Of a DNA stretch of 64,000 nucleotides, positions 1-64,000 are shown one piece after another. The DNA lies in assembly GCF_019443285.1 (NCBI RefSeq), contig NZ_CP080327.1, positions 1,178,001 to 1,242,000 on the forward strand, read 5' to 3'. Each line of letters begins with the position of its first letter. Position 1 is the stretch's first letter. The position numbers were made by a program, and so were the translations under genes. The notes under the pieces are model-generated. The model saw nothing but the letters and a program-made list of their open reading frames with translations, made no database searches and was not told the DNA's origin. This stretch comes from Aquisediminimonas profunda (GTDB lineage Bacteria > Pseudomonadota > Alphaproteobacteria > Sphingomonadales > Sphingomonadaceae).

Positions 1-27
1 CATCTCATCTTCCATGTGGACAAGGAT

Positions 28-1200
28 TCAAAGAACCTCGAACAGACCAGCTGCTCCCATACCCCCGCCGACGCACATCGTTATGACGACGTTTTTGACT
101 CCCCGCCTTTTGCCCTCGATCAACGCGTGGCCAACCATTCGGGCTCCAGACATGCCATAGGGATGCCCGATCGAAATTGCGCCGCCGTTGACATTCAGCC
201 TTTCATCCGGAATGCCCAGCACGTCCTGGCAATAAAGGACCTGAACCGCGAATGCCTCGTTCAATTCCCATAGTCCGATATCGTCCATCCCCAGGCCAAA
301 GCGTCTGAGCAACTTGGGTACTGCGACGACCGGACCAATGCCCATCTCGTCTGGCTCCGTGCCCGCAACCTCCATGCCGACATAGCGCCCAAGCGGCGCC
401 AGACCTCTCCTCCCGGCGTCCTGGCTCGTCATGATGACACAAGCCGAGGCGCCATCGGACAATTGCGAGGCATTGCCGCCCGTGATGCAGCCGCCCTCCA
501 ATACGGCCTTCAATGCAGAAAGGCCCTGCAAATTTGTGTCGGGGCGGTTGCCCTCATCCTTCGACAGTGTGACTTCCTTGCTATAGGCTTCGCCCGTTTC
601 CTTGTCGGTCAAAAGCATTCTAGTTGTCACTGCCACGATTTCGGCATCAAACGCGCGGGCCTGTTGTGCTTTTGCAGTAAGCTGTTGCGAGCGCAGTCCG
701 TAGGCGTCTTGGCGCTCCCGCGAGATCCCGTAACGGTTTGCAACTGTCTCGGCAGTGTGCAGCATGGGCATGTAGATGTCTGGCACCATGGCACTCAATT
801 CCGGGTCGTGCGCGATCCTCAATTCGGGTGTTTGCACAAGTGAAATCGACTCGACGCCGCCGGCCACAACCACATCCATGCGATCGACAATGACCTGTTT
901 TGCGGCGGTCGCGATTGCCATGAGTCCCGAAGAACATTGACGGTCAATTGTCATGCCGGCAACCGAAACGGGCAGGCCCGCGCGAAGCGCTGCAGTCCGT
1001 CCGATCGTTTGCTGGGCAGCCTGGGGCATTGCGCATCCAATTAGTACGTCGTCAATCTCGGTCGGGTCTACCGCCGATCGCTCGACGGCTGCACGAATGG
1101 CATGCGCTGCCAGTGTAGGCGAGGGGGTTGCATTAAAAGCTCCGCGGTACGCGCGGCCTATGGGAGTCCTGGCGGTCGAAACGATCACTGCATCGCGCAT
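28..1200 (-). CDS. Thiolase (acetyl-CoA acetyltransferase / 3-ketoacyl-CoA thiolase)
   Basis: A 390-residue thiolase that would cleave a 3-ketoacyl-CoA, or condense two acyl-CoAs, at the end of a beta-oxidation-like route. The nucleophilic Cys89 lies in DRQCSSG, the catalytic His in [11 protein letters not shown], and the second active-site Cys in [10 protein letters not shown] near the C-terminus. Length is normal for the family. I start at the ATG giving MRDAVIV; an in-frame ATG four codons upstream (1212) is the alternative. The gene diverges from the TonB-dependent receptor at 1477, and a TGATGTCA operator-like site lies between them. Its first ~50 codons plus upstream DNA are repeated as a broken copy at 4432-4700. 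Substrate chain length cannot be told from the sequence. Confidence 0.93.
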
Positions 1201-1349
1201 GTTTAGCTCCATAACAAAGGGCGCGCTGAAACCTGGCTCAGCCTATTCGCAGTCTTTCCAGACCGAGACGAGTGCTGAGCGGCAGCTGGCGAAGCACCAG
1301 CCTACGTCACAGATCAAGCGCGGAAGGCGCCATTGAATTAAAATAAAAT

Positions 1350-1357
1350 TGATGTCA
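1350..1357. promoter_or_regulatory. TGAYRTCA operator-like site (TGATGTCA)
   Basis: This is one of a family of TGAYRTCA palindromes placed upstream of transcription units in the first 48 kb. It lies 120 bp upstream of the TonB-dependent receptor start (1477) and 150 bp upstream of the divergent thiolase start. The equivalent site is retained at 4727 in front of the duplicated receptor. Confidence 0.6.
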
Positions 1358-1476
1358 AATTTGATTTGATTCTGCCGTAAGATTGGATTAGATGCAAAAC
1401 ACGAGGATAGTAGGTATTGTGAAGCAAAAAGGCACTAAGTTCGACCAAGAAAGTGCGCGCTGAAGAAGGGGTTGAA

Positions 1477-3972
1477 ATGAACATAAAACGTGATGTCGTT
1501 TTTGTTAAAGCGAGGGCGCGAAATGTGGCTACCGCAACAATTCTGGCGCTGTCGGTGTCGACATTGGCAACGACCGCTTATGCTCAATCTGCTGCTCCCC
1601 CCTATGACAGTAAAGTCTCCGCGACCCCCGCAGTCGACGGGGAAATTATCGTCACGGCCCGACGTCGCGGTGAAGACATTGCCAAGGTTCCTACTACTGT
1701 TACTGCAATCGGCGCGGATGCGCTGCGGGAGCGCAGCATTGCCACGCAAGCTGATCTTCAGGCAGCTGTCCCGGGTCTTACGATCCGAGAGACGCAGACG
1801 AACAACAGCCTGACCTTCGCTATTCGCGGCCAGACAGTAGACTCATTTTCGGGTTCAGCGACGGCGGTTGTGAATTACGTCAACGAAGTTCCATTTACTG
1901 CAGGCGGTGTCGCATCCTATTTCGATCTGGAATCGATTCAGGTGCTCAAAGGGCCGCAAGGCACGTTATTCGGTCGTAACGCTACGGGTGGTGCCATTCT
2001 CACAGCAACCTCTCGACCGGGGGGCGAGTTGGGCGGTTACGTCCGGCTGGGAATCGGCAATTACGATGCGAAGACAGCGGAGTTTGCATTTAACGCTCCT
2101 CTTGTCCGTGACGCGATCCTATTGCGTGTCGCTGGCAAGCTCTCCCGTCGGGATGGTTACATCAAAAATGTCTTCAGCGCTCCCGTATACGGGGGGAACG
2201 ACAACAGCCGGCTTGGCGCACTTTATAGCGACGCGTTTCGTGTGTCGCTGCTTACCAAGCCAAGCGAGACATTCGAGAGCCTGACAGTCTTCCAGTATGA
2301 GCGGACCAAAGGTAACAATTCGGGCACTCGCATATACTCGTTCAATCGATGTGGAGATCGCGCGCCCGGAGGGCAGCTCCTCAATTGCTCAGTCCATTTC
2401 CTCTATGGCCCACAGATGGATCAGGCCTTTGGATTCCAGGGCGCATGGGCGGGCTACCTAGCTGTTCACCCGGGTGCAAATCCCGGTGGCATCGAGGGCG
2501 CGTTAAGCAAGCAGAATAATCAGCTCGGGTTTTGGGATGTAGACGATGATTCCCCGTCCATCCACCGCGGCCGTGATTGGTTTGTCACCAACACGAGCAC
2601 ACTTGAACTTGGTGATGACACCAAACTCAAGAACATAATTGGCTACAGCGAATCTCGCGCTGTGGATTCGAGCGGCCAGACAGGCGAGCCATTCTTGATC
2701 ATCACGAATTACGACGCAGGTCGTCCGCTTACTGATCCTGTCAACTCGCTTGGAAATACTGTGATTGGCAAGTCTTTCACGGAAGAAATTCAACTCCAGG
2801 GTAAGGTCGCAAGCATAGAATATATCGTCGGCGGCTTCTTGCAGAAAATCAACGGCACGACGATTTATCCCCAAAGCTATTTTGGTCTTGAGCCTTATGC
2901 TGCCCCGGCAGCGTCGACAGCACATTGGAAGTCCACGGAGAGCTCCAAGGCGATCTTTGCTCACGTCACCGTTGATCTGGGTGAAGTGGCGGGGCTCAAG
3001 GGCCTGAAGCTTAGCGCCGGCGGACGATATGCCTGGACGAAAATTACTGCACTTCACCAGCCGGGCAGCAATTTTTACCCGCTGACTACACCGCCGTTCA
3101 AAGACGACCGTGCGAGCTGGAACGTTGGTCTTGAATATCAGGCTGCGCCGTCGGTCATGTTCTACGCGACCGCTCGCGAAAGCTGGCGCGCGGGCGGTAT
3201 TAACGCCACCACGCGCCCCAGCGTGTTGGACACTAGTACAGGCACGCTTTACGCTAACCTAGACAAGTTCAAGTCCGAGGTAGCGCAGGATTTTGAAGTC
3301 GGTGCCAAGTTCAACGACCGCTTGAGTGGCATTCCGGTGCATGCCTATCTTTCAGCATATACAATGCGTGTCTCGAACGTCCAACGTGTGCTGTTTGTTG
3401 ACAACCCCTTCACCGCTGCAGTCGATGCGATCGGTATTACGGTCGGCGTACCTCGCGCAAGGATAAAGGGTGTCGAGCTTGATGTGGGCTTGAAGCCGGC
3501 AGACTTTCTGGAAGTGGGATTCAATGGTGCTTACACAAAGGCAAGGTACTCCCGAAACAAGGTTTCGGTTTTCGCAGCGTCTCCGTTCCAGCAGGACTTC
3601 TTCTACGGACCATATGCAGATACGCCCAAGTGGACGGGTTCTGCATATGCTGTACTGAGTCTGCCTATCCCAGAACACGTCGGTGCCTTGAAGTTGCGCG
3701 CGGACACCTACAAGCAGTCGAGCTTCTTTTTTTCGAACCTCGACAACACAATCAATCCGGGAAGCAAACTGCCGGGCTATTCCCTGACAAACTTTCGTCT
3801 CGATTGGACAAATGTCTTGGGTACAGGGCTCGGTCTTGGTGCCTGGATTAAGAATGCGTTCAATGAGGAGTATTACGTTGGTGGCCTGCCGCTTGGAACG
3901 GCGCTGGGTGTTAACTCGGCAAATGTCGGTCGGCCGCAAATGTATGGTATGGACCTGAGTTTGAAATTCTAG
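1477..3972 (+). CDS. TonB-dependent outer-membrane receptor (copy 1)
   Basis: An 831-residue outer-membrane receptor that imports a ligand using TonB/ExbBD energy. The order is a signal peptide ending near AYAQS, a TonB box (EIIVTAR), a plug domain with the typical VLKGPQGTLFGRNATGGA stretch, and a beta-barrel ending in an aromatic residue (SLKF). I choose the ATG at 1477 because GAAGGGG sits just upstream; an in-frame GTG at 1453 is possible. The promoter, leader and TonB-box region are nearly the same as in the receptor at 4857, but plug and barrel differ strongly. It is a candidate importer for the substrate of the surrounding catabolic locus. Confidence 0.93.
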   Translation: MNIKRDVVFVKARARNVATATILALSVSTLATTAYAQSAAPPYDSKVSATPAVDGEIIVTARRRGEDIAKVPTTVTAIGADALRERSIATQADLQAAVPGLTIRETQTNNSLTFAIRGQTVDSFSGSATAVVNYVNEVPFTAGGVASYFDLESIQVLKGPQGTLFGRNATGGAILTATSRPGGELGGYVRLGIGNYDAKTAEFAFNAPLVRDAILLRVAGKLSRRDGYIKNVFSAPVYGGNDNSRLGALYSDAFRVSLLTKPSETFESLTVFQYERTKGNNSGTRIYSFNRCGDRAPGGQLLNCSVHFLYGPQMDQAFGFQGAWAGYLAVHPGANPGGIEGALSKQNNQLGFWDVDDDSPSIHRGRDWFVTNTSTLELGDDTKLKNIIGYSESRAVDSSGQTGEPFLIITNYDAGRPLTDPVNSLGNTVIGKSFTEEIQLQGKVASIEYIVGGFLQKINGTTIYPQSYFGLEPYAAPAASTAHWKSTESSKAIFAHVTVDLGEVAGLKGLKLSAGGRYAWTKITALHQPGSNFYPLTTPPFKDDRASWNVGLEYQAAPSVMFYATARESWRAGGINATTRPSVLDTSTGTLYANLDKFKSEVAQDFEVGAKFNDRLSGIPVHAYLSAYTMRVSNVQRVLFVDNPFTAAVDAIGITVGVPRARIKGVELDVGLKPADFLEVGFNGAYTKARYSRNKVSVFAASPFQQDFFYGPYADTPKWTGSAYAVLSLPIPEHVGALKLRADTYKQSSFFFSNLDNTINPGSKLPGYSLTNFRLDWTNVLGTGLGLGAWIKNAFNEEYYVGGLPLGTALGVNSANVGRPQMYGMDLSLKF

Positions 3973-4102
3973 GCACTACTTGAGCAAGAGCCTGATACAA
4001 CGACGCTTCCGCCCTCTGGCGGTGCGATCGGGAGCGATTGGCGTCGATGGTCGGTCGGGTAAGAGCAGGGCACCCGAGACGACTAGGCACCGCGACCACA
4101 CA

Positions 4103-4435
4103 GGTGCGCGGAATGTGCTCCGTGACTTATGCGGCCAACTTCTGTAGCGCCGAGAGCTGGCCTAGACACCCGCAGAATTCGGAAAACAACGTCAATGCCA
4201 TTCTCCTCATCGAGATAAGGAAGGGCGTTGAAAAAATTGATGGAATTGCTGCGATGGATGGCGTCGATTATCTCTTCTTTGGGCCTGGTGATCTTTCCAA
4301 CGACATGGGCATTGATCTGCGGTTGGAAACCGAGAGGTTGAAACATGCGTGGGACAAGGCAAGCCATGCGGCACATTCGCGCGGCAAGCGGGTGTTTGGC
4401 GTCGGGTTCCTGGGCTTCGATGCGAACGCCGATCT
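4103..4435 (+). pseudogene. HpcH/HpaI aldolase remnant (internal fragment)
   Basis: The reading frame here encodes VRGMC.VTYAANFCS through KRVFGVGFLGFDANADL, closely matching the middle and C-terminal part of the intact aldolase at 7472-8233. The N-terminal half is missing and the C-terminus is cut after DANADL. At 4432-4435 (ATCT) it joins a copy of the 5' end of the thiolase. The ATCT is shared by both parents (8154-8157 and 1055-1058), which suggests a microhomology deletion. An open frame runs through the fusion but has no natural start or matching product, so I treat it as debris of a tandem duplication. Confidence 0.8.
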
Positions 4436-4700
4436 CGGTCGGGTCTACCGCCGTCGCTCGACGGCTGCACGAATGGCCTGCGCTGCCAGTGTAGGCGTGG
4501 GGGTCGCATTAAGAGCTCCGCGGTGCGCGCGACATATGGGAGTCCTCGCGGTCGAAACGATAACTGCGTCGCGCATGTTCAGCTCCATAACAAAGGGCGC
4601 GCTGAAATCTGGCTCAGCCTGTGCGCAGTCTTTCTAGACCGAGCCGAATGCAAAGCGGCAGCTGGCGAAGCTTCTAGGCTGCGTGGCAGATAACGCGCTG
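4436..4700 (-). pseudogene. Thiolase 5'-end remnant
   Basis: This segment repeats 1059-1335, that is, the first ~50 codons of the thiolase and its upstream leader, in the same minus-strand orientation. It has many substitutions and one lost base near 4450 (CCGATCGC in the intact gene, CCGTCGC here), so the frame is broken. The start-codon region (CGCGCATGTT) is still recognisable near 4571-4580. With the adjoining aldolase fragment it marks where a second thiolase-receptor-aldolase unit was collapsed. Confidence 0.8.
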
Positions 4701-4726
4701 AAGGCGTCATTGAATTAAAGTGAAGC

Positions 4727-4734
4727 TGATGTCA
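4727..4734. promoter_or_regulatory. TGAYRTCA operator-like site (TGATGTCA)
   Basis: The site lies 123 bp upstream of the second TonB-dependent receptor (4857), in the same relative place as the site at 1350 in front of the first. The flanking promoter DNA is also homologous, so the regulatory region was part of the tandem duplication and has been kept. Confidence 0.6.
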
Positions 4735-4856
4735 ATTTAGGTTTGATTCGGCCGTGAATATGGTTTAGACGCGGAATACGAGTTTTACAGCGCACTAGTT
4801 TTACGGAGACTCGAAATCCGAGTTTATGAATGCGCACTTTGGAAGAGGGGATAGCA

Positions 4857-7277
4857 ATGCATATCAAAAATGATGTCGTTTTTCGCCAAGCGAAGGCTAG
4901 TGATTTTGCTGTAGCAACAATTCTGGCGTTGTCGGTCTCGACATTGGCCACGTCGACATATGCCCAATCTGCTCCTCCGGCCGATGGGGGGAAAGTTGCC
5001 GCCACTCCGGCAGCTGATGGGGAAATCATTGTTACCGCTCGCAAGCAGAGCGAACGAATCTCCGACGTTCCGATCGCGATCCAGGCATTCTCCTCTAAGC
5101 AGATCGAGCTTTACGCCACGCAATCATTTGCTGGCCTTTCCGCGCAAGTGCCCGGGCTTGATGTCGCCAATGGTACCACTGCAGGAAACGTTAACATCAC
5201 ACTTCGGGGGATCGGCTCAGCCGGCAATGGTGCTGCGACACTTGATCAAGCAGTGGCAGTCAATCTGGATGGTCTACAGGTGGGTAAGGGCAATCTCCTA
5301 AGACTGGGCTTTCACGATATGGAGCGTATCGAGGTGCTCAAGGGACCTCAGGCGCTATTCTTCGGCAAGAACAGCCCGGGTGGCGTTGTTTCCCTCGTTT
5401 CCAAGGATCCGGGGTCCGATTTCGAAGCCAGCGTCAAGGCGGGCTATGAATTCTACGCCAAGCAAAAGTTCATCGAAGGCGTTGTCTCCGCGCCCCTCGC
5501 CGAAGGACTCGGCTTGCGTGTCGTTGGCTATTTGTCAGGGCAGGACGGCTGGTTCCGTAACCTTGCGCGCACTGCCACGCGCAAGAGCTTGGGGGACCGG
5601 GACGAATATTTTGTTCGTGGTACACTGCGCTATGATTCGGGCGGTGGCTTCGACAATACTCTGAAGGTTTCCTATGGCGGGTTCACCACGCACAGCGGCC
5701 TCTCCGGCGCAGCGCAGCGGTTTGCATGTCCTTTTGGCAGCGCAGCTATCGAGCCTTCACCACCGGCCATCTCCAATTGCAAGATTGATCGCTACATTGT
5801 CATAGGATACCCCAGTCCGGCATTTCAGGCTGGGAACCCGCTGATCCGGGATGGGCTTTTCCACAAGCAGAACCAGCTTGCGATCGTCAACAGCGCCAAT
5901 CTTGAAGTGGCACCGGAACTGTCGATTGCGTCGGTGTCCACATACTTTAAGTCGCGGGAGCAAAGCACGGACAACTTCCTGTACAGCGAACAGTCGCTGC
6001 TGATTGGCGGCAACATTGCGCATGACAAACAATTTACTCAGGAAGTACGGGCGACCTCTCATTATGACGGCCCGGTCAATTTCATGGCTGGCGGCTTTTA
6101 TCAACATGAAGACTATGATTCGCGCTACCCGGCCCTAGTGGATGTTGGGCTCTTTTCAGGTCCTCCGATTGGCGTTCCAGTCACACTGGCGGACAACAGG
6201 TTCCGGCAAAAGACTGAAGCCTATTCAGTATTCGGCCAATTGACATTTGCACTCGCACAGCAGGTCGATTTCGAAATAGGCGGTCGATACTCGCACGAGA
6301 AGAAATCAGTGACTGGCGAGGCGGTTACAGCGTCTGTATTCAATCCCGTTGCGGGGCCACTGGTTTTTCCAGTGCCTTCAAAGAGCTTCGACGATTTCTC
6401 GCCGCAGGCGACCCTGAGATACAAACCGTCGGATAACCTGATGATCTATGCTACTTACCGCACCGGATTCATTTCCGGCGGCTACAATCTAGTCCTCTCT
6501 TCTAATGAAAAGCCATTCTCTCAGGAAAAAGCTAAGGGTGGCGAAGCCGGAATGAAAGCAGCGTTGTTCAACCGGCAGGTGAGGTTTGACCTTGCAGCAT
6601 ATCACTACAAGTACTCCGGCGTGCAACTTGGTCAGTTTGATCCGGCAACGGTGTCGAATATCGTCACAAATGCGACGTCTGCAAAAAGTTATGGCGTAGA
6701 TGCTTCCTTACAGTTCAGCCCCCGCGCTGTGCCCGGGCTTTCGCTACGCGGTGCATTGTCCTGGAACCATGCACGATATGGGACATGGCTCGATTCGGGC
6801 TGCTACGCGGGACAATCTATTGCTGCCGGGTGTAATCTGAATCTTTTTAACGGCGCGTTCCAAAGTCAGGATTTGACTGGTCACCGGCTATTGCGTGCAT
6901 TCGATTGGGCGGGCAATATTGGCGCGACTTATGAGCGGCCCGTTGCCGACGGCATAGTAATGGGCGTGTCTGCAGATGCGGCATACAAGGGCGCCTATAA
7001 CCCGAATCCGCAGGAAGATCCTCGCGCTCGCCAAGCTCCTTCCTGGCTGTTGAACGGCAACTTCACCGTGCGTGCAGAGGACAATAGTTGGGAGGCGGCT
7101 CTGATCGGCCGCAATCTAACCAACAAGCTTCGCTTGAGCGACGCCAACGCGGTTACCTTCTCGGGATTTGGGACCGGCACCGCCAATTCTGTCCCCTCCG
7201 ATCTCGAGGGTGTGGTCACTGAGCCTCGCTCGGTGATGTTCCAGATCACGCTTCGCAACAAGCTTTTTCAGAGGTGA
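4857..7277 (+). CDS. TonB-dependent outer-membrane receptor (copy 2)
   Basis: An 806-residue TonB-dependent receptor. The signal peptide ends near TYAQS, followed by the TonB box EIIVTARK, a plug domain with VLKGPQALFFGKNSPGG, and a barrel containing typical receptor stretches such as YRTGFISGGYN. The ATG at 4857 follows GAAGAGGGG, and its N-terminus aligns with copy 1. After the TonB box the two sequences diverge, so they probably bind different ligands or forms of one ligand. The C-terminus (RNKLFQR) lacks the usual final aromatic residue. A TGATGTCA site lies just past the stop, followed by the aldolase gene. Confidence 0.93.
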   Translation: MHIKNDVVFRQAKASDFAVATILALSVSTLATSTYAQSAPPADGGKVAATPAADGEIIVTARKQSERISDVPIAIQAFSSKQIELYATQSFAGLSAQVPGLDVANGTTAGNVNITLRGIGSAGNGAATLDQAVAVNLDGLQVGKGNLLRLGFHDMERIEVLKGPQALFFGKNSPGGVVSLVSKDPGSDFEASVKAGYEFYAKQKFIEGVVSAPLAEGLGLRVVGYLSGQDGWFRNLARTATRKSLGDRDEYFVRGTLRYDSGGGFDNTLKVSYGGFTTHSGLSGAAQRFACPFGSAAIEPSPPAISNCKIDRYIVIGYPSPAFQAGNPLIRDGLFHKQNQLAIVNSANLEVAPELSIASVSTYFKSREQSTDNFLYSEQSLLIGGNIAHDKQFTQEVRATSHYDGPVNFMAGGFYQHEDYDSRYPALVDVGLFSGPPIGVPVTLADNRFRQKTEAYSVFGQLTFALAQQVDFEIGGRYSHEKKSVTGEAVTASVFNPVAGPLVFPVPSKSFDDFSPQATLRYKPSDNLMIYATYRTGFISGGYNLVLSSNEKPFSQEKAKGGEAGMKAALFNRQVRFDLAAYHYKYSGVQLGQFDPATVSNIVTNATSAKSYGVDASLQFSPRAVPGLSLRGALSWNHARYGTWLDSGCYAGQSIAAGCNLNLFNGAFQSQDLTGHRLLRAFDWAGNIGATYERPVADGIVMGVSADAAYKGAYNPNPQEDPRARQAPSWLLNGNFTVRAEDNSWEAALIGRNLTNKLRLSDANAVTFSGFGTGTANSVPSDLEGVVTEPRSVMFQITLRNKLFQR

Positions 7278-7281
7278 TTTC

Positions 7282-7289
7282 TGATGTCA
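7282..7289. promoter_or_regulatory. TGAYRTCA operator-like site (TGATGTCA)
   Basis: The site lies 5 bp after the receptor stop codon and 183 bp upstream of the aldolase start (7472). It fits control of the aldolase as a separate unit, although chance occurrence cannot be excluded for a single 8-mer. Confidence 0.45.
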
Positions 7290-7471
7290 TGGCCGGCCGG
7301 TAAATGCTGGTCGGCTAAGGACTTCGCCAATGAACCTTAGCCAACCAAGTGCTCGCTTTGGGGATTGGGTGAAGCAATTGTAGAAGCCAATATACACAGG
7401 CGCTGGTGACTTCCCTAAGCAATGCTATGGGCGTCAGGTTGGTGTATCTTTTCATCGCAAGGAGAGCACAA

Positions 7472-8233
7472 ATGACTGTCGGCGCGCGAATGAGGCTGAA
7501 TGAACTCATTAGCTCTGGAATAAGACCAATAGGAAGCTTCGTCAGCAGCACCGACCCGCAAACAACCGATATCTTGGCTGCCTGCGGATTCGACTTTGTC
7601 ATTATCGACCGGGAGCACGGCCCTCACGACAACTCCTCAGCGCTCGGACATATTCGTGCTGCCGAACATCGGGGCATTATTCCGTTCATAAGGGTGCTTG
7701 AGAACTCTCAGACACTTATTCAGGCCGCGCTCGACCTGGGCGCTCATGGTGTGCTCATCCCGAAGATCGAAACCGCGGAACAGGCGCGTCGTGCAGTCGA
7801 AGCGAGCCTTTACGCGCCAAAAGGGGTGCGTGGTATGTGTTCTGCGACATATGCGGCCAACTTCTGTAGCCCTGAGAGTTGGCCTGAACACCAGCGGAAT
7901 TCGGACAGCAACGCCATTGCAATTCCCCTTATCGAGACAAGGAAGGGCGTTGAAAACATTAATGAAATTGCTGCGGTGGATGGCGTCGATTATCTCTTCT
8001 TTGGGCCCGGTGACCTTTCCAACGACATGGGCATAGATCTGCGGTCAGAACCCGAGAAGTTGAAGCCTGCCTGGGACAAGGTAAGCCATGCGGCACATTC
8101 ACGCGGCAAGCGGGTTTTTGGTGTGGGGTTCCTGGGTTTCGATGCGAACGCCGATCTGTTGGCAGGAACTGCCGATTTGCTTTTGCTCCAATCTTCAGCA
8201 GCGCAGCTAGTCAGGGAAGCCCGGGGCAAGTAA
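7472..8233 (+). CDS. HpcH/HpaI-type class II aldolase
   Basis: A 253-residue member of the HpcH/HpaI aldolase / citrate lyase beta family, enzymes that reversibly cleave 4-hydroxy-2-oxo acids to pyruvate (or a related keto acid) and an aldehyde using a divalent metal. Family motifs are IDREHGPHD, IPKIETAEQARRAV and YLFFGPGDLSNDMG. The start at 7472 is set by AAGGAG seven bases upstream; 22 further upstream codons in frame look unnatural. A damaged partial copy lies at 4103-4435. It probably acts late in the pathway, releasing a keto acid. The substrate is unknown. Confidence 0.88.
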   Translation: MTVGARMRLNELISSGIRPIGSFVSSTDPQTTDILAACGFDFVIIDREHGPHDNSSALGHIRAAEHRGIIPFIRVLENSQTLIQAALDLGAHGVLIPKIETAEQARRAVEASLYAPKGVRGMCSATYAANFCSPESWPEHQRNSDSNAIAIPLIETRKGVENINEIAAVDGVDYLFFGPGDLSNDMGIDLRSEPEKLKPAWDKVSHAAHSRGKRVFGVGFLGFDANADLLAGTADLLLLQSSAAQLVREARGK

Positions 8234-8274
8234 GAACTAGTGCCGGGAGCCGTTAGCATTTGGTGAGATTTCAT

Positions 8275-8354
8275 ATCCAGCATGCGGACGTCGTCGATAA
8301 CCCCTTTGCAAACTGCGCGAGACCCAGAAAAAGCGTCTACCGGTCATGCTGGAT
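8275..8354. repeat. Inverted repeat between convergent genes
   Basis: ATCCAGCATG at 8275-8284 is exactly inverted at 8345-8354. It sits between the convergent aldolase and cupin genes. The loop is about 60 bp and there is no T-tract, so a terminator role is only a guess. Confidence 0.3.
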
Positions 8355-8480
8355 CGGTACTCCCAGGACGGCTCATATCCAAGACCGACGGCTAATGTTA
8401 CCCTGAGCGCAAATTGGCAGTTGCCGCTTGGATAAAGTGGATTCAACCTGACTAACGAGGGTTTGCAGCTTTCCACCTTC

Positions 8481-9029
8481 TCAAACTGCCGGGAATCTTG
8501 AGACGTCCTGATTCACCCCGATGAATACAAGAAGCATTGTTGCCGGTTCGTCGCCTTCATTGAGCCAGGCATGTTGCGTGCCACATTGCACGAGGCAATC
8601 GCCGGCGCGGAGTACTTTGCGTTCCCCGCTGTCGAGAATTAGCGTCAGCTCTCCCGAAATGACGTATTCAAGATCGACGGTCGCGGTCGCATGCATTCCC
8701 CCAGAGCCGGACACGGCTTCCCCGATGCCCGGTGTCAATCTTTCTGTTTCTGCATGGGCTGCCGGGTCGTCGGTAAGCTGGTGTGGGCTGGCTTTTGCGG
8801 GATAAGTGAAAATGATAAAGCGAAAGCCTGACGCATCCTTGGGGAAGAAGCGCAATCCTTCTGCAGGCTTGCCATCATAAGGGACTGTCAGCTGCTGATC
8901 ACTGCCGAATATCTGGATGATGTCGGTTCCCAGTGTTGGAGGAGTAACCGCTTCAATTTCTTCGTCTGCCGTAAACCTCGACACGCCCTTTTCGTCGATC
9001 CCCGCAATCACTCGCCTAAGCTTTTTCAT
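8481..9029 (-). CDS. Cupin-domain protein
   Basis: A 182-residue protein with one C-terminal cupin barrel. The first motif region is HATATVDLEYVISGELTLIL and the second is GDCLVQCGTQHAWLN, with a metal-type His. The N-terminal ~90 residues carry no domain I recognise. Similar small cupins are found in aromatic and steroid-type catabolic clusters, where their reaction is often unknown. It is transcribed away from the tannase-like gene, and the shared 447-bp intergenic region contains a TGATGTCA site. Dioxygenase, isomerase and ligand-binding roles are all possible. Confidence 0.8.
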   Translation of the reverse strand: MKKLRRVIAGIDEKGVSRFTADEEIEAVTPPTLGTDIIQIFGSDQQLTVPYDGKPAEGLRFFPKDASGFRFIIFTYPAKASPHQLTDDPAAHAETERLTPGIGEAVSGSGGMHATATVDLEYVISGELTLILDSGERKVLRAGDCLVQCGTQHAWLNEGDEPATMLLVFIGVNQDVSRFPAV

Positions 9030-9223
9030 CTGATCTTACTCCAATTTGCCGGTGGATGCCAAGGCAAGCCTCAGCAAGGTTCCGGATACTCATTTTCATC
9101 AAGCAACAGAATTGCCATAGGCAAACCTTCGTTGACTTGAACGCCGTTCTTCTGCCTGAAATAGTTATCCGGAGCATTCTTTGCAGGCTAATCCATCCCT
9201 TCGGCCTTGCCAAGATTAAAAAA

Positions 9224-9231
9224 TGATGTCA
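9224..9231. promoter_or_regulatory. TGAYRTCA operator-like site (TGATGTCA)
   Basis: The site lies between the divergent cupin (start 9029) and tannase-like gene (start 9477), about 195 bp and 246 bp from their starts. Confidence 0.5.
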
Positions 9232-9410
9232 GATTCTCTTCATTTGATGCTTGTTGGGTTGGGTTTTCGAATCCGGGCCAGCGAGATTGACGGGGCAGGA
9301 GGGTAAGCACGCAACATCAGGACTTGGCGGTTCTGCTTCGGGGTTGCCGCCGGTAGTTCATCGGCGAGGCCATCGATGCGCTAAGGGCAGGTATGGTGTG
9401 TTTGAATTGT

Positions 9411-9440
9411 TTTGAATTCAAATGCTGCCGCAATTGCGGC
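9411..9440. promoter_or_regulatory. Two adjacent perfect palindromes upstream of tannase-like gene
   Basis: TTTGAATTCAAA (9411-9422) and GCCGCAATTGCGGC (9427-9440) are both perfect dyads, 4 bp apart, ending 36 bp before the start codon. They could be operators or a leader hairpin specific to this gene. Confidence 0.4.
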
Positions 9441-9476
9441 GAAGTTCCAACCGTTAGAGGAAGGCTCGTAATAAGT

Positions 9477-11288
9477 ATGTCAGGGTTGAAGCTGATAACA
9501 CGGCTAGGGATGGTTCTGGCTACTGCCGCGGCGGCATGCGGAGCATTGGCAAAACCAGTTAAGGGGGTAACTTCCCCCGACCAAACTGGGCTTTCCTGCG
9601 ACCAATCAATCGTCGAAAAATTCAAGCCTGATCCGAGGGCAACGGTCATCCAGGTGAAGCAGTTCCGCAAGGGAGATCAACTTTCTGCTGAGTTTGAGTG
9701 GTATCTTGCCAATTCCGGCATCTCCAAGACGGTCGAGGCCGATCTTTGCCTTGTTAAGTTGCTGGTCGGGCCAGGAAATCCTGGTCCTGCCGATTCTGCA
9801 TCGACTTCGGCAGGAATTGGCATCGAGATATGGCTCCCAGAAAAAAGTGCATGGAACGGTCGCTTACATGCCGTTGGCACGGGCGGTTGGGCTGGGGGCG
9901 TTGAGAGCGATCCGGCAAAGAACTCTACGTCATTCAGCAACGACCTGCAGTTAACGTCAGCCGTTGCGGCGCGAGAGGGAGCGGTCGTTTCCAGCACTGA
10001 CGCCGGGCACATGAGTTCGGCTACTGATGGCTCCTTTGCAATGAATCCTGACGGGACCAGCAACACGGTGCTGTGGAGGGATTATGCGAGCCGATCGTTG
10101 CATGTCCAGGCAGTCATGACCACAGCGCTTGCGACCGCCTATTATGGTCGCAAACCAAAATATAGATACTTTGAAGGTGGATCGGGTGGAGGCAGGCAAG
10201 CCCTTGCCTTGGCACAGCGTTACCCGCGAGATTATGATGGAATCATTGCCGCCTTTCCTGCTGTGTATTTTTCGAAATTTATACTTGCTTCCCTCTACCC
10301 GCAGATCGTCATCCAGCGCGATTTGGGTGGCCGCTACATGTCCAACGAGCAGCTGGACTTTGTGTCAAATCAGGCAATTGCTGCTTGCGACGTTCTCGAC
10401 GGAAAGCATCTCGGTTTTGTTATCGACCAAAAGTCCTGTCGATATGACCCCGCCAGGGATCCGGCAGTATTGTGTGCATCAAGCGGCGGAAACAACGTAA
10501 CCCCGAATTGTGTGACCCCGCAGCAAGCGAATGCAATTAACAAGATCTGGTATGGGATGACTTCTGATGGCAGCGTCCCAAGTCCGGCCTTTGACAACGG
10601 TTTTGGTCCGTTGACCGGCAAGCGACGATGGTTCGGCTATGCGCGCGGAACCAGCCTTCTCGTGACGGCATCGAATCAGGCGTTCGTAATGGCGGCCGAT
10701 ATGGCGGGCCTGGCACTTCAGGATCCCGCATTCGCTTCGTCGACATTTCGTAATGCACGGACCAACGGAATGGATCGCTGGAAGTCGCTGACATATGAGC
10801 AGCTGTCCGAGGCCTTTGACTTGACCGAGAAGCGGCAATCTAGCTGGGACTATATTGACAGCCAGATACCAGACCTGTCGGCCTTCAAGAAGCGTGGAGG
10901 AAAACTGATACATTATCACGGAACAGACGACCCCTTTATTCCGTTTCTCGGTTCCGAAAAATACTATGACAGCGTGATTGCGCAGATGCACGGCTTGAAG
11001 AACGTGCAGAACTTCTATCGCTTCTATCTGGTTCCGGGCATGTGGCATGGTCCTCGCAATGGCACGTCAAACCCGAATGCGAATCCGCCAATCATCCGTG
11101 CGGGCAAAGGCGAGGTTTATGATCTGCTTACAGCCTGGGTCGAGAAGGGCGCCGCGCCAGTAAGCATTGTGCTGCAATCAGAAAGTGACGTTCCCGTTCA
11201 AAAAACTTTGCCGATGTGTTTGTATCCCTCTCGGGTCAGTTATGTTTCTGGCGATATCAACTCGGCAGAAAGTTACACATGCAAGTAA
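9477..11288 (+). CDS. Tannase / feruloyl esterase family hydrolase
   Basis: A 603-residue secreted or periplasmic alpha/beta-hydrolase of the tannase/feruloyl esterase family, which cleaves esters of phenolic or other acids. The ATG at 9477 opens a signal peptide (MSGLKLITRLGM, then an Ala-rich core). The catalytic triad is inferred as Ser236 in GGSGGGRQ, Asp484 or Asp485 in HGTDDPFIP, and His524 in PGMWHGPRNG. The usual CS-D-HC arrangement places a Cys before Ser and after His, joined by a disulfide; both positions here are Gly. It may release the growth substrate from an ester outside the cytoplasm. Confidence 0.88.
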   Translation: MSGLKLITRLGMVLATAAAACGALAKPVKGVTSPDQTGLSCDQSIVEKFKPDPRATVIQVKQFRKGDQLSAEFEWYLANSGISKTVEADLCLVKLLVGPGNPGPADSASTSAGIGIEIWLPEKSAWNGRLHAVGTGGWAGGVESDPAKNSTSFSNDLQLTSAVAAREGAVVSSTDAGHMSSATDGSFAMNPDGTSNTVLWRDYASRSLHVQAVMTTALATAYYGRKPKYRYFEGGSGGGRQALALAQRYPRDYDGIIAAFPAVYFSKFILASLYPQIVIQRDLGGRYMSNEQLDFVSNQAIAACDVLDGKHLGFVIDQKSCRYDPARDPAVLCASSGGNNVTPNCVTPQQANAINKIWYGMTSDGSVPSPAFDNGFGPLTGKRRWFGYARGTSLLVTASNQAFVMAADMAGLALQDPAFASSTFRNARTNGMDRWKSLTYEQLSEAFDLTEKRQSSWDYIDSQIPDLSAFKKRGGKLIHYHGTDDPFIPFLGSEKYYDSVIAQMHGLKNVQNFYRFYLVPGMWHGPRNGTSNPNANPPIIRAGKGEVYDLLTAWVEKGAAPVSIVLQSESDVPVQKTLPMCLYPSRVSYVSGDINSAESYTCK

Positions 11289-11337
11289 TTCACGGGGATT
11301 GGATTCTAGATGATCCAGGAAGAATTTTGGATTCTTT

Positions 11338-11364
11338 GGCCGGCTCACGGGAGTGCGGCCGGCC
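11338..11364 (+). terminator. Strong GC-rich hairpin after tannase-like gene
   Basis: GGCCGGC (11338-11344) pairs with GCCGGCC (11358-11364), and CAC/GTG pair inside around a GGGA loop. It lies 50 bp past the stop. There is no T-run, so it is only a candidate terminator. Confidence 0.4.
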
Positions 11365-11531
11365 GACGAAAACCTTCACAAGCTATAGTGAAGTGAAGGC
11401 ACGGCTTCGACGAGCCGCGAAGCTGGCCGATTTTGCTGCGATGATCATCAAAACGAGCGAGCTCTTGCTGTTGAAGGTCTAATTGAGCTCTCCAAGACGC
11501 GATACATGAGCTTAGAAAGGTACTGCCTCAT

Positions 11532-12242
11532 ATGCTAGGAAAATCAGTTCGAAGGGTCCCGAGAAAGCCCGCAACTCTGAGTAAGCACTCTCGGGCGGCG
11601 AAGGCAATTGTTTCTGAAACGGGGGCAAAGGGACTTAGGGCAAAGGCTGCCTTGATGGACGCCGCGAGGCAAGTTTTCAGCGAAATGCGCTATACCCACG
11701 CACGAGTTCAAGATGTTACTGAGTGCGCCGGCTTCTCGCTCGGCGCCTTTTATCGTTACTTCAGCGACAAGGATGACATACTTTTCGCGATAGTTTCGAT
11801 CTACTTCGACCAAGCGTATGCGACGACTTTCCTTGGCGCCCGATACGACCCTTCGAATCCCATGCAATCACTGCGCAAGTCCACAGTCCAGACGATAGAG
11901 TTCTCTATGGAAAACAGAAATCTAATCAAAATCCTTTGGGAGACTTCCCAATTCAACAGGGATATTGAGGAGCAGTGGAGTGAGCTGCGTAGCCGGATTT
12001 ACAGGAAGATTGCGCGCTTGATTACGCGGGCGCAGGAGGACAACATTGGTTGTCCTGGGATTGATCCCATCTATACAGCCGAGTTGCTTACGTGCATGAC
12101 TGAACATGCGGTCTACCGAAAGCTTGTCTTGCCATCCAAGATCCCTGCGCGCGAACCAGAGAACCTGACCGAACATCTTGTTAATCTTTGGGCGCGCGTA
12201 CTCTTCTTGCCTCAAGTTTGGCAGCCGGTCCTGGCAAAATGA
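11532..12242 (+). CDS. TetR family transcriptional regulator (paralogue 1)
   Basis: A 236-residue TetR-type regulator. The DNA-binding domain spans about residues 37-84 and contains the helix-turn-helix VQDVTECAGFSLGAFYRYFSDKDDIL. The C-terminal half would bind a ligand, perhaps an acyl-CoA. It is strikingly close to the regulator at 44797-45594; the two align without gaps from SETGAKGLRAKAALMDAA through the HTH and much of the ligand domain. Both are candidate readers of the TGAYRTCA palindrome, although no such site was seen upstream of either gene. The ATG at 11532 follows AGAAAGG. Confidence 0.9.
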   Translation: MLGKSVRRVPRKPATLSKHSRAAKAIVSETGAKGLRAKAALMDAARQVFSEMRYTHARVQDVTECAGFSLGAFYRYFSDKDDILFAIVSIYFDQAYATTFLGARYDPSNPMQSLRKSTVQTIEFSMENRNLIKILWETSQFNRDIEEQWSELRSRIYRKIARLITRAQEDNIGCPGIDPIYTAELLTCMTEHAVYRKLVLPSKIPAREPENLTEHLVNLWARVLFLPQVWQPVLAK

Positions 12243-12592
12243 CAAGCTCTGGTGCCGCGTTGTAGACTTGAACGGGGCGTTCCGAATGGGTCAGGTAATG
12301 AGCGAGTAAAGGTTCGCCTAGCGGTCTAAAGATACAATCAATGTCGCCCAGCAACTTGCTAAAAGCATGGTTGCGAACTCGCAGATCTTGTTGGCACTAC
12401 AAGTTGCATTATCGATGTGCTTGCCGAATGTCTGAGGCTGTGGTTGCCGCCATATACGCTGCGGAACTCGCAAATAATTCGGATAATACTTCTGCCATTT
12501 GTTAGGCACTCAAATGCACTATGTCTTGCCTGGGGCAGTGAATGCTGGAGTGAATGTCTCGACAAGACCCTCGTCACCCATGGCAAAATTCA
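12243..12592. other. Convergent intergenic gap
   Basis: 350 bp between the convergent TetR gene and acyl-CoA dehydrogenase. I see no gene, strong hairpin or repeat in it. Confidence 0.6.
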
Positions 12593-13759
12593 CTACGGAA
12601 AATAGTCAATATCATCACGTGCCAAAAGATTCTTCACAATGATGTTTCTTTGAATCTGATTGGTCCCGCCGGCGATCTCATATAATTTGGTCTCCCGCCA
12701 GAAACGCTCAAGCGGGAACTCCAGAGCATAAGAATAGCCGCCCATAACTTGCATGGCTTTGCCTATGCACCTGGTCGTTGCCTCCGTCGCGACGATTTTG
12801 GCAATGGATGCCTCCGTTGAGCACGACAGGCCCTGGTCCAGGCGCCAGGCCGCGTGCCAGCAAACAAGTCTGGAAGCTTGGATCTCGGAGGCAATCTCAG
12901 CCAACATATGGCCGACGGCTTGAAGGTTTATGATCTCTGTGCCGAATTGCTTGCGTTGTTTTGCATAAGTCAGAGCTTGCTCAAAAGCGCCCTGGGCGAT
13001 TCCACAGGCTTGTGCTGCAACATATACTCTTTCAGCATCGAGAAGGCTAAAAATCATCTTTGCGCCTCCGCCAACCGGGCCCAAGAGGTTCGCTGCCGGC
13101 ACCACTACATTATCGAAGAACACCTCGCAGGTGTGCGTCGCTTGTGCTGCAAGCTTTGGGATAGGACGCACGCTTATACCCGGAGTCGTCCGATCGACAA
13201 GCAGGATGGACAGCCCGCGATGGCCGGGGGCTTCGCGGTCGGTGCGAACAAACGCCATGATGTATTCAGCGGTATCCGCGCCGGTAGTCCAGATTTTCTG
13301 ACCGTTGATCAGATAGTTGTCGCCGTCTCGAACTGCACTTGTGGCAAGGCTGGCCAGGTCGGAGCCTGAATTTGGTTCGCTCAGCCCCATTGCAATGCGG
13401 ATTTTGCCAGAGGCAATTCCAGGAAGAAACTTCTCCTTCTGTTCTTCCGAGCCGTATCTTTCTATGCCAACTCCGCAGAATGCAACGGACGGGGCAAATG
13501 CATAAATGAGGCATCCGCCGGCTCGCGCAATCTCCTCCATGACCACGCAGCGCGAGATCTCGTCCATTGGGTTTCCCCCATATTGTTCAGGTATGGTAAT
13601 CCCGCAAAGGCCCAGTTCCGCCATTTTGTTGTAGATTTCCCTTGGGAAGATGGCTTCACGATCTAGGCGGCTGATTTCAGCTGTGGGTGCTTCTCGCTGG
13701 AAAAAGCTGCGCAGCGTCTGGCGAAGTGCACGCCGTTCCTCACCGAGTTCAAAGTCCAT
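12593..13759 (-). CDS. Acyl-CoA dehydrogenase
   Basis: A 388-residue FAD-dependent acyl-CoA dehydrogenase introducing a 2,3-double bond into an acyl-CoA. Signatures are LSEPNSGSDLASLAT in the middle domain and YEIAGGTNQIQRNII at the C-terminus. At the position of the medium-chain catalytic Glu (IYEGT) there is Gly364; many family members have moved or lost this base, so this alone does not mean inactivity. It is a single gene with a near-match operator site (CGACGTCA, 13860) about 100 bp upstream. Confidence 0.9.
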   Translation of the reverse strand: MDFELGEERRALRQTLRSFFQREAPTAEISRLDREAIFPREIYNKMAELGLCGITIPEQYGGNPMDEISRCVVMEEIARAGGCLIYAFAPSVAFCGVGIERYGSEEQKEKFLPGIASGKIRIAMGLSEPNSGSDLASLATSAVRDGDNYLINGQKIWTTGADTAEYIMAFVRTDREAPGHRGLSILLVDRTTPGISVRPIPKLAAQATHTCEVFFDNVVVPAANLLGPVGGGAKMIFSLLDAERVYVAAQACGIAQGAFEQALTYAKQRKQFGTEIINLQAVGHMLAEIASEIQASRLVCWHAAWRLDQGLSCSTEASIAKIVATEATTRCIGKAMQVMGGYSYALEFPLERFWRETKLYEIAGGTNQIQRNIIVKNLLARDDIDYFP

Positions 13760-13859
13760 TTGTCATATCCCGAATTTTTCGATTTTCTGGCAGAAATGCA
13801 GCTTTGATCCTTGCGCCAGGACTCGTCACTGTCAACCGCTGAACTAAAAAAAGGAAAAC

Positions 13860-13867
13860 CGACGTCA
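13860..13867. promoter_or_regulatory. TGAYRTCA-like site, one mismatch (CGACGTCA)
   Basis: On the minus strand it reads TGACGTCG, 100 bp upstream of the acyl-CoA dehydrogenase start (13759). One base departs from the motif. Confidence 0.4.
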
Positions 13868-14356
13868 GATTTGCAAAAGATTTTTTTAGGAAGCGCCACC
13901 ACATTGCGGAGCTGGGGATCGGGAGTTCCTCTCCCTTGCTCGGTCCGTGAATCTGAGGATACGCCTTTGCCACCTTTGTTCAATCCCAACCCGTTTGCCA
14001 GATGGCGCGCGACCTTGTCGGACCTTGGTCTTGGCGGCTCAAACAGCGTCGAAAGGAGCCCAGCGCATGGCGCGTGGAGAAGCCTTCAATATGGGCGCGA
14101 GCACATGGAATGTGATCATCCGAATCCAATTGCTCGCCACCGATTCGGGACAGCCCCTAACCAAGTCGGCATTTAGGTGGGGTTTTGCCGCCAGGTTGGC
14201 GAAGGCGGCCGCCGAAGTTGATGAATGTTGACGATCGCGTGGTTATTCACCTAACAACCGCTGACCCGACAATTGTCCCGAAGGAGCGGCGTAACGACGC
14301 AAAATGCGTCGCAATGAGACCCGCCGCCGGCAAAGGTTCGCAATAAAGAGTGAAAG

Positions 14357-14364
14357 TGATGTCG
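14357..14364. promoter_or_regulatory. TGAYRTCA-like site, one mismatch (TGATGTCG)
   Basis: It lies 164 bp upstream of the luciferase-like monooxygenase start, in the same AAAG-TGAYRTC context as the better sites. Confidence 0.4.
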
Positions 14365-14527
14365 ACAACTTTTCTTTGTTGACAAACCGGCAGCTTGTCT
14401 GGGAGAAGCGGCGCGAGGCTCACGCCATTGCGGTAGTGGAATTCACGGATACGGATGTGCACTTGCCGTAGCGTTGGGTCTCGTCTGATCGTAGCTTGGA
14501 TGGAGCTGTAGCTAAAGGAACGAACCG

Positions 14528-15700
14528 ATGTTTATAGATATTTTTTCGGAGCTTCAGCGAGCGCAAAAATGGAGTCCCGAAGCCGAGGCTACCGTCATTC
14601 ACAATGCCATCGAGCAGGCCAAGCTAGTTGATGAGTTGGGCTATGGTGCCTGGTGGTCTGTTGAACATCACGGCGCAGGCGAATTCAGTCAGTCGTCGAC
14701 TCCGGAAATGTTTCACGTTGCTCTTGCGATGTCGACGAAGAGGCTGCGGATCGGCCACGCGGGTGTTTTGACGCCATACAAGATCAACCATCCGGTGCGT
14801 CTCGCTGAGCGAGCAGCTTTTCTGGATATCATCAGCGGCGGGCGGCTCGAGATGGGCCTCGCCCGGTCATCCGCAAACGAGTGGGATGTTTTCGAGGTGC
14901 CCAAAGAGGTAACTCAGCGTCAATTCGACGAGCTTTCGGGGATGCTTCCAAAAATGTGGTCCGATGAGCCGTTCAGTTGGGATAGCGATCTCGTAAAGAT
15001 CCCCAAAACGCAGATCATTCCAAAGCCGCTTCAGAAGTTTCCGCGGTTGTGGGCGTGTGGTCAGTCGCCAGAAGGTGCGTTCAACGCAGGAAGGCTCGGA
15101 CTGGGATTCCTAGGCACGACGATCTTGCAGCCCCTGCAAACCACTATCGACCTCAAGGTTAAATTCAACGAGGGCGCTGCCGTCAGGTCCAGCGATATAG
15201 TTCAGCCAAATCTCGGTTATGCGCTCTTTACCTTTCTCCATTGCGCACCCACGCGCCAGGCCGCAATCGAAAGCCGAGCCGCGGAATCGGCGATGTGGTA
15301 TGTCAACCGTGCGGCTGAATACTTCAAGGTGCCGCGCGAGGGCTTGATTGCTGGCGTGCGTGCTACGCCTCACCCGGGAGGCGTGAGCTGGCGGCAGGCG
15401 ACAGCTGATGACTACGTTCCCGAGCCCTGTGATCCAGATGATCCACATCCCGCTGTCCGGCTTTTGAACCGGCAATTCCTTGGTATGCCGATTGATCCTG
15501 AAGAGGCATACGAGGTTATTGGCGGAATTGACTCCGTCCTAATCGGCGATCCGGAAACTTGCTTGGGCAAGATCAAGAAGATTCAAGCGATCGGTGTCGA
15601 CCGACTTTTGACACTCCAGCAATTCGGTTTTCTTACGCATGAGCAAGTATGCCGGAGCATTACCTTGATCGGCCAAGAAGTCGTGCCAGTAGTCGCATGA
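14528..15700 (+). CDS. Luciferase-like (LLM class) flavin-dependent monooxygenase 1
   Basis: A 390-residue bacterial-luciferase-fold oxidoreductase, expected to use FMNH2 from a separate reductase and O2 to oxidise its substrate. Family features include EQAKLVDELGYGAWWSVEHH, the RLRIGHAGVLTPYKINHPVRLAE core, and ISGGRLEMGLARS. It is followed at short distances by an acyl-CoA ligase and an SDR, so probably shares a transcript with them. A flavin reductase that could serve it lies at 44021. Type II Baeyer-Villiger oxygenation or hydroxylation are both possible. Confidence 0.87.
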   Translation: MFIDIFSELQRAQKWSPEAEATVIHNAIEQAKLVDELGYGAWWSVEHHGAGEFSQSSTPEMFHVALAMSTKRLRIGHAGVLTPYKINHPVRLAERAAFLDIISGGRLEMGLARSSANEWDVFEVPKEVTQRQFDELSGMLPKMWSDEPFSWDSDLVKIPKTQIIPKPLQKFPRLWACGQSPEGAFNAGRLGLGFLGTTILQPLQTTIDLKVKFNEGAAVRSSDIVQPNLGYALFTFLHCAPTRQAAIESRAAESAMWYVNRAAEYFKVPREGLIAGVRATPHPGGVSWRQATADDYVPEPCDPDDPHPAVRLLNRQFLGMPIDPEEAYEVIGGIDSVLIGDPETCLGKIKKIQAIGVDRLLTLQQFGFLTHEQVCRSITLIGQEVVPVVA

Positions 15701-15819
15701 ATGATGTAGTTGTTCTTGTCAGCCGTGCTCAACTTGGCATTTGGGAAGGTATGAAAGTTTTCACTGCTGTTTGCACAACAGCGCTCATTGCCCTTTGATA
15801 GATGCAATGGAATAGTGTG

Positions 15820-17253
15820 ATGGCTGATGCAGCAGACTGGCCAAGCCTGATTATTGAGCTGGCAAAGTCTACAAAATCAGATTGGGTAGCGCTCAGCCAA
15901 GGCTCGGAACAGCTGACGATCCGGGAACTCGCAGAGAGAATGCAGAAGACTGCCGCTGCTCTTCGAGATGGTTCGGGGCCTGTCATGATCAGCACCCCCG
16001 ACGCACTACTTCACACCACAGCAGTATTGGGCGCTGGTGCTGCTGGTCGCCCTGCTTTGATGGTGGATAGCCGCGTTCCGGACCAGTTGGCGCTCGAAAT
16101 CTACCGGAGGACCAGAGCGACTGCTTTGATTGGGCGCGATCTGCCGGGCTTGATTGCGCTTTCCGAGAGGGAACTGAACGAACGGCTGCCGATTCAGCCC
16201 GTCGGCCGATCTGGGGATGCGATCAATACCATGCTTTTGACATCAGGCTCGACGGGTGTTCCAAAAGTCGTGCAACGCTCAATCAGCGCGGATTTTGCGG
16301 CCTCACACAATTTGCAGATTTTGGGCTACCCATTAGGAGAGGGCGATCGCTACCTGTTGATGGTTCCTTTCGCGAGCGCAGTCTTCATCACTATCCTTAT
16401 GGGCGTCATTATCCTCCGTAGCACTGTAGTGATCGGCGCATTTGGTGAAGATCTGGGGCAACGTTTTGCGGACCAGCATATTTCGGGGGCCTATTGTGTG
16501 CCAACGATGCTGCGCCTGGCGCAGCTGCATGATGGACTTCAAGGTCCCGGGTGGGACGGACTGCGCGGCCTGATGGTCGGCGGCGAACAGCTCGACGCAG
16601 AGAGCCGAGAACGTTTGGCCAAGTATTTCCCGGATGCCTACTTGTTCTACGGCATGAGCGAACATCCCAATGTTGCGCTGGCTCGTCCGCAAGACTTGCT
16701 TGAACGTCCGGGGTGCGTCGGCTTGCCGCTCCCTATGCGCGACTTGCGTTTCGTCCATCCCGGGACCCAGGACGATGTCGAACAGAGCAAGGAAGGTCAA
16801 ATTTTGTTGCGGGGCCCCGAGCTCTTCTCCGGCTATGTAGGGGAAGAACCAATCGGAGATTGGTTCGCAACAGGCGATATCGGCTACCGAGATAAAGACG
16901 GGTTTCTGTATGTAACCGGGCGCGTCAACGATCAGGTTAACGTTGGAGGTAATCGCGTTTCCACCGTCGAAGTGAGCGCTTTGATTGACGCCCATCCAGA
17001 AGTCTTGAGCTGCGCAGTTGTTGCGATTGACGATCCAGTCTGGACCACGAAGCTTATAGCTTTCGTTGTACGGGCCGAGGGCGCCGAGCTTTTGGCGGAT
17101 GACTTGGTATCCTGGCTCAAAAGCCGTACAACGGCCTATCGCATTCCTCGGGCGATCTATTTCTTGGACAGGTTGCCAGTCGACACGTCCGGAAAGCTCT
17201 CGCGTCAAACACTCGTTAAATGGGCCATCGAAGCGGAAAAGTGTTCGATGTGA
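15820..17253 (+). CDS. AMP-forming acyl-CoA synthetase / ligase
   Basis: An adenylate-forming enzyme (477 residues from the ATG at 15820; an in-frame ATG at 15802 adds six) that would activate a carboxylic acid to its CoA ester. Diagnostic motifs are the phosphate loop LLTSGSTGVPKVV, the LFYGMSEHP region, GDIGYRDKDGFLYVTGR, and the C-terminal lysine in DTSGKLSR. The protein is rather short for the family, with a compact N-terminal domain. It lies between a luciferase-like monooxygenase and an SDR and probably feeds the CoA-dependent steps encoded further on. Confidence 0.9.
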   Translation: MADAADWPSLIIELAKSTKSDWVALSQGSEQLTIRELAERMQKTAAALRDGSGPVMISTPDALLHTTAVLGAGAAGRPALMVDSRVPDQLALEIYRRTRATALIGRDLPGLIALSERELNERLPIQPVGRSGDAINTMLLTSGSTGVPKVVQRSISADFAASHNLQILGYPLGEGDRYLLMVPFASAVFITILMGVIILRSTVVIGAFGEDLGQRFADQHISGAYCVPTMLRLAQLHDGLQGPGWDGLRGLMVGGEQLDAESRERLAKYFPDAYLFYGMSEHPNVALARPQDLLERPGCVGLPLPMRDLRFVHPGTQDDVEQSKEGQILLRGPELFSGYVGEEPIGDWFATGDIGYRDKDGFLYVTGRVNDQVNVGGNRVSTVEVSALIDAHPEVLSCAVVAIDDPVWTTKLIAFVVRAEGAELLADDLVSWLKSRTTAYRIPRAIYFLDRLPVDTSGKLSRQTLVKWAIEAEKCSM

Positions 17254-17415
17254 TGGTTCCGCTCGACGATGAACTGCTGCAGCGTTTTCAAATTATCCCT
17301 CTTAGACCAGGGAAGTTCGGCCAAAGATCGCAGCAGTGTCGTGTCCCCTTCAAAGCGATCGACTCAAGTTCGCCAAGAAACGAATGGTTCTCATTTTCGG
17401 CAACAAGGACCTGCA

Positions 17416-18192
17416 ATGGATCTTTTCTCACTTCGCGGGCGGACCGCATTGATTACTGGCGGTTCCCGCGGCATTGGCGCGATGATCGCAGAGGGCTTTT
17501 TGAAGGCTGGCGCCAAGGTTTATATCACTGCCAGGAAGGCCGCGCAGTGTAAAGAAACCGCGCGAAAGCTCTCATCTCTAGGCGAATGCATAGCCCTGCC
17601 TGGTGACGCATCTGGCGCCGACGGAGCAAGGACTTTGGCGGCAAATTACCTCGCACTTGAAGACCGGCTTGATATCTTGGTGAACAATGCGGGTGCCACG
17701 TGGGGTGCAAATTTTCCCGAATTCCCGGAATCGGGTTGGGACAAGACCTTCGATATCAATCTCAAAACGCCGTTTTTTTTGGCCCAGGCCTTGCTCGAAG
17801 CCCTTAGGAAGGCGGCAAGCGCTGATCGACCAGCAAAGATAATCAACATTGCCTCGGTCGACGGCGTTAGCGTCAATGCGCTCGAGACATACTCTTATGC
17901 AGCCAGCAAGGCGGGACTGATACATTTGACGAAGCGATTGGGGCTGGGTCTCGCGAAGGAAAATATCATAGTCTCTGCGATTGCGCCGGGCGCGTTTGCC
18001 TCCGAAATGAATTATCTTGCTCGCGATGAGGGGGAAGTTTTGGCCCGGGAAATTCCGGCCAGACGTATTGGGGATAGCGATGATATGGCGGGCGCCGCAA
18101 TTTTTCTCGCATCTCGAGCGGGCGACTACGTCGTCGGGACTACACTCGTCGTCGATGGAGGAGTGGCACTGACCCGGCTTGCCTGCGGGTAG
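17416..18192 (+). CDS. Short-chain dehydrogenase/reductase (SDR)
   Basis: A 258-residue NAD(P)-dependent alcohol/ketone oxidoreductase. The cofactor motif is GGSRGIG, followed by NNAG, catalytic Ser in NIASVDG and the YAASK Tyr-Lys pair. The start at 17416 is supported by AAGGA eight bases upstream and by the normal SDR N-terminus; the open frame extends 49 codons further upstream without SDR character. It is the last gene of the monooxygenase-ligase-SDR group. Confidence 0.9.
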   Translation: MDLFSLRGRTALITGGSRGIGAMIAEGFLKAGAKVYITARKAAQCKETARKLSSLGECIALPGDASGADGARTLAANYLALEDRLDILVNNAGATWGANFPEFPESGWDKTFDINLKTPFFLAQALLEALRKAASADRPAKIINIASVDGVSVNALETYSYAASKAGLIHLTKRLGLGLAKENIIVSAIAPGAFASEMNYLARDEGEVLAREIPARRIGDSDDMAGAAIFLASRAGDYVVGTTLVVDGGVALTRLACG

Positions 18193-18255
18193 GAACGAGA
18201 ACTGGTATGCAAGAGATCTAAGCACCGCCGCGCGATGAATTCCAAAAATTGATGT

Positions 18256-18263
18256 TGACGTCA
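18256..18263. promoter_or_regulatory. TGACGTCA operator-like site with promoter
   Basis: A perfect palindrome 119 bp before the CoA-transferase-like pair. It overlaps a plausible promoter: TTGACG (18255-18260), a 17-bp spacer, and ATAACT (18278-18283). An operator on the -35 element suits a repressor. Confidence 0.6.
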
Positions 18264-18381
18264 TATTCACGCATGGCATAACTGCAAAGGTAACGGCGTG
18301 CTTTCAGAATTGGGGGGCTGCCCGGGCAGCAATCGAGTCTCGGAAATCGCACCGAGCCATTTTATGGGGCGTAAATAGGCA

Positions 18382-19278
18382 ATGAACAAAATAGTACCGC
18401 TAAGTGCGATAGATGATCTGGTAAACGACGGGGACAGTGTTGCCTTGGGTGGAGGGTGGTTTGCAAATCACCCGATGGCTGCGGCACGGCAGTTGATTCG
18501 AGCCGGGAGGAAGGGGCTTCGGCTGATTTCCAACATCGGTTCGATCGACGTTGATCTCTTGGTCGCTGCGGACTGCGTAGCTGAGGTGTCCTACGCCATG
18601 GTATCCCTCGAGGCCTTCGGTTTTGCAAACCATCTGCGCAGGGCTCTTGAGAGCGGGCGCGTCAAGGCTCATGAGATGCCCGGTCTCGCGATGCTCATTG
18701 GGCTTGATGCAACTGGCCGGGGCATGCCGTCACTTCCTTATCTTGGACCTTTCGGTTCGGACCTGATCGATCGTGATCCAGGTCTTATGCGTGTCAAATG
18801 TCCTTTCACTGACAAGGACATGATTTCGGTTCGCGCAATCGAGCCGGATGTCGCACTCCTTCACGTGACTCGTTGCGATGAAGAGGGCAACGCACAATGG
18901 CTCGGCACGATTGCACCAGACATTGTCATGGGCAAGGCAGCCAAACGCGTCATCATAACCTGCGAGAAGATTGTTGATCGCGAGGAAATTGTGCAGACCG
19001 CAGCAGCGACAAATCTTCCCGGATATTATGTCGAGGCGGTCATCGAGGTGCCATTTGGCGCACACCCGTGTTCGCACGTTCCGCACTATGCGATGGATGC
19101 GTTCAATATTTGGGATTACTCGGAAATCATTCCCGGCGATCCGCGGCTTCCAGCCTTTGTTGCGCAACTGCGCGGGGAGACAGAGGAAGAGTATCGCGCC
19201 CGGGTTGTGAATTCTGAGAAAGCGCAAATTTTGCGCACCTTGGTCGATCTCGGCCGCTCTGTGACGGAGGTCGCGTAA
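18382..19278 (+). CDS. Class I CoA-transferase-like protein, alpha subunit (IpdA-like)
   Basis: A 298-residue alpha subunit of the class I CoA-transferase superfamily (glutaconate CoA-transferase A / IpdA type). It opens with IDDLVNDGDSVALGG and contains RCDEEGNAQWLG, typical of the fold. It overlaps the beta-subunit gene by one base (TAATG), so they are co-translated and surely form a complex. Because the beta subunit lacks the catalytic Glu of true transferases, the pair may act as a ring-opening hydrolase like IpdAB of steroid degradation. That role is inference. Confidence 0.85.
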   Translation: MNKIVPLSAIDDLVNDGDSVALGGGWFANHPMAAARQLIRAGRKGLRLISNIGSIDVDLLVAADCVAEVSYAMVSLEAFGFANHLRRALESGRVKAHEMPGLAMLIGLDATGRGMPSLPYLGPFGSDLIDRDPGLMRVKCPFTDKDMISVRAIEPDVALLHVTRCDEEGNAQWLGTIAPDIVMGKAAKRVIITCEKIVDREEIVQTAAATNLPGYYVEAVIEVPFGAHPCSHVPHYAMDAFNIWDYSEIIPGDPRLPAFVAQLRGETEEEYRARVVNSEKAQILRTLVDLGRSVTEVA

Positions 19279-20150
19279 TGAAAGTTGAAACCCACGAACT
19301 GATGGTATGCCTTATTGCGAATGAGGTGCACAACCACGGTGGGGTCGTGTTCGGCTCGTTCACGCCGCTCGCCTACTGTTCCTACATGCTGGCTAAGCTT
19401 ACTCATGCAAAGGACGTGACGTTGATCGGCTATAATGCGATCGACATGTCGGCAGTGGAGATGAGCTATTTCGGTGCCGAGGCGGCGGCTTACAAGTGCT
19501 CGACGGCGCGCATGGATGCACTTAACGAAGTCAACAGCATTCATCTCGACTGCCGCGGCATGGTTGAATGCATATCACCCGCCCAGCTGGATGGCACTGG
19601 TGCGTTCAATACGTCGCTCATTGGCGATCCGGATCATCCCAAGATATATCTTCCAGGTCAGGCGGGTGCGTCGGATGTCGCACAGACGTACGAGCGAATG
19701 ATCTTCTATATCGGGAACCATTCCACAAGGACATTGGTCCCGAAGGTCGATTTTGTTTCCGGCAATCGCTGGAAGATCAGCCCCGAAGAGCGCCGCAAAC
19801 ACGGCCTAGCAGTGGGTCCGTACAAGGTAGTCACCAACCTCGCTGTCCTTGAAAAGGAAGATGAGAAGCGCCCTTTCCGTCTGGTAAGCGTGCATCCGGG
19901 GGTGACAGTTGATGAAGTTGTTGCCCAGACTGGCTTCGAATTGGACACGGCCGAGACTGTCGTCACGCCTGATCCTGATCCGATACACCTCGACTTGTTG
20001 CGGACGCGCATTGATCCTCGTGGAACAGCAAAACTCGGCATTCTGGGCGGCGAGGAGAGGCGCGATTATCTGCGCCAGATCATAGAGTTCGAATGGGAGC
20101 AGGCCAGGGACTACATCCGGAAGTCCAAGCGCACATTGGTCTCTTACTGA
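19278..20150 (+). CDS. Class I CoA-transferase-like protein, beta subunit (IpdB-like)
   Basis: A 290-residue beta-subunit partner of the preceding gene. By eye, TLIGYNAIDMSAVEMS (about residues 48-63) aligns with IIVESGLMDCSPVEVP of glutaconate CoA-transferase B. The position of the catalytic Glu54 of the transferase is Gly51 here. IpdB also lacks this Glu, and IpdAB hydrolyses a cyclic beta-diketone CoA ester in steroid C/D-ring breakdown. The complex is therefore more likely a C-C hydrolase or lyase on a CoA thioester than a transferase, which is testable but unproven. Confidence 0.83.
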   Translation: MKVETHELMVCLIANEVHNHGGVVFGSFTPLAYCSYMLAKLTHAKDVTLIGYNAIDMSAVEMSYFGAEAAAYKCSTARMDALNEVNSIHLDCRGMVECISPAQLDGTGAFNTSLIGDPDHPKIYLPGQAGASDVAQTYERMIFYIGNHSTRTLVPKVDFVSGNRWKISPEERRKHGLAVGPYKVVTNLAVLEKEDEKRPFRLVSVHPGVTVDEVVAQTGFELDTAETVVTPDPDPIHLDLLRTRIDPRGTAKLGILGGEERRDYLRQIIEFEWEQARDYIRKSKRTLVSY

Positions 20151-20291
20151 ACACTTTGCCCGTTGGCGTGAAGTAGTTCTAGGTGGCGGTGAATTGAGTG
20201 GTCCGGATTTTTGTGGACAGCCTTCGGATTATCTTCGGTGGCTTAGCCCAATCGGGCCTAATTTTATCAGATTCCTCAGGTGGATTGGCAA

Positions 20292-21440
20292 ATGTTTTAT
20301 AAAAGCGAGCATCAGGCACTGCAGGACTCCCTGCGTAAGTTCATCGAACGCGAGATCAACCCATATGTTGATCAGTGGGAAGCCGATGGAATTTTCCCTG
20401 CCAAGGAGCTGTTCAAGAAGATGGGGGATTCCGGGTTCTTGGGCATTACCAAGCCCGAGAAATTTGGTGGGGCCGGTCTTGACTACAGCTTTGGCGTTGC
20501 CATGGCGGAAGCGCTGGGTGACATTACCTGCGGCGGCGTGCCGATGGCCATCGGGGTCCAGACAGATATGGCAACACCAGCGCTTGCCAAGTATGGTGAT
20601 GACTCGGTTCGCGAAAATTTTTTGGCCCCCTCCATTTCCGGTGACTATGTGGCCTGCCTTGGCGTCTCAGAGCCGCAAGCAGGGTCTGACGTGGCGGCTA
20701 TCAAGACGACAGCGCGAAAGGACGGTGGTGATTACATCATCAACGGTACCAAAATGTGGACGACCAACGGGACGCAGGCAGATTGGATCTGCTTATTGGC
20801 CATTACCGATAGCGAAGGTTCGATATACAAGAACAAGTCTCTCATCTGTGTGCCGATGGATACGCCTGGTGTTTCTGTCGCCCCGAGGTTCCACAAGCTG
20901 GGACAGCATTCTTCGGATACAACGCAGGTGTTTTTTGACGATGTTCGGGTTCCCCAAGCAAACCGTATAGGCGATGAGGGGAAAGGCTTTATCTATCAGA
21001 TGGATCAGTTTCAGGAAGAGCGCCTATGGGGAGGGGCAAGCGTCCTTCGCGCGATGGAGCGGATCATCAGACTCACACGCGAATACACGGCTGGCAGATC
21101 CGTTTTTGGAGAACCCCTTTTGGAAAATCAGTCAATCTCTTTTTCACTTGTTGAGTTGGAAGTCGAGGTGGAGGCGCTCCGGTCACTGGTTTACCGGGCC
21201 ACAGAGGCCTACATCGAAGGCGAAGACGTCACACGGCTCGCCACGATGGTGAAGGTCAAGTTTGGCCGCTTGGTGCGCCGTGTTGCCGACACTTGCCTCC
21301 AGTATTGGGGAGGTCAAGGCTATATGTGGGATTCCCCGGTAGCACGAGCCTATCGCGATTTCCGGCTTTCCTCAATAGGAGGTGGGGCCGACGAAGTAAT
21401 GCTGCGAGTTCTTGCGAGGCAAGCAACCAAGGCGGTCTAG
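20292..21440 (+). CDS. Acyl-CoA dehydrogenase, AtuD/long-chain type
   Basis: A 382-residue acyl-CoA dehydrogenase starting at ATG 20292 (an in-frame GTG lies at 20280). It shows LGVSEPQAGSDVAAIKTT, IINGTKMWTTNG, FQEERLW and the C-terminal RLSSIGGGADEVML. The IGGGADE ending and FQEERL stretch are shared with citronellyl-CoA dehydrogenase AtuD and isovaleryl-type enzymes, in which the catalytic Glu sits on a different helix. With the atu-like operon 5 kb downstream, it may supply the missing AtuD-type step. It probably shares a transcript with the CoA-transferase-like pair and the following SnoaL-like gene. Confidence 0.88.
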   Translation: MFYKSEHQALQDSLRKFIEREINPYVDQWEADGIFPAKELFKKMGDSGFLGITKPEKFGGAGLDYSFGVAMAEALGDITCGGVPMAIGVQTDMATPALAKYGDDSVRENFLAPSISGDYVACLGVSEPQAGSDVAAIKTTARKDGGDYIINGTKMWTTNGTQADWICLLAITDSEGSIYKNKSLICVPMDTPGVSVAPRFHKLGQHSSDTTQVFFDDVRVPQANRIGDEGKGFIYQMDQFQEERLWGGASVLRAMERIIRLTREYTAGRSVFGEPLLENQSISFSLVELEVEVEALRSLVYRATEAYIEGEDVTRLATMVKVKFGRLVRRVADTCLQYWGGQGYMWDSPVARAYRDFRLSSIGGGADEVMLRVLARQATKAV

Positions 21441-21523
21441 GCGGATAGCACTCTCACAAGCAGAGGTGCCGCATTGCCAAGCAATTTCAATCATTTGATC
21501 TGGTTGGACGGCAGGAGGATACG

Positions 21524-21952
21524 ATGAATAAGCGGGTCGAAGGCGTTACCGAAGCTCCGTCATTAAAGGAAAAAGTCCAGCTCGCATACAGTGCCTTTAG
21601 TAGGGGCGATATGGATGGTTTCATGGCCCATCTTTGCTTTCATCCTGATGCCGTGATGATCGAGCCGGACGGGCTGCCATATGGAGGAAACTACAGAGGT
21701 CCGGACGCGATCCGCAAGGGAATCGAGAATGCAGTAGCTACCTGGGAGGACTTCGGGGGTTTTGTGGAAGATGTCGCTGCATCAGGTAATCTCGTCTATG
21801 TCCATATGCACGTCATGGGCAAGGGGAAGGCTTCAGGAGAGGCATTCGCTATGCCGATAGTCGAGGTCCTACGTTTTCGGGACGGACAACTCATAGAATT
21901 TCGGCCTTTCTATTTCGATACGGCGCGTTGCAGATCCTGCTTCGAACGATAG
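21524..21952 (+). CDS. SnoaL-like / NTF2-fold protein
   Basis: A 142-residue protein of the NTF2-like (SnoaL, ketosteroid-isomerase) fold. It has the N-terminal helix QLAYSAFSRGDMDGFMAHL, the FHPDAVM strand and a closing VEVLRFRDGQLIEFRPFYFD. Such proteins act as isomerases, dehydratases, cyclases or hydrolases on hydrophobic ring compounds. It follows the acyl-CoA dehydrogenase by 83 bp in the same direction. The catalytic role cannot be assigned from the sequence. Confidence 0.8.
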   Translation: MNKRVEGVTEAPSLKEKVQLAYSAFSRGDMDGFMAHLCFHPDAVMIEPDGLPYGGNYRGPDAIRKGIENAVATWEDFGGFVEDVAASGNLVYVHMHVMGKGKASGEAFAMPIVEVLRFRDGQLIEFRPFYFDTARCRSCFER

Positions 21953-22284
21953 AGCGGCTTGCGGTCTTATTGACCCGGCCGTTCGAGAAGTGGCGTCTCG
22001 CCCTGCCACGCGAAGGGCGCCGCAAACGTAGACGTTGCTTGCACCAATACGGCGAAAAATGAATTGAATTTCCGATACGGCGACCGGGCTGAACCGCTCG
22101 GAAGCAACCCTGTGTATCGGCACAATATGTTGGACACATCATTGCAGAGCAGCGCCTATTGACCAGGACTAACAGCGGGTGTGGATGGCTGTGGCGCTCA
22201 ATTCACCGTTGAAAGCGCAGTCCATTATGATAAAGTGACGTCAACTTATGTTACTGAGATTCATCTGCAAGATCGGATTCAACC
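21953..22284. other. Intergenic region with operator
   Basis: 332 bp before the RibBA-like gene. It contains the TGACGTCA site at 22236; otherwise I see no gene. Confidence 0.6.
22236..22243. promoter_or_regulatory. TGACGTCA operator-like site
   Basis: A perfect palindrome whose end is 41 bp upstream of the RibBA-like start, preceded by AAAG as in other sites. GTGACG would occupy the -35 position. Confidence 0.6.
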
Positions 22285-23406
22285 ATGGCGTTCTCAAAAT
22301 CAGAGCCTTATGGGCGCTCATCGGTCGAAGAGATTCTCAATGAGGCTCGAAACGGCAGGATGTTCATTCTGGTCGATGACGAGCACTCACAGAGCAAAGC
22401 CGATCTCGTTGTCCCCGCGCAAATGGCGACACCCGCAGCAGTTAACTTCATGGCCAAGCACGGTCGAGGGCTGATCTGCCTTGCGCTAACGAAGCAACGG
22501 GTAGAGCAGTTGGGCCTGCCGTTGATGTCACGCCGAAGCATTTCGCCATCCGGAACTGCATTTACCGTTTCGATCGAGGCTAGAGAAGGAGTCAGCACCG
22601 GCATATCCGCCGCTGATCGGGCACGAACAATTTCCGTGGCAATTGATGCCGCCAATACTCCCAACAGCATTGTTTCCCCAGGCCATGTTTTCCCGCTGAT
22701 GGCGCGAGACGGAGGTGTGCTCGTGCGGGCCGGCCACACCGAAGCGGCTGTCGATATTGCGCGTTTGGCTGGATTGAATCCCAGCGGTGTGATCTGCCCG
22801 ATACTCGATCTTGATGGCAAGATGGCATGCCTCGCTGACATTAGCCGATTGGCGGAGCTTCACGAAATGAAGATTGGCAACATTCGGGACCTAATCGCGT
22901 ATCGCCGCAGGTTCGATAATTTGGTCGAGTGTACGGCCGACGAAGCGTTCGTTTCCGAATATGGTGGTGATTGGCGAATGCTCACCTATCGCAGCATTGT
23001 CGACAACAGCCGCAACTATGCGCTTGTGAAGGGCAAGATTGACTCAGCGTCTCCACTGCTCGTGCGGGTACATGTCGCGTCGATATTCTCGGATATGCTC
23101 GGACAACCTGGGCCTCGCAAGCGTCTGCTTCAGCGCTCAATGATGGAAGTTGGCAAAGAGGGCAAGGGTGTTGTCCTTTTGCTGGTGCCCGAGTCTGAAA
23201 CGGCGTCAGATGTCCCATCGTCAAGGGATCGCGACATGGATCTGCGGACCTACGGCATCGGTGCGCAAATTCTAGCCGACCTCGGTGTCCACGACATGAT
23301 TCTTCTTACCAACTCACCGCACCGGGCTATCGTTGGTGTAGAAGCCTTTGGCCTCAACGTTGTGGGAGAGCGCCCGTTCCAGGAGGCGAGCACTGGATTG
23401 CAGTGA
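22285..23406 (+). CDS. RibBA-like protein with altered active site
   Basis: A 373-residue protein with the two-domain layout of RibBA (3,4-dihydroxy-2-butanone-4-phosphate synthase plus GTP cyclohydrolase II). The N-terminal domain keeps FTVSIEAREGVSTGISAADR, PGHVFPL and RAGHTEA (His151). The acidic loop that is DDEDRENEGD in E. coli RibB reads DDEHSQSKAD (residues 31-40), losing Arg37, Glu38 and Glu40 (E. coli numbers). The Glu174 position is Pro172. The C-terminal domain has none of the zinc cysteines of GTP cyclohydrolase II. Normal riboflavin synthesis is unlikely. Its own TGACGTCA operator and location suggest a catabolic job. Confidence 0.82.
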   Translation: MAFSKSEPYGRSSVEEILNEARNGRMFILVDDEHSQSKADLVVPAQMATPAAVNFMAKHGRGLICLALTKQRVEQLGLPLMSRRSISPSGTAFTVSIEAREGVSTGISAADRARTISVAIDAANTPNSIVSPGHVFPLMARDGGVLVRAGHTEAAVDIARLAGLNPSGVICPILDLDGKMACLADISRLAELHEMKIGNIRDLIAYRRRFDNLVECTADEAFVSEYGGDWRMLTYRSIVDNSRNYALVKGKIDSASPLLVRVHVASIFSDMLGQPGPRKRLLQRSMMEVGKEGKGVVLLLVPESETASDVPSSRDRDMDLRTYGIGAQILADLGVHDMILLTNSPHRAIVGVEAFGLNVVGERPFQEASTGLQ

Positions 23407-23750
23407 GGAGTAGTATGTCGCTCGTTCGGAGGCCGAGGAAAAGGCGAAGCCAAGCTGAGCGGCGGGCAACGTTCGTAAACACCGTGCTGGCGCGCGCCAC
23501 AACAAATCCGTGATTTTTGACGCTATATGCGCGGGAGCCGGTGCCGCGCAGCCAGAGCGACAGTTGTGCAGAATGCGGAGTTCGCTGCGCCGCTGTATTG
23601 AGGAGTTCGCGATTCCGAGTGATTGAGCATTAAAAATAGAAGTGATATCAAGTTTGTGTTGACGGTTTGGCATGGCTGTGTAGTTTCGGAGCATTAGGGC
23701 GTTTTATAGCGTGCGCGACTCGCGGCCAAGTTGAGCGAATGGATGTTTCA
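23407..23750. other. Intergenic region with operator
   Basis: 344 bp between the RibBA-like and NmrA-like genes. It contains the TGATATCA site at 23643 and no convincing gene. Confidence 0.6.
23643..23650. promoter_or_regulatory. TGATATCA operator-like site
   Basis: A perfect palindrome 100 bp upstream of the first NmrA-like/EthD pair. Its context, AAG-TGATATCA-AGTTT, resembles the other sites. Confidence 0.55.
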
Positions 23751-24686
23751 ATGAAAATTCTCGTTATCGGAGGCACTGGAGGACTTGGCGGACACGCAGC
23801 AATACACCTCCGTAACAACGGCCATGAGATCTCAATCGGCTCGCGCAATCCGCCACCTGAAGCAACGCCGATGGCAAAGATGCCCTTCGTGCAAGGCGAT
23901 TACATGAACGGCGATTACTCGTCGGATCGACTGAAGGGATTTGATGCCCTTGTGTTCGTGGCCGGCAATGATGGCCGCCACGTACCGGCCACGGCGGATA
24001 TGGACGAGCATTTGCGACGGGCCGCTCTGGAGGCACAGCCTGCCGTTATGCGCGGAGCGCGAGACGCCGGGATAAAGCGAGTAGTCCAGATTGGGAGCTT
24101 CTATCCTCAGGCTGCACCCGAACTTGAAGCGGGCAATTATTACGTCCAATCGCGCCGCCTTGCCTGCGAGCTTGGCCGGGCTGAGGGTCGACCAGGATTT
24201 GATGTCATTAGCATCAATCCACCTTTTATGGTTGGTGGCGTTCCTGGCCTGCCTAGCCAACTGATGGATCCTAATGCCGCCTGGGCGATCGGTGATCTGG
24301 ACGGTCCAATGTTTGGGCCGTCTGGTGGGACCAATTTCATGAGCTACAATTCGCTGAGCCAGGCGATCGAAGGCGCGCTCATGCGAGGTGAACCGGGCAA
24401 AGCCTATCTGGTTGGCGACCAAAATCTAAGCTTCGCTGATTATCTAAGCCTATTCTTCAAGGCTGCCGGCAAGCCAATCCACCTGGAATCGCGTGATGAG
24501 GCGCATCCCATTTTTCCTGACTGGCTTATCTTCCAAGGGCGCGGCAATTTCATCAGCTTCGAACCCGACCCGAAGGATGCGTCACTACTTGGCTATGCAC
24601 GCAATGATGTCGTCAATGGAGCCGCTGAAGCTGTGCAATGTTACCTGCAGAGGAGAAGCACCGCCCAACGCGCGATGTCAGCATGA
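23751..24686 (+). CDS. NAD(P)-binding NmrA/epimerase-like protein (copy 1)
   Basis: A 311-residue Rossmann-fold protein beginning KILVIGGTGGLGGHAA, the dinucleotide-binding glycine motif of atypical/extended SDRs. It lacks an obvious YxxxK pair in the usual place, so it may be an NmrA-type sensor or a reductase. The start at 23751 is chosen by alignment with the second copy (38865); an ATG at 23739 is in frame. Stretches such as INPPFM, GGTNFMSYNSLSQAIEGAL and GEPGKAYLVGDQNLS are almost identical in both copies. An EthD-family gene follows 30 bp later in each case, which suggests a functional pair. Confidence 0.82.
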   Translation: MKILVIGGTGGLGGHAAIHLRNNGHEISIGSRNPPPEATPMAKMPFVQGDYMNGDYSSDRLKGFDALVFVAGNDGRHVPATADMDEHLRRAALEAQPAVMRGARDAGIKRVVQIGSFYPQAAPELEAGNYYVQSRRLACELGRAEGRPGFDVISINPPFMVGGVPGLPSQLMDPNAAWAIGDLDGPMFGPSGGTNFMSYNSLSQAIEGALMRGEPGKAYLVGDQNLSFADYLSLFFKAAGKPIHLESRDEAHPIFPDWLIFQGRGNFISFEPDPKDASLLGYARNDVVNGAAEAVQCYLQRRSTAQRAMSA

Positions 24687-24716
24687 ATTTTATGACCCTT
24701 TAAAGGAGAGTATGAA

Positions 24717-25073
24717 ATGATTAAGGTTCTTGCGTTTCTCAAAAAGCGCCCCGACATGACGGCCGAGCAATTCAAGCGTCAGTACGAAAATGGCCATGCG
24801 GTGTTCTCTTTGGAATATATTCCTAATGCTAAGAAGTATGTTCGGCGATACGTTGAACCAGTTGTCAAGCCGCTTACCGGCGAAGTCTCGGCTCAGGACT
24901 TCGATGCATTGACTGAAATTTGGTTCGAGACGCGCGAGGATTACGAAAAGGACTTCGGCCGCATTGCCGAGCCGGAAATTCAGAAACTGTTCCTTGAGGA
25001 CGAAGACAAGCTGTTTGCTAATCATGACCACACAATCATGATCGTGGTCGATGAATGCGAATCCGCAATATAG
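24717..25073 (+). CDS. EthD-family protein (copy 1)
   Basis: A 118-residue protein of the EthD family (dimeric alpha+beta barrel), with the characteristic MTAEQFKRQYENGHAVF near the N-terminus. AAAGGAG sits nine bases before the ATG. EthD proteins are found beside oxidative degradation genes, and their chemistry is mostly undefined. The gene is paired with an NmrA-like gene here and at 39850, which gives the strongest hint that the two products work together. Confidence 0.85.
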   Translation: MIKVLAFLKKRPDMTAEQFKRQYENGHAVFSLEYIPNAKKYVRRYVEPVVKPLTGEVSAQDFDALTEIWFETREDYEKDFGRIAEPEIQKLFLEDEDKLFANHDHTIMIVVDECESAI

Positions 25074-25228
25074 CGTGCAGCTATTTCTCCATCACAGTTC
25101 CTTCGTAGCACATGGGAATGACAAAGTGTTCAAGGCAGATGCTGCGTCGCCGTGGACGTTGAAGTTCTGTTGGCGGGGATCGCGCACCGATCCTTGCCAC
25201 CTTAGCAGGCTAATCGAGAAGATTTGAC

Positions 25229-26362
25229 ATGAACAATGACACGAGATCCATTCTGTTTGAGCCCGTTAACATCGGCAAGCTTGAGCTATCAAATCGCATC
25301 GTGATGGCGCCAATGACCCGCGGGTTTTCACCGAACGGAATTCCCGGCCAGAATGTGATCGATTATTATCGTCGGCGTGCCGAAGGCGGGGTGGGACTCA
25401 TCATAACGGAAGGAACGTGGATTCCTCATTGGAGCAGCTCCAATAATCCCAACGTGCCAGATTTTTTCGGCGATGAGGCGCTTGCTGGATGGAAGCGTGT
25501 AGCTGACGCTGTGCACGCTGCGGGATCGAAAATAATGCCGCAATTGTGGCATGTAGGGCAGTTCGGGAGCGCTGGATCTCCCAACGCTCCCGAGGGAGCC
25601 CCAAAAACCCGGCAAATTGGTCCATCGGGTATGATTGGAGAATTGGGCACGCCGGTCGAGATGCTTGATGTCCCGGCCACACAAAAGGATATCGATGAGG
25701 TAAGTGAAGCCTATGTCGTTGCTGCAGAATCCGCGCAACACCTTGGCTTTGACGGGGTGGAAATCCATGCCGCCCATGGTTATTTGCTGGACCAGTTCTT
25801 CTGGAGCGCGACCAATTTGCGCGACGATAAATATGGAGGGGCAACGCTTGTCGAGCGGGCACGTATTGCACTCGATATCGTTCGTGAAATGCGTCGCCGC
25901 ACTGGGCCGGAATTCCCGATCGTAATGCGCATTTCGCAGTGGAAGCAGCAGGATTATGCTGCAAGATTGGCCGAGACGCCCGAAGAACTCGGATCATTTG
26001 TCGGGCCGCTGGCCGATGCAGGCGTCGACATCTTTCATTGTTCACAAAGGCGGTTCTGGGAGGGCGAGTTCGGCACCGACATGAACGTGGCGGGTTGGGT
26101 CAAGAAGCTTTCTGGAAAGCCGTCAATTACGGTCGGCTCGGTAACTTTGCAGCAGGATATGCTTGAGACCTTCGCCGGGGAACGCAATGTTAGCTCCTCG
26201 AACATCGGCAAACTGTGCGAGCTCCTGGCCCGTGGCGATTTTGACTTGGTTGCAATCGGGCGCGCTTTAATCGCAGATTCGGAATGGGCAGAAAAAGTCC
26301 ACAGGCATGCTGATAGCGAACTGAAGATATTTTCGCTCGAAATGCTTGGAGGCTTGGAATAG
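25229..26362 (+). CDS. Old yellow enzyme family NADH:flavin oxidoreductase
   Basis: A 377-residue FMN-dependent ene-reductase. The N-terminus has IVMAPMTRGFSPNGIPGQ. The substrate-activating pair is in EIHAAHGYLLDQFFW (His-His type). The FMN phosphate region is AIGRALIADSEWAEKV. It would reduce an alpha,beta-unsaturated carbonyl or ring double bond. It lies 155 bp after EthD copy 1 and is probably co-transcribed with it. No operator-like site was seen directly upstream. Confidence 0.9.
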   Translation: MNNDTRSILFEPVNIGKLELSNRIVMAPMTRGFSPNGIPGQNVIDYYRRRAEGGVGLIITEGTWIPHWSSSNNPNVPDFFGDEALAGWKRVADAVHAAGSKIMPQLWHVGQFGSAGSPNAPEGAPKTRQIGPSGMIGELGTPVEMLDVPATQKDIDEVSEAYVVAAESAQHLGFDGVEIHAAHGYLLDQFFWSATNLRDDKYGGATLVERARIALDIVREMRRRTGPEFPIVMRISQWKQQDYAARLAETPEELGSFVGPLADAGVDIFHCSQRRFWEGEFGTDMNVAGWVKKLSGKPSITVGSVTLQQDMLETFAGERNVSSSNIGKLCELLARGDFDLVAIGRALIADSEWAEKVHRHADSELKIFSLEMLGGLE

Positions 26363-26577
26363 ATACAAGAGAAAGCAGACCAATCTCGGTTCCGTTCATC
26401 TTATACGAACCTGTAAACAGTCATCGCCTTGCACGGGCAACAATCAAGTGATCGACAGGGTTGTATAAAGTGGGGCTGGGTTCAGGCTAGTAGTTTTTAT
26501 TGTACATTTTTTAGTATCCTACGGCAAATACTCTTCGGGTGCGGTTTGACCACAAAAGTCGCGCCGCGACATGGCGA

Positions 26578-28353
26578 CTATAGGAATTTTTCCGGAACCC
26601 TAATGGGATAGTCGAGCAGTATCTGTGCGTGTCCCTTGCCCTGAGGGTCATTCCGCAACGAAGCGATGCCGCCACCGTCCAAAGCCTCGTTCAGGAGGAA
26701 GTTCAGGGCATTGATTCCAGGCACATCAAACCGACGCACTGTGCCTTTGGTATTGTATGCGAAATAGTCCGATACCGCAGTTTCGGTCAGAGCGGCCTTT
26801 ATGTAAGGGAGGTATTCGGGCTTCCTTGCAATCACACCGATATTGACCGAATTGCCCTTGTCTCCACTTCGCGCCCAAGCGAGCTGCACAAGGGGAACGA
26901 TGTGTGTGGCAGCGTCAATTGACGCGGCCTCGACTGGCTTGCAACGGATGGGCGCGACGGCTGATTTGTCGAGCGCAAGTGAAATTGGCACGCATGTCTC
27001 TGTGCCTTCAAAATCAACGGCCTGTCGAACCTTCGACTTGGGAACAAGGCAGCTGAACAGTCGGACCAGCGGCATGACGCGCGGCCGGTTTCCCCCAAGA
27101 TTTGTAATGCCGGGCGCCATCGACGTGCCGGAGGACGTAGCCTCCTTTACCAAGAGTTCGAGTGCGGCGGCATCGTGGTGTTTGGCCGCAAGCTTCATTA
27201 TCACTTCACGAGCATGGGTCGCGCGAGAGTGCGGTCCATACGCTGCTTCAGAACCTATTATTTCAAGCGAAGTCTCGGAATAGCCATTCTTTCCGTCATC
27301 TCTGAGAAGCCTTTCGCACCGTTTGAGTACAGACTCACCCAGTTTGCGTGCCTTCCGTGCGGCATCGATCCCGATGACAGTCAGGTACATCCCGACCCTG
27401 AAGCCGTCACTATATGTGATGCTCGCCTTGTAACATTCTGTTGGGGCCTTCCCGAGCGCATGGCCTACGTGCACACAATTGGGTCCGATTTCTTCGATCT
27501 GGACTTGCGTAAAGTCGCAAACGACATCCGGAAGAATATAGGCCGCCGGATCGCCGATCTCATAGAGAAGCTGTTCGGCAACTGTGCCAAACGACACTAG
27601 CCCCCCTGTATCGGGAGCCTTTTCAACGTCAAACGATCCATCGGGGTAGATTGAGGCGATCGGATACCCGATGTTCGACCAGTCTCCCGTCAATTCCCAA
27701 TCCGTATGAATTCCGCCACTCGCCTGTGCCCCACACTCCAAGATGTGTCCTGCAAGCGAGCCCCCGGCGAGCTCATTCAAATTGCGCTCGGTCCATCCAA
27801 ACTCGTGTATGCATGCGCCAAGCGTGACTGCACTGTCGACGCACCGTCCAGTGATTACGATGTCCGCTCCACGATCAAGCGCAAACGCTATCGGGAACGC
27901 GCCAAGATACACATTTGCACTTTGGATGTTCTCGGGCAGAGGCTCGCTCGTAAACATGTCACAAGTGCCTTCGCTTCGCAGGTCCTCAAGTTGCGGCATG
28001 ATGTCGTCGCCATGAACAACCGCAACTTTCAATTGCAGGCCCTGACTTTCGATTGCGCCACGAATTGCCTGCGCGCAAGACTCGGGATTCACGCCGCCAG
28101 CATTCGAGATAATCTTGATCTTGCGTTCGGCAATCGCCGGGAGATGGCGTACCAGAGTCGAGACAAAATCCGTAGCATAGCCCGCAATCGCATTCTTGCT
28201 CCGGGCGCGCGCCATGATCGACATTGTGATTTCCGCAAGATAGTCGAAAACAACATAGTCGAGTTCAGGTGCCCGCAAGAGCTGGGGAAGGGCGATGCCA
28301 GAGTCTCCCCAGAAGCCCGATGCGCCGCCGATCTTGATCGCCTTGCGAGTCAT
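26578..28353 (-). CDS. atuA: AtuA-like acyclic terpene utilisation protein (DUF1446)
   Basis: A 591-residue AtuA-family protein, the length usual for Pseudomonas AtuA. It opens with IKIGGASGFWGDSGIALPQLL and contains IISNAGGVNPESC and DIVITGRCVDSAVTLG. AtuA is needed for citronellol/geraniol-type catabolism, but its reaction is not established; hydration or cleavage near the isohexenyl-glutaconyl-CoA step has been proposed for this family. It is the last gene of a four-gene minus-strand operon and overlaps the preceding biotin carboxylase gene by four bases. Confidence 0.88.
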   Translation of the reverse strand: MTRKAIKIGGASGFWGDSGIALPQLLRAPELDYVVFDYLAEITMSIMARARSKNAIAGYATDFVSTLVRHLPAIAERKIKIISNAGGVNPESCAQAIRGAIESQGLQLKVAVVHGDDIMPQLEDLRSEGTCDMFTSEPLPENIQSANVYLGAFPIAFALDRGADIVITGRCVDSAVTLGACIHEFGWTERNLNELAGGSLAGHILECGAQASGGIHTDWELTGDWSNIGYPIASIYPDGSFDVEKAPDTGGLVSFGTVAEQLLYEIGDPAAYILPDVVCDFTQVQIEEIGPNCVHVGHALGKAPTECYKASITYSDGFRVGMYLTVIGIDAARKARKLGESVLKRCERLLRDDGKNGYSETSLEIIGSEAAYGPHSRATHAREVIMKLAAKHHDAAALELLVKEATSSGTSMAPGITNLGGNRPRVMPLVRLFSCLVPKSKVRQAVDFEGTETCVPISLALDKSAVAPIRCKPVEAASIDAATHIVPLVQLAWARSGDKGNSVNIGVIARKPEYLPYIKAALTETAVSDYFAYNTKGTVRRFDVPGINALNFLLNEALDGGGIASLRNDPQGKGHAQILLDYPIRVPEKFL

Positions 28354-30305
28354 ATCACGTCATTTTCCGGCTCGATGGATGCCAGAAGGGCCTTGTTGGA
28401 GACCTGTGTCCCGACGGAGCAGCTGATAGCCCGAACCACCCCGTCGATTTTGGCCAAAACACTATGCTCCATTTTCATGGCTTCAATCACCATGATCACT
28501 GCGCCGCGGACGACGCGGTCACCGGGCTTTACGTGTATGGCGGCTACAGTACCGACCATCGGAGCGTGAAGGTCCCCGCCTGAAGAGGCCGAGTTGGTCT
28601 CGGGAGGGGCGTAGGTTATGTCGCGGAACACCCAGATCTCATCGCCGGCATCTATCCATATCCCGTCCTGATCAATGTAGAACGGAGCCTCTTTCAGAAC
28701 CTTGTTGCTGCTCCAGGTCGCAATTCCTGTTTCAGGTTCATCCAGAGTAATAAGGATCGACCCGCTATCGCTGTTCACCTGCCATTCGCGACCGCGCTTG
28801 GCCACTTTCAAGTCCAGTCGCTCGCCTTTACACTCAAGACGCACGGGATGATTTACCCAGGCACTGGGTTGCCATTCCCCGCGAGAGGTTCGAACAGCGA
28901 GGATTGCTGCCAGTCCAATGACTTCCGGACTGGGATGGGTTGCTGAAGTTTGCTCTCCGAAACGCCGCTGGATAAATCCAGTTGTTGCAGCACCTTGTTT
29001 GAACTCCTCATCTTCGAGGATGCGCATCAGGAAAGACTTGTTGGTGACGACACCCAACGCTCGCGTTTCTCTGAGTCCCCGAACGAGCCTCCGCCTTGCT
29101 TCTTCCCGGTCAGTGCCTCCTGAGATCACCTTTGCAATCATCGAATCGTAATATTGAGTGATTGTTGCTCCGGCCAGAAGCCCATGGTCGGTCCGGACCC
29201 CCACTCCATCTGAGGGGCGCCAGCTGCCAAGTTTGCCCGTTTGGGGCATGAAGTCGCGGTCTGCGTCTTCTGCATAAAGCCGCACTTCGATTGCGTGGCC
29301 CTGGAGCTTGACGTCTTTCTGGCTGATGGGGAGGGCCCTTCCGGCAGCGACGTCGAACTGCAGGGCGACAAGATCCAGGCCAGTCACGATTTCCGTGACG
29401 GGATGTTCAACCTGAAGCCGCGTGTTCATTTCCAGGAAGTAGAAATTCCCGTCCTGGTCGAGCAGGAACTCGACTGTGCCAGCTCCGACATAGTCGATTG
29501 CCCGGGCGGCTTGAACGGCTGCGGATCCCATGCGTTCTCGGAGCGCTGGATCGACCGCGGGCGACGGTGCCTCTTCGACCACCTTTTGATGGCGTCGCTG
29601 AACTGAGCAATCCCGCTCGCCCAAGTGGACCACATTTCCATGCGTGTCACCAAAGACCTGAATTTCGATGTGTCGGGGCTCCACAACCGCACGTTCAAGA
29701 AGGAGGCGGTCGTCGCCAAACGCATTCTTTGCTTCCGATCGCGCGGATACGATCGCAGCCGCAAGATCTTCCGGGCCGTTTACAAGGCGAATGCCGCGCC
29801 CGCCGCCCCCGGCCGAGGCCTTCACCATGATTGGATAGCCGACCTCATTTGCTGCCTGGGTAAGCCGAGCATCGCTCTCATCTTCACCCTCATAGCCGGG
29901 AATGCATGGCACGCCGGCGGCTATCATGCGGCGCTTGGACTCGGACTTGTCTCCCATGGCGCGGATAGAAGCGGCGGCAGGCCCAATGAAGACCAGTCCA
30001 GCGTTTACGCATGCTTCGGCAAATTCCGCCCTTTCGGAAAGGAAGCCATATCCGGGATGAATAGCATCTGCCCCGGTTCTTTCTGCTGCGTCAATGATCC
30101 TTTTTGCATCGAGATACGACTGACCTACCGGCGCAGGACCGATCACGACCACTTCGTCAGCCAGCGTTGCATGGCGGGCGTCAACGTCTACCTCGCTCAC
30201 TACTGCAACGGTCGAAAATCCTTTTGCTCTTGCCGTCTTGAGAACACGACAGGCAATCTCGCCACGATTGGCTACCAGTACTTTTCTGAATGGCCGAAAC
30301 ATCAA
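28350..30305 (-). CDS. atuF: Biotin-dependent acyl-CoA carboxylase, alpha subunit (AtuF-like)
   Basis: A 651-residue biotin carboxylase fused to a biotin carrier domain. The ATP-grasp part starts FRKVLVANRGEIACRVLKTA and includes FLEMNTRLQVEHPVTE. The biotinyl Lys is in VIEAMKMEHSV near the C-terminus. With the carboxyltransferase at 31124 it would carboxylate a 3-methyl-branched enoyl-CoA such as geranyl-CoA. The four-base overlaps on both sides (ATGA) show tight translational coupling. A methylcrotonyl-CoA carboxylase role (LiuD) is the alternative, but the AtuA gene in the operon favours the Atu type. Confidence 0.9.
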   Translation of the reverse strand: MMFRPFRKVLVANRGEIACRVLKTARAKGFSTVAVVSEVDVDARHATLADEVVVIGPAPVGQSYLDAKRIIDAAERTGADAIHPGYGFLSERAEFAEACVNAGLVFIGPAAASIRAMGDKSESKRRMIAAGVPCIPGYEGEDESDARLTQAANEVGYPIMVKASAGGGGRGIRLVNGPEDLAAAIVSARSEAKNAFGDDRLLLERAVVEPRHIEIQVFGDTHGNVVHLGERDCSVQRRHQKVVEEAPSPAVDPALRERMGSAAVQAARAIDYVGAGTVEFLLDQDGNFYFLEMNTRLQVEHPVTEIVTGLDLVALQFDVAAGRALPISQKDVKLQGHAIEVRLYAEDADRDFMPQTGKLGSWRPSDGVGVRTDHGLLAGATITQYYDSMIAKVISGGTDREEARRRLVRGLRETRALGVVTNKSFLMRILEDEEFKQGAATTGFIQRRFGEQTSATHPSPEVIGLAAILAVRTSRGEWQPSAWVNHPVRLECKGERLDLKVAKRGREWQVNSDSGSILITLDEPETGIATWSSNKVLKEAPFYIDQDGIWIDAGDEIWVFRDITYAPPETNSASSGGDLHAPMVGTVAAIHVKPGDRVVRGAVIMVIEAMKMEHSVLAKIDGVVRAISCSVGTQVSNKALLASIEPENDVI

Positions 30306-31114
30306 ATTGAGTCCTCTGCCCAGTATGGACGGCGCTTCTCGGCGAAGGCCTTGACGCCTTCCTGCCCTTCCTCGCTGTCGAGACTTGCGGCAAAGGCGTC
30401 GGCCGCAATGTCTGCAAAGGCCTTCCTGTCCAGAGACATTGCCTGCAGCAACAAGGCCTTTGTCGATGCGTTCGCATGGGGCGCACAGCGTCGGATACCT
30501 TCGAAGATTTCTTCGAGTAGCGGCGCGGTTTCTTGAATTGTTGGCACGAAATAATCGACCAAGCCAATTTCTGCTGCGTCCTGACCGCCTAATCTCGCTG
30601 CAGTAAGGGCAAGGCGTTTTGCTATCCGCAGGCCCAGGCGAGCGACAACATAAGGACCTATCTGAGCCGGAATCAGGCCCAATGTCGTCTCCGAAAGCGA
30701 AAAGCGCGCATTTTCTGTGCCAATGACTATGTCCGAACAGCAGGCAAGGCCGAAACCTCCTCCAAACGCCGGTCCGTCAACGACGGCAATTGTTGTCGCT
30801 GGAACTTCTGCAACCCGCCTGAAAAGCTCGCCACCGCGACGGTTCGCTTTCCAAGTGGACCGCTCGCGTCCTTCCATGCCGTCTCCCATTCCTACTGTCT
30901 TGAGATCGGCTCCGGCGCAGAAGAGGCCATTGGCTCCTTGGACTATCAGTGCACGCACTGATCTGTCGTTCTCGACCGCGGTCAGGGTCACCTCGAGGTC
31001 ATCGACGAGGACACTGGTCATGGCGTTGCGTGTCGCGGGGTCGTCGATTGTAACGAAAAGCCGCCAGTCGTCGCGGCGGAGCTTCAGCGATCGAGTCTGC
31101 GGGAGAGTCGTCAT
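30302..31114 (-). CDS. atuE: Enoyl-CoA hydratase/isomerase (AtuE-like)
   Basis: A 270-residue crotonase-fold enzyme, with LIVQGANGLFCAGADLKTVG forming the oxyanion region and GPAFGGGFGLACCSDIVIG the second motif. In the Atu route the hydratase acts on isohexenylglutaconyl-CoA, giving the 3-hydroxy-3-substituted glutaryl-CoA. It lies nine bases after the carboxyltransferase stop and overlaps the biotin carboxylase start by four bases. Residues at the canonical acid/base positions were not resolved by eye. Confidence 0.87.
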   Translation of the reverse strand: MTTLPQTRSLKLRRDDWRLFVTIDDPATRNAMTSVLVDDLEVTLTAVENDRSVRALIVQGANGLFCAGADLKTVGMGDGMEGRERSTWKANRRGGELFRRVAEVPATTIAVVDGPAFGGGFGLACCSDIVIGTENARFSLSETTLGLIPAQIGPYVVARLGLRIAKRLALTAARLGGQDAAEIGLVDYFVPTIQETAPLLEEIFEGIRRCAPHANASTKALLLQAMSLDRKAFADIAADAFAASLDSEEGQEGVKAFAEKRRPYWAEDSI

Positions 31115-31123
31115 ATCAATTCC

Positions 31124-32737
31124 TTAGATGCGGGCGACGCCGAAGCTATTCGGATTAGGGATCTTGCGATCCCCCTCGATACAGGTTTCGAGGCAGAAGC
31201 TGACGACTGAACGAGTGTCACGAGGATCGATAATGCCATCATTCCAAATTCGCGCCGTCGCGAATAGGGCCCGGCCCTGATCCTCGTATGTCGAAATGAC
31301 TTCTTGGGACTGCGCGTCGAGAGCCGCAAAGTCCGGCTCAAGTCCTTTCCGGCGAGCGCTTGCTTCTCCGACGATGGTCAACACCTTCGCAGCTTGCTCG
31401 CCACCCATGACGGACAAGCGGTTATTGGGCCAGGAAAAGATAAAACGCGGACCGAAACCTCGGCCACACATTGCATAATACCCGGCACCGAAGGACGCGC
31501 CTATCTGGATGGTTATCTTTGGAACTGCGGCATTGGTCACGGCTTGGATGAGCTTGGACCCGTGTTTCACGATTCCTGCCCGCTCGGCTTCTACCCCGAC
31601 TATAAAGCCGGTAGTGTTCTGCAGGAACAGCAGCGGCGTCCCAAGTTGGCAACAGAACTGGATGAAATGGGTGGCTTTGGCCGCGCCGGCCGCGTCAATT
31701 GGGCCGTTGTTTCCAATGATGCCGACCTTTTTTCCCTCGATGTCCGCTTGGCCGCAGACAGTATAGCTGCCCCAGTCGGCCTTGAACTCTAGAAATGCAG
31801 AGTCATCGACAATCCGGGCGATGACCTCGCGAACGTCATAAGGCTTTCGATAATCTATGGGGACCACGCCCAACAATTCTTCGGCATCGTAGCGCGGAGG
31901 TTTTATCGGTGGCGCTGCCGATGGGTAGGGCGCTGCAGGGAAATGGTTGAAAAGTTCCCGCGTGATACGAATCGCGTCGACATCGTCCTCAGCCAGATAT
32001 TCACCCAAGCCTGTAATCGCCGTGTGCATCTCTGCTCCGCCCAAGCTCTCGTCATCGGCGATCTCGCCTGTGGCGGCACGTAACAAGGGAGGGCCGGCCA
32101 GAAATACCTTTGAGCGGTTTCGAACCATAATTATGTAGTCGGCAAGACCCGCCTGATAGGCACCCCCGGCCGTGGACGATCCATGGACCAGCGATACGAC
32201 TGGCAAGCCTGCTGCGGACAGTCGCGCCATGTTGCCGAATACGGCGCCACCCGGCACGAACAGCTCGGACTGCAGGAGCAGATTGGCGCCTGCGCTCTCG
32301 ACCATCTGGAGCAAGGGCAATTTGTTCTCGAGCGCGATCTGCTGGATTCGGAGAAGCTTCTGCGTGCCCATCGGATGATTTGCGCCACCCCGAATACCGG
32401 AATCGCTGGCCTGGATCATGCACCGAATACCAGCAATATGCCCGATGCCTGCAATCAGGCCGCCTCCGAATACGTGGGAATGGCCGTCATCCTCGTGCAT
32501 CCCCAGGCCGGCGAGTGAGCATAGTTCCAGAAACGTCGAGCCTCTGTCGATAACCCGACTAATCCTCTCCCTTGGAAGAAGCTGCCCCCTCTCGCGAAAG
32601 CGCGGCTCCATTCGAGCAGAAGTTTCAACAACCTTCCGCTCCAGAGCGCGGAACTCATCAATCAGTGCAAGGTGACCTTCCCTATTCGCAATATACTGCT
32701 CGGTACCAACAACAATATTCGATTCCAAAATGACCAT
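31124..32737 (-). CDS. atuC: Acyl-CoA carboxylase carboxyltransferase, beta subunit (AtuC-like)
   Basis: A 537-residue carboxyltransferase that moves CO2 from carboxybiotin to the gamma-carbon of a branched enoyl-CoA. Family signatures include LLPRERISRVIDRGSTF, GIRCMIQASDSGIRGGA and FLQNTTGFIVG. It is the first gene of the atuC-E-F-A-like operon. A perfect TGATATCA palindrome lies 219 bp upstream, shared with the divergent nitroreductase. Substrate (geranyl-, methylcrotonyl- or another branched CoA) is not fixed by the sequence. Confidence 0.9.
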   Translation of the reverse strand: MVILESNIVVGTEQYIANREGHLALIDEFRALERKVVETSARMEPRFRERGQLLPRERISRVIDRGSTFLELCSLAGLGMHEDDGHSHVFGGGLIAGIGHIAGIRCMIQASDSGIRGGANHPMGTQKLLRIQQIALENKLPLLQMVESAGANLLLQSELFVPGGAVFGNMARLSAAGLPVVSLVHGSSTAGGAYQAGLADYIIMVRNRSKVFLAGPPLLRAATGEIADDESLGGAEMHTAITGLGEYLAEDDVDAIRITRELFNHFPAAPYPSAAPPIKPPRYDAEELLGVVPIDYRKPYDVREVIARIVDDSAFLEFKADWGSYTVCGQADIEGKKVGIIGNNGPIDAAGAAKATHFIQFCCQLGTPLLFLQNTTGFIVGVEAERAGIVKHGSKLIQAVTNAAVPKITIQIGASFGAGYYAMCGRGFGPRFIFSWPNNRLSVMGGEQAAKVLTIVGEASARRKGLEPDFAALDAQSQEVISTYEDQGRALFATARIWNDGIIDPRDTRSVVSFCLETCIEGDRKIPNPNSFGVARI

Positions 32738-33261
32738 CGAAGGCCCCCTCGCTTTTACTTACTGTAAGAAAGGCTCGGTGATGCCTCCCCCGTTACTGCC
32801 TTGGGCGCCGCCTCAAGTTATCGCACTATTTAAAGCCGAAACTTCGAGTTCGGTCTGATCATTGCCAGATTGCCGGAGCATCCAAAAATTCTGAATAGTA
32901 GTGCTATTGCTCCAATCTTCTGTCATTCATAAACTAGGCCGTCAATAGAAAGATGTGATATCAATTTCACAAAAGAGAGTCAACGAGTTTGCTCTCGTTG
33001 AATGGCAACGACGTTGATCATGCAAGACTGCATCCACGCAATTGCGTCAAAAGATCGCACTGGTTGACTGCAATCATTATCGTGAGCTGCAGGTGCAATT
33101 GGCTCGCAGTCTCGGCGCGCCATGCAAACGAGGTGCGCAGCTCAACGCTTGGAACGATTCGGCCAGTTGCCAATGATTTTGTAGCTGTTAGCGATGATGA
33201 TCTCATACTCGGCAGTAACGATCCAGCGACACTGTGTGCTTTGAAGGATGGACTGAATTAG
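32738..33261. other. Divergent intergenic region, atuC-like / nitroreductase
   Basis: 524 bp. It contains the TGATATCA site at 32956. The 90-codon open frame at 32989-33261 abuts the nitroreductase start but has no recognisable features and is not called. Confidence 0.55.
32956..32963. promoter_or_regulatory. TGATATCA operator-like site
   Basis: A perfect palindrome between the divergent atuC-like operon (start 32737) and the nitroreductase gene (start 33262), placed to control either or both. Confidence 0.55.
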
Positions 33262-33942
33262 ATGAAACCTGACCAAACCATTTCCGCTTTTGACGCGGTC
33301 ACGGGCCGTCGTTCGGTGCGCGCTTTCCTTCCGACCGCAGTAAACGACGACGTGATTGACCAAATCTTGGCGGGCGCTTCTCGCGCGGCTTCAGGACAGA
33401 ACATGCAACCGTGGCATGTCCACGTCATAACTGGGGACACCCGTGCGAGGCTTTGCGCCGAAGTTGCTGCAGCTGTGAAGGCGGGCGAGCACAGCGATGA
33501 ATACCCTTATTTTCCGGTCGATATTCGTGAGCCATATCGCGCCCGTAGGCGCAAGGTTGGTTTTGACCTGTTCGCGATCTACGGCATTGGCCGCGACAAC
33601 CACGAAGGGCGTCAGCACGCGCTGCTGCGCAATTTCGATTTTTTCGGTGCGCCGGTGGGCCTCTTCTTCACGATGGAGCGCGACTGGGGGTATGGAGCCT
33701 GGATCGACATGGGCAATCTGATGACCAACGTCATGACGTTGGCGCGAACGTTTGGTCTGGCAACATGCCCTCAACAGGCTTGGGCGGAGTATGGCGCTGC
33801 AGTGCGGCGAGTGCTGCCTATAGCAGGGGAACATGTCATCGTCTCCGGTATGGCGCTTGGGTACGAGGATGCTACCGCTGCCGTGAACCGGTTGGTGACC
33901 GAGCGGGTAAGGCTTGACGAATTCGTTGTGCGACACAAATGA
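33262..33942 (+). CDS. Nitroreductase family protein
   Basis: A 226-residue FMN-binding nitroreductase-fold protein. It starts with TGRRSVRAFLPTAV and ASGQNMQPWHVHVI, the FMN-contact motif, and has WIDMGNLMTNVMTLARTFGLATCPQ, the second typical stretch. Such enzymes reduce nitroaromatics, quinones or enones with NAD(P)H. In this setting it could also supply a dehydrogenation or dehalogenation-like step. It is monocistronic and next to an IS scar. Confidence 0.87.
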   Translation: MKPDQTISAFDAVTGRRSVRAFLPTAVNDDVIDQILAGASRAASGQNMQPWHVHVITGDTRARLCAEVAAAVKAGEHSDEYPYFPVDIREPYRARRRKVGFDLFAIYGIGRDNHEGRQHALLRNFDFFGAPVGLFFTMERDWGYGAWIDMGNLMTNVMTLARTFGLATCPQQAWAEYGAAVRRVLPIAGEHVIVSGMALGYEDATAAVNRLVTERVRLDEFVVRHK

Positions 33943-34093
33943 GGCATAGGAGGAATGGGCGGATTCGCCCCGTCGTCGCAACACCGGCTCCTTGCTGCCT
34001 TAGAGCGGAATGGCATTTGAGTGAATCGAAGTGGATTCACAGGCGGGTGATTTTCTGATTCAAGCAGATGGCTGGGCTAGGAGGCGAGCAGCG

Positions 34094-34742
34094 ATGACCA
34101 GACCCTATTCGATGGATTTGCGGGATCGCGCGATTTCGCGGATTTTGGCTGGCGAGAGCGTCCGGTCGGTTGCTACGGCATTTAGCATCAGCGCGGCGAC
34201 GGTGGTGCGCCGGTCACAGCGTTACCGGGCATCGGGCAGTGCGGCTCGGGGCAAGGTCGGCGGCCACAAGCCGCGGCTTTTGGTTGGCGAGCTGCGGAAC
34301 TGGCTGCTGGACCGCACAAAGTCAGACTTCACCCTGCGTGGGCTTGTGGTCGAACAGGCCGAGCGGGGGGGGTGAAGGTCGATTATGTGCAGGTATGGCG
34401 CTTTGCTCATGCAGAAGGCTTGAGCTTCGAAAAAAGCGTTCTTCCCGCCGAGCAGTTTAGGCCAAAGGTCGCATGGCGGCGCGAGCAGTAGAAGAAGTAT
34501 CAGGCGCGGCCTGATCCGGCCCGCCTCGTGTTCGTCGATGAAGCCTGGGCCAAGACCAACATGGCGCCGCTGCGGAGTTGGGCGCCCAAAGGTCGGCGGC
34601 TTCACGCAAAGGTGCCCTATGGGCACTGGAAGACGATAACCTTCATCGCCGCCCTGCGCTGCGACCGGATCGACGCACCGTTCGTCTTCGACCAACCGAT
34701 CAATGGCGCCAGCTTTACCCAATGGGTCGCCGTTGAATTTTA
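34094..34742 (+). pseudogene. IS630 family transposase pseudogene
   Basis: The N-terminus MTRPYSMDLRDRAISRIL and HTH match IS630-type transposases. A run of eight G at 34365-34372 shifts the frame, a TAG at 34489-34491 replaces an expected Trp, and the DDE domain (LVFVDEAWAKTNMAPLRSW, then the GHWKTITFIAALR region) stops at about 34742 after WVAVEF. The second half of the catalytic domain is missing and is replaced by an IS6-type fragment. It cannot encode a functional transposase. Confidence 0.85.
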
Positions 34743-34749
34743 CCTAGAC

Positions 34750-34966
34750 CTATTCGAGGTGCCATCTCCAGTTCCAGAATCTGCGCATCGGGCTCGCCCG
34801 CTGGCGATGGATTTTCGTAGCGAACATCGGGCCGAACTGCCCCGTGGCACAGGTCGATTTCGCGCTGAAACAGCAGATTCTCAATGTTCCGTATTGATAA
34901 CCGGAAGCCGGCATACACCGTTGCCGATAGGCGGATCACCTCAGGTGATGACTGGAAAGACCGGAA
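34750..34966 (-). pseudogene. IS6 family transposase remnant
   Basis: Reading the minus strand gives SSPEVIRLSATVYAGFRLS, then IRNIENLLFQREIDLCHGAV. After a frameshift it continues as FGPMFATKIHRQ and MRRFWNWRWHL, the N-terminal and early catalytic region of IS6-type transposases. A short stretch around the expected FWW motif has been lost. The fragment ends at the breakpoint with the IS630 remnant, so it is a truncated, frameshifted scar. Confidence 0.75.
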
Positions 34967-34988
34967 AGCATTAGCGGGCGTGCAGGGA

Positions 34989-35006
34989 GCGAGGCATGAG
35001 CCTCGC
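34989..35006. repeat. Perfect short hairpin
   Basis: GCGAGGC, loop ATGA, GCCTCGC. It lies in the IS scar, 120 bp past the SDR stop (minus strand). There is no T-tract, so a terminator role is uncertain. Confidence 0.4.
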
Positions 35007-35129
35007 CCAATCCTCTGGAGGGCAGCTAGCTATCCGGTGCAGTTGCCTTGGACACTGCCCTCATCATAAGATGAATGTACGCCAATAGCCGCAAGGTTCC
35101 CGATCGGTCGGATCGGCACAATTGGGGAC

Positions 35130-35909
35130 TCACTTCCGCGCCGACGAGCCGCCGTCAATGGTTAGCACGCTACCGTTGCAATAGGATGATTCATCCGATG
35201 CAAAGTACAGGCAGCCAAGGGCCACCTCGTCAGGCGTTCCTGGCCGACGCATTGGGGTCATCTGATCCGCCGCGACTGGATCGTCGAAGAGGCGTACGAT
35301 CGAGGCCACCATTGGCGTGTTGATGAAGCCGGGAGCAATGCAATTCACCCGGATATTGTCTTTGGCATAGGCGACGCACATGGATCGAGTTAGGTTGATG
35401 ACTCCCGCCTTGGACGCCGCATAGGCATGCGCAACGGGGAGGCCTGCGAGGCCCGCAATACTTGCGACAGAGACGATCGAGCCGCCGCCGCCCCCTCTCA
35501 TGCCGGGGAGAACTGCGCGCGACATCAAAAAATAGCCCTCCAGATTAATGCGCATTACTTCCCGCCACTTGTCTAGCGAGGTGTTGGCGACGTCCTCCAT
35601 AGACCCCGGACTATTTTCGGCCCAACTATAACCCACGCCGGCGGCATGGACGAGAATATTTATTGGGCCATGTTGAGCGTTGACTGATGCGACGAGCTGC
35701 TTGCATGCGTCCTCGTCCGAGATGTCGGCGACGCTGGCGTACGCTTCGCTACCATTGGTCCGGGCATTGGTGACGCTCTCGTCAAGGGTGGCTTGGGTAC
35801 GGCCCACGCCGACCACGATCGCCCCTTCTTCGGCAAAAATCTTCATGCATGAGCGGCCGACGCCGGTTCCCGCGCCGGTGATAAGCGCCAATTTGCCTAG
35901 AAGTCGCAT
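35130..35909 (-). CDS. Short-chain dehydrogenase/reductase (SDR)
   Basis: A 259-residue SDR with the cofactor motif GAGTGVG, VHAAG in place of NNAG, catalytic Ser in SIVSVASIAG and YAASK. The start at 35909 (MRLLGKLALITGAG) follows AAAGG; ten codons upstream are also open. It lies just downstream of another SDR in the same direction and probably shares its transcript. Substrate unknown; a hydroxyacyl-CoA or ring alcohol is likely from context. Confidence 0.88.
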   Translation of the reverse strand: MRLLGKLALITGAGTGVGRSCMKIFAEEGAIVVGVGRTQATLDESVTNARTNGSEAYASVADISDEDACKQLVASVNAQHGPINILVHAAGVGYSWAENSPGSMEDVANTSLDKWREVMRINLEGYFLMSRAVLPGMRGGGGGSIVSVASIAGLAGLPVAHAYAASKAGVINLTRSMCVAYAKDNIRVNCIAPGFINTPMVASIVRLFDDPVAADQMTPMRRPGTPDEVALGCLYFASDESSYCNGSVLTIDGGSSARK

Positions 35910-35939
35910 CGCTCTACCTTTTGTGGAAAGGAATGCCAA

Positions 35940-36689
35940 TCAGCGGAAGTGGACACCCCCATCGATGGGTATGGTTTGTCCGGTGATGAAACCCGCGCCG
36001 GGGCTCGCAAGGTAGGCTATCATTTCCGCCACGTCGGCGGCTTCGCCTTGGCGCTTGATCTTTTGGAATGTCTCGATCCAGGAGAGCAATTCGCTGCCAT
36101 TGGCGACGCTCATCGTGCCTTCGGTCGCCATGATCCCAGGTGACACGGCGTTCACCGTGACGCCGTGCGGCCCGCACACGGACGCCAATGCGCGAGTGAG
36201 CCCGACGACGCCTGCTTTGCTGGCGACATAAGCACTCAATTCCGGCGTGCCTGCGTAGACTGAGCCGGTCGAGAAGTTGACAATGCGGCCGTAGGCTTTT
36301 GGCTTCATGATCCGGTATGCAGCCCGACAACACAGGAATGTACCTTCCAAATTAACCCCGATCACGCGCCTGAAATCCTCCAAGCGCATTTCTTCAAAGG
36401 GCACAAACGGATAGATTGCGGCCGCGTTGATGAGAGCGTGGATCCCGCCCATGTGTGACGCGATCGCGTCAAATGCATCATTGACTTGACTCTCGTCGGA
36501 AATGTCGAGGGGATAGGCAGTGGCCTGCGCTCCGACGTCGCGCAATCTTACTGCGGCCGAATTAGCAAGATCCTCCCGAATATCTATTATCGCGACGCGG
36601 GCGCCCTCTTCGGCAAGCCTGTTGGCCGTGGCGAAGCCGATGCCGCGTCCCGCGCCCGTGATTACAACAGTCTGGTTCTCGAAACGCAT
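35940..36689 (-). CDS. Short-chain dehydrogenase/reductase (SDR)
   Basis: A 249-residue SDR with GAGRGIG, NAAA (variant of NNAG), catalytic Ser in NFSTGSVYAG and YVASK (Tyr-Lys). The start at 36689 is supported by GGAGAG upstream and the normal N-terminus MRFENQTVVITGAG. It is first in a two-SDR operon and is preceded at 94 bp by a TGACATCA site. Confidence 0.88.
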   Translation of the reverse strand: MRFENQTVVITGAGRGIGFATANRLAEEGARVAIIDIREDLANSAAVRLRDVGAQATAYPLDISDESQVNDAFDAIASHMGGIHALINAAAIYPFVPFEEMRLEDFRRVIGVNLEGTFLCCRAAYRIMKPKAYGRIVNFSTGSVYAGTPELSAYVASKAGVVGLTRALASVCGPHGVTVNAVSPGIMATEGTMSVANGSELLSWIETFQKIKRQGEAADVAEMIAYLASPGAGFITGQTIPIDGGVHFR

Positions 36690-37030
36690 ATGTTCACTCT
36701 CCAACCACATCATGACGGTATCGGCAGCTTGGAATGACGATCAGGGTATCAGCCCGGAGACAAGATCGAAAAGTTGCAATTCTGACATCATGTTCATCCC
36801 TTTTATAACGTTAGGTGTAAAGGCAAAACTCGAAGAATCAGATATCTAAATGCCTCTTCGACCATGAGCCGAACGACAGGTTGAACCCGCCTAAAGGGGC
36901 TGATTATATGAGGGTTTATTCCTTGCCCCACGCCGGCCAAGGGGCTTCTTGATTTGGAAACCCGCAACCAGCCATTCCCAAGTAAAAAAATGCTGAACCC
37001 GAGAGCGACCAAGGATGTTCCTCCAAGAAC
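36690..37030. other. Intergenic region with operator
   Basis: 341 bp between the SDR pair and the upstream alcohol dehydrogenase gene. It contains the TGACATCA site at 36783 and no gene I can support. Confidence 0.6.
36783..36790. promoter_or_regulatory. TGAYRTCA operator-like site (TGACATCA)
   Basis: The site is 94 bp upstream of the SDR start at 36689. On the minus strand it reads TGATGTCA. Confidence 0.55.
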
Positions 37031-38047
37031 CTAGCTCCGATCCCGTACGTTGATCACGATCTTCCCAATGTGGGCGCTACGTTCCAGGTGCCGGTATGCT
37101 TCCGCGTATCCCGAAAGGGGGAAGACGCTGTCTATAACTGGTCTTGGCTTCGAGATTTCCATCGCATCAAGCAGCGCCTCGAAATTCAACCGTGGACCGA
37201 TTCCAATGCCGGAGATCGTGACGGTTCGGGCTAGGATATCGATTGGGGGTAGTCCGCCGCCAAAACCGCTAGTGAAGCCGACCAGACCGATCGCGCCACC
37301 GATTCTGGTAGAAGCGACCGACTTCACAATGGTGGCTTCGCCCGCAATCTCTACAACCTTGTCCACGCCGCGCCCATTGGTTTGGCGGAGTATTTCCTCG
37401 TGCCAATCCGGATATTCTCGATAATTCACGACAGTCTCAGCGCCCATTTCCTTCAGCATGTCAGCCTTTTTATTTGTTGATGTGATGGCGAGGACCCGTG
37501 CATTGAACATTTTGGCAATTTGCAGGCCGGCCAAGGCAACCCCGCCTGTTCCTTGTATAAGCACGATGTGACCAGGCCTTAGCGGACCGCCCACGTGCAG
37601 TGCTGACCAAGCAGAAACGGCTGCGCATGGCAATGCTGCGACTTCTGGATCCGAGAGGTAGGCTGGGACTTGGACAACAGCATTTTCGTGTATCAATGCG
37701 TATTCCGCCAGCCAGCCGTTGCAGGTGATGCCAATGTTTCTTGAGAGGTAGTCGGGCAGATACGGTCCGGCGATCCAGTGCTCCATGCAGCTGCCTGATA
37801 CGCGATCGCCAATCTTGGCCCGTGTGACTGCGTCGCCTACTGCCACGACTTCACCAACTCCATCCGAAACGGGAATGATGTTTTTACCTACAGTTGAGGG
37901 ATAAGCTCCTTTCAGAATCGCTTGATCGCGGAAATTAAGCGATACGGCTGAGACCCTGATCAATACGTCCAGAGGACCCACCTCTGGCGGCTCCTCCTCG
38001 TGCATTTTTAGACTTTTGAAGTCGTCAGCAAACCTGAATGCCTTCAT
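37031..38047 (-). CDS. Medium-chain dehydrogenase/reductase (quinone-oxidoreductase type)
   Basis: A 338-residue MDR-superfamily oxidoreductase. It has the catalytic-domain start LIRVSAVSLNFRD, the nucleotide motif GTGGVALAGLQIAK, and ITSTNKKADMLKEMGAE after the second beta strand. The structural-zinc cysteine cluster is absent, which fits quinone or enone reductases rather than zinc alcohol dehydrogenases. It starts at MKAFRFADD; two codons upstream are also open. It probably reduces an unsaturated carbonyl. Confidence 0.86.
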   Translation of the reverse strand: MKAFRFADDFKSLKMHEEEPPEVGPLDVLIRVSAVSLNFRDQAILKGAYPSTVGKNIIPVSDGVGEVVAVGDAVTRAKIGDRVSGSCMEHWIAGPYLPDYLSRNIGITCNGWLAEYALIHENAVVQVPAYLSDPEVAALPCAAVSAWSALHVGGPLRPGHIVLIQGTGGVALAGLQIAKMFNARVLAITSTNKKADMLKEMGAETVVNYREYPDWHEEILRQTNGRGVDKVVEIAGEATIVKSVASTRIGGAIGLVGFTSGFGGGLPPIDILARTVTISGIGIGPRLNFEALLDAMEISKPRPVIDSVFPLSGYAEAYRHLERSAHIGKIVINVRDRS

Positions 38048-38144
38048 TCGCAAATATCCTTTCGACCAATGCCCGAGGGGCAGAATTCCTCAGCTGGCAG
38101 AAGAGAACAAGTAGAGGCCGAAGGTAGCGCCCTGTCTTTCGCGC

Positions 38145-38615
38145 CTACCAAACTACGGCATCCATTCTTGTGCGCACGAGGCGCATGGTCTTGATCCGCC
38201 AGGTACTTCCCACACGCTCGTAAGTGTCAAAATAGTGGCCGTAGCCTATGAGTTCCTTGATGGGGGCTCCTTCGCCAAATCGGAGGCGATCGACCATTGG
38301 CCAGATGGCACTTCCAGTATTGGGGCCGGTGATCTCGATTTCAGGCGCGCTGGCATGGTGCACCGAAACGACACCTGTAAGTGAGGTGCTGGCAAGGTAA
38401 GCGGCATTGTCGCCGCCCCGAATAATCTCGTCCGTCTGGGGAGCAAAATTGTGGCCCGTTACAGGATCAATCGCAGCTCCTCGGCAATCCAGTTCGACGT
38501 CATCGGTGAAGATGCTGCGGAGCAGATCACGATCTTTGGTGTCGATACCTCGGAAGTAACGTGCCTTGGCCATCTTTATGCCTTCGATAGCGTCCAGTTT
38601 CTCAGCGAGGTCCAT
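38145..38615 (-). CDS. SnoaL-like / NTF2-fold protein
   Basis: A 156-residue NTF2-fold protein (SnoaL_4 type), with KMAKARYFRGIDTKDRDLLRS, then FTDDVELDCRG and a C-terminal YGHYFDTYERVGSTWRIKTMR. The start at 38615 (MDLAEKLDAIEG) has GGAGG upstream; the longer open frame has an unnatural N-terminus. The fold covers isomerases, dehydratases and small hydroxylase subunits acting on ring compounds. It diverges from NmrA copy 2, and a TGACATCA site lies between them. Confidence 0.82.
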   Translation of the reverse strand: MDLAEKLDAIEGIKMAKARYFRGIDTKDRDLLRSIFTDDVELDCRGAAIDPVTGHNFAPQTDEIIRGGDNAAYLASTSLTGVVSVHHASAPEIEITGPNTGSAIWPMVDRLRFGEGAPIKELIGYGHYFDTYERVGSTWRIKTMRLVRTRMDAVVW

Positions 38616-38724
38616 AAAACATTCCTCCGAGTGGTAAGCTTCATTCGGCCAATCTCGGCCGAATCGAATACGAAGCGATCTGCTGCCAATCATACCAAAT
38701 CATTCCATTGGTCAAATATAAAGT

Positions 38725-38732
38725 TGACATCA
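38725..38732. promoter_or_regulatory. TGAYRTCA operator-like site (TGACATCA)
   Basis: It lies between the divergent SnoaL-like gene (start 38615) and NmrA-like copy 2 (start 38865), 110 bp and 133 bp away. Confidence 0.55.
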
Positions 38733-38864
38733 GTCTTGTTTATAGGGAACTTCCACCATTGAGAGTTGAAAGGAAGTCATCGTCGCACCGTTTGCTTTTC
38801 TAGCACGCATTGTGCCGCTAGGGTCGCTGGAACCGCGATTGAGGGCTGAAGCGGAGCACGGAAA

Positions 38865-39773
38865 ATGAAGATTCTGGTCGTAGGCGGCAACGGCTCACTT
38901 GGTGGTCACTCGGCGACCCACTTGGCCCAAAAGGGCTACGACGTGTCGGTGGCCTCGAGAAGGCGTCCGCAAGACGGAACGCCAATGGCCGGATTGCCGT
39001 TCCTGCAGGGCGACTATGTCAATGGAGACTTTTCACCAGCAAGATTGGAGGGTTTCGACTCAATTGTCTTCGCCGCGCAGAATGACATGCGTCACCTGCC
39101 ACCTTCAGAAGACTTGAACCGGCATCTGCTAAAAGCGAATGTCGAAGGAATCCCGAAGTTTGTCCGCTCAGCTAGGCAAGCAGGAGTCAGGCGCGTTGTT
39201 CACCTAGGTAGCTTCTACACACAGGCGAAACCGGAGCTCGAGAAAACGGATTTCTACATTCATACCCGGCGCCTCACCTGTGAAGGGGTGCGAGCAGAAA
39301 CCGGACCGGGATTCGATGTTGTCGCGGTCAATCCGCCGTTCATGATTGGCGCCGTTCCGGGTCTGGATAGCCCGCTGATCAATGCAATCGTGGAATGGGC
39401 GGAAGGTAACACGGACGTACCGTTGTTTGCTCCTTTGGGGGGCACCAACTTCATGAGTTACCGGTCGCTGAGCCAAGCGATCGAGGGAGCTCTGTTGCGA
39501 GGCGAACCAGGCAAGGCCTATCTGGTGGGTGACGAAAATCTGAGCATCGCGGACCTGTCGAACCTGTTCTTCAAAGCGGCCGGAAATCCAAAAGTTGTCG
39601 AAGCGCGCGCCGAGCAGCATCCGATCTTCTCGGAATTGGTGCTCCCTCAGGGGCCTAACAACTGGATCCGATATGAACCCGATCCTGCCGAAACTGCACT
39701 CCTTGGCTATATGAGGAACGACGTATCCAATGGCGTTGCCGATGCTTTGGCACAATATGAAGCGACGCATTGA
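38865..39773 (+). CDS. NAD(P)-binding NmrA/epimerase-like protein (copy 2)
   Basis: A 302-residue Rossmann-fold protein starting MKILVVGGNGSLGGHSA, paralogous to the gene at 23751 along its whole length. Shared stretches include VNPPFMIGAVPGL, GGTNFMSYRSLSQAIEGAL and GEPGKAYLVGDENLSIADL. Like copy 1 it is followed closely by an EthD gene and preceded by a TGAYRTCA site, so the whole unit, including its control, is duplicated. A role as a reductase or as an NADPH-sensing partner is possible. Confidence 0.82.
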   Translation: MKILVVGGNGSLGGHSATHLAQKGYDVSVASRRRPQDGTPMAGLPFLQGDYVNGDFSPARLEGFDSIVFAAQNDMRHLPPSEDLNRHLLKANVEGIPKFVRSARQAGVRRVVHLGSFYTQAKPELEKTDFYIHTRRLTCEGVRAETGPGFDVVAVNPPFMIGAVPGLDSPLINAIVEWAEGNTDVPLFAPLGGTNFMSYRSLSQAIEGALLRGEPGKAYLVGDENLSIADLSNLFFKAAGNPKVVEARAEQHPIFSELVLPQGPNNWIRYEPDPAETALLGYMRNDVSNGVADALAQYEATH

Positions 39774-39849
39774 GAGAAACGCGTATGCCTCAAAAACGGT
39801 CCAATAATTATGTTCTGGCAACAGTGCGCAATGGTGAGAGGAGCGTGCC

Positions 39850-40239
39850 ATGATCAAGATGATATGCCATTTCAAGCGCAAGCCAGGCATGACTCTCGAA
39901 GAGATGAAGGATCGTTACGAGAACGGCCATGTCCCGTTCATGTTAGAGATGTGCCCACCAGTAATGGATTATCGCCGGAATTACAGAATCGAGGACGGCA
40001 AGTTCGATCCTTTCGAGGATGGAAGCACCGCGGAGCCGGACTATGACGTGATCACCGAGGTTTGGTTCCGCAATCGGGAAGAGTTCGAGGCCATGGCGGA
40101 ATTCGTCTCACGTCCAGATATCGCTCCGGTCATAATTGCCGATGAAGAGCAGTTCATGGATCGGTCGGCGTCCCGAATGGCATTAGTTGAGGAGGTCTGC
40201 ACTGATCCTGCTCATTTGTCGGTTTCTCGTGACGAGTGA
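39850..40239 (+). CDS. EthD-family protein (copy 2)
   Basis: A 129-residue EthD-family protein with MTLEEMKDRYENGHVPFMLE aligned to copy 1. AGAGGAG precedes the ATG. It is somewhat longer than copy 1 because of an insertion around FDPFEDGSTAEPDYD. Partner of the preceding NmrA-like gene by position. The reaction is unknown. Confidence 0.85.
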   Translation: MIKMICHFKRKPGMTLEEMKDRYENGHVPFMLEMCPPVMDYRRNYRIEDGKFDPFEDGSTAEPDYDVITEVWFRNREEFEAMAEFVSRPDIAPVIIADEEQFMDRSASRMALVEEVCTDPAHLSVSRDE

Positions 40240-40331
40240 GGCAGGACCGCACCTTGCAATGGCGCCGGAAGAGATTTTTTCCAAAGCCGAACGTTCACAT
40301 TCGGGAGGGCTTACATACAGAAAATACAAAT

Positions 40332-40339
40332 TGACGTCA
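40332..40339. promoter_or_regulatory. TGACGTCA operator-like site with promoter
   Basis: A perfect palindrome overlapping a possible -35 (TTGACG, 40331-40336), with a -10-like CATGAT at 40354-40359. That places transcription start past 40355 and favours translation from ATG 40376. Confidence 0.58.
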
Positions 40340-40375
40340 CATTCGCGTTAGTTCATGATTGAGTCTAACAATGGC

Positions 40376-41278
40376 ATGTCAGAGGAGGCCTGTTTGGATA
40401 TCCGTCGGCTCGGAGATGTAAGAACCATTCTAGGCGAGGGCCCGTACTGGGATGTTCGCGATCAGGTTCTTTTTTTCGTGGACATTCGCGGGTATCGCCT
40501 GTGGCGCTACGATCCCGGGACAGAACAGTTTTCGAGCTGGGAAACGCCTGTGCAACCTTCTGCAATCACTCGAACGGTTGATGGTGGGCTGCTCGTGGCG
40601 CTGGCCGATGGATTCTACAGCTTCGACGAAGCCACTGGAATGTTCGACTTGATCGCGAAAGTTGATTTCGATTGCGAGAAGGTGCAGCTGAATGACGCGA
40701 AGGTCGATCGCCAAGGGCGTTTTGTCGCCGGTGCGACTGACAAGGGAGCCAAAGCTCCCCTGGCATCAGTGTACAGCTTCGATGGCTTGACGGTGACAGA
40801 GCTCGATGCAGGATACACGATCTGCAACGGACCCTGCTGGAGCCCGGACGGGAAGACATTCTACCTTGCCGACACTATGCCGACGAACGAAATTTACGCC
40901 TATGACTACGACAACATAACCGGCAAGATATCCAATAAGAGGCTCTTTGCCGATTGTTCTTCGGCCGGCGGATATGCCGATGGGGCGACAATCGACGCAG
41001 ATGGACGTTTGTGGATGGCCATGACCGGAGGTGGTATCCTCGCGTGCTTCGAAGCGGACGGTACGGTTCGCCGCACGATAGAAACGGATGTGAAATGGAT
41101 TTCGAGCGTTCAGTTCGGCGGGCCTAATCTGGACAAGCTTTATTTTACTTCGTTTGATGCAGAGGCTGCAGCGGGCTATCCACCGGATAGCAATAGCGGT
41201 TATCTGTATGTAGTTGATGGCCTCGATGTAAAAGGGCTTCCAGAGCCGCTTGCATTGACGCCACAGCGACAAATTTGA
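40376..41278 (+). CDS. SMP-30/gluconolactonase-like lactonase
   Basis: A 300-residue six-bladed beta-propeller of the SMP-30 / gluconolactonase family, which hydrolyses lactones with a bound divalent metal. Metal-ligand motifs are LGEGPYW (Glu), ICNGPCWSPDG (Asn) and YADGATIDADG (Asp). I use ATG 40376 because the promoter-like elements overlap the in-frame ATG at 40355; the longer form cannot be excluded. It stands before a luciferase-like monooxygenase, so it may open a lactone made by Baeyer-Villiger oxidation. Confidence 0.86.
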   Translation: MSEEACLDIRRLGDVRTILGEGPYWDVRDQVLFFVDIRGYRLWRYDPGTEQFSSWETPVQPSAITRTVDGGLLVALADGFYSFDEATGMFDLIAKVDFDCEKVQLNDAKVDRQGRFVAGATDKGAKAPLASVYSFDGLTVTELDAGYTICNGPCWSPDGKTFYLADTMPTNEIYAYDYDNITGKISNKRLFADCSSAGGYADGATIDADGRLWMAMTGGGILACFEADGTVRRTIETDVKWISSVQFGGPNLDKLYFTSFDAEAAAGYPPDSNSGYLYVVDGLDVKGLPEPLALTPQRQI

Positions 41279-41401
41279 ATGGCCAAGTTAATTGGTCGAA
41301 TTGGCTGGCAGATAGACGCTCCGGTGCGGGGGAAAAACGCGGGCCTTTTCTCGGCCTGTGAGCCCGCAACCAGTTAGGTGCCTTTGGAAGGAGTAATCGC
41401 G

Positions 41402-42787
41402 GTGTCGTCCCTGAAAAAAAGAATGCGCTTTTCGATGTTTTCCAGCTTCTGTCCGGCTGGAGGGCCGCCAAACCTTTGGTACCACGAAAAGGCTGTCAAC
41501 TTCGACTACCTGAATTTGGACCATTGGATCAAGCTGGCCCAAGACCTTGAGGAAGCAAAATTCGATTGCATCTTCTGGGCCGATCACAGCGGACTGCATG
41601 ACACCTTTAAAGACTCTTACGCGCCAGCAGTGGAACTCGCATTGCAGTTTCCTATCGCGGATCCCATGTTCCTCGCGGCTGCTCTCGCGTCCTCGACTAC
41701 TAACCTTGGTCTTACTGTCAGTGCGAACGTCATTCAGCACCATCCATACGTCTTTGCACGCAAAATCGCGACTCTGGATCATCTGCTCCGAGGTCGGCTT
41801 TCTTGGAATGTCGTGACGTCTTTTCAGAGAACCGCATGGCAGAATCAGGGCTACGACGCCGTCGAACCGCATGCTGTGCGCTACGCACGGGGCGAAGAAT
41901 ATCTGGAGGTGATTTACAAGCTCCTTGAGGGCTCATGGGAAGATGATGCGGTCGTGCGAGACATTAAGGCGCGACTTTACGCAGACGCGTCCAAAGTTCA
42001 CGAAATTCATCATGAGGGGCGCTTGTACAGGGTGCCAGGGATAAATACGGTCGAGCCGTCTCCGCAAAGAACGCCATTCTTGTTCCAGGCTGGCGCATCC
42101 AAAGAAGGGCGCGATTTTTCTGCGGCCAATGCAGAGGCGATTTTCATTTTTGGGAGTGCCGAGAACACTCTGGCTTCAATGAAACCAACCATCGCGGACA
42201 TGGCGCAAAGGCTTGTCAGCATGGGACGCAGGCCGAGCGATCTGCTCATATTTGCCGGGCGCAATTACGTAGTCGGCTCCACGGAAGAGGAAGCCCGCCG
42301 ACTTGATCGCGAGATTCAGCAGATGCATCGCGAATCGGACTTTTGTCCGGCCTATATGAGTTCAATGATGGGGCTCGATCTGAGCAAGATCGATCTCGAT
42401 GTTCCGATCGGCGACTTTGAGACTGATGCTGTTCAAGGCAACTTCCGCATGTTGGCGGATTCGGCTCCGGACAAGCGCTCGACGTTCAGGGACGTTGCAA
42501 TAGCGCTTTCCGGGAACAGGTTCGTTGGAACGCCTGAGCAGGCGGCGGATGAAATAGAGGAATGGTACGATGCTGGCATAAGAGGCATAAACTACCAGCA
42601 ATTGACCGGCATGGGCGAAGTCTACACTTTCATCGAACAGGTTTGTCCTGTGCTCAAGGCACGCGGACTCATGCAGGAGGAATACGCGCCCGGCACGGTA
42701 CGCGAAAAGATGTTTGCCGGAACTGACAGTCCGAGTGGCCCACATTTGAACGACCGACACAAGGCCGCAAGGTTCCGGCATATTTAG
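41402..42787 (+). CDS. Luciferase-like (LLM class) monooxygenase 2, NtaA/DszA type
   Basis: A 461-residue FMNH2-dependent monooxygenase of the long NtaA/SnaA/DszA group. Motifs include WYHEKAVNFDYLNLDHWIKLAQ, FADHSGLHD-like residues and LDHLLRGRLSWNVVTS. The start is a GTG at 41402, eight bases after GGAAGGAG; an ATG at 41423 is the alternative. It needs reduced FMN, which the flavin reductase at 44021 could provide. The preceding lactonase supports ring oxygenation followed by lactone hydrolysis, though N- or S-substrates are also known for this group. Confidence 0.88.
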   Translation: MSSLKKRMRFSMFSSFCPAGGPPNLWYHEKAVNFDYLNLDHWIKLAQDLEEAKFDCIFWADHSGLHDTFKDSYAPAVELALQFPIADPMFLAAALASSTTNLGLTVSANVIQHHPYVFARKIATLDHLLRGRLSWNVVTSFQRTAWQNQGYDAVEPHAVRYARGEEYLEVIYKLLEGSWEDDAVVRDIKARLYADASKVHEIHHEGRLYRVPGINTVEPSPQRTPFLFQAGASKEGRDFSAANAEAIFIFGSAENTLASMKPTIADMAQRLVSMGRRPSDLLIFAGRNYVVGSTEEEARRLDREIQQMHRESDFCPAYMSSMMGLDLSKIDLDVPIGDFETDAVQGNFRMLADSAPDKRSTFRDVAIALSGNRFVGTPEQAADEIEEWYDAGIRGINYQQLTGMGEVYTFIEQVCPVLKARGLMQEEYAPGTVREKMFAGTDSPSGPHLNDRHKAARFRHI

Positions 42788-42910
42788 ACCGCTTGTGTCG
42801 AAGTTGCCAGGTGGCAACCGAAAAGCGCATTCGGCTTAGTCGACCAACGCCCGCAGTTTTGCGACGAAACATCCTTGCAAAATTGCCGATTTACTGTAAA
42901 CTAACAAAAG

Positions 42911-42918
42911 TGACGTCA
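42911..42918. promoter_or_regulatory. TGACGTCA operator-like site with promoter
   Basis: A perfect palindrome overlapping GTGACG (42910-42915), a 17-bp spacer, and TATGTG (42933-42938). The gene start follows closely, implying a short leader. Confidence 0.6.
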
Positions 42919-42951
42919 GTATCACGCTGCGATATGTGAAGGATGAGTGAA

Positions 42952-43872
42952 ATGGCTGCGAAAATTCTCTGGCTTTCGGATTCCACTGCGACTCAGCACG
43001 GAACGTCTGATCCTGTCGAGCAGGACATCATCTTTTCGAATATGCTCGGGTTTGCAAAGAAGCTCGCTCGGCCAGACACTGAAATCGACATTGCCTTTCT
43101 CGAGCACAACATTGGCAGTGACTATGTTCCCACCATGCGATATCCGCGCACTTTCATGGCGGTCGAGATGGTTGAGCGCATCATGCAGGCCGAAGCAGAC
43201 GGTTATGACGCCGCATTCGCGGGCATGTGTTATGGCGAGTTCTTCCTGCAGGATGCTAGGCAGGCGGTCCGGATGCCGGTAGTCGGTCCGGCGGAATCGG
43301 CAATGATTGTTGCCCAGTCGCTTGGAAAGAAATTTGCTGTCCTGACCACTGCCGTGAGTTTCGAGCATGTTATGGAGGAGAATATTCGTTTCCATCGCTG
43401 GGAAGGCGCGGCTATCAGCCATCGCCCGGTCCGGTCTCTGGAGTTTTCGTCTGATGGACCCGAAGGGGTCGGACGCGTTTTGGTCCAGATGATGCTGGAC
43501 GCCTATGCAGGGCGTCCAGAGAGAATGATCGAGCAATTTGACCAAGCCGCTCAGGAGCTTGTTCGCGATGGCGCAGATGTTGTGATATGCGGCTGCAACC
43601 CGCTCGGTGCAGCATTGTCTCAGGTAGGTTATAACGAAGTATCGGGAACCGGAGTTCCAGTCGTGACTGCGCTGCCGGCACAGATCAAGATGGCTGAGAT
43701 GTTGATTGATCTGAAGCGCGGTGTCGGCTGGAGCAAGACAGAGGCTGTTGTTGGACCTTATCTCAGCACGCCGCCTGAGATTTTGGACGATCTCGCTGCA
43801 CGCGGAATTGGGATGCCGCAAGTTCGTAAGAATGCGAGCAAGTCCGCAAAGGTCAGACTTCACGCAGCCTGA
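42952..43872 (+). CDS. Asp/Glu/hydantoin racemase family protein
   Basis: A 306-residue member of the Asp/Glu/hydantoin racemase superfamily, which also includes arylmalonate decarboxylases and maleate isomerases. The two candidate catalytic cysteines are Cys93 in GMCYGEF and Cys213 or Cys215 in VICGCNPLG. The ATG at 42952 follows AAGGATGAG; an ATG three codons upstream is also in frame. It has its own operator-like site immediately upstream. Isomerisation, racemisation or decarboxylation of an intermediate with an acidic alpha-carbon is expected. Confidence 0.82.
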   Translation: MAAKILWLSDSTATQHGTSDPVEQDIIFSNMLGFAKKLARPDTEIDIAFLEHNIGSDYVPTMRYPRTFMAVEMVERIMQAEADGYDAAFAGMCYGEFFLQDARQAVRMPVVGPAESAMIVAQSLGKKFAVLTTAVSFEHVMEENIRFHRWEGAAISHRPVRSLEFSSDGPEGVGRVLVQMMLDAYAGRPERMIEQFDQAAQELVRDGADVVICGCNPLGAALSQVGYNEVSGTGVPVVTALPAQIKMAEMLIDLKRGVGWSKTEAVVGPYLSTPPEILDDLAARGIGMPQVRKNASKSAKVRLHAA

Positions 43873-44020
43873 CCCTGGTCAGGCGCATGTAATTGTCCTC
43901 GACGGGTTCGAGGCGAAATGGCCACCACGCCAAGTGGTTTTTGACTGCATGGCCATCCAAGGCGAAGCACGCGATTGAGAATTGGTCAGGCCTAATGAGG
44001 CGTGCCGATCTTCTGGAGGC

Positions 44021-44530
44021 ATGAAAGTGATTCTTGCTGAAAATTTGCCGTCGATTGATGGCACTTTGTATCGATCTATTTCTGGCCAATGGCTTACAGG
44101 GGTCACGGTTGTCACCACACGGGATGAACATGATCGCGCCGTTGGGTTGACGATGAGTGCGGTTTCTCCGCTCTCACTTAACCCTCCCCAATTTCTCGTC
44201 AATCTGGATTTGGGTTCAGAAACCCTGACGGCCATTTTGGTGCGCAAGGCCTTTTGCATCAATTTTCTCGGATCGAACCAGCGCGAAGTGTGCTCGCAAT
44301 TCGCAAAGAAGGGGAGTGACAAGTTTGCGGGCATGGCACATCGATCCGGTGAACTGGGAATGCCGGTGATCGAGGGCGCAATTGCCTATGTTGAATGCAC
44401 TGTTGCTGACGTCTTCAATAGCGGCGATCACTCGATCATTGTGGGCGACGCGCGTTATGGAAAAGTGTCTGGCGGATCGCCGCTGGCGTATTTTCGGAGT
44501 GCTTTTCGTGAGCTCGCACATTGCGAATGA
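44021..44530 (+). CDS. Flavin reductase (HpaC-like)
   Basis: A 169-residue flavin:NAD(P)H reductase domain protein, with SGQWLTGVTVVTTRDEHDRA, GLTMSAVSPLSLNPPQFLV and a conserved FCINFLG stretch. It provides FMNH2/FADH2 to two-component monooxygenases; the LLM proteins at 14528 and 41402 are the obvious clients. The ATG at 44021 follows CTGGAGG. Confidence 0.88.
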   Translation: MKVILAENLPSIDGTLYRSISGQWLTGVTVVTTRDEHDRAVGLTMSAVSPLSLNPPQFLVNLDLGSETLTAILVRKAFCINFLGSNQREVCSQFAKKGSDKFAGMAHRSGELGMPVIEGAIAYVECTVADVFNSGDHSIIVGDARYGKVSGGSPLAYFRSAFRELAHCE

Positions 44531-44796
44531 GGCGCAGGGGATAGCAAATTTGAACACGAAATTGGCTTGCAATAGCGATCTAGGCTTTGAGCATGCCCCG
44601 TAGATACGCCACTTACGAAGGCTCCTTTTGTGCGGCTGGCTGGCGATGATCGGATTGCATAGCCACAACTCGCATCGTACTGAAAGCACTTGACGATTTG
44701 CTCAAATCAGAGCTTGGTGCCAGAAACCTGTTGATCAATTTTTTGGGACCTGTATTTCGACCCTTGTTATTACGCATTAGGAAGGTGCCGCTTCGC

Positions 44797-45594
44797 ATGC
44801 GCGATAGAAGCATTAGAAGGACCGCTCGAAAGCCTGCCTCCAATGCGAGGCGCCTTCGCGCAACAAAAGTCCCGGTGAGCGAGACAGGCGCAAAGGGGTT
44901 GAGGGCGAAGGCTGCGTTAATGGATGCAGCTTGCTCGGTTTTCAGTGACATGGGATTTACTCATGCCCGTGTTCAGGACATTACCTATCACGCGGGTTTC
45001 TCGCTCGGCGCTTTTTATCGCTACTTCACCGACAAGGACGATATACTCTCAGCCATCGCCTCGGAGTATTTTGAACAGGCCTACGCCACAACATTCCTTG
45101 GGGCGCATTATGACCCCTCCAATCCAATGGAGTCCCTTCAAAGGTCGACGGCGCAAACTGTCAATTTCGCATATGAAAACAGGGATCTAGAAAAGATCCT
45201 GTGGGAGACGTCCCAGTTCAACAGCCGTATTGAAGATCAGTGGAGTGAGCTTCGCGGGCGAATTTACAAGAAGATCGCCCGTTTGATAGCTCGTGCCCAG
45301 GAAGACAAAATCGGATATCCCAGCATCGATCCGGTCTATACTGCGGAGTTGCTCACAGGGATGACTGAACTTGCCGTATATAGAAAGCTTGTGCGGCCGG
45401 ATCGGATTTCCGCGGACGTACCGAGGATTCTGACCGAGCAGTTGACGGACCTTTGGGCTAGAGTTCTGTTTTTACCAGAGGTCAGGCTCGCGGCGGCTAA
45501 GAAAACTGAGGAGTCGAGTCAACTGAGTGCCAAACAGATGGGGTCTCTTAGCACTAATTTGGCGGATGTTGTCGGTTCAAATGCAATTGATTGA
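44797..45594 (+). CDS. TetR family transcriptional regulator (paralogue 2)
   Basis: A 265-residue TetR-type regulator closely related to the one at 11532. The start at 44797 (MRDRSIRRTARKPAS) makes the two proteins align residue by residue up to SETGAKGLRAKAALMDAA. The HTH is VQDITYHAGFSLGAFYRYFTDKDDIL. The C-terminus is about 30 residues longer than in paralogue 1. The open frame runs 33 codons further upstream without homology. With its paralogue it brackets most of the TGAYRTCA-bearing region and is a strong candidate for its regulator. Confidence 0.9.
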   Translation: MRDRSIRRTARKPASNARRLRATKVPVSETGAKGLRAKAALMDAACSVFSDMGFTHARVQDITYHAGFSLGAFYRYFTDKDDILSAIASEYFEQAYATTFLGAHYDPSNPMESLQRSTAQTVNFAYENRDLEKILWETSQFNSRIEDQWSELRGRIYKKIARLIARAQEDKIGYPSIDPVYTAELLTGMTELAVYRKLVRPDRISADVPRILTEQLTDLWARVLFLPEVRLAAAKKTEESSQLSAKQMGSLSTNLADVVGSNAID

Positions 45595-45727
45595 GACCTG
45601 CTAGAGCGGGGTAGCCCAATGTCTCGGCGGCATTCCAGTCGTTTTTAGTCAGTCCACTTTTCACCGAAATGGAGCCGGTCGCGCGCAATGTACGTGCGTC
45701 AGATTATCTCCCCCCACCTCTGCTTTC

Positions 45728-46489
45728 CTATTGAGCAGTGAAGCCGCCATCTACGACCATGGAATGGCCTGTGACGAAGCTTGCCTTGTCCGAACACAGC
45801 CAGATCGCCGCTTCGGCGACCTCCTCAGGTTCTGCGATGCGTCCCATTGGCGCATGGTTCATTAGCCTGGCGCGCATGTCCTCACTAATAGCCATGACTT
45901 GTTCGGACATGGCACTGCGAACAACGCCAGGGCAGAGGACATTCACCCTGATGTTTTGCTTGGCGTAAGCCAAGGCCGCTGCCTTGGTCAAACCAATCAC
46001 AGCATGCTTGCTGGACGTATAGGCGGGAGTCGCGGGCTCTCCCGCGCTTACCAGGCCCATGATAGACGCAGTGTTCACAATGGCCCCGCGACCACGCTTG
46101 AGCATTTCGGGAATTTGATACTTCAGGCAAAGAAACTGGCTGAGCAGATTGATTTCGAATGTGCGGCGGAACACATCCTCATTCCAAGTATGGTCGTCCG
46201 CCGGCGTGATACCAGCGTTATTGAACGCACAGTCAAGGCTGCCGAACGTTTCAACAGCACTCGACACGAGTCGCTGGACCTCCGCGTCTATCGAAATATC
46301 CCCGCAAACCGCGATCGATTGTCCGCCCGCCTGCTTCACCAACTCCGTCGTTTCATGTGCCGTGTCAGGCTTCAAGTCCGAGACGATTACGCTTGCCCCT
46401 TCCTTTGCAAAGCCAATGGCGGCAGCGCGACCAATCGCACCGCCAGCGCCGGTGACAATGACCACCCTGTTTTCAAATAGTCTGCCCAT
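45728..46489 (-). CDS. Short-chain dehydrogenase/reductase (SDR)
   Basis: A 253-residue SDR with GAGGAIG, NNAG, catalytic Ser in NTASIMG and YTSSK (Tyr-Lys), and CPGVVRSAM near the C-terminus. It is the last of three consecutive minus-strand SDR genes (47352, 46570, 45728). An operator-like site stands before the first of them. Likely oxidises a hydroxy intermediate; substrate unknown. Confidence 0.88.
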   Translation of the reverse strand: MGRLFENRVVIVTGAGGAIGRAAAIGFAKEGASVIVSDLKPDTAHETTELVKQAGGQSIAVCGDISIDAEVQRLVSSAVETFGSLDCAFNNAGITPADDHTWNEDVFRRTFEINLLSQFLCLKYQIPEMLKRGRGAIVNTASIMGLVSAGEPATPAYTSSKHAVIGLTKAAALAYAKQNIRVNVLCPGVVRSAMSEQVMAISEDMRARLMNHAPMGRIAEPEEVAEAAIWLCSDKASFVTGHSMVVDGGFTAQ

Positions 46490-46569
46490 ATCAATCTTCC
46501 TTGGTCACCATCTGGCAAATGAGTCATACGATAAAGCAGCCTCGGCGCAGCGCGGATGAAGCGCCAAAC

Positions 46570-47325
46570 TTATTGGGCTGTGAACCCGCCATCCACGATG
46601 ATCTCGGTCCCGGTGATATATGAGCTCTCATCACAGGCGAGAAACAATACCGCGTTGGCGATGTCTTTTGGCTCTCCCATTCTCTTCATGGGAACTGACG
46701 CGGCGGAAGCCTCAACGATCTCGCGCGGCGCATTATGCTGCATCTCGGTGACGATGATCCCCGGATGGACGATATTGCATCTAATACCCTCGACTGCCCC
46801 TTCCAACGCGATCGTCCTGCTCAGTGCGCGAACGCCGCCCTTGCTTGCTGTGTAGGCCGGCAGGTTTGGATATGCTGCGACACCACCATAAATTGACGAA
46901 AGATTGATTATAGAACCGCCGGACCTTTGGGCGCGCATCTGGCGCATGGCGGCCCTGGAACCGAGAAACGTCCCCGTCAGGTTGATGCTAATTACCTTTT
47001 CCCAATCGGCGAGCGTTATGACATCCATGCCGCCCGCAGCGCCCATTGCGGCATTATTGACCATGATGTCTAGTCGCCCGAACTGACGAACAGTCTCGGC
47101 GATAACGCGATCCCATCCATCTTCATCGGCAATGTCCTGCGTCAGGCACGCCACATGGCCCTCTTCACCCAGTGCCTTGGAGGCAGCGCGAATGCGAACT
47201 TCATCAATGTCGGTGATCATGACATGAGCGCCTTCGCGCAAGAGCGCGGCAGCCGAAGCGTAACCAAGCCCGATGGGCGATGCTGCGCCTGTTATGATGG
47301 CGACTTTGCCCTTTACTCTATTCAT
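46570..47325 (-). CDS. Short-chain dehydrogenase/reductase (SDR)
   Basis: A 251-residue SDR. The cofactor region is GAASPIGLG, an unusual form of the TGxxxGxG motif; then NNAA, catalytic Ser in NLSSIYGG and YTASK. It is the middle gene of a three-SDR group, with 26 bp to the SDR upstream and 80 bp to the one downstream. Confidence 0.87.
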   Translation of the reverse strand: MNRVKGKVAIITGAASPIGLGYASAAALLREGAHVMITDIDEVRIRAASKALGEEGHVACLTQDIADEDGWDRVIAETVRQFGRLDIMVNNAAMGAAGGMDVITLADWEKVISINLTGTFLGSRAAMRQMRAQRSGGSIINLSSIYGGVAAYPNLPAYTASKGGVRALSRTIALEGAVEGIRCNIVHPGIIVTEMQHNAPREIVEASAASVPMKRMGEPKDIANAVLFLACDESSYITGTEIIVDGGFTAQ

Positions 47326-47351
47326 TTTCGAGCTCTTTCAGTTGCGTCAGG

Positions 47352-48164
47352 TCACCCTTGGGACATCGCCGCGGCGAGTAGCGGGGTCTCGGCGAGGAAG
47401 GGATGGCGGTGCAGCCCGATGCCGCCATCGACCGCAAAGCTTTGGCCTGTCACCCAGGAGGCCTCTGGTCCAGCAAGATAGCGCACCGCGTTCGCGATAT
47501 CGACCGGCTCGCCGAAACGAGGCAAAACGACTTCACGTTGGTATATCTCGATTACCTCGGGGATCAACATCGCATCTTCGGTCGCTCCCGATCGGGTCAG
47601 TCCAGGCCGAACTGCATTGACGCGGATACTCTTCGCGCCCAGTTCCTCGGCGGCTGCTCGCACCAATGCTTCGAGGGCTGACTTCGAGACATGATAACTG
47701 GCAAAAGGGAAGGTAGGTCTTGCCGCCTCAGTCGAGGAAATGCACACAATCGATCCGCCGTCCTTCATCAGTGGCACGGCGTGATGCATGGCGTGGAAAG
47801 CACTTGTGACGTTATAGTCGAAATTGTCGCGAAGGTGCTGCGCTTCCATCGCTTCGAATGGCCTGAAGTCGACACCGCCGACTGTAGCTACAACGATATC
47901 GAGGCGATCGGCAATTGCATAAGCGGCCTTGATTGCCGCTCCAACGTCGCTGTCTTGAACAGCATCGCCCACAAATAGTTCCACGCGAGCGTCTGACACT
48001 TCTGCCAGAATCGCTGCCCGGGCCCGTTCCAAGGCATCCTTTCGGCGACCCATAAGCAGCACAGCTGCGCCATCTCGGGCGAGAAGCGTGGCTGATGCAC
48101 TAGCGATAGCCCCATAGCCGCCCGTTACGAACGCGGTCTGACCCGCAAGCACCTCGGTACTCAT
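47352..48164 (-). CDS. Short-chain dehydrogenase/reductase (SDR)
   Basis: A 270-residue SDR. The glycine motif is GGYGAIA, with the last Gly replaced by Ala; VATVGG takes the NNAG place; catalytic Ser is in CISSTEAA and the Tyr-Lys pair is in YHVSK. Altered motifs suggest a divergent substrate or cofactor preference. It is first in the three-SDR group. A TGACATCA site lies 133 bp upstream. Confidence 0.84.
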   Translation of the reverse strand: MSTEVLAGQTAFVTGGYGAIASASATLLARDGAAVLLMGRRKDALERARAAILAEVSDARVELFVGDAVQDSDVGAAIKAAYAIADRLDIVVATVGGVDFRPFEAMEAQHLRDNFDYNVTSAFHAMHHAVPLMKDGGSIVCISSTEAARPTFPFASYHVSKSALEALVRAAAEELGAKSIRVNAVRPGLTRSGATEDAMLIPEVIEIYQREVVLPRFGEPVDIANAVRYLAGPEASWVTGQSFAVDGGIGLHRHPFLAETPLLAAAMSQG

Positions 48165-49600
48165 ACCTTTTCTCCCATCAATTGTCCGCGCTGTCCTTCC
48201 CGGTCAACAACGCCACGTGGTCGTTCGCACCCATGACAGCCGCTGCACATAGATGATGGCGGTCCGTGCCTAGCGCAGCTTACGTTAAAAAAACACTGAC
48301 ATCATATTCAATATCTACGTCGTGGAGTTGTTTTCGTCAAGTAAACTAAAGCCAATACTCGGGCGAAAATCTGCGCTGAAAAGGTCGGCTCCACTCCGCA
48401 GTTTGTTTTCTGCGGGCGTATTAGGATTGTCGGACATTTCTTGATCGTCGAATTGCGACGGGTAGCTGACGGCAGGCTAATGGGTGCAGCTGGGGCGTAA
48501 GTTGCCATTTGAGCACACTGATATCTATATGAAAGCTGACATCGCAGGCACGTCAATTAAAAAGTAATTTTTCCCTCTCGTTCGCTAAACGCTGACTGTC
48601 GAGACTGGCCGACGCAGTGAGAGCCGCATAGTCTTGGCTGAGATTGGGACTTGTCAAAATCCCGAATTTCCCCGGAAGAAAAATGAAGTACCGTCCCCCT
48701 CACCACCCGAAGCTTCGTTTGAAAAGTGCGTGGTACCCTTCCGGGCCGCGGTTCTGATCTCGACCCTATGCCGCGATGCCCGCAAATCCCCGGGCGTTCA
48801 AACCGACTCTAAATGCAACAGTTGCCTTGCACGGCTTAGCAATCTGCTGGTCGCCAGCCAGCGAGCCCGACTGGTCGAGGTCTAGATCAGCGGCATGGCT
48901 GAGGGCTTCGGCCGACAGCTGAGCCGTCACTGGATTGATCATCATGGGCGAACTAGGCTTTTTTTGCCGCGATCAGTTTGCATGAATCGCTGTACCCGGC
49001 GCAACTGACGCAAGCCGAATGATCGGGCTCGACTATGTCAGGTGCTAATCCTTGGCTTTGATTTGAGAAACCGTTCATTTGACCTCCGATGGTCCATTGC
49101 CCGGCGGCTCGGGTACGAGATCTGTCCCTGGAGCCGCCTCCGCTTATCGGCCGCCGTTCATGTTCATTTGCCGGCAATTATCATTGTTTCGCGCGACCGT
49201 GTGAATCAGAGGGTGCCTGCTCGGCAGGGAGCGAAACCAGGCCCGACAACAGGTCCGGATTCAGCATCGGGCATCGATGGTGCTGCTGGCTCTGGTGCGT
49301 GAATGAACCTTAAGCCGCTTTTGGGGCCATTTTGGTGGCAGACAATTTGGGCTGGTGAGCTTCGCATAGCCATGCTGGCTACAATATCGGACCAGGTCTT
49401 GCCTCGGTGCTTTGTTCAGGGTCGGATGCGGTCGCTCGGTTGATGCAACAGCTGTGGCGGCCTTTGGCTAGCGGTAGGCATATCCGGCTAAAGACTGGAC
49501 TATGCCTGGGGCCGCCCAAGCCGATTTGTCCTCAAGCGATTTTGGGAAGCGGCGCGCTTATTTTCGCCCGAGCCTTTTTGCCGGCCCACGCAAAACCGTC
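48165..49600. other. Long stretch without a convincing gene (part 1)
   Basis: About 1.4 kb. It contains the TGACATCA site at 48297. Short open frames (such as 48634-48885 and 49042-49302 plus, 48953-49177 minus) show no family features. It may be decayed sequence at the edge of an inserted element. Confidence 0.5.
48297..48304. promoter_or_regulatory. TGAYRTCA operator-like site (TGACATCA)
   Basis: It lies 133 bp upstream of the first gene of the three-SDR group. A weaker match (TGACATCG) lies at 48537. Confidence 0.5.
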
Positions 49601-49721
49601 ACATGCCCTTCTGAGTCCATAGGAGACTCACTAGGCGTCGAATGGAAATTTTGGCTACCCCACCATATCTCGGACCTGTTTTCGAGTCTGGTGAGTCTCC
49701 TATGGATTCTGAGGGGCATAT
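49601..49721. repeat. MITE-like element with 31-bp imperfect terminal inverted repeats
   Basis: The arm at 49601-49631 is inverted at 49691-49721 with 27 of 31 positions matching; the inner 16 bp (GTGAGTCTCCTATGGA form) are perfect. The 59-bp interior codes for nothing. Shape and size fit a MITE or a palindromic repeat sequence. Confidence 0.55.
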
Positions 49722-49830
49722 CTCGGCAGCGGGTTACGTCCCGATGTCAAAACCGGATGGGCAGAAGCTCATCACCGGTCAACGAATAGGCCCGTAGGCG
49801 TGTCGTTGAGCTGCCGGTGTAAATCTCATT

Positions 49831-50100
49831 GTCGATTTGTGGGACTTACCATGTTTTTGGAAGGGTCGTATAGAGATAGTTTTTGTTGATTTACTGGGTA
49901 AATTTTCAAGCGAGTAAAAGGTTTTTTAGAGATAAGTATCTCTATTAATTTAATATTCCTATATTATTTATATGGTCTCTCTCTCTCTCTTCTAAAAATA
50001 AGAATAAGGGAATAAGTCCCACTTTTATTTTTTTACTCAGTAAATCGAGAAAAAATAACGCTATAGGAGCGTCCCAAAACCATGGTAAGTCCCATTCGAC
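49831..50100. repeat. AT-rich nested palindromes, possible replication or control region
   Basis: GGGACTTACCATG at 49841-49853 is inverted at 50081-50093, part of arms matching 19 of 20 bases (49841-49860 against 50074-50093). Inside, GATTTACTGGGTAAA (49888-49902) is inverted at 50032-50046 with one mismatch. AGAGATA-AG-TATCTCT (49928-49943) is a perfect dyad. A further AAGTCCCA copy lies near 50014. The core is very AT-rich, with a TC dinucleotide run at 49976-49993. Such layouts occur in replication origins and control regions; the function is inferred only. Confidence 0.5.
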
Positions 50101-50455
50101 GTCTCAAAAATGGCACTTTCTCGTTAAATGACCCAGAACATTTTTGGCCTCGACGCACCAGAATACGGTCCAGCACCCCAATGAGGTCCATCCCTAAGCC
50201 TCTTTACGCTAACGTTAGGCACTAAGACCATTGTGAGTAACAGGACCTGCTTATACTCAGTCAACCGCTCTTAGGATCGCGACAGAACCCGGCCGAATGT
50301 TGCAAATGGTTTCGGGTCAAGAATTCCGAAATCAGGTGCTGGGCCAAAACCAGCAAGCACATTCACCGGAGAGGTCAATGGCCACATAGTTTTGCCTCAA
50401 AGATGGCCGTGAAGCATAGGCCGTTTGAATTTTCCGATTCAGCGGGATGTTCCGC
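50101..50455. other. Stretch without a convincing gene
   Basis: About 355 bp between the palindromic region and the ribbon-helix-helix gene. I see no gene in it. Confidence 0.5.
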
Positions 50456-50674
50456 TTAAGGGCTTGAATTCAGAGCTTTCCGAAGCAAGGTCCTGATGGC
50501 CTCAGGCCGTGAGGGCTTAGGATCGGGTTGCTTGGCAATCCAATCGTCAATGTCAGATGTCAAATCGGGGTAGAGCCGAAGGCCAATGCTCGGCCCAATA
50601 TCCGTTTTTGGGCGACCCGGCCCTCTTTTATTGCTATCAGAAATATTTTTGCTATCGGGTATTGATTGCACCAT
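50456..50674 (-). CDS. Small ribbon-helix-helix-like DNA-binding protein
   Basis: A 72-residue basic protein. After KRGPGRPKTDIG comes IGLRLYPDLTSDIDDWIAKQ and PSRPEAIRTLLRKAL, the strand-helix-helix pattern of CopG/Arc-type regulators with the typical 'RPEAIR' second helix. GRPK resembles an AT-hook. Such proteins control small mobile-element operons, plasmid copy number or toxin genes. It points away from three small plus-strand genes that precede an integrase. Confidence 0.65.
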   Translation of the reverse strand: MVQSIPDSKNISDSNKRGPGRPKTDIGPSIGLRLYPDLTSDIDDWIAKQPDPKPSRPEAIRTLLRKALNSSP

Positions 50675-50763
50675 TTCTGCTATCTATATCCCTCGTCGAG
50701 CTGAGGCAAGGCGGCAACCTTGCCTCAGCTCTGATCATCAACTGTCTGTTTAGGAGACAATCA

Positions 50764-51024
50764 ATGACTGGTGCTTTAGTACCCGATCCTATTGCCTGGG
50801 CAACCGCCCTCGAAAAGTTACTCGATGCCCGCCAGGAAGTGGTAGAGGCCGTTGAAATGGCCGAGCAAGAATTGCTGGCGCTGCACGCACCCGATATCTC
50901 GGGTGTAATCCAAAAACTGATAATTTTTTTTGGCGAGGAACTCTTCGACGAAGGCACCCACGCTGAAAACCTGCGACGTGCGATCGGAGATTTGCGCCGC
51001 ATTGCCAACGAGCTGGAAGATTGA
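50764..51024 (+). CDS. Hypothetical small protein, integrase module
   Basis: An 86-residue acidic helical protein of unknown function, with a start at 50764 preceded by AGGAGA. The sequence is rich in Glu/Ala/Leu heptads, suggesting coiled coils (VEAVEMAEQELLAL). It ends nine bases before the next small gene, suggesting co-transcription up to the integrase. Confidence 0.55.
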   Translation: MTGALVPDPIAWATALEKLLDARQEVVEAVEMAEQELLALHAPDISGVIQKLIIFFGEELFDEGTHAENLRRAIGDLRRIANELED

Positions 51025-51032
51025 GCTCAGCA

Positions 51033-51470
51033 ATGTTTGGCAACTCATTGCCCGAGCGAGAGGAACTCGAAGCCGACCTCGCTTCCATATTCGCAGATAT
51101 CATCCGTGAGTGCCTTCGGGCACTCACGGCAACCAATCCGCGGCCAGCCATTCGCAACGTTGCTGAGGCCTTTCGCATCACGCAGGACATACTTGAGAAG
51201 GCCAATTGTGGCATACGGCATGACCAGATTGTCGTTCGAGCCTTGACTGCCTTTCGTGACCCGCCTGATCTCCACGATCTCGACCGGGCCAGGCTAGCCA
51301 TGGCCCGTGCTGGCATGCGCTTGTTTGCGACGCAAACCAATTTAAATCCGCTGGATGCGAGCCGACTCTCAAGAGATCAGTTCAACTTTATCGCAGCCCA
51401 TCGCGAACTCGTTTCTGCCATGGAGCAAGCGGCCGGGGCAAAGCCTGACCCAAAATCGGGCTGGGAATAG
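51033..51470 (+). CDS. Hypothetical protein, integrase module
   Basis: A 145-residue protein of no recognised family, starting at ATG 51033 just after the preceding small gene. It is largely helical by appearance, without signal peptide or membrane segment. Position and orientation make it part of the accessory module upstream of the tyrosine recombinase. Confidence 0.55.
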   Translation: MFGNSLPEREELEADLASIFADIIRECLRALTATNPRPAIRNVAEAFRITQDILEKANCGIRHDQIVVRALTAFRDPPDLHDLDRARLAMARAGMRLFATQTNLNPLDASRLSRDQFNFIAAHRELVSAMEQAAGAKPDPKSGWE

Positions 51471-51572
51471 TGGCGCACCCGTCCTGACCAACTTACGTTC
51501 AAATTTACCCTGTAAAGCCCGAATCGCCGATACACACTTGGATCAGCGATTATTATTTCCCTGCCTGCCTAG

Positions 51573-51947
51573 ATGATCGGGGCAGAAAGGAAGATTGCAA
51601 AAGGCATGCAAGACATAGTTGCACTGGATCGACGCATATCGCGTGCAATCGAAAAGGGCCGGGGCACGAACCTCTCTCCAAACGAACTCGACCTCATGGT
51701 CGCAATTGGCGTTGTCGACTTGATCAATGCTGCAAAATCCACTTACTTGAAGGAACAGGCTGAATGCCGACAGCGCGAGCAAAACAGCGCCCCCTCTATC
51801 GGCGCGGGGAATTCTCACTTGCTTGGGACACGGATGCAAAAGGGCAGCTACGAACCCCCTATCTCACAATCTTCTGGTATGACCCTGCGCGCCGTCGGGT
51901 CAGAAGCACTTCAACGGGCACGGCGGAGCTTGAGCTCGGTAAACTGA
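51573..51947 (+). CDS. Hypothetical small protein overlapping the integrase start
   Basis: The first ~65 residues (with ALDRRISRAIEKGRGTNLS and ELDLMVAIGVVDLINAAK) look like a real small helical protein. The last ~60 codons overlap the integrase gene in another frame and are Ser/Gln-rich, so the C-terminal part may not be selected. Similar small genes can precede integrases in mobile elements and might act as excision or regulatory factors; this is a guess. Confidence 0.5.
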   Translation: MIGAERKIAKGMQDIVALDRRISRAIEKGRGTNLSPNELDLMVAIGVVDLINAAKSTYLKEQAECRQREQNSAPSIGAGNSHLLGTRMQKGSYEPPISQSSGMTLRAVGSEALQRARRSLSSVN

Positions 51948-53023
51948 AGTTGGACATTCATTATCTTGAACGTAGCAATGGGTCGGCAGTGTGCAAGGCA
52001 TGCGGCCAAACACTGAACGGCAAGACGCAGCCTTTGGTCGCCGATGCAATCTCCAATTACATGCTTACGCATGGCAGCAAACGCGCTTCGGCTGAGGCGA
52101 TAGCCGCTCGACTGGCTCATATTCTCGACTATCTTGAAGAACTCGGCGGTCCGCCAGTAACATGTGACGCCATTGATGAGGCCTGGATTGCCGAGTTTAG
52201 AAAATGGGCTCTCGCGCGGCCTGTCGTTGGAAAGAAAGGCAAGTCACGAAAGCGTGCGCCGTCCACGGTAGAAAATAGCGTCATTCAACTTCGAGCCGCG
52301 CTGGCAGCAGCGAATCGTCGCGGAGACACTTTGAGCCCGCCGAAGTTTCGGGCGGTGCAGCCCGCAAAGGTCAACAACAGTCCACGCTGGCGGGCCAGCG
52401 TCACTGAAATGGCTGCAATGATGTCATATGCGATGCAAGGTGGAACGCGAACGCGAGCTCTCCATCGGTTTCTCGTCGCCTCTATTGCAACGCTTGCAAG
52501 GCCCGACGCCGTAATGGACATGTCAACTGATCCTGCACGAGGCCAATGGCGCTCGGGACTTAAGACTTTTGAGCTCAATCCTTCAGGACGAATTCAGACC
52601 AAGAAGTACCGGCCGAGCGTTTGTGTACCGCGACTTTTGATGGCCTGGCTAGAGTCAACCGATGGCTACTTTGTGCGAAACGAAAAAGGTCGAGTGTCAT
52701 CGGTGCAGGCGGCTTGGTCGACCATGCGAAATGAACTAGGTCTACCCCAAGAATGCACCACGAAAAGCATCCGCCGGTCGATGGCAACGCTTTTGAGGTC
52801 AATGCATGTCCCGTTAGATCAACTCGAAATGCAGATGGGTCACAGGTCACTCAATGCGACGACGCAGATCTATGCACCAGATGATCCAGACTATTTGGCC
52901 GATTCTCTTAAGGCAATAGAGACAATCATGGACCAGATAGAGGCGCTTGCACCGGGCGCATTCACCGGACTTGCACCGGAGGCAATTAGTGCGTCGGATC
53001 GCCCGACTTCACCAAGCCCTTGA
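51764..53023 (+). CDS. Tyrosine recombinase / integrase
   Basis: A 419-residue tyrosine recombinase. The N-terminal arm is followed by a SAM-like core-binding domain (ATTENSVIQLRAALAAANRRG-like region). The catalytic domain has an Arg in ATLARPDAV, the SIRRSMATLL box, the MGHRSLNATT motif and nucleophilic Tyr in TQIYAPDD. It ends 16 bp before a 46-bp 3'-end fragment of a tRNA-Val(GAC) gene, its likely attachment site. It would catalyse integration and excision of a genomic island. Confidence 0.9.
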   Translation: MPTARAKQRPLYRRGEFSLAWDTDAKGQLRTPYLTIFWYDPARRRVRSTSTGTAELELGKLKLDIHYLERSNGSAVCKACGQTLNGKTQPLVADAISNYMLTHGSKRASAEAIAARLAHILDYLEELGGPPVTCDAIDEAWIAEFRKWALARPVVGKKGKSRKRAPSTVENSVIQLRAALAAANRRGDTLSPPKFRAVQPAKVNNSPRWRASVTEMAAMMSYAMQGGTRTRALHRFLVASIATLARPDAVMDMSTDPARGQWRSGLKTFELNPSGRIQTKKYRPSVCVPRLLMAWLESTDGYFVRNEKGRVSSVQAAWSTMRNELGLPQECTTKSIRRSMATLLRSMHVPLDQLEMQMGHRSLNATTQIYAPDDPDYLADSLKAIETIMDQIEALAPGAFTGLAPEAISASDRPTSPSP

Positions 53024-53039
53024 ATGTTAAGGGAAAAAA

Positions 53040-53085
53040 TGGTGGGCGTGGCAAGGATTGAACTTGCGACCCCTGCGATGTCAAC
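53040..53085 (-). other. tRNA-Val(GAC) 3'-end fragment, putative integrase attachment site
   Basis: On the minus strand the segment reads from the anticodon loop TTGACAT through stem CGCAG, a T-arm (GCAAG / TTCAATC / CTTGC), the acceptor strand CACGCCC and discriminator plus CCA. The 5' half (which would begin GGGCGTG) is absent within the adjacent 80 bp, so this is not a functional tRNA. The direct neighbourhood of an integrase makes it an att site. Confidence 0.75.
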
Positions 53086-53329
53086 AAAGGTTACCCGCGC
53101 AAAACTAAGCTTTCTTTTGCGGACATGGCGGGATCGTGGGACGAATTCGCGTTGGTTTCGCAACCTGTCCGGTACGTCTTGGTTCAAAGTGAACCAACCG
53201 AACCCTGTGTAAACTATGCGCTCCACTTCGACATGTGAGCGAGACCAAGGCAGTATGATGTCTGCTCAGAGCTCCATGGAGTTAGCGGGTGCAGCTGAAT
53301 GTCAGAGAAGAGACCTTCAAGCTCATGGC

Positions 53330-53490
53330 ATACTCGGAATGCTATGGCTTTAGGACTTAACCCAGACATGTTTGCGATCAGCGAGGACATTATCGGCATC
53401 ATGGATGTGCTCAAGTGGAGATCTGCGAAGATGCCGCTGCTGTATAACCGCAATTCGGCAGCAGAGGTGGGGGCTGCGGGGCGGATGTAG
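53330..53490 (+). pseudogene. Degraded tyrosine-integrase C-terminus
   Basis: The frame contains FAISEDIIGIMDVLKW and RSAKMPLLYNRNSAAEVGAAGR, resembling the last part of phage/island integrases around the nucleophilic Tyr. The upstream catalytic boxes are missing. It lies to the right of the tRNA-Val fragment, so it may be the remains of an integrase from a second element. Confidence 0.45.
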
Positions 53491-53751
53491 GCACGGTGGA
53501 AGTAGGGCTCAGTCCGCCGTCTCAATTTGCCTGGTCGCCCGCATTGGCTCGTCACCTTTGAGCGGGATCAGGCCTAGTTTGGTAAATTGGGCACTATCGC
53601 GGTCGTCGCCAGCATTGGGCTGTTGGAACTTGGCATCGTCATTTAGTGTCGTATCAGGGTCGTGAGGATATCTGCCCAAGCTTGCGCAGTATGTAGCCTA
53701 GACTACTAGCACCACCGCAGGTTGGCCCAAAGGGTTCAGGCGAGACTGCTC
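53491..53751. other. Short stretch without a convincing gene
   Basis: About 260 bp up to the maleylpyruvate isomerase stop. I see no gene. Confidence 0.5.
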
Positions 53752-54408
53752 TTATGTTTCCGCATCAGCCTGAGCTTCGGGCATTGCTGCCGCAAAAGCG
53801 GGCAGGATCACGCAACGGTTTTCGATCGCCGCGAGTGCGGGCCAGCGCAAATCAACCCCAAACCGTCGCGCATTTGCAAGTTGTGGAATCAAACACAGCT
53901 CAAATAGGCCGGGCCCATCGCCGAATGCGAAACCAGCAATCCCTTCAGCGGGCCCCAGAAGCGCCGCTGCAGCATTCAGCCCTTCGTCAATTGCGGTGGC
54001 GGCCCAGATCTTTACAGAGTCATCACCGAGACCTGACTGTCGCAACCGATCAAGTATTTTTAGATTCTGCACTGGATGAGTGTCGCATGCAATTATGTAA
54101 GCCAACGCTCTTGCCTTTGCGCGTTGGACTGGATCAGCGGGAAGCAGCGGCGGCGACGGAAACGTCTCGTCGAGATACTCACAAATAGCGAGCGACTGGG
54201 TGAGAACAACGCCGTCCCCCAAGGTCAAGGCTGGAACCAGGCCCTGGGGATTTAACGCCAAATAGCTTGGCGCGTGCTGTTCTCCACGACGCAAATGATG
54301 GAACACATGGTCTGCATCAATGCCTTTGAGGTTTAAAGCAATGCGGACACGCCAGGACGCTGTTGAACGGAAATACCCGTGCAGCGTAATCTTTGATTTG
54401 CCTTCCAT
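53752..54408 (-). CDS. nagL: Maleylpyruvate / maleylacetoacetate isomerase (zeta-class GST)
   Basis: A 218-residue zeta-class glutathione S-transferase. It begins ITLHGYFRSTASWRVRIAL, where the Ser of STASWRVR binds glutathione. With the adjacent hydrolase and the gentisate dioxygenase it would convert maleylpyruvate to fumarylpyruvate in the glutathione-dependent gentisate pathway. The start at 54408 overlaps the hydrolase stop by one base (TGATG). Maleylacetoacetate isomerase of tyrosine breakdown has the same fold; context favours maleylpyruvate. Confidence 0.88.
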   Translation of the reverse strand: MEGKSKITLHGYFRSTASWRVRIALNLKGIDADHVFHHLRRGEQHAPSYLALNPQGLVPALTLGDGVVLTQSLAICEYLDETFPSPPLLPADPVQRAKARALAYIIACDTHPVQNLKILDRLRQSGLGDDSVKIWAATAIDEGLNAAAALLGPAEGIAGFAFGDGPGLFELCLIPQLANARRFGVDLRWPALAAIENRCVILPAFAAAMPEAQADAET

Positions 54409-55097
54409 CAATCGGCGATGTCGAGCTCGAGCGCAGTCAGGCCTGAAATTTCGACCAGAATGTGATCGCCTGCAACTACAGGTCCCACCCCAGCAGGCGT
54501 ACCTGTGAAAATAAGATCGCCAGGGTGAAGAGGTTCCAGCGCACTCAAGTGAGCAATGATTTCCGAACAATTCCAGATCAGATCTTCAATGTCTGCATCC
54601 TGCTTTATCGATCCGTTGACCGCCAGGCTGATCCGTCCTGAAGAGATGTCTCCGATGTCTGATCGCCGATGGATAGCCGCGATCGGCGCCGAGTTTTTGA
54701 AGTTTTTTCCGGTGTCCCATGGCCGACCTTTGTCGCGCGCTTCAAGCTGGAGATCTCGTCGCGTCATATCCAGGCCAACTGCATAACCAAAGATGAGCGC
54801 TGTTGCATCAGCCACCGCTACGTCCTGACCCTCGGCACCTATTGCGAGCACAAGTTCTGCCTCGAAGTGGAAGTTCTTGGTGGCCGAAGGATAGGGAATT
54901 CTTGAGCCGGATGGTATGACGGTTTCAGCAAATTTTGTGAAGAAAAACGGCGGATCGCGCTCGGGATCCTTGCCCATCTCGCGCGCGTGAGCTGCATAAT
55001 TGCGCCCGACGCAGAAAACTCTACGAACCGGGAAAACATCCTTGGAACCCGCAATAGGTACGGTGGGACCTGGAGGTAGCTCAAAAAGATCAGCCAT
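54408..55097 (-). CDS. nagK: Fumarylpyruvate hydrolase (FAH family)
   Basis: A 229-residue fumarylacetoacetate-hydrolase-family enzyme, the short form typical of fumarylpyruvate hydrolases (NagK). RRVFCVGRNYAAHAREMGK and PPFFFTKFAETV are characteristic, and FEAELVLAIG with DIVEISGLTA-like ends hold the metal-binding acid residues. It would split fumarylpyruvate to fumarate and pyruvate. It is co-transcribed with the IclR regulator upstream (22-bp gap) and the isomerase downstream. Confidence 0.9.
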   Translation of the reverse strand: MADLFELPPGPTVPIAGSKDVFPVRRVFCVGRNYAAHAREMGKDPERDPPFFFTKFAETVIPSGSRIPYPSATKNFHFEAELVLAIGAEGQDVAVADATALIFGYAVGLDMTRRDLQLEARDKGRPWDTGKNFKNSAPIAAIHRRSDIGDISSGRISLAVNGSIKQDADIEDLIWNCSEIIAHLSALEPLHPGDLIFTGTPAGVGPVVAGDHILVEISGLTALELDIAD

Positions 55098-55119
55098 AGT
55101 TATCCGATTTCCTTTTCGC

Positions 55120-55872
55120 TCAGAGTGCGCCCTTGGAGCCGAAACCCAATTGTGCTGATGCGTCCTGTGTCGCTGCGATCAGTTCACCGCTGTCGGCCGC
55201 ACAGATTTCATCTCGCAATGCGAGCAATGTGATGACCGCGACTGGCATGCCGCGAGCGTCAAGGAGCGGTGCCGCTATTGCACTCAGACCGGGAATGAGA
55301 TCCCCAGAAACGGACGCAAAGCCGGCATCCATGACAGAAGAGGCCAATTTTCGGGCAACTGAGATGGTACAGTTTTCGCGCCTCAGGAAGCGCTCCCAGA
55401 AAACTTCTGGAAGATAAGAGAAAAAGGCGCGCCCCGTGGCCGAGTTGAACATAGGAAGGCGCGAGCCGACAGCTAAGTTTGTTGGTATGGGCACCTTCCC
55501 CATTCGCCAGCCAACGATAACAGGACCGTCATCACTCCAGATTGCCAGCTGTGCGGTGCGGCCCGTGCGCTCCACGAGGCGCTCGCATGCGCTGAGTGCA
55601 ACAAGAATTGGGTCCGCTCGACGCAACGCGGCTAGCCCGGCCTGAATGATTCGCGGGCCTAAATCATATCGACCGCTAATGGCGTTCTGGACAACATAGC
55701 CAGCTTTCGTGAAGCTGGTCAGGTAGCGATGGCAGCTGCTGCTAGGCACTTTGGACGCTCGGGCCAATGCGGTCAGTGATAATGCCGAATCTGCCGTCGT
55801 CAGCGCTTCGAGTATCCGCAGGCCCACCCCGATCGACTGAACGCCGCGTTTTTCATTCTGTTCGTTTTCCAT
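55120..55872 (-). CDS. IclR family transcriptional regulator
   Basis: A 250-residue IclR-type regulator with an N-terminal winged helix (VQSIGVGLRILEALTTAD, then HTH near SLTALARASKVPSSSCHRY) and a C-terminal GAF-like effector domain ending at ALLDARGMPVAVITLLA. The start at 55872 fits the family; the open frame extends 53 codons further upstream without homology. It is divergent from the Rieske operon, so it probably controls both directions in response to an aromatic acid. Confidence 0.88.
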   Translation of the reverse strand: MENEQNEKRGVQSIGVGLRILEALTTADSALSLTALARASKVPSSSCHRYLTSFTKAGYVVQNAISGRYDLGPRIIQAGLAALRRADPILVALSACERLVERTGRTAQLAIWSDDGPVIVGWRMGKVPIPTNLAVGSRLPMFNSATGRAFFSYLPEVFWERFLRRENCTISVARKLASSVMDAGFASVSGDLIPGLSAIAAPLLDARGMPVAVITLLALRDEICAADSGELIAATQDASAQLGFGSKGAL

Positions 55873-56145
55873 GCTTTGGCCCATGCCATCGCGAAAGTAG
55901 GCATGGCAACCAAAACTCACACGGGAAGGCGAGTTACCGACAATTGATTGTTCGTGCCAGAATCCAAATGGCGGACGCCTAGAATGTGAAAAGGTTTGCT
56001 GCTCCGTCATGCCGGAAGACCCATAGCGCAAAATTCCATCTTAGCCAACACATTGGTTATTGCGGACTTATGTTTGGTCAGGCATAGTATCTATCAACAA
56101 TCTTCCGCCGATATAAACTGCGGGGACGCTTGGAGAGGAAATGCA

Positions 56146-57420
56146 ATGGGAGTTGAAGCGATTGGCGCGCCCGGAGACGCATCCCTTCTTATGCCTGGGG
56201 TCTCCTCGCCTTGGCTAAATAGCGGTTCGAGCCGGATCCCGGCCAAGATATACACCGATCCTGCGATTTACGCTCGCGAGCTTGCGCGCATCTTCTACGG
56301 CCCCCACTGGAATTATGTGGGTCTTGAGGTGGAGATTCCGTCTCCGGGCTGTTTCAAGCGCACAATGATAGGTGAACGATCGGTTATCATGATCCGGAAC
56401 CGCGCCGGTGAGATCAACGTGCTTGAAAATCGATGCGCACATCGCGCGATGCAATTCTGCCAGGAGCGTCATGGCCAAGTTAAGACGTTGGTTTGTCCTT
56501 ACCATCAATGGAACTATAATTATGATGGCAAACTGCTTGGTGTGCCATTCCAGCGCGGGGTGAAAGGGCAGGGCGGGATGCCTGCAGACTTCGCACTAAC
56601 CGATCGTGCGCTGACCAAATTGAGCGTCGCAGTGCGCAACGGTGTGGTTTTTGCCTCATTCGATGCGTCAGTAGCGCCATTCGAAGACTATGTCGGGCCG
56701 GATGTTCTCCCATATTTTGATCGCACCTTCGATGGTCGTGAACTGGTTGTCCATGGCTATTCACGTCAGCGCATCCCCGGCAACTGGAAACTGATGATGG
56801 AAAACATCAAGGATCCCTATCATCCGGGCCTGCTCCACACTTGGTTCGTAACCTTTGGCCTTTGGCGGGCAGACAACAAATCGAATTTGGTCATGGATGC
56901 ACATGGTCGCCATGCTTGCATGGTGTCACGAAGGAGTGAGACCTTAGATGAAGAAGTGACAAAGGGTGTGAGCAGTTTTCGTCGAAACATGACGCTCAAT
57001 GACAAGGCACTTTTGGACATCGTGCATGAAGACTGGTGGGGCGAGCCGACCGTATGCATGACAACTCTTTTCCCCAGCGTCATTCTCCAGCAACAAGTCA
57101 ATTCGCTGTCGACGCGACAGATTATTCCGCGCGGCCCGCACGAATTCGATTTCGTCTGGACACATTTCGGCTTCGCAAATGACAATGAAGAGATGCGAGC
57201 ACGGCGCTTGATGCAGGCCAATTTGTTTGGACCGGCCGGCTATGTATCGGCCGATGATGGTGAAGTTATCGAATTTAGCCAAGACGGATTCCGGCAGGAT
57301 GGCGATTTTGAGTCCTTGTGCGAACTTGGTGGCACTGATGTCGGCAACACAGATCACATGGTCACCGAAACATTGATCCGCGGCATGTATCACTATTGGC
57401 GAAAGGTCATGGAGTTGTGA
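56146..57420 (+). CDS. nagG: Salicylate 5-hydroxylase large (alpha) subunit, NagG-like
   Basis: A 424-residue Rieske oxygenase alpha subunit. The Rieske cluster ligands are Cys97-His99 and Cys117-His120. The mononuclear iron site is in ENIKDPYHPGLLHTW (His226, His231, with Asp223 nearby). Stretches such as FKRTMIGERSVIMIR, RQRIPGNWKLMMENIKDPYH and NLFGPAGYVSADDGEVIE are those I recall from NagG, which converts salicylate to gentisate. The ATG at 56146 follows GGAGAGGA. Ferredoxin and reductase genes are not in the window. Confidence 0.9.
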   Translation: MGVEAIGAPGDASLLMPGVSSPWLNSGSSRIPAKIYTDPAIYARELARIFYGPHWNYVGLEVEIPSPGCFKRTMIGERSVIMIRNRAGEINVLENRCAHRAMQFCQERHGQVKTLVCPYHQWNYNYDGKLLGVPFQRGVKGQGGMPADFALTDRALTKLSVAVRNGVVFASFDASVAPFEDYVGPDVLPYFDRTFDGRELVVHGYSRQRIPGNWKLMMENIKDPYHPGLLHTWFVTFGLWRADNKSNLVMDAHGRHACMVSRRSETLDEEVTKGVSSFRRNMTLNDKALLDIVHEDWWGEPTVCMTTLFPSVILQQQVNSLSTRQIIPRGPHEFDFVWTHFGFANDNEEMRARRLMQANLFGPAGYVSADDGEVIEFSQDGFRQDGDFESLCELGGTDVGNTDHMVTETLIRGMYHYWRKVMEL

Positions 57421-58481
57421 TGCCGTTTGTCAATGAGGCATGGTATGTTGGCGCTTGGAGCGAAGCGCTCACGGGAGACACCGTGCTTGCCCGGACAATT
57501 GTTGGCAAGATGCTCGTCTTGTATCGGACCCCTGATGGCGAAATTGTGGTCCTGGAAGATCGGTGCCCGCATAGGCTGGCGCCATTGTCACGCGGGCGGG
57601 TGGACGGCGACCGCATTGTATGCGGTTATCATGGCCTGGAATTTGGGCGGGATGGCATTTGCGCATACAATCCGCACGGCGCGCGCATTCCGCCGCGAGC
57701 GCGCGTCCGCCGCTTCGCGGCGTGCGAACGGCACGGCGCCATATGGATCTGGTTGGGTAACGGTGAACCTGACACAGCTCAAATTCCTGATTTTTCTATA
57801 CTTGATGGCGCCACAGGAGCGGCTGCGTTGCGTCGTGACCATCTTTTGATGGCGGCGCCCTGGGACTTGATCACCGATAACCTGCTCGACCTCAGCCATG
57901 TCAATTTTCTGCATGAGGGAATTTTGGGCAACGCCGAAATGATTGAAGCCAAAAATGTTATCGAACTGAACTGTGGCACTGTGACAGTGTCGCGGCGCTC
58001 CGCGGGTGTCACTCCGCCTGAAATGTTTGATATGCTATTTCGGCAGGACGGCGCAGGGGTCGATTCCTGGATGTCGATGCGCTGGGACGCTCCCGCGGCA
58101 CTTTTGCTTGATGTGGGCGTTACAGGAGTTGGTGAGCCGCGGGAAGCGGGCACAGGCTATTTTGGCGTTCATATTCTGACCCCCGAAACGGAACGGACAA
58201 CGCACTACCATTTTGCTGCCGTACGCTGGAATATCCGCCCTGGAAGTGACACGGCTGAGATGAAGGAAAAGATATCTGATCTTAGACGTTTCGCTTTTGC
58301 TGAACAGGACATGCCAATGATCGCTGCTCAAGCTTCTGTTTGGGAGAAAATTGGGCGGGACAATTTTCGGCCTGTTTGGCTGGATATAGACATTGGCGTC
58401 GCACGATGGCGCAAGATTGTGGAAGATCGATTGGCAGCAGAGGCTCAGCATTCCATTCTGGGCGAGGTCGGTGCTGCATGA
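57420..58481 (+). CDS. VanA-like single-component Rieske oxygenase (O-demethylase type)
   Basis: A 353-residue Rieske oxygenase of the vanillate O-demethylase / PAO-like group. Rieske ligands are Cys49-His51 and Cys68-His71. The mononuclear iron motif is in DNLLDLSHVNFLHEG (His160, His165). It needs an external reductase, which is not present. Its ATG overlaps the nagG stop by one base, and its stop overlaps the nagH start by four bases, so it is inserted between the two subunits of the hydroxylase. O- or N-demethylation or hydroxylation of an aromatic acid is likely. Confidence 0.86.
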   Translation: MPFVNEAWYVGAWSEALTGDTVLARTIVGKMLVLYRTPDGEIVVLEDRCPHRLAPLSRGRVDGDRIVCGYHGLEFGRDGICAYNPHGARIPPRARVRRFAACERHGAIWIWLGNGEPDTAQIPDFSILDGATGAAALRRDHLLMAAPWDLITDNLLDLSHVNFLHEGILGNAEMIEAKNVIELNCGTVTVSRRSAGVTPPEMFDMLFRQDGAGVDSWMSMRWDAPAALLLDVGVTGVGEPREAGTGYFGVHILTPETERTTHYHFAAVRWNIRPGSDTAEMKEKISDLRRFAFAEQDMPMIAAQASVWEKIGRDNFRPVWLDIDIGVARWRKIVEDRLAAEAQHSILGEVGAA

Positions 58482-58954
58482 AAATACCTTTGTCCCTGCA
58501 CATTGGAGTTGCAAACCTCCAAGCCGCTTACGTTTCCTGTGTTGATTCCGGAGAGTTCGGGAATTGGCCGGCATTTTTCACTCATGATTGTCACTATCGC
58601 ATCGTTCCGCGTGAAAATCATGAGCGCGGATTGCCGCTCGCCACCATAGACCTAAAGGGGATGGGCATGCTCCGTGATCGTGTATATGGGATCCAGAGTA
58701 CGCTGTTTCATGCTCCATATTATCAGCGTCATATTCTCGGCCCCACGCGCATTGTGAGCCGCGAGGGCAATTTGGTCTGCACCGAAACAAACTATTTGGT
58801 TGTCCGAACCAAACGCGATGCAACGAGCGACGTTTTCAACGTCGGCCGCTACATTGATCGCATCCAAATGACGAATGGCAGTTTGCTGTTTCAGCAAAAG
58901 ATTTGCGTATTCGACAGCGAAATCATTCCAAATTCGCTCATTTATCCGATTTGA
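58478..58954 (+). CDS. nagH: Salicylate 5-hydroxylase small (beta) subunit, NagH-like
   Basis: A 158-residue aromatic-ring-hydroxylase beta subunit (NTF2-like fold). Features are YRIVPRENHERGLPLATIDL, MLRDRVYGIQST, PYYQRHILGPTRI and the C-terminus SEIIPNSLIYPI, strongly reminiscent of NagH. It would form the alpha3beta3-type oxygenase with the product of 56146. It is translationally coupled (ATGA) to the VanA-like gene. Confidence 0.9.
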   Translation: MKIPLSLHIGVANLQAAYVSCVDSGEFGNWPAFFTHDCHYRIVPRENHERGLPLATIDLKGMGMLRDRVYGIQSTLFHAPYYQRHILGPTRIVSREGNLVCTETNYLVVRTKRDATSDVFNVGRYIDRIQMTNGSLLFQQKICVFDSEIIPNSLIYPI

Positions 58955-58962
58955 GGCCCATT

Positions 58963-60018
58963 ATGACTCCTGCCTTGAGCCCTGCTCAGCCTGCCGCAAA
59001 AACGTTGAGCGATCTCTACGCGCAATTGCGTCCGCACAACTTGGCGCCGTTGTGGGAAGTCCTGTCATCGCTGGTTACGCCGACGCCAACCACTCGTGCA
59101 GTCCCGGCACGCTGGTCGTTTTCAAAAGTGCGTCCCTACCTGATGGAGGCGGGCGAACTGATTAGCGCAGCTGAAGCTGAGCGGAGGGTCCTCATCCTTG
59201 AGAATCCTGCAATGACGGGTGAGTCCCGCACCACGCAGACGCTTTATGCCGGGCTCCAATTGATCCTTCCGGGTGAAATAGCACCCGCCCATCGCCATAC
59301 GCAGAACGCGTTGCGGTTCATTATGGAAGGTGAGGGTGCTTTTACTGCGCTCGATGGCGAACGTGCGTACATGCACCGTCACGACCTTGTGTTGACGCCG
59401 GCCTGGGTATGGCACGATCATGGCAATGAAACCGATGCGCCTATGATTTGGCTCGACGGACTGGATATTCCTCTCATCCAATCTCTGGATGCAAGTTTTG
59501 CCGAGCATAGTGCTGACAGGGGTGCTTGGCCCACGACCCGTCCGGCAGGCGATGCCGAAACACGCTGGGGCCGCAATTTGGCGCCTGCGCGGCGCATTGA
59601 GCAAAGCAACCCACACAATCCGCTCTTTATTTATCCCTTTTCCGATTGGCGTGAGACTCTTGAATCCTTGCGTATGAGCGGACCTGCTCACCCGCATGAT
59701 GCCTATTTGATGGAGTTTGTGAATCCGCGCACCGGAGGAGCGGTTCTGGCGACAATGGCGGCCTTTGCTCGATTAGTTCCGGGCGGCTTCGAGACACGAC
59801 CCATGCGTTCGAGCGAAAGCTCAATTCATGTTGTCGTCGAGGGAGACGGTGCTCTCGAGATTGATGGCACAAGTTATGCGCTTACGCCAGGCGACATCGT
59901 GGTGGTTCCGGCATGGGCGCAGCGCCGCTTTGTTGCGAGCAGTGATTTAGTGGTTTTCAGCTATTCCGACCGCGCGGCGCAACAACGTCTCGAACTGTGG
60001 CGCGAGCTGCTCCTGTAA
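58963..60018 (+). CDS. Gentisate 1,2-dioxygenase
   Basis: A 351-residue bicupin with gentisate 1,2-dioxygenase features. The N-terminal cupin contains APAHRHTQNALRFIMEG (His110, His112) and the His of VWHDHGN (His151, His153), the ferrous-iron site. The second cupin (about 250-340) keeps SSESSIHVVVEGDG but lacks a full metal site. It opens gentisate to maleylpyruvate, the substrate of the isomerase at 53752. It lies eight bases after nagH. Confidence 0.9.
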   Translation: MTPALSPAQPAAKTLSDLYAQLRPHNLAPLWEVLSSLVTPTPTTRAVPARWSFSKVRPYLMEAGELISAAEAERRVLILENPAMTGESRTTQTLYAGLQLILPGEIAPAHRHTQNALRFIMEGEGAFTALDGERAYMHRHDLVLTPAWVWHDHGNETDAPMIWLDGLDIPLIQSLDASFAEHSADRGAWPTTRPAGDAETRWGRNLAPARRIEQSNPHNPLFIYPFSDWRETLESLRMSGPAHPHDAYLMEFVNPRTGGAVLATMAAFARLVPGGFETRPMRSSESSIHVVVEGDGALEIDGTSYALTPGDIVVVPAWAQRRFVASSDLVVFSYSDRAAQQRLELWRELLL

Positions 60019-60107
60019 CACCATGACGCTGCAGCGTTGCCGCACGAGACCCTTGGTCATCTTCACTGCAGTCGTCAAAATTGAACTCATAAGGAGAGGA
60101 AAACCTG

Positions 60108-61601
60108 ATGACCGAGAAGCTGGCAGAGATTGCATCACAAAGCAGGAACTTGTTCCTTGAGGAATATGGACATTTCATCGACGGGAAATGGGTTGGCGGT
60201 GCGTCTGGCAAGATAATTACCCAGATCAATCCGGCAACGGGACAGTCCTTGGCGAATATTCAGGCCGGCAACGCTGCGGATGTTGAGAATGCTGTAGCCG
60301 CTGCCGCGCGCGCATTTCCGGCGTGGTCACGAACTCATTGCCGACAGCGTCAGGCAATCCTGACTGAGATGGCGACACGATTGCGCGCCCGTGCCGATGA
60401 TTTTGCAATGATGGAGAGCCTGAACAACGGCAAGACGATCATGGAAGCGCGCCATTTTGACATCGAGATGGCGATCGACTTGTTGTCGTATTTTGCTGCT
60501 GCAGCGGGAGTTGGCATTCCTGGGGAAACGCACGACTATCCTGACGCGATTGGCTTTGTCCACCGCGAGCCAATTGGTGTCGTGGCCCAAATCATCCCCT
60601 GGAATGTGCCATTGATTATGGCAACGGCGAAACTTGCGCCTGCTCTGGCGGCAGGTGTGACGGTCGTGCTCAAGCCCGCAGAAACCGTGTGCCTTGCCGT
60701 ACTGGAGTTCATTCGAGAGGTCGCCGACTTGTTGCCGCCCGGTGTTGTGAATATCGTTACAGGCTATGGTGCGGATGTCGGAGAGGCGCTGGTCACGCAT
60801 CCCCTTGTGCGAAAAGTCGCCTTTACTGGATCGGTCTTTACCGGGCGCAAGATCATCGAATATGCGTCGCGCAACATCATTCCACAGACCCTTGAGCTTG
60901 GCGGCAAGTCGGCGCAAATCGTCTGCCCGACCGCGGACATTGATGCTGCTGTCCGCGGCGCAGTTGAATCCACTATTGTCAACAAGGGCGAGATTTGCCT
61001 CGCTGGATCGCGTGTCTTCGTTCACGATGCAATTCGCGAAGAATTTGTTCACAAGTTCGCGGAAGCCCTCAACCGCGTCGAATTGGGTGATCCGACCTTG
61101 CCCGATACGCAGATGGGCGCGCAGGCTTCCAAAGCTCAATTCGACAAGATAATGGGATATCTTGACCTCGCTGCGAGCGAAGGCGCAACTGTCCTGACTG
61201 GCGGTGAACGCGCGTGTGGGGGGCTGCTGGACAAGGGCTATTTTATCAAACCGACATTGCTCGACAACGCCCGTAACGACATGCGGGTTGCGCGAGAGGA
61301 GATTTTTGGTCCGGTTACGGCAGTCATTGGTTGGTCGGACGAGGCTGACGTGATGCGACAGGCCAACGATAGCGACTATGGTCTGGGCGGGGGCATTTGG
61401 AGTCGTGACATCGCGCAAGTCCATCGCATGGCGCGAAACTTCCAGACCGGCACGATTTGGGTGAACAAATATTATAATCTTCGTGTCGGGATGCCCCTTG
61501 GTGGATTCAAGCAAAGCGGGTTTGGCCGGGAATTTTCGACCGATATTCTGCGTGACTATACGATCTCGAAATCCGTCATCCTGCATATGGAAGACGCCTG
61601 A
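60108..61601 (+). CDS. Aldehyde dehydrogenase
   Basis: A 497-residue NAD(P)-dependent aldehyde dehydrogenase. The catalytic Cys297 is in KGEICLAGSR, the general base Glu263 in TLELGGKSAQ, and the cofactor stretch is IIPWNVPLIMATAKLAPALA. Members close to this form act on phenylacetaldehyde, betaine aldehyde or benzaldehyde-type substrates. Placed after gentisate dioxygenase, it may oxidise an aromatic aldehyde (for example salicylaldehyde or a methoxybenzaldehyde) to the acid fed into the pathway. AAGGAGAGG precedes the ATG. Confidence 0.9.
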   Translation: MTEKLAEIASQSRNLFLEEYGHFIDGKWVGGASGKIITQINPATGQSLANIQAGNAADVENAVAAAARAFPAWSRTHCRQRQAILTEMATRLRARADDFAMMESLNNGKTIMEARHFDIEMAIDLLSYFAAAAGVGIPGETHDYPDAIGFVHREPIGVVAQIIPWNVPLIMATAKLAPALAAGVTVVLKPAETVCLAVLEFIREVADLLPPGVVNIVTGYGADVGEALVTHPLVRKVAFTGSVFTGRKIIEYASRNIIPQTLELGGKSAQIVCPTADIDAAVRGAVESTIVNKGEICLAGSRVFVHDAIREEFVHKFAEALNRVELGDPTLPDTQMGAQASKAQFDKIMGYLDLAASEGATVLTGGERACGGLLDKGYFIKPTLLDNARNDMRVAREEIFGPVTAVIGWSDEADVMRQANDSDYGLGGGIWSRDIAQVHRMARNFQTGTIWVNKYYNLRVGMPLGGFKQSGFGREFSTDILRDYTISKSVILHMEDA

Positions 61602-61647
61602 TCAGATATCGGCGCGAATTCGGAGCGTTTCATTTTGTCATGCTCGA

Positions 61648-61670
61648 CTGTCCTCGACGTCCGAGGACAG
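61648..61670 (+). terminator. Perfect 9-bp stem hairpin after aldehyde dehydrogenase
   Basis: CTGTCCTCG (61648-61656) and CGAGGACAG (61662-61670) around an ACGTC-type loop, about 46 bp past the stop. A T-tract is missing, so this may be an attenuator or a rho-assisted end. Confidence 0.45.
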
Positions 61671-61810
61671 GGAAAGACGCTTGGTCGGAATCCTTCATTT
61701 CAACCGGCTGGGATTTGACCGCATTACATAGAATCTGCCGACATCCTGCGTCACTTCTGTGCCCGAAAAATGGCTCTTTACAACAATAAGGCGCCGGACT
61801 AGGTTTACCG

Positions 61811-61834
61811 ATATAGGCAATCTATTTGCTATAT
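61811..61834. promoter_or_regulatory. Imperfect dyad upstream of the third TonB-dependent receptor
   Basis: ATATAGGCAA and TTTGCTATAT are inverted with a 4-bp gap (8 of 10 pairs), about 48 bp before the receptor start. Possibly an operator. Confidence 0.3.
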
Positions 61835-61881
61835 TGGAATTACAGGCGCTTTGGAAAATCGCACTTGAGGGGGAAGCCACT

Positions 61882-64000
61882 ATGAAAATCTGTGATGTTG
61901 TTCAGCTTGCCACCAAAGGCCTCGCTCCAGTCCTGGTTTCTGGCATTCTCGCCGGTCCCTGCTTGGCGCAAGCGGTGGCGCCAGCTGCAGGCCCTGCCGA
62001 AGAAGTGTCTGCCGATGACATTGTCGTCACCGCTCAAAAGCGGAGCGAGCGGCTACAAGACGTGCCGGTTTCAATATCCGCAATTGGCGGCGACAACATA
62101 ATGAAGCAGCGTATTACCCAGTCTGATGATCTCGTGACCAAAACGCCGAATCTGCAATTGGCGGCAACAGTTGGCGAGAACACGCCAATCTTTTCGCTGC
62201 GCGGAGTCTCAATGTCGGACTTCAGCTTGAATCAATCTGGACCTGTCGCCACCTATTATGACGAGGTTTACAAGGGTAATTTCGCCCTTTTGGGAGTTGC
62301 GCTCTACGACATTGAGCGGGTGGAGGTTTTGCGCGGGCCGCAAGGTACGCTCTACGGCAAGAACACAACCGGCGGAGCGGTCAATTTGATCAGCAAACGT
62401 CCTGAGTTTTCAAACGAAGCCTATCTCAACGTCGGAGCTGGGAACTACGGGCGCTATGAGGCGAATGGCGCGGTCAATGTTGCGCTCAGTGATACGCTCA
62501 GCGCACGTGTCGCATTCACATATGCCCATGCCGACGGCTGGTTTCGAAACCAGCTTCCAAACAAGCCTGACTTGAACGGCACAAATGAATATGGAATTCG
62601 CGGCTCGCTGCGCTGGGAGCCAAGTGCGAGTGCGTCATTCGTGCTTCGCGCGTCGACAAGTCTTCAGAATCCATACAATTATGGTGTTTTTGCCCAGCCG
62701 GTTGATGCTGCTGGGATTGGTGGTACCGGGTATGTCCGTGCCGGCCTAAACAATCGTCAAATTGAGTCAAATTATACACCAAAGCGCAGGGCAAGGACTT
62801 ATGCAGTCGCGCTCACCGGCAATTTCGACATCGGAAATGGGCTCGGAATCACGTCGGTCACGTCCTACGACCGCGGTACATTATCCTTTGGGGAGGACAC
62901 GGATGGCAGTCCGACACAAACCTTGGAATTGCCATATTTTGATCGCGCAAGACAATTCTCCCAGGATCTGCGGCTGACGAGCGATTGGTCTGGCCCGTTC
63001 AATTTCATCCTCGGTGCCTATTATAATCGCGAAACGGTTTTCAACGCATACGAATTGCGCTTCTTCAATGACGTCGATGTGAATGGTGATGGAAGCATAA
63101 ATGCAACCGATTGCGCCGATGCATTTGCAACTGGGTCGACTGCAGCTTGTCGCGTCGGCAACAGCTTTGACCAGAAGAAGTCCAGCTACGCGCTCTACAG
63201 TGATCTTCGATATAATTTCGGCAGTGGGTTCACCCTGCGTGGTGGTCTGCGCTTCACCCATGACACTGGGGACCAGACCAATTTGCGGTCAGTCGCCCGA
63301 GGTGTCGATGATGTTTTTGTCCTTGAATTGATACCGTCGACCAACAGCCGCTTCACGACAAACAATTTGTCCGGCAAGATCGGTCTCGACTACAAGTCAG
63401 ATGGCGGCGCGCTTTTTTACGCCAACTATGGCCGGGGATACAGAGCAAGCAGTTTCAATGCTCAAGCGTTCTTCGATCCGAGCGAGGTTTCGATAGCGAA
63501 GCCCGAAGAGATCGACGCGTTTGAGGTCGGGGCCAAGACCCGCTTTCTTGATCGCAGAGCGACCCTGAATACCTCGGCCTTTTATTACATTTATCGGAAC
63601 CAGCAGTTCATCAACGTGAATCCGACTACCATTGCTCAGACGCTTATCAACGTCGACAGATCGCGCATTTTGGGAGCCGAAGTTGAACTAAATGTAAAAG
63701 CATCTGATTCGATTGGCTTGCGTGCAGGGCTTGGACTGCTGGACACTAAGGTCGAGAAGGGGCTGCTTACCGGAACCAATCTGGCCGGCAACAAGCTGTT
63801 GAACGCGCCAGCAGTTAATTTCTCGGGTGGCGCCGACGTTACGGCGGTGCGCTGGGAGGATGGGCAACTGAGCTTTCACGGTGATGTCAGTTACGTGTCC
63901 AGCCAGTTCTTTGAAGTGTTCAACGTGCCACGATTACGGCAAGATGGTTACGTACAACTTGGTGGGCACATAGACATCGAGCATGGGCCGTGGACGCTGT
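61882..64000 (+). CDS. TonB-dependent outer-membrane receptor (copy 3, 3' end outside window)
   Basis: The reading frame stays open from ATG 61882 (preceded by GAGGGGGAAG) to the window edge, so the C-terminus is missing. It encodes a signal peptide ending near GPCLAQA, a TonB box DDIVVTAQKR, a plug with VEVLRGPQGTLYGKNTTGG, and barrel strands (NYGRGYRASSFN). The leader is unrelated to those of the two receptors at 1477 and 4857. It sits behind the gentisate operon and may import the aromatic substrate. Confidence 0.9.
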   Translation, partial: MKICDVVQLATKGLAPVLVSGILAGPCLAQAVAPAAGPAEEVSADDIVVTAQKRSERLQDVPVSISAIGGDNIMKQRITQSDDLVTKTPNLQLAATVGENTPIFSLRGVSMSDFSLNQSGPVATYYDEVYKGNFALLGVALYDIERVEVLRGPQGTLYGKNTTGGAVNLISKRPEFSNEAYLNVGAGNYGRYEANGAVNVALSDTLSARVAFTYAHADGWFRNQLPNKPDLNGTNEYGIRGSLRWEPSASASFVLRASTSLQNPYNYGVFAQPVDAAGIGGTGYVRAGLNNRQIESNYTPKRRARTYAVALTGNFDIGNGLGITSVTSYDRGTLSFGEDTDGSPTQTLELPYFDRARQFSQDLRLTSDWSGPFNFILGAYYNRETVFNAYELRFFNDVDVNGDGSINATDCADAFATGSTAACRVGNSFDQKKSSYALYSDLRYNFGSGFTLRGGLRFTHDTGDQTNLRSVARGVDDVFVLELIPSTNSRFTTNNLSGKIGLDYKSDGGALFYANYGRGYRASSFNAQAFFDPSEVSIAKPEEIDAFEVGAKTRFLDRRATLNTSAFYYIYRNQQFINVNPTTIAQTLINVDRSRILGAEVELNVKASDSIGLRAGLGLLDTKVEKGLLTGTNLAGNKLLNAPAVNFSGGADVTAVRWEDGQLSFHGDVSYVSSQFFEVFNVPRLRQDGYVQLGGHIDIEHGPWTL

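Follow-up and report, generated by a model that had tools for sequence, protein, structure and literature searches.

Gene content of the locus

The 64-kb window analysed here, which spans positions 1,178,001–1,242,000 of the 3,406,525-bp, single-contig chromosome of Aquisediminimonas profunda, carries genes for TonB-dependent receptors, a thiolase, a tannase-like esterase and acyl-CoA dehydrogenases. Alongside these lie flavin-related genes (luciferase-type and NtaA-type flavin monooxygenases, a ribBA-like gene, an old-yellow-enzyme gene and a flavin reductase), a CoA-transferase-like pair, an AtuA/carboxylase/hydratase set, a lactonase, an Asp/Glu-racemase-like protein and many SDRs. All of them adjoin copies of the short palindrome described below. 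Gene calls were ORF-based, 44 by codon score and five added by hand. Upstream of the window, the locus continues to a third TonB receptor gene (L018 9204–11621) and includes an SDR, a luciferase-like oxygenase 75% identical to the one encoded at 14528, an alcohol dehydrogenase and an acyl-CoA ligase; beyond this extension lie housekeeping genes (release factor, HisRS). The G+C content is 54.9% in the locus versus 58.5% in control stretches, which here and below are 17 pieces of this chromosome, each 20 kb long (340 kb in all).

A duplicated segment occurs at 1151–1550, 4528–4926, 4038–4637 and 7406–8233. It includes two receptor promoter regions that are 75% identical, and a partial second HpaI-type aldolase ORF lies between both TonB receptor genes of the window. 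On the downstream side, about 2.2 kb (48300–50550) hold no ORF of at least 100 aa, and an integrase gene follows at 51764–53023. Inverted GAGTCTCCTATGGA-like repeats were found by eye in the ORF-poor stretch at about 49,615 and 49,690, together with an A/T-rich stretch, and the region as a whole looks like an island edge. Past the integrase gene (51764–64000) are genes for a FAH-type hydrolase, a GST, an IclR regulator, two Rieske oxygenases, a cupin protein and an aldehyde dehydrogenase; further downstream, into L019, are methylamine-dehydrogenase heavy-chain-like and thioredoxin-like genes, with no operator score of at least 16.

Relatives of the locus proteins were sought in other genomes and in plasmids. 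The best 10 of 713 plasmid matches to TonB receptor 2 come from Sphingopyxis, Sphingomonas, Sphingobium, Novosphingobium and Rhizorhabdus. At E ≤ 1e-60, no further relative of the CoA-transferase-like subunit was found in 298 family genomes, and neither the context of its two plasmid relatives nor plasmid matches of two other locus proteins gave the pathway a name.

A palindromic element concentrated before genes of the locus

The core TGAYRTCA occurs 18 times in the window, against a mean of 3.74 in dinucleotide shuffles, of which 0 of 100 reached 18. A sequence-only reading of this DNA had listed 13 exact sites; all 13 lie where it placed them and outside called genes. The five copies absent from its list are at 16238, 22523 and 24200, within ORFs, and at 52419 and 63882, outside the locus. 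Letter counts over the 13 sites favour A at positions −4 and −3 from the core and T at the mirror positions, so that the fuller element is a 16-bp palindrome, AAnnTGAYRTCAnnTT. This refines what had been said of the flanks, namely that AAAG or AAAT often precedes the core and TT follows it: the former is true of 4 of 13 sites, and TT follows immediately at 0 of 13 and two bases further on at 10 of 13.

Placement near gene starts, also part of the sequence-only reading, is borne out. Between positions 1 and 48,400, 13 of the 16 cores are non-coding, although non-coding DNA makes up 16.3% of that sequence (binomial P = 1.9e-8), and these sites stand 16–219 bp from the nearest start. The roughly 7.6 kb of non-coding DNA in this interval holds 13 copies where a first-order Markov model expects 0.42, and among 384 palindromic 8-mer shapes tested the runner-up has 4 non-coding copies. 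In the control DNA, by contrast, 5 of 21 cores are non-coding against a non-coding fraction of 15.9% (P = 0.23), about as expected.

Enrichment of this kind might be a by-product of AT-rich intergenic DNA, of duplicated segments or of promoter composition, and two features lean that way: A/T-rich letters flank the palindrome, and the sites at 1350 and 4727 share a duplicated 405-bp segment (75% identical) and so are not independent. Yet dropping one of this pair leaves 12 of 15 cores non-coding (P = 1e-7), and the Markov expectation, the shape comparison and the same-chromosome controls all speak against the idea. When 18 site regions of about 400 bp were compared with one another, long similarity was confined to the 1350/4727 pair; beyond that, 1350 and L018:16890 shared one 26-bp match. 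We consider such a by-product highly improbable; chance or AT-rich background was rejected on the Markov expectation, the shape comparison and the matrix scores given below.

In the chromosome as a whole the core occurs 287 times, yet flanked cores concentrate in the locus, and a genome-wide motif was rejected: at least three of the four flank letters are kept by 13 of 20 cores in the locus (1,166,001–1,226,400), one of them within a gene at 1,166,887, versus 5 of 267 elsewhere, all five of which sit in frames of at least 236 codons. The exact 16-bp element has five copies in the chromosome, all inside the window, and its reversed control has none. With one mismatch allowed there are 37 matches, 19 of them within 71 kb (1,155,451–1,226,308). 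By the gene calls, 16 of these 19 are non-coding; 15 of the 18 matches elsewhere lie inside stop-free frames of at least 200 codons, a criterion that differs from the gene calls. Intergenic regions in the rest of the genome were examined for an equally high density of the 16-bp element, and none was seen. Among 397 family genomes, the exact element is present in 115, that is, at least once in 114 genomes besides this one, whose five copies are the most of any, the next having four. AAnnTGAYRTCAnnTT is thus a real, locus-concentrated, palindromic operator-like element.

Quality and extent of the sites

Site quality was measured with a weight matrix under leave-one-out scoring. Twelve of the 13 exact-core sites score 16.2–23.2 and keep at least three of four flank letters; the exception on both counts is 7282 (score 4.2). 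Across the 340 kb of control DNA, one match reaches a score of at least 16 (L034:7059), and 52 reach at least 9.

Along the locus, AAATTGATGTCAAATT (1346–1361; exact, score 23.2) lies between the thiolase gene (−) and the gene for TonB-dependent receptor 1 (+), and its counterpart in the duplicate of that region, AAGCTGATGTCAATTT (4723–4738; exact, 21.2), precedes the gene for receptor 2. Between a cupin gene (−) and the tannase-like esterase and TetR1 genes (+) is AAAATGATGTCAGATT (9220–9235; exact, 22.1). The variant AAACCGACGTCAGATT (13856–13871), which has one mismatch, lies before an acyl-CoA dehydrogenase gene (−) and scores 16.7 without having been in the training set. ATGTTGACGTCATATT (18252–18267; one flank mismatch, 18.4) precedes the CoA-transferase-like pair, which we take to be IpdAB-like, and an acyl-CoA dehydrogenase gene. 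A further exact copy, AAAGTGACGTCAACTT (22232–22247; 20.8), stands before the ribBA-like gene, assigned to flavin supply by gene family, and GAAGTGATATCAAGTT (23639–23654; one flank mismatch, 16.8) before epimerase, MmlI-like and old-yellow-enzyme genes.

In the second half of the locus, GATGTGATATCAATTT (32952–32967; one flank mismatch, 18.8) separates an AtuC/E/F/A-like carboxylase operon (−) from a nitroreductase gene (+); ATTCTGACATCATGTT (36779–36794; one flank mismatch, 17.3) precedes two SDR genes (−); and AAGTTGACATCAGTCT (38721–38736; one flank mismatch, 16.2) lies between SnoaL/quinone-reductase-like genes (−) and epimerase/EthD genes (+). The exact copy AAATTGACGTCACATT (40328–40343; 22.3) is found before the genes for an SMP-30-type lactonase and the NtaA-type flavin monooxygenase, and AAAGTGACGTCAGTAT (42907–42922; one flank mismatch, 19.4) before the Asp/Glu-racemase-like, flavin reductase and TetR2 genes. 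The last, ACACTGACATCATATT (48293–48308; one flank mismatch, 18.2), precedes three SDR genes (−) and marks the right-hand limit of the regulon: strong sites stop on the downstream side at core position 48297, and from 48.4 to 64 kb no matrix score reaches 16.

Two of the 15 sites listed in the sequence-only reading look like chance matches. The core match at 7282–7289, before an HpaI-type aldolase gene, lacks the flanks and is probably fortuitous. Of the two one-mismatch forms proposed there, 13860 is supported by its score of 16.7, whereas 14357 (14357–14364, before a luciferase-like monooxygenase gene) scores 9.6 and is not separable from background. By gene order and spacing, on which we based the unit boundaries, the part of the locus in the window comprises 19 putative transcription units, and 17 are preceded by a good intergenic site; the two that are not are the HpaI-type aldolase unit (7282) and the 14528–18192 run that includes an acyl-CoA ligase (14357).

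The regulon reaches upstream of the window. Matrix scores there are 19.6 at L018:11744, 16.2 at L018:7459 and 19.2 at L017:17455, and the third TonB receptor gene is preceded by a site that was outside the training set. L017:17455 is inside an M61 peptidase gene and is probably a chance match.

Within the window, TGATGTCG with full AA/TT flanks also occurs at 1487–1502 and 4867–4882, some 10 bases past the starts of both TonB receptor genes (1477 and 4857 by our reading of the sequence). The copy at 4871, which falls within the opening codons of receptor 2, was likewise outside the training set and has a score of 17.2. These internal copies may represent a second operator, or no more than codon conservation. 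An inverted 26-bp stretch of similar sequence lies upstream of the window at L018:16873–16898.

Promoter geometry and direction of control

A promoter scan covered positions 1–19,500 and 29,500–48,900, and a separate script covered every listed site. The sites had been said to overlap a −35 element at 18255, 40331 and 42910, in a manner suited to repression. The scan found such an overlap at 40331 (TTGACG-17-CATGAT) and not at 18255 or 42910, and neither the script nor the scan revealed a promoter geometry common to all listed sites. Promoter-like matches were about as frequent as in shuffled sequence (13 versus 11.8 in 1–19.5 kb; 8 versus 10.4 in 29.5–48.9 kb), and since the core itself contains TGAC, some resemblance to a −35 element is built in. 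Repression through −35 overlap, with 40331 as its single scan-supported site, is therefore not upheld as it was put, and we take the direction of control from the protein family of the candidate regulators.

The sites might instead mark binding of an activator, with the locus off by default. The variable spacing (16–219 bp from starts, with no fixed −35/−10 overlap) would suit this, and some TetR proteins do activate, AtrA being an example (PMC3511530). Most of the TetR proteins studied to date are repressors (PMC3511530). The sites at 22236, 23643, 38725, 40332 and 42911 are moreover only 16–42 bp from the called start, which, if the starts are right, is close for a classical upstream activator. 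Activation thus appears rather unlikely. It can coincide with control by a regulator encoded elsewhere, considered below, and the odds we attach to the readings need not sum to one.

Two TetR-type proteins as candidate regulators

TetR1 (11532–12242, +) and TetR2 (44698–45594, +; start probably at 44797, as we read the sequence) both contain the PF00440 TetR_N domain (37.3 and 40.4 bits, cut-off 24), and they are the only regulators recognised among 40 scanned proteins of the 1–48.4 kb region. They are 71% identical to each other and have the same recognition segment, AGFSLGAFYRYF; the next match in the genome after the pair has E = 3e-5 and 31% identity. With regard to the all-helical ligand-binding C-terminal domain of this family, an AlphaFold model of TetR2 shows helices at a mean pLDDT of 43, too poor to use. 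The matrix scan found no good site directly before either gene. In each case the TetR gene may close a gene run headed by a site (9224 for TetR1, 42911 for TetR2), but across gaps of about 243 and 167–266 bp, so that its membership is tentative.

These features also bear on a rival reading, in which the palindrome serves as operator for a regulator whose gene lies elsewhere (TetR, GntR, IclR or another type) and the TetR pair controls something else. The TetR genes have no site directly upstream, an IclR gene lies nearby at 55120–56031, and the best match of the pair to solved structures is distant (E = 2e-7), so that its operator is not predictable. Against this, the element is concentrated in a locus where only the two TetR genes were recognised as regulators, and regulators that serve a single locus are as a rule encoded within it; a motif limited to one locus points to a regulator with the same limits. 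The IclR gene, for its part, is beyond the integrase gene in the 48.4–64 kb region that has no score of at least 16. Control from elsewhere is, on balance, unlikely. Reading of the palindrome by the TetR pair is the most economical interpretation, suggested by the location of their genes, their status as sole recognised regulators and their identical recognition segments.

Searches for relatives returned for TetR2 only its own pair at E ≤ 1e-30 in 249 family genomes, and for TetR1 only its own pair in 398 phylum genomes (cut-off 1e-18); with the cut-off at 1e-15, three further matches with 27–30% identity came from 385 class genomes. No close orthologue was found in the genomes sampled, so they offer no phylogenetic footprint. 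More distant relatives came from 11 reference-genome loci (local matches of 28–48%) and 12 plasmid records (25–31%). Of 22 relatives, 1 has an exact core in the 600 bp preceding the TetR match; two of the 22 are identical in that upstream DNA, and 11 are similar over part of the protein only. Some relatives carry other palindromes upstream. Those on Dietzia and Rhodococcus plasmids adjoin AtuA/carboxylase genes and have no exact core there.

A plasmid of Martelella (NZ_CP054860.1) resembles the locus in having the core TGATGTCA in a divergent intergenic region beside a TetR gene. It differs in that its TetR protein is 25% identical, with the recognition segment AGVSRGAFYLYF, and in its divergently oriented neighbours, which form an ABC transporter/AMP-binding/aldehyde dehydrogenase set; the operator there is putative. 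The intergenic region between this TetR gene and the divergent ABC-transporter operon contains TGACACTGATGTCAGTGTCA, a near-perfect 20-bp palindrome (L037:11752–11771). For the assignment to the TetR pair, these relatives count as weak support at most.

Comparison with known catabolic operators

KstR and KstR2 are TetR-type repressors of steroid catabolism in mycobacteria and rhodococci (PMC3068626). Their 14-bp palindromic operators are intergenic, near starts and found only near the locus; five KstR2 sites stand 22–82 bp from starts, and a sixth, at 285 bp, is unregulated. The two repressors act independently, and kstR and kstR2 are autoregulated (PMC3068626). The present locus is like that system in its two TetR-type proteins, large catabolic region, CoA-linked ring degradation and palindromes near starts, and unlike it in that the paralogues share a recognition segment and have no sites directly before their own genes. 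The TetR pair is weakly similar to KstR2 (E = 7e-4). The KstR2-type operator AnCAAGnnCTTGnT (PMC3068626) was rejected as an explanation of the sites: the window has four copies of CAAGNNCTTG, none of them at the sites.

AtuR and RdmA repress the atu/dmg clusters of Pseudomonas through the operator AGCAAGCGCTTGG (PMC9973270). Their target, an AtuA/C/E/F-type carboxylase cluster, is also present in this locus. The AtuR-type operator was likewise rejected; the window lacks an exact copy of its 10-base core, and the seven one-mismatch matches (14 of 100 shuffles reach seven) include none at a TGAYRTCA site. The published AtuR operator AGCAAGCGCTTGG of Pseudomonas and the KstR2 motif AnCAAGnnCTTGnT of mycobacteria have a common core (PMC9973270, PMC3068626).

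In Sphingobium, the local repressor PheR couples uptake and catabolism of phenanthrene (PMC13273656); it differs from the candidates here in belonging to the IclR family, not TetR, and in its essential core, GCAACG. The palindromes given in PMC12882949 and PMC9736018 also differ from this element. A search of the open-access literature for the cores TGACGTCA, TGACATCA and TGATGTCA together with TetR gave nothing relevant among the matches listed; the search covered these three, with TGATATCA outside its scope.

Discussion

The sequence-only reading proposed one regulator for uptake, activation, ring-opening and accessory genes. A signal shared across the locus by genes for uptake, activation, ring-opening and cofactor supply is well supported, and the identity of its reader is the part we put forward as a proposal. 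Because the signal stands before most gene groups and is rare elsewhere in the chromosome, the degradation locus of about 60 kb probably turns on and off as one unit. We put the probability at roughly 70% that the element is a pathway-specific operator read by TetR1, TetR2 or both, which would repress the genes until an inducer binds. As for KstR2 (PMC3068626) and AtuR/RdmA (PMC9973270), repression is most likely released by a compound of the pathway.

We picture such a switch as follows. TetR1 and/or TetR2 would bind AAnnTGAYRTCAnnTT as a dimer, and while the substrate or an early, probably CoA-linked, intermediate is absent, the protein would occupy about 13–14 operators near gene starts. 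Bound there, it would hold down TonB uptake, oxygenation by the luciferase-type and NtaA-type enzymes, the CoA-transferase-like step, the Atu-like carboxylase branch and the dedicated flavin-supply gene. Binding of the ligand would free the protein from its operators, and the whole locus would be induced together, with possible feedback by way of the two gene runs that would each have a TetR gene as their last member. The exact operator at the ribBA-like gene agrees with the flavin demand of the flavin-dependent oxygenases.

The presence of twins also allows a more tentative thought. The two proteins could share one operator at some 13–14 places and yet each answer to its own ligand (say, the substrate for one and a late intermediate for the other), or they could act as a heterodimer, making a two-input switch of the 60-kb pathway. 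This is possible, with the odds against it.

The system is best described as a TetR-type catabolic regulon with a presumptive binding protein, and the result as a candidate operator/regulator pair; existing views of catabolic regulation are not overturned by it. On the evidence of the DNA alone, the element marks out the gene set of an uncharacterised degradation pathway, and the membership so defined takes in the third TonB receptor beyond the window and the flavin-supply gene. If confirmed, the pair would add a class of TetR operator with a core for which no TetR link was found in the open-access literature among the matches listed, and a screen for compounds that release the regulator could reveal the substrate of the pathway.
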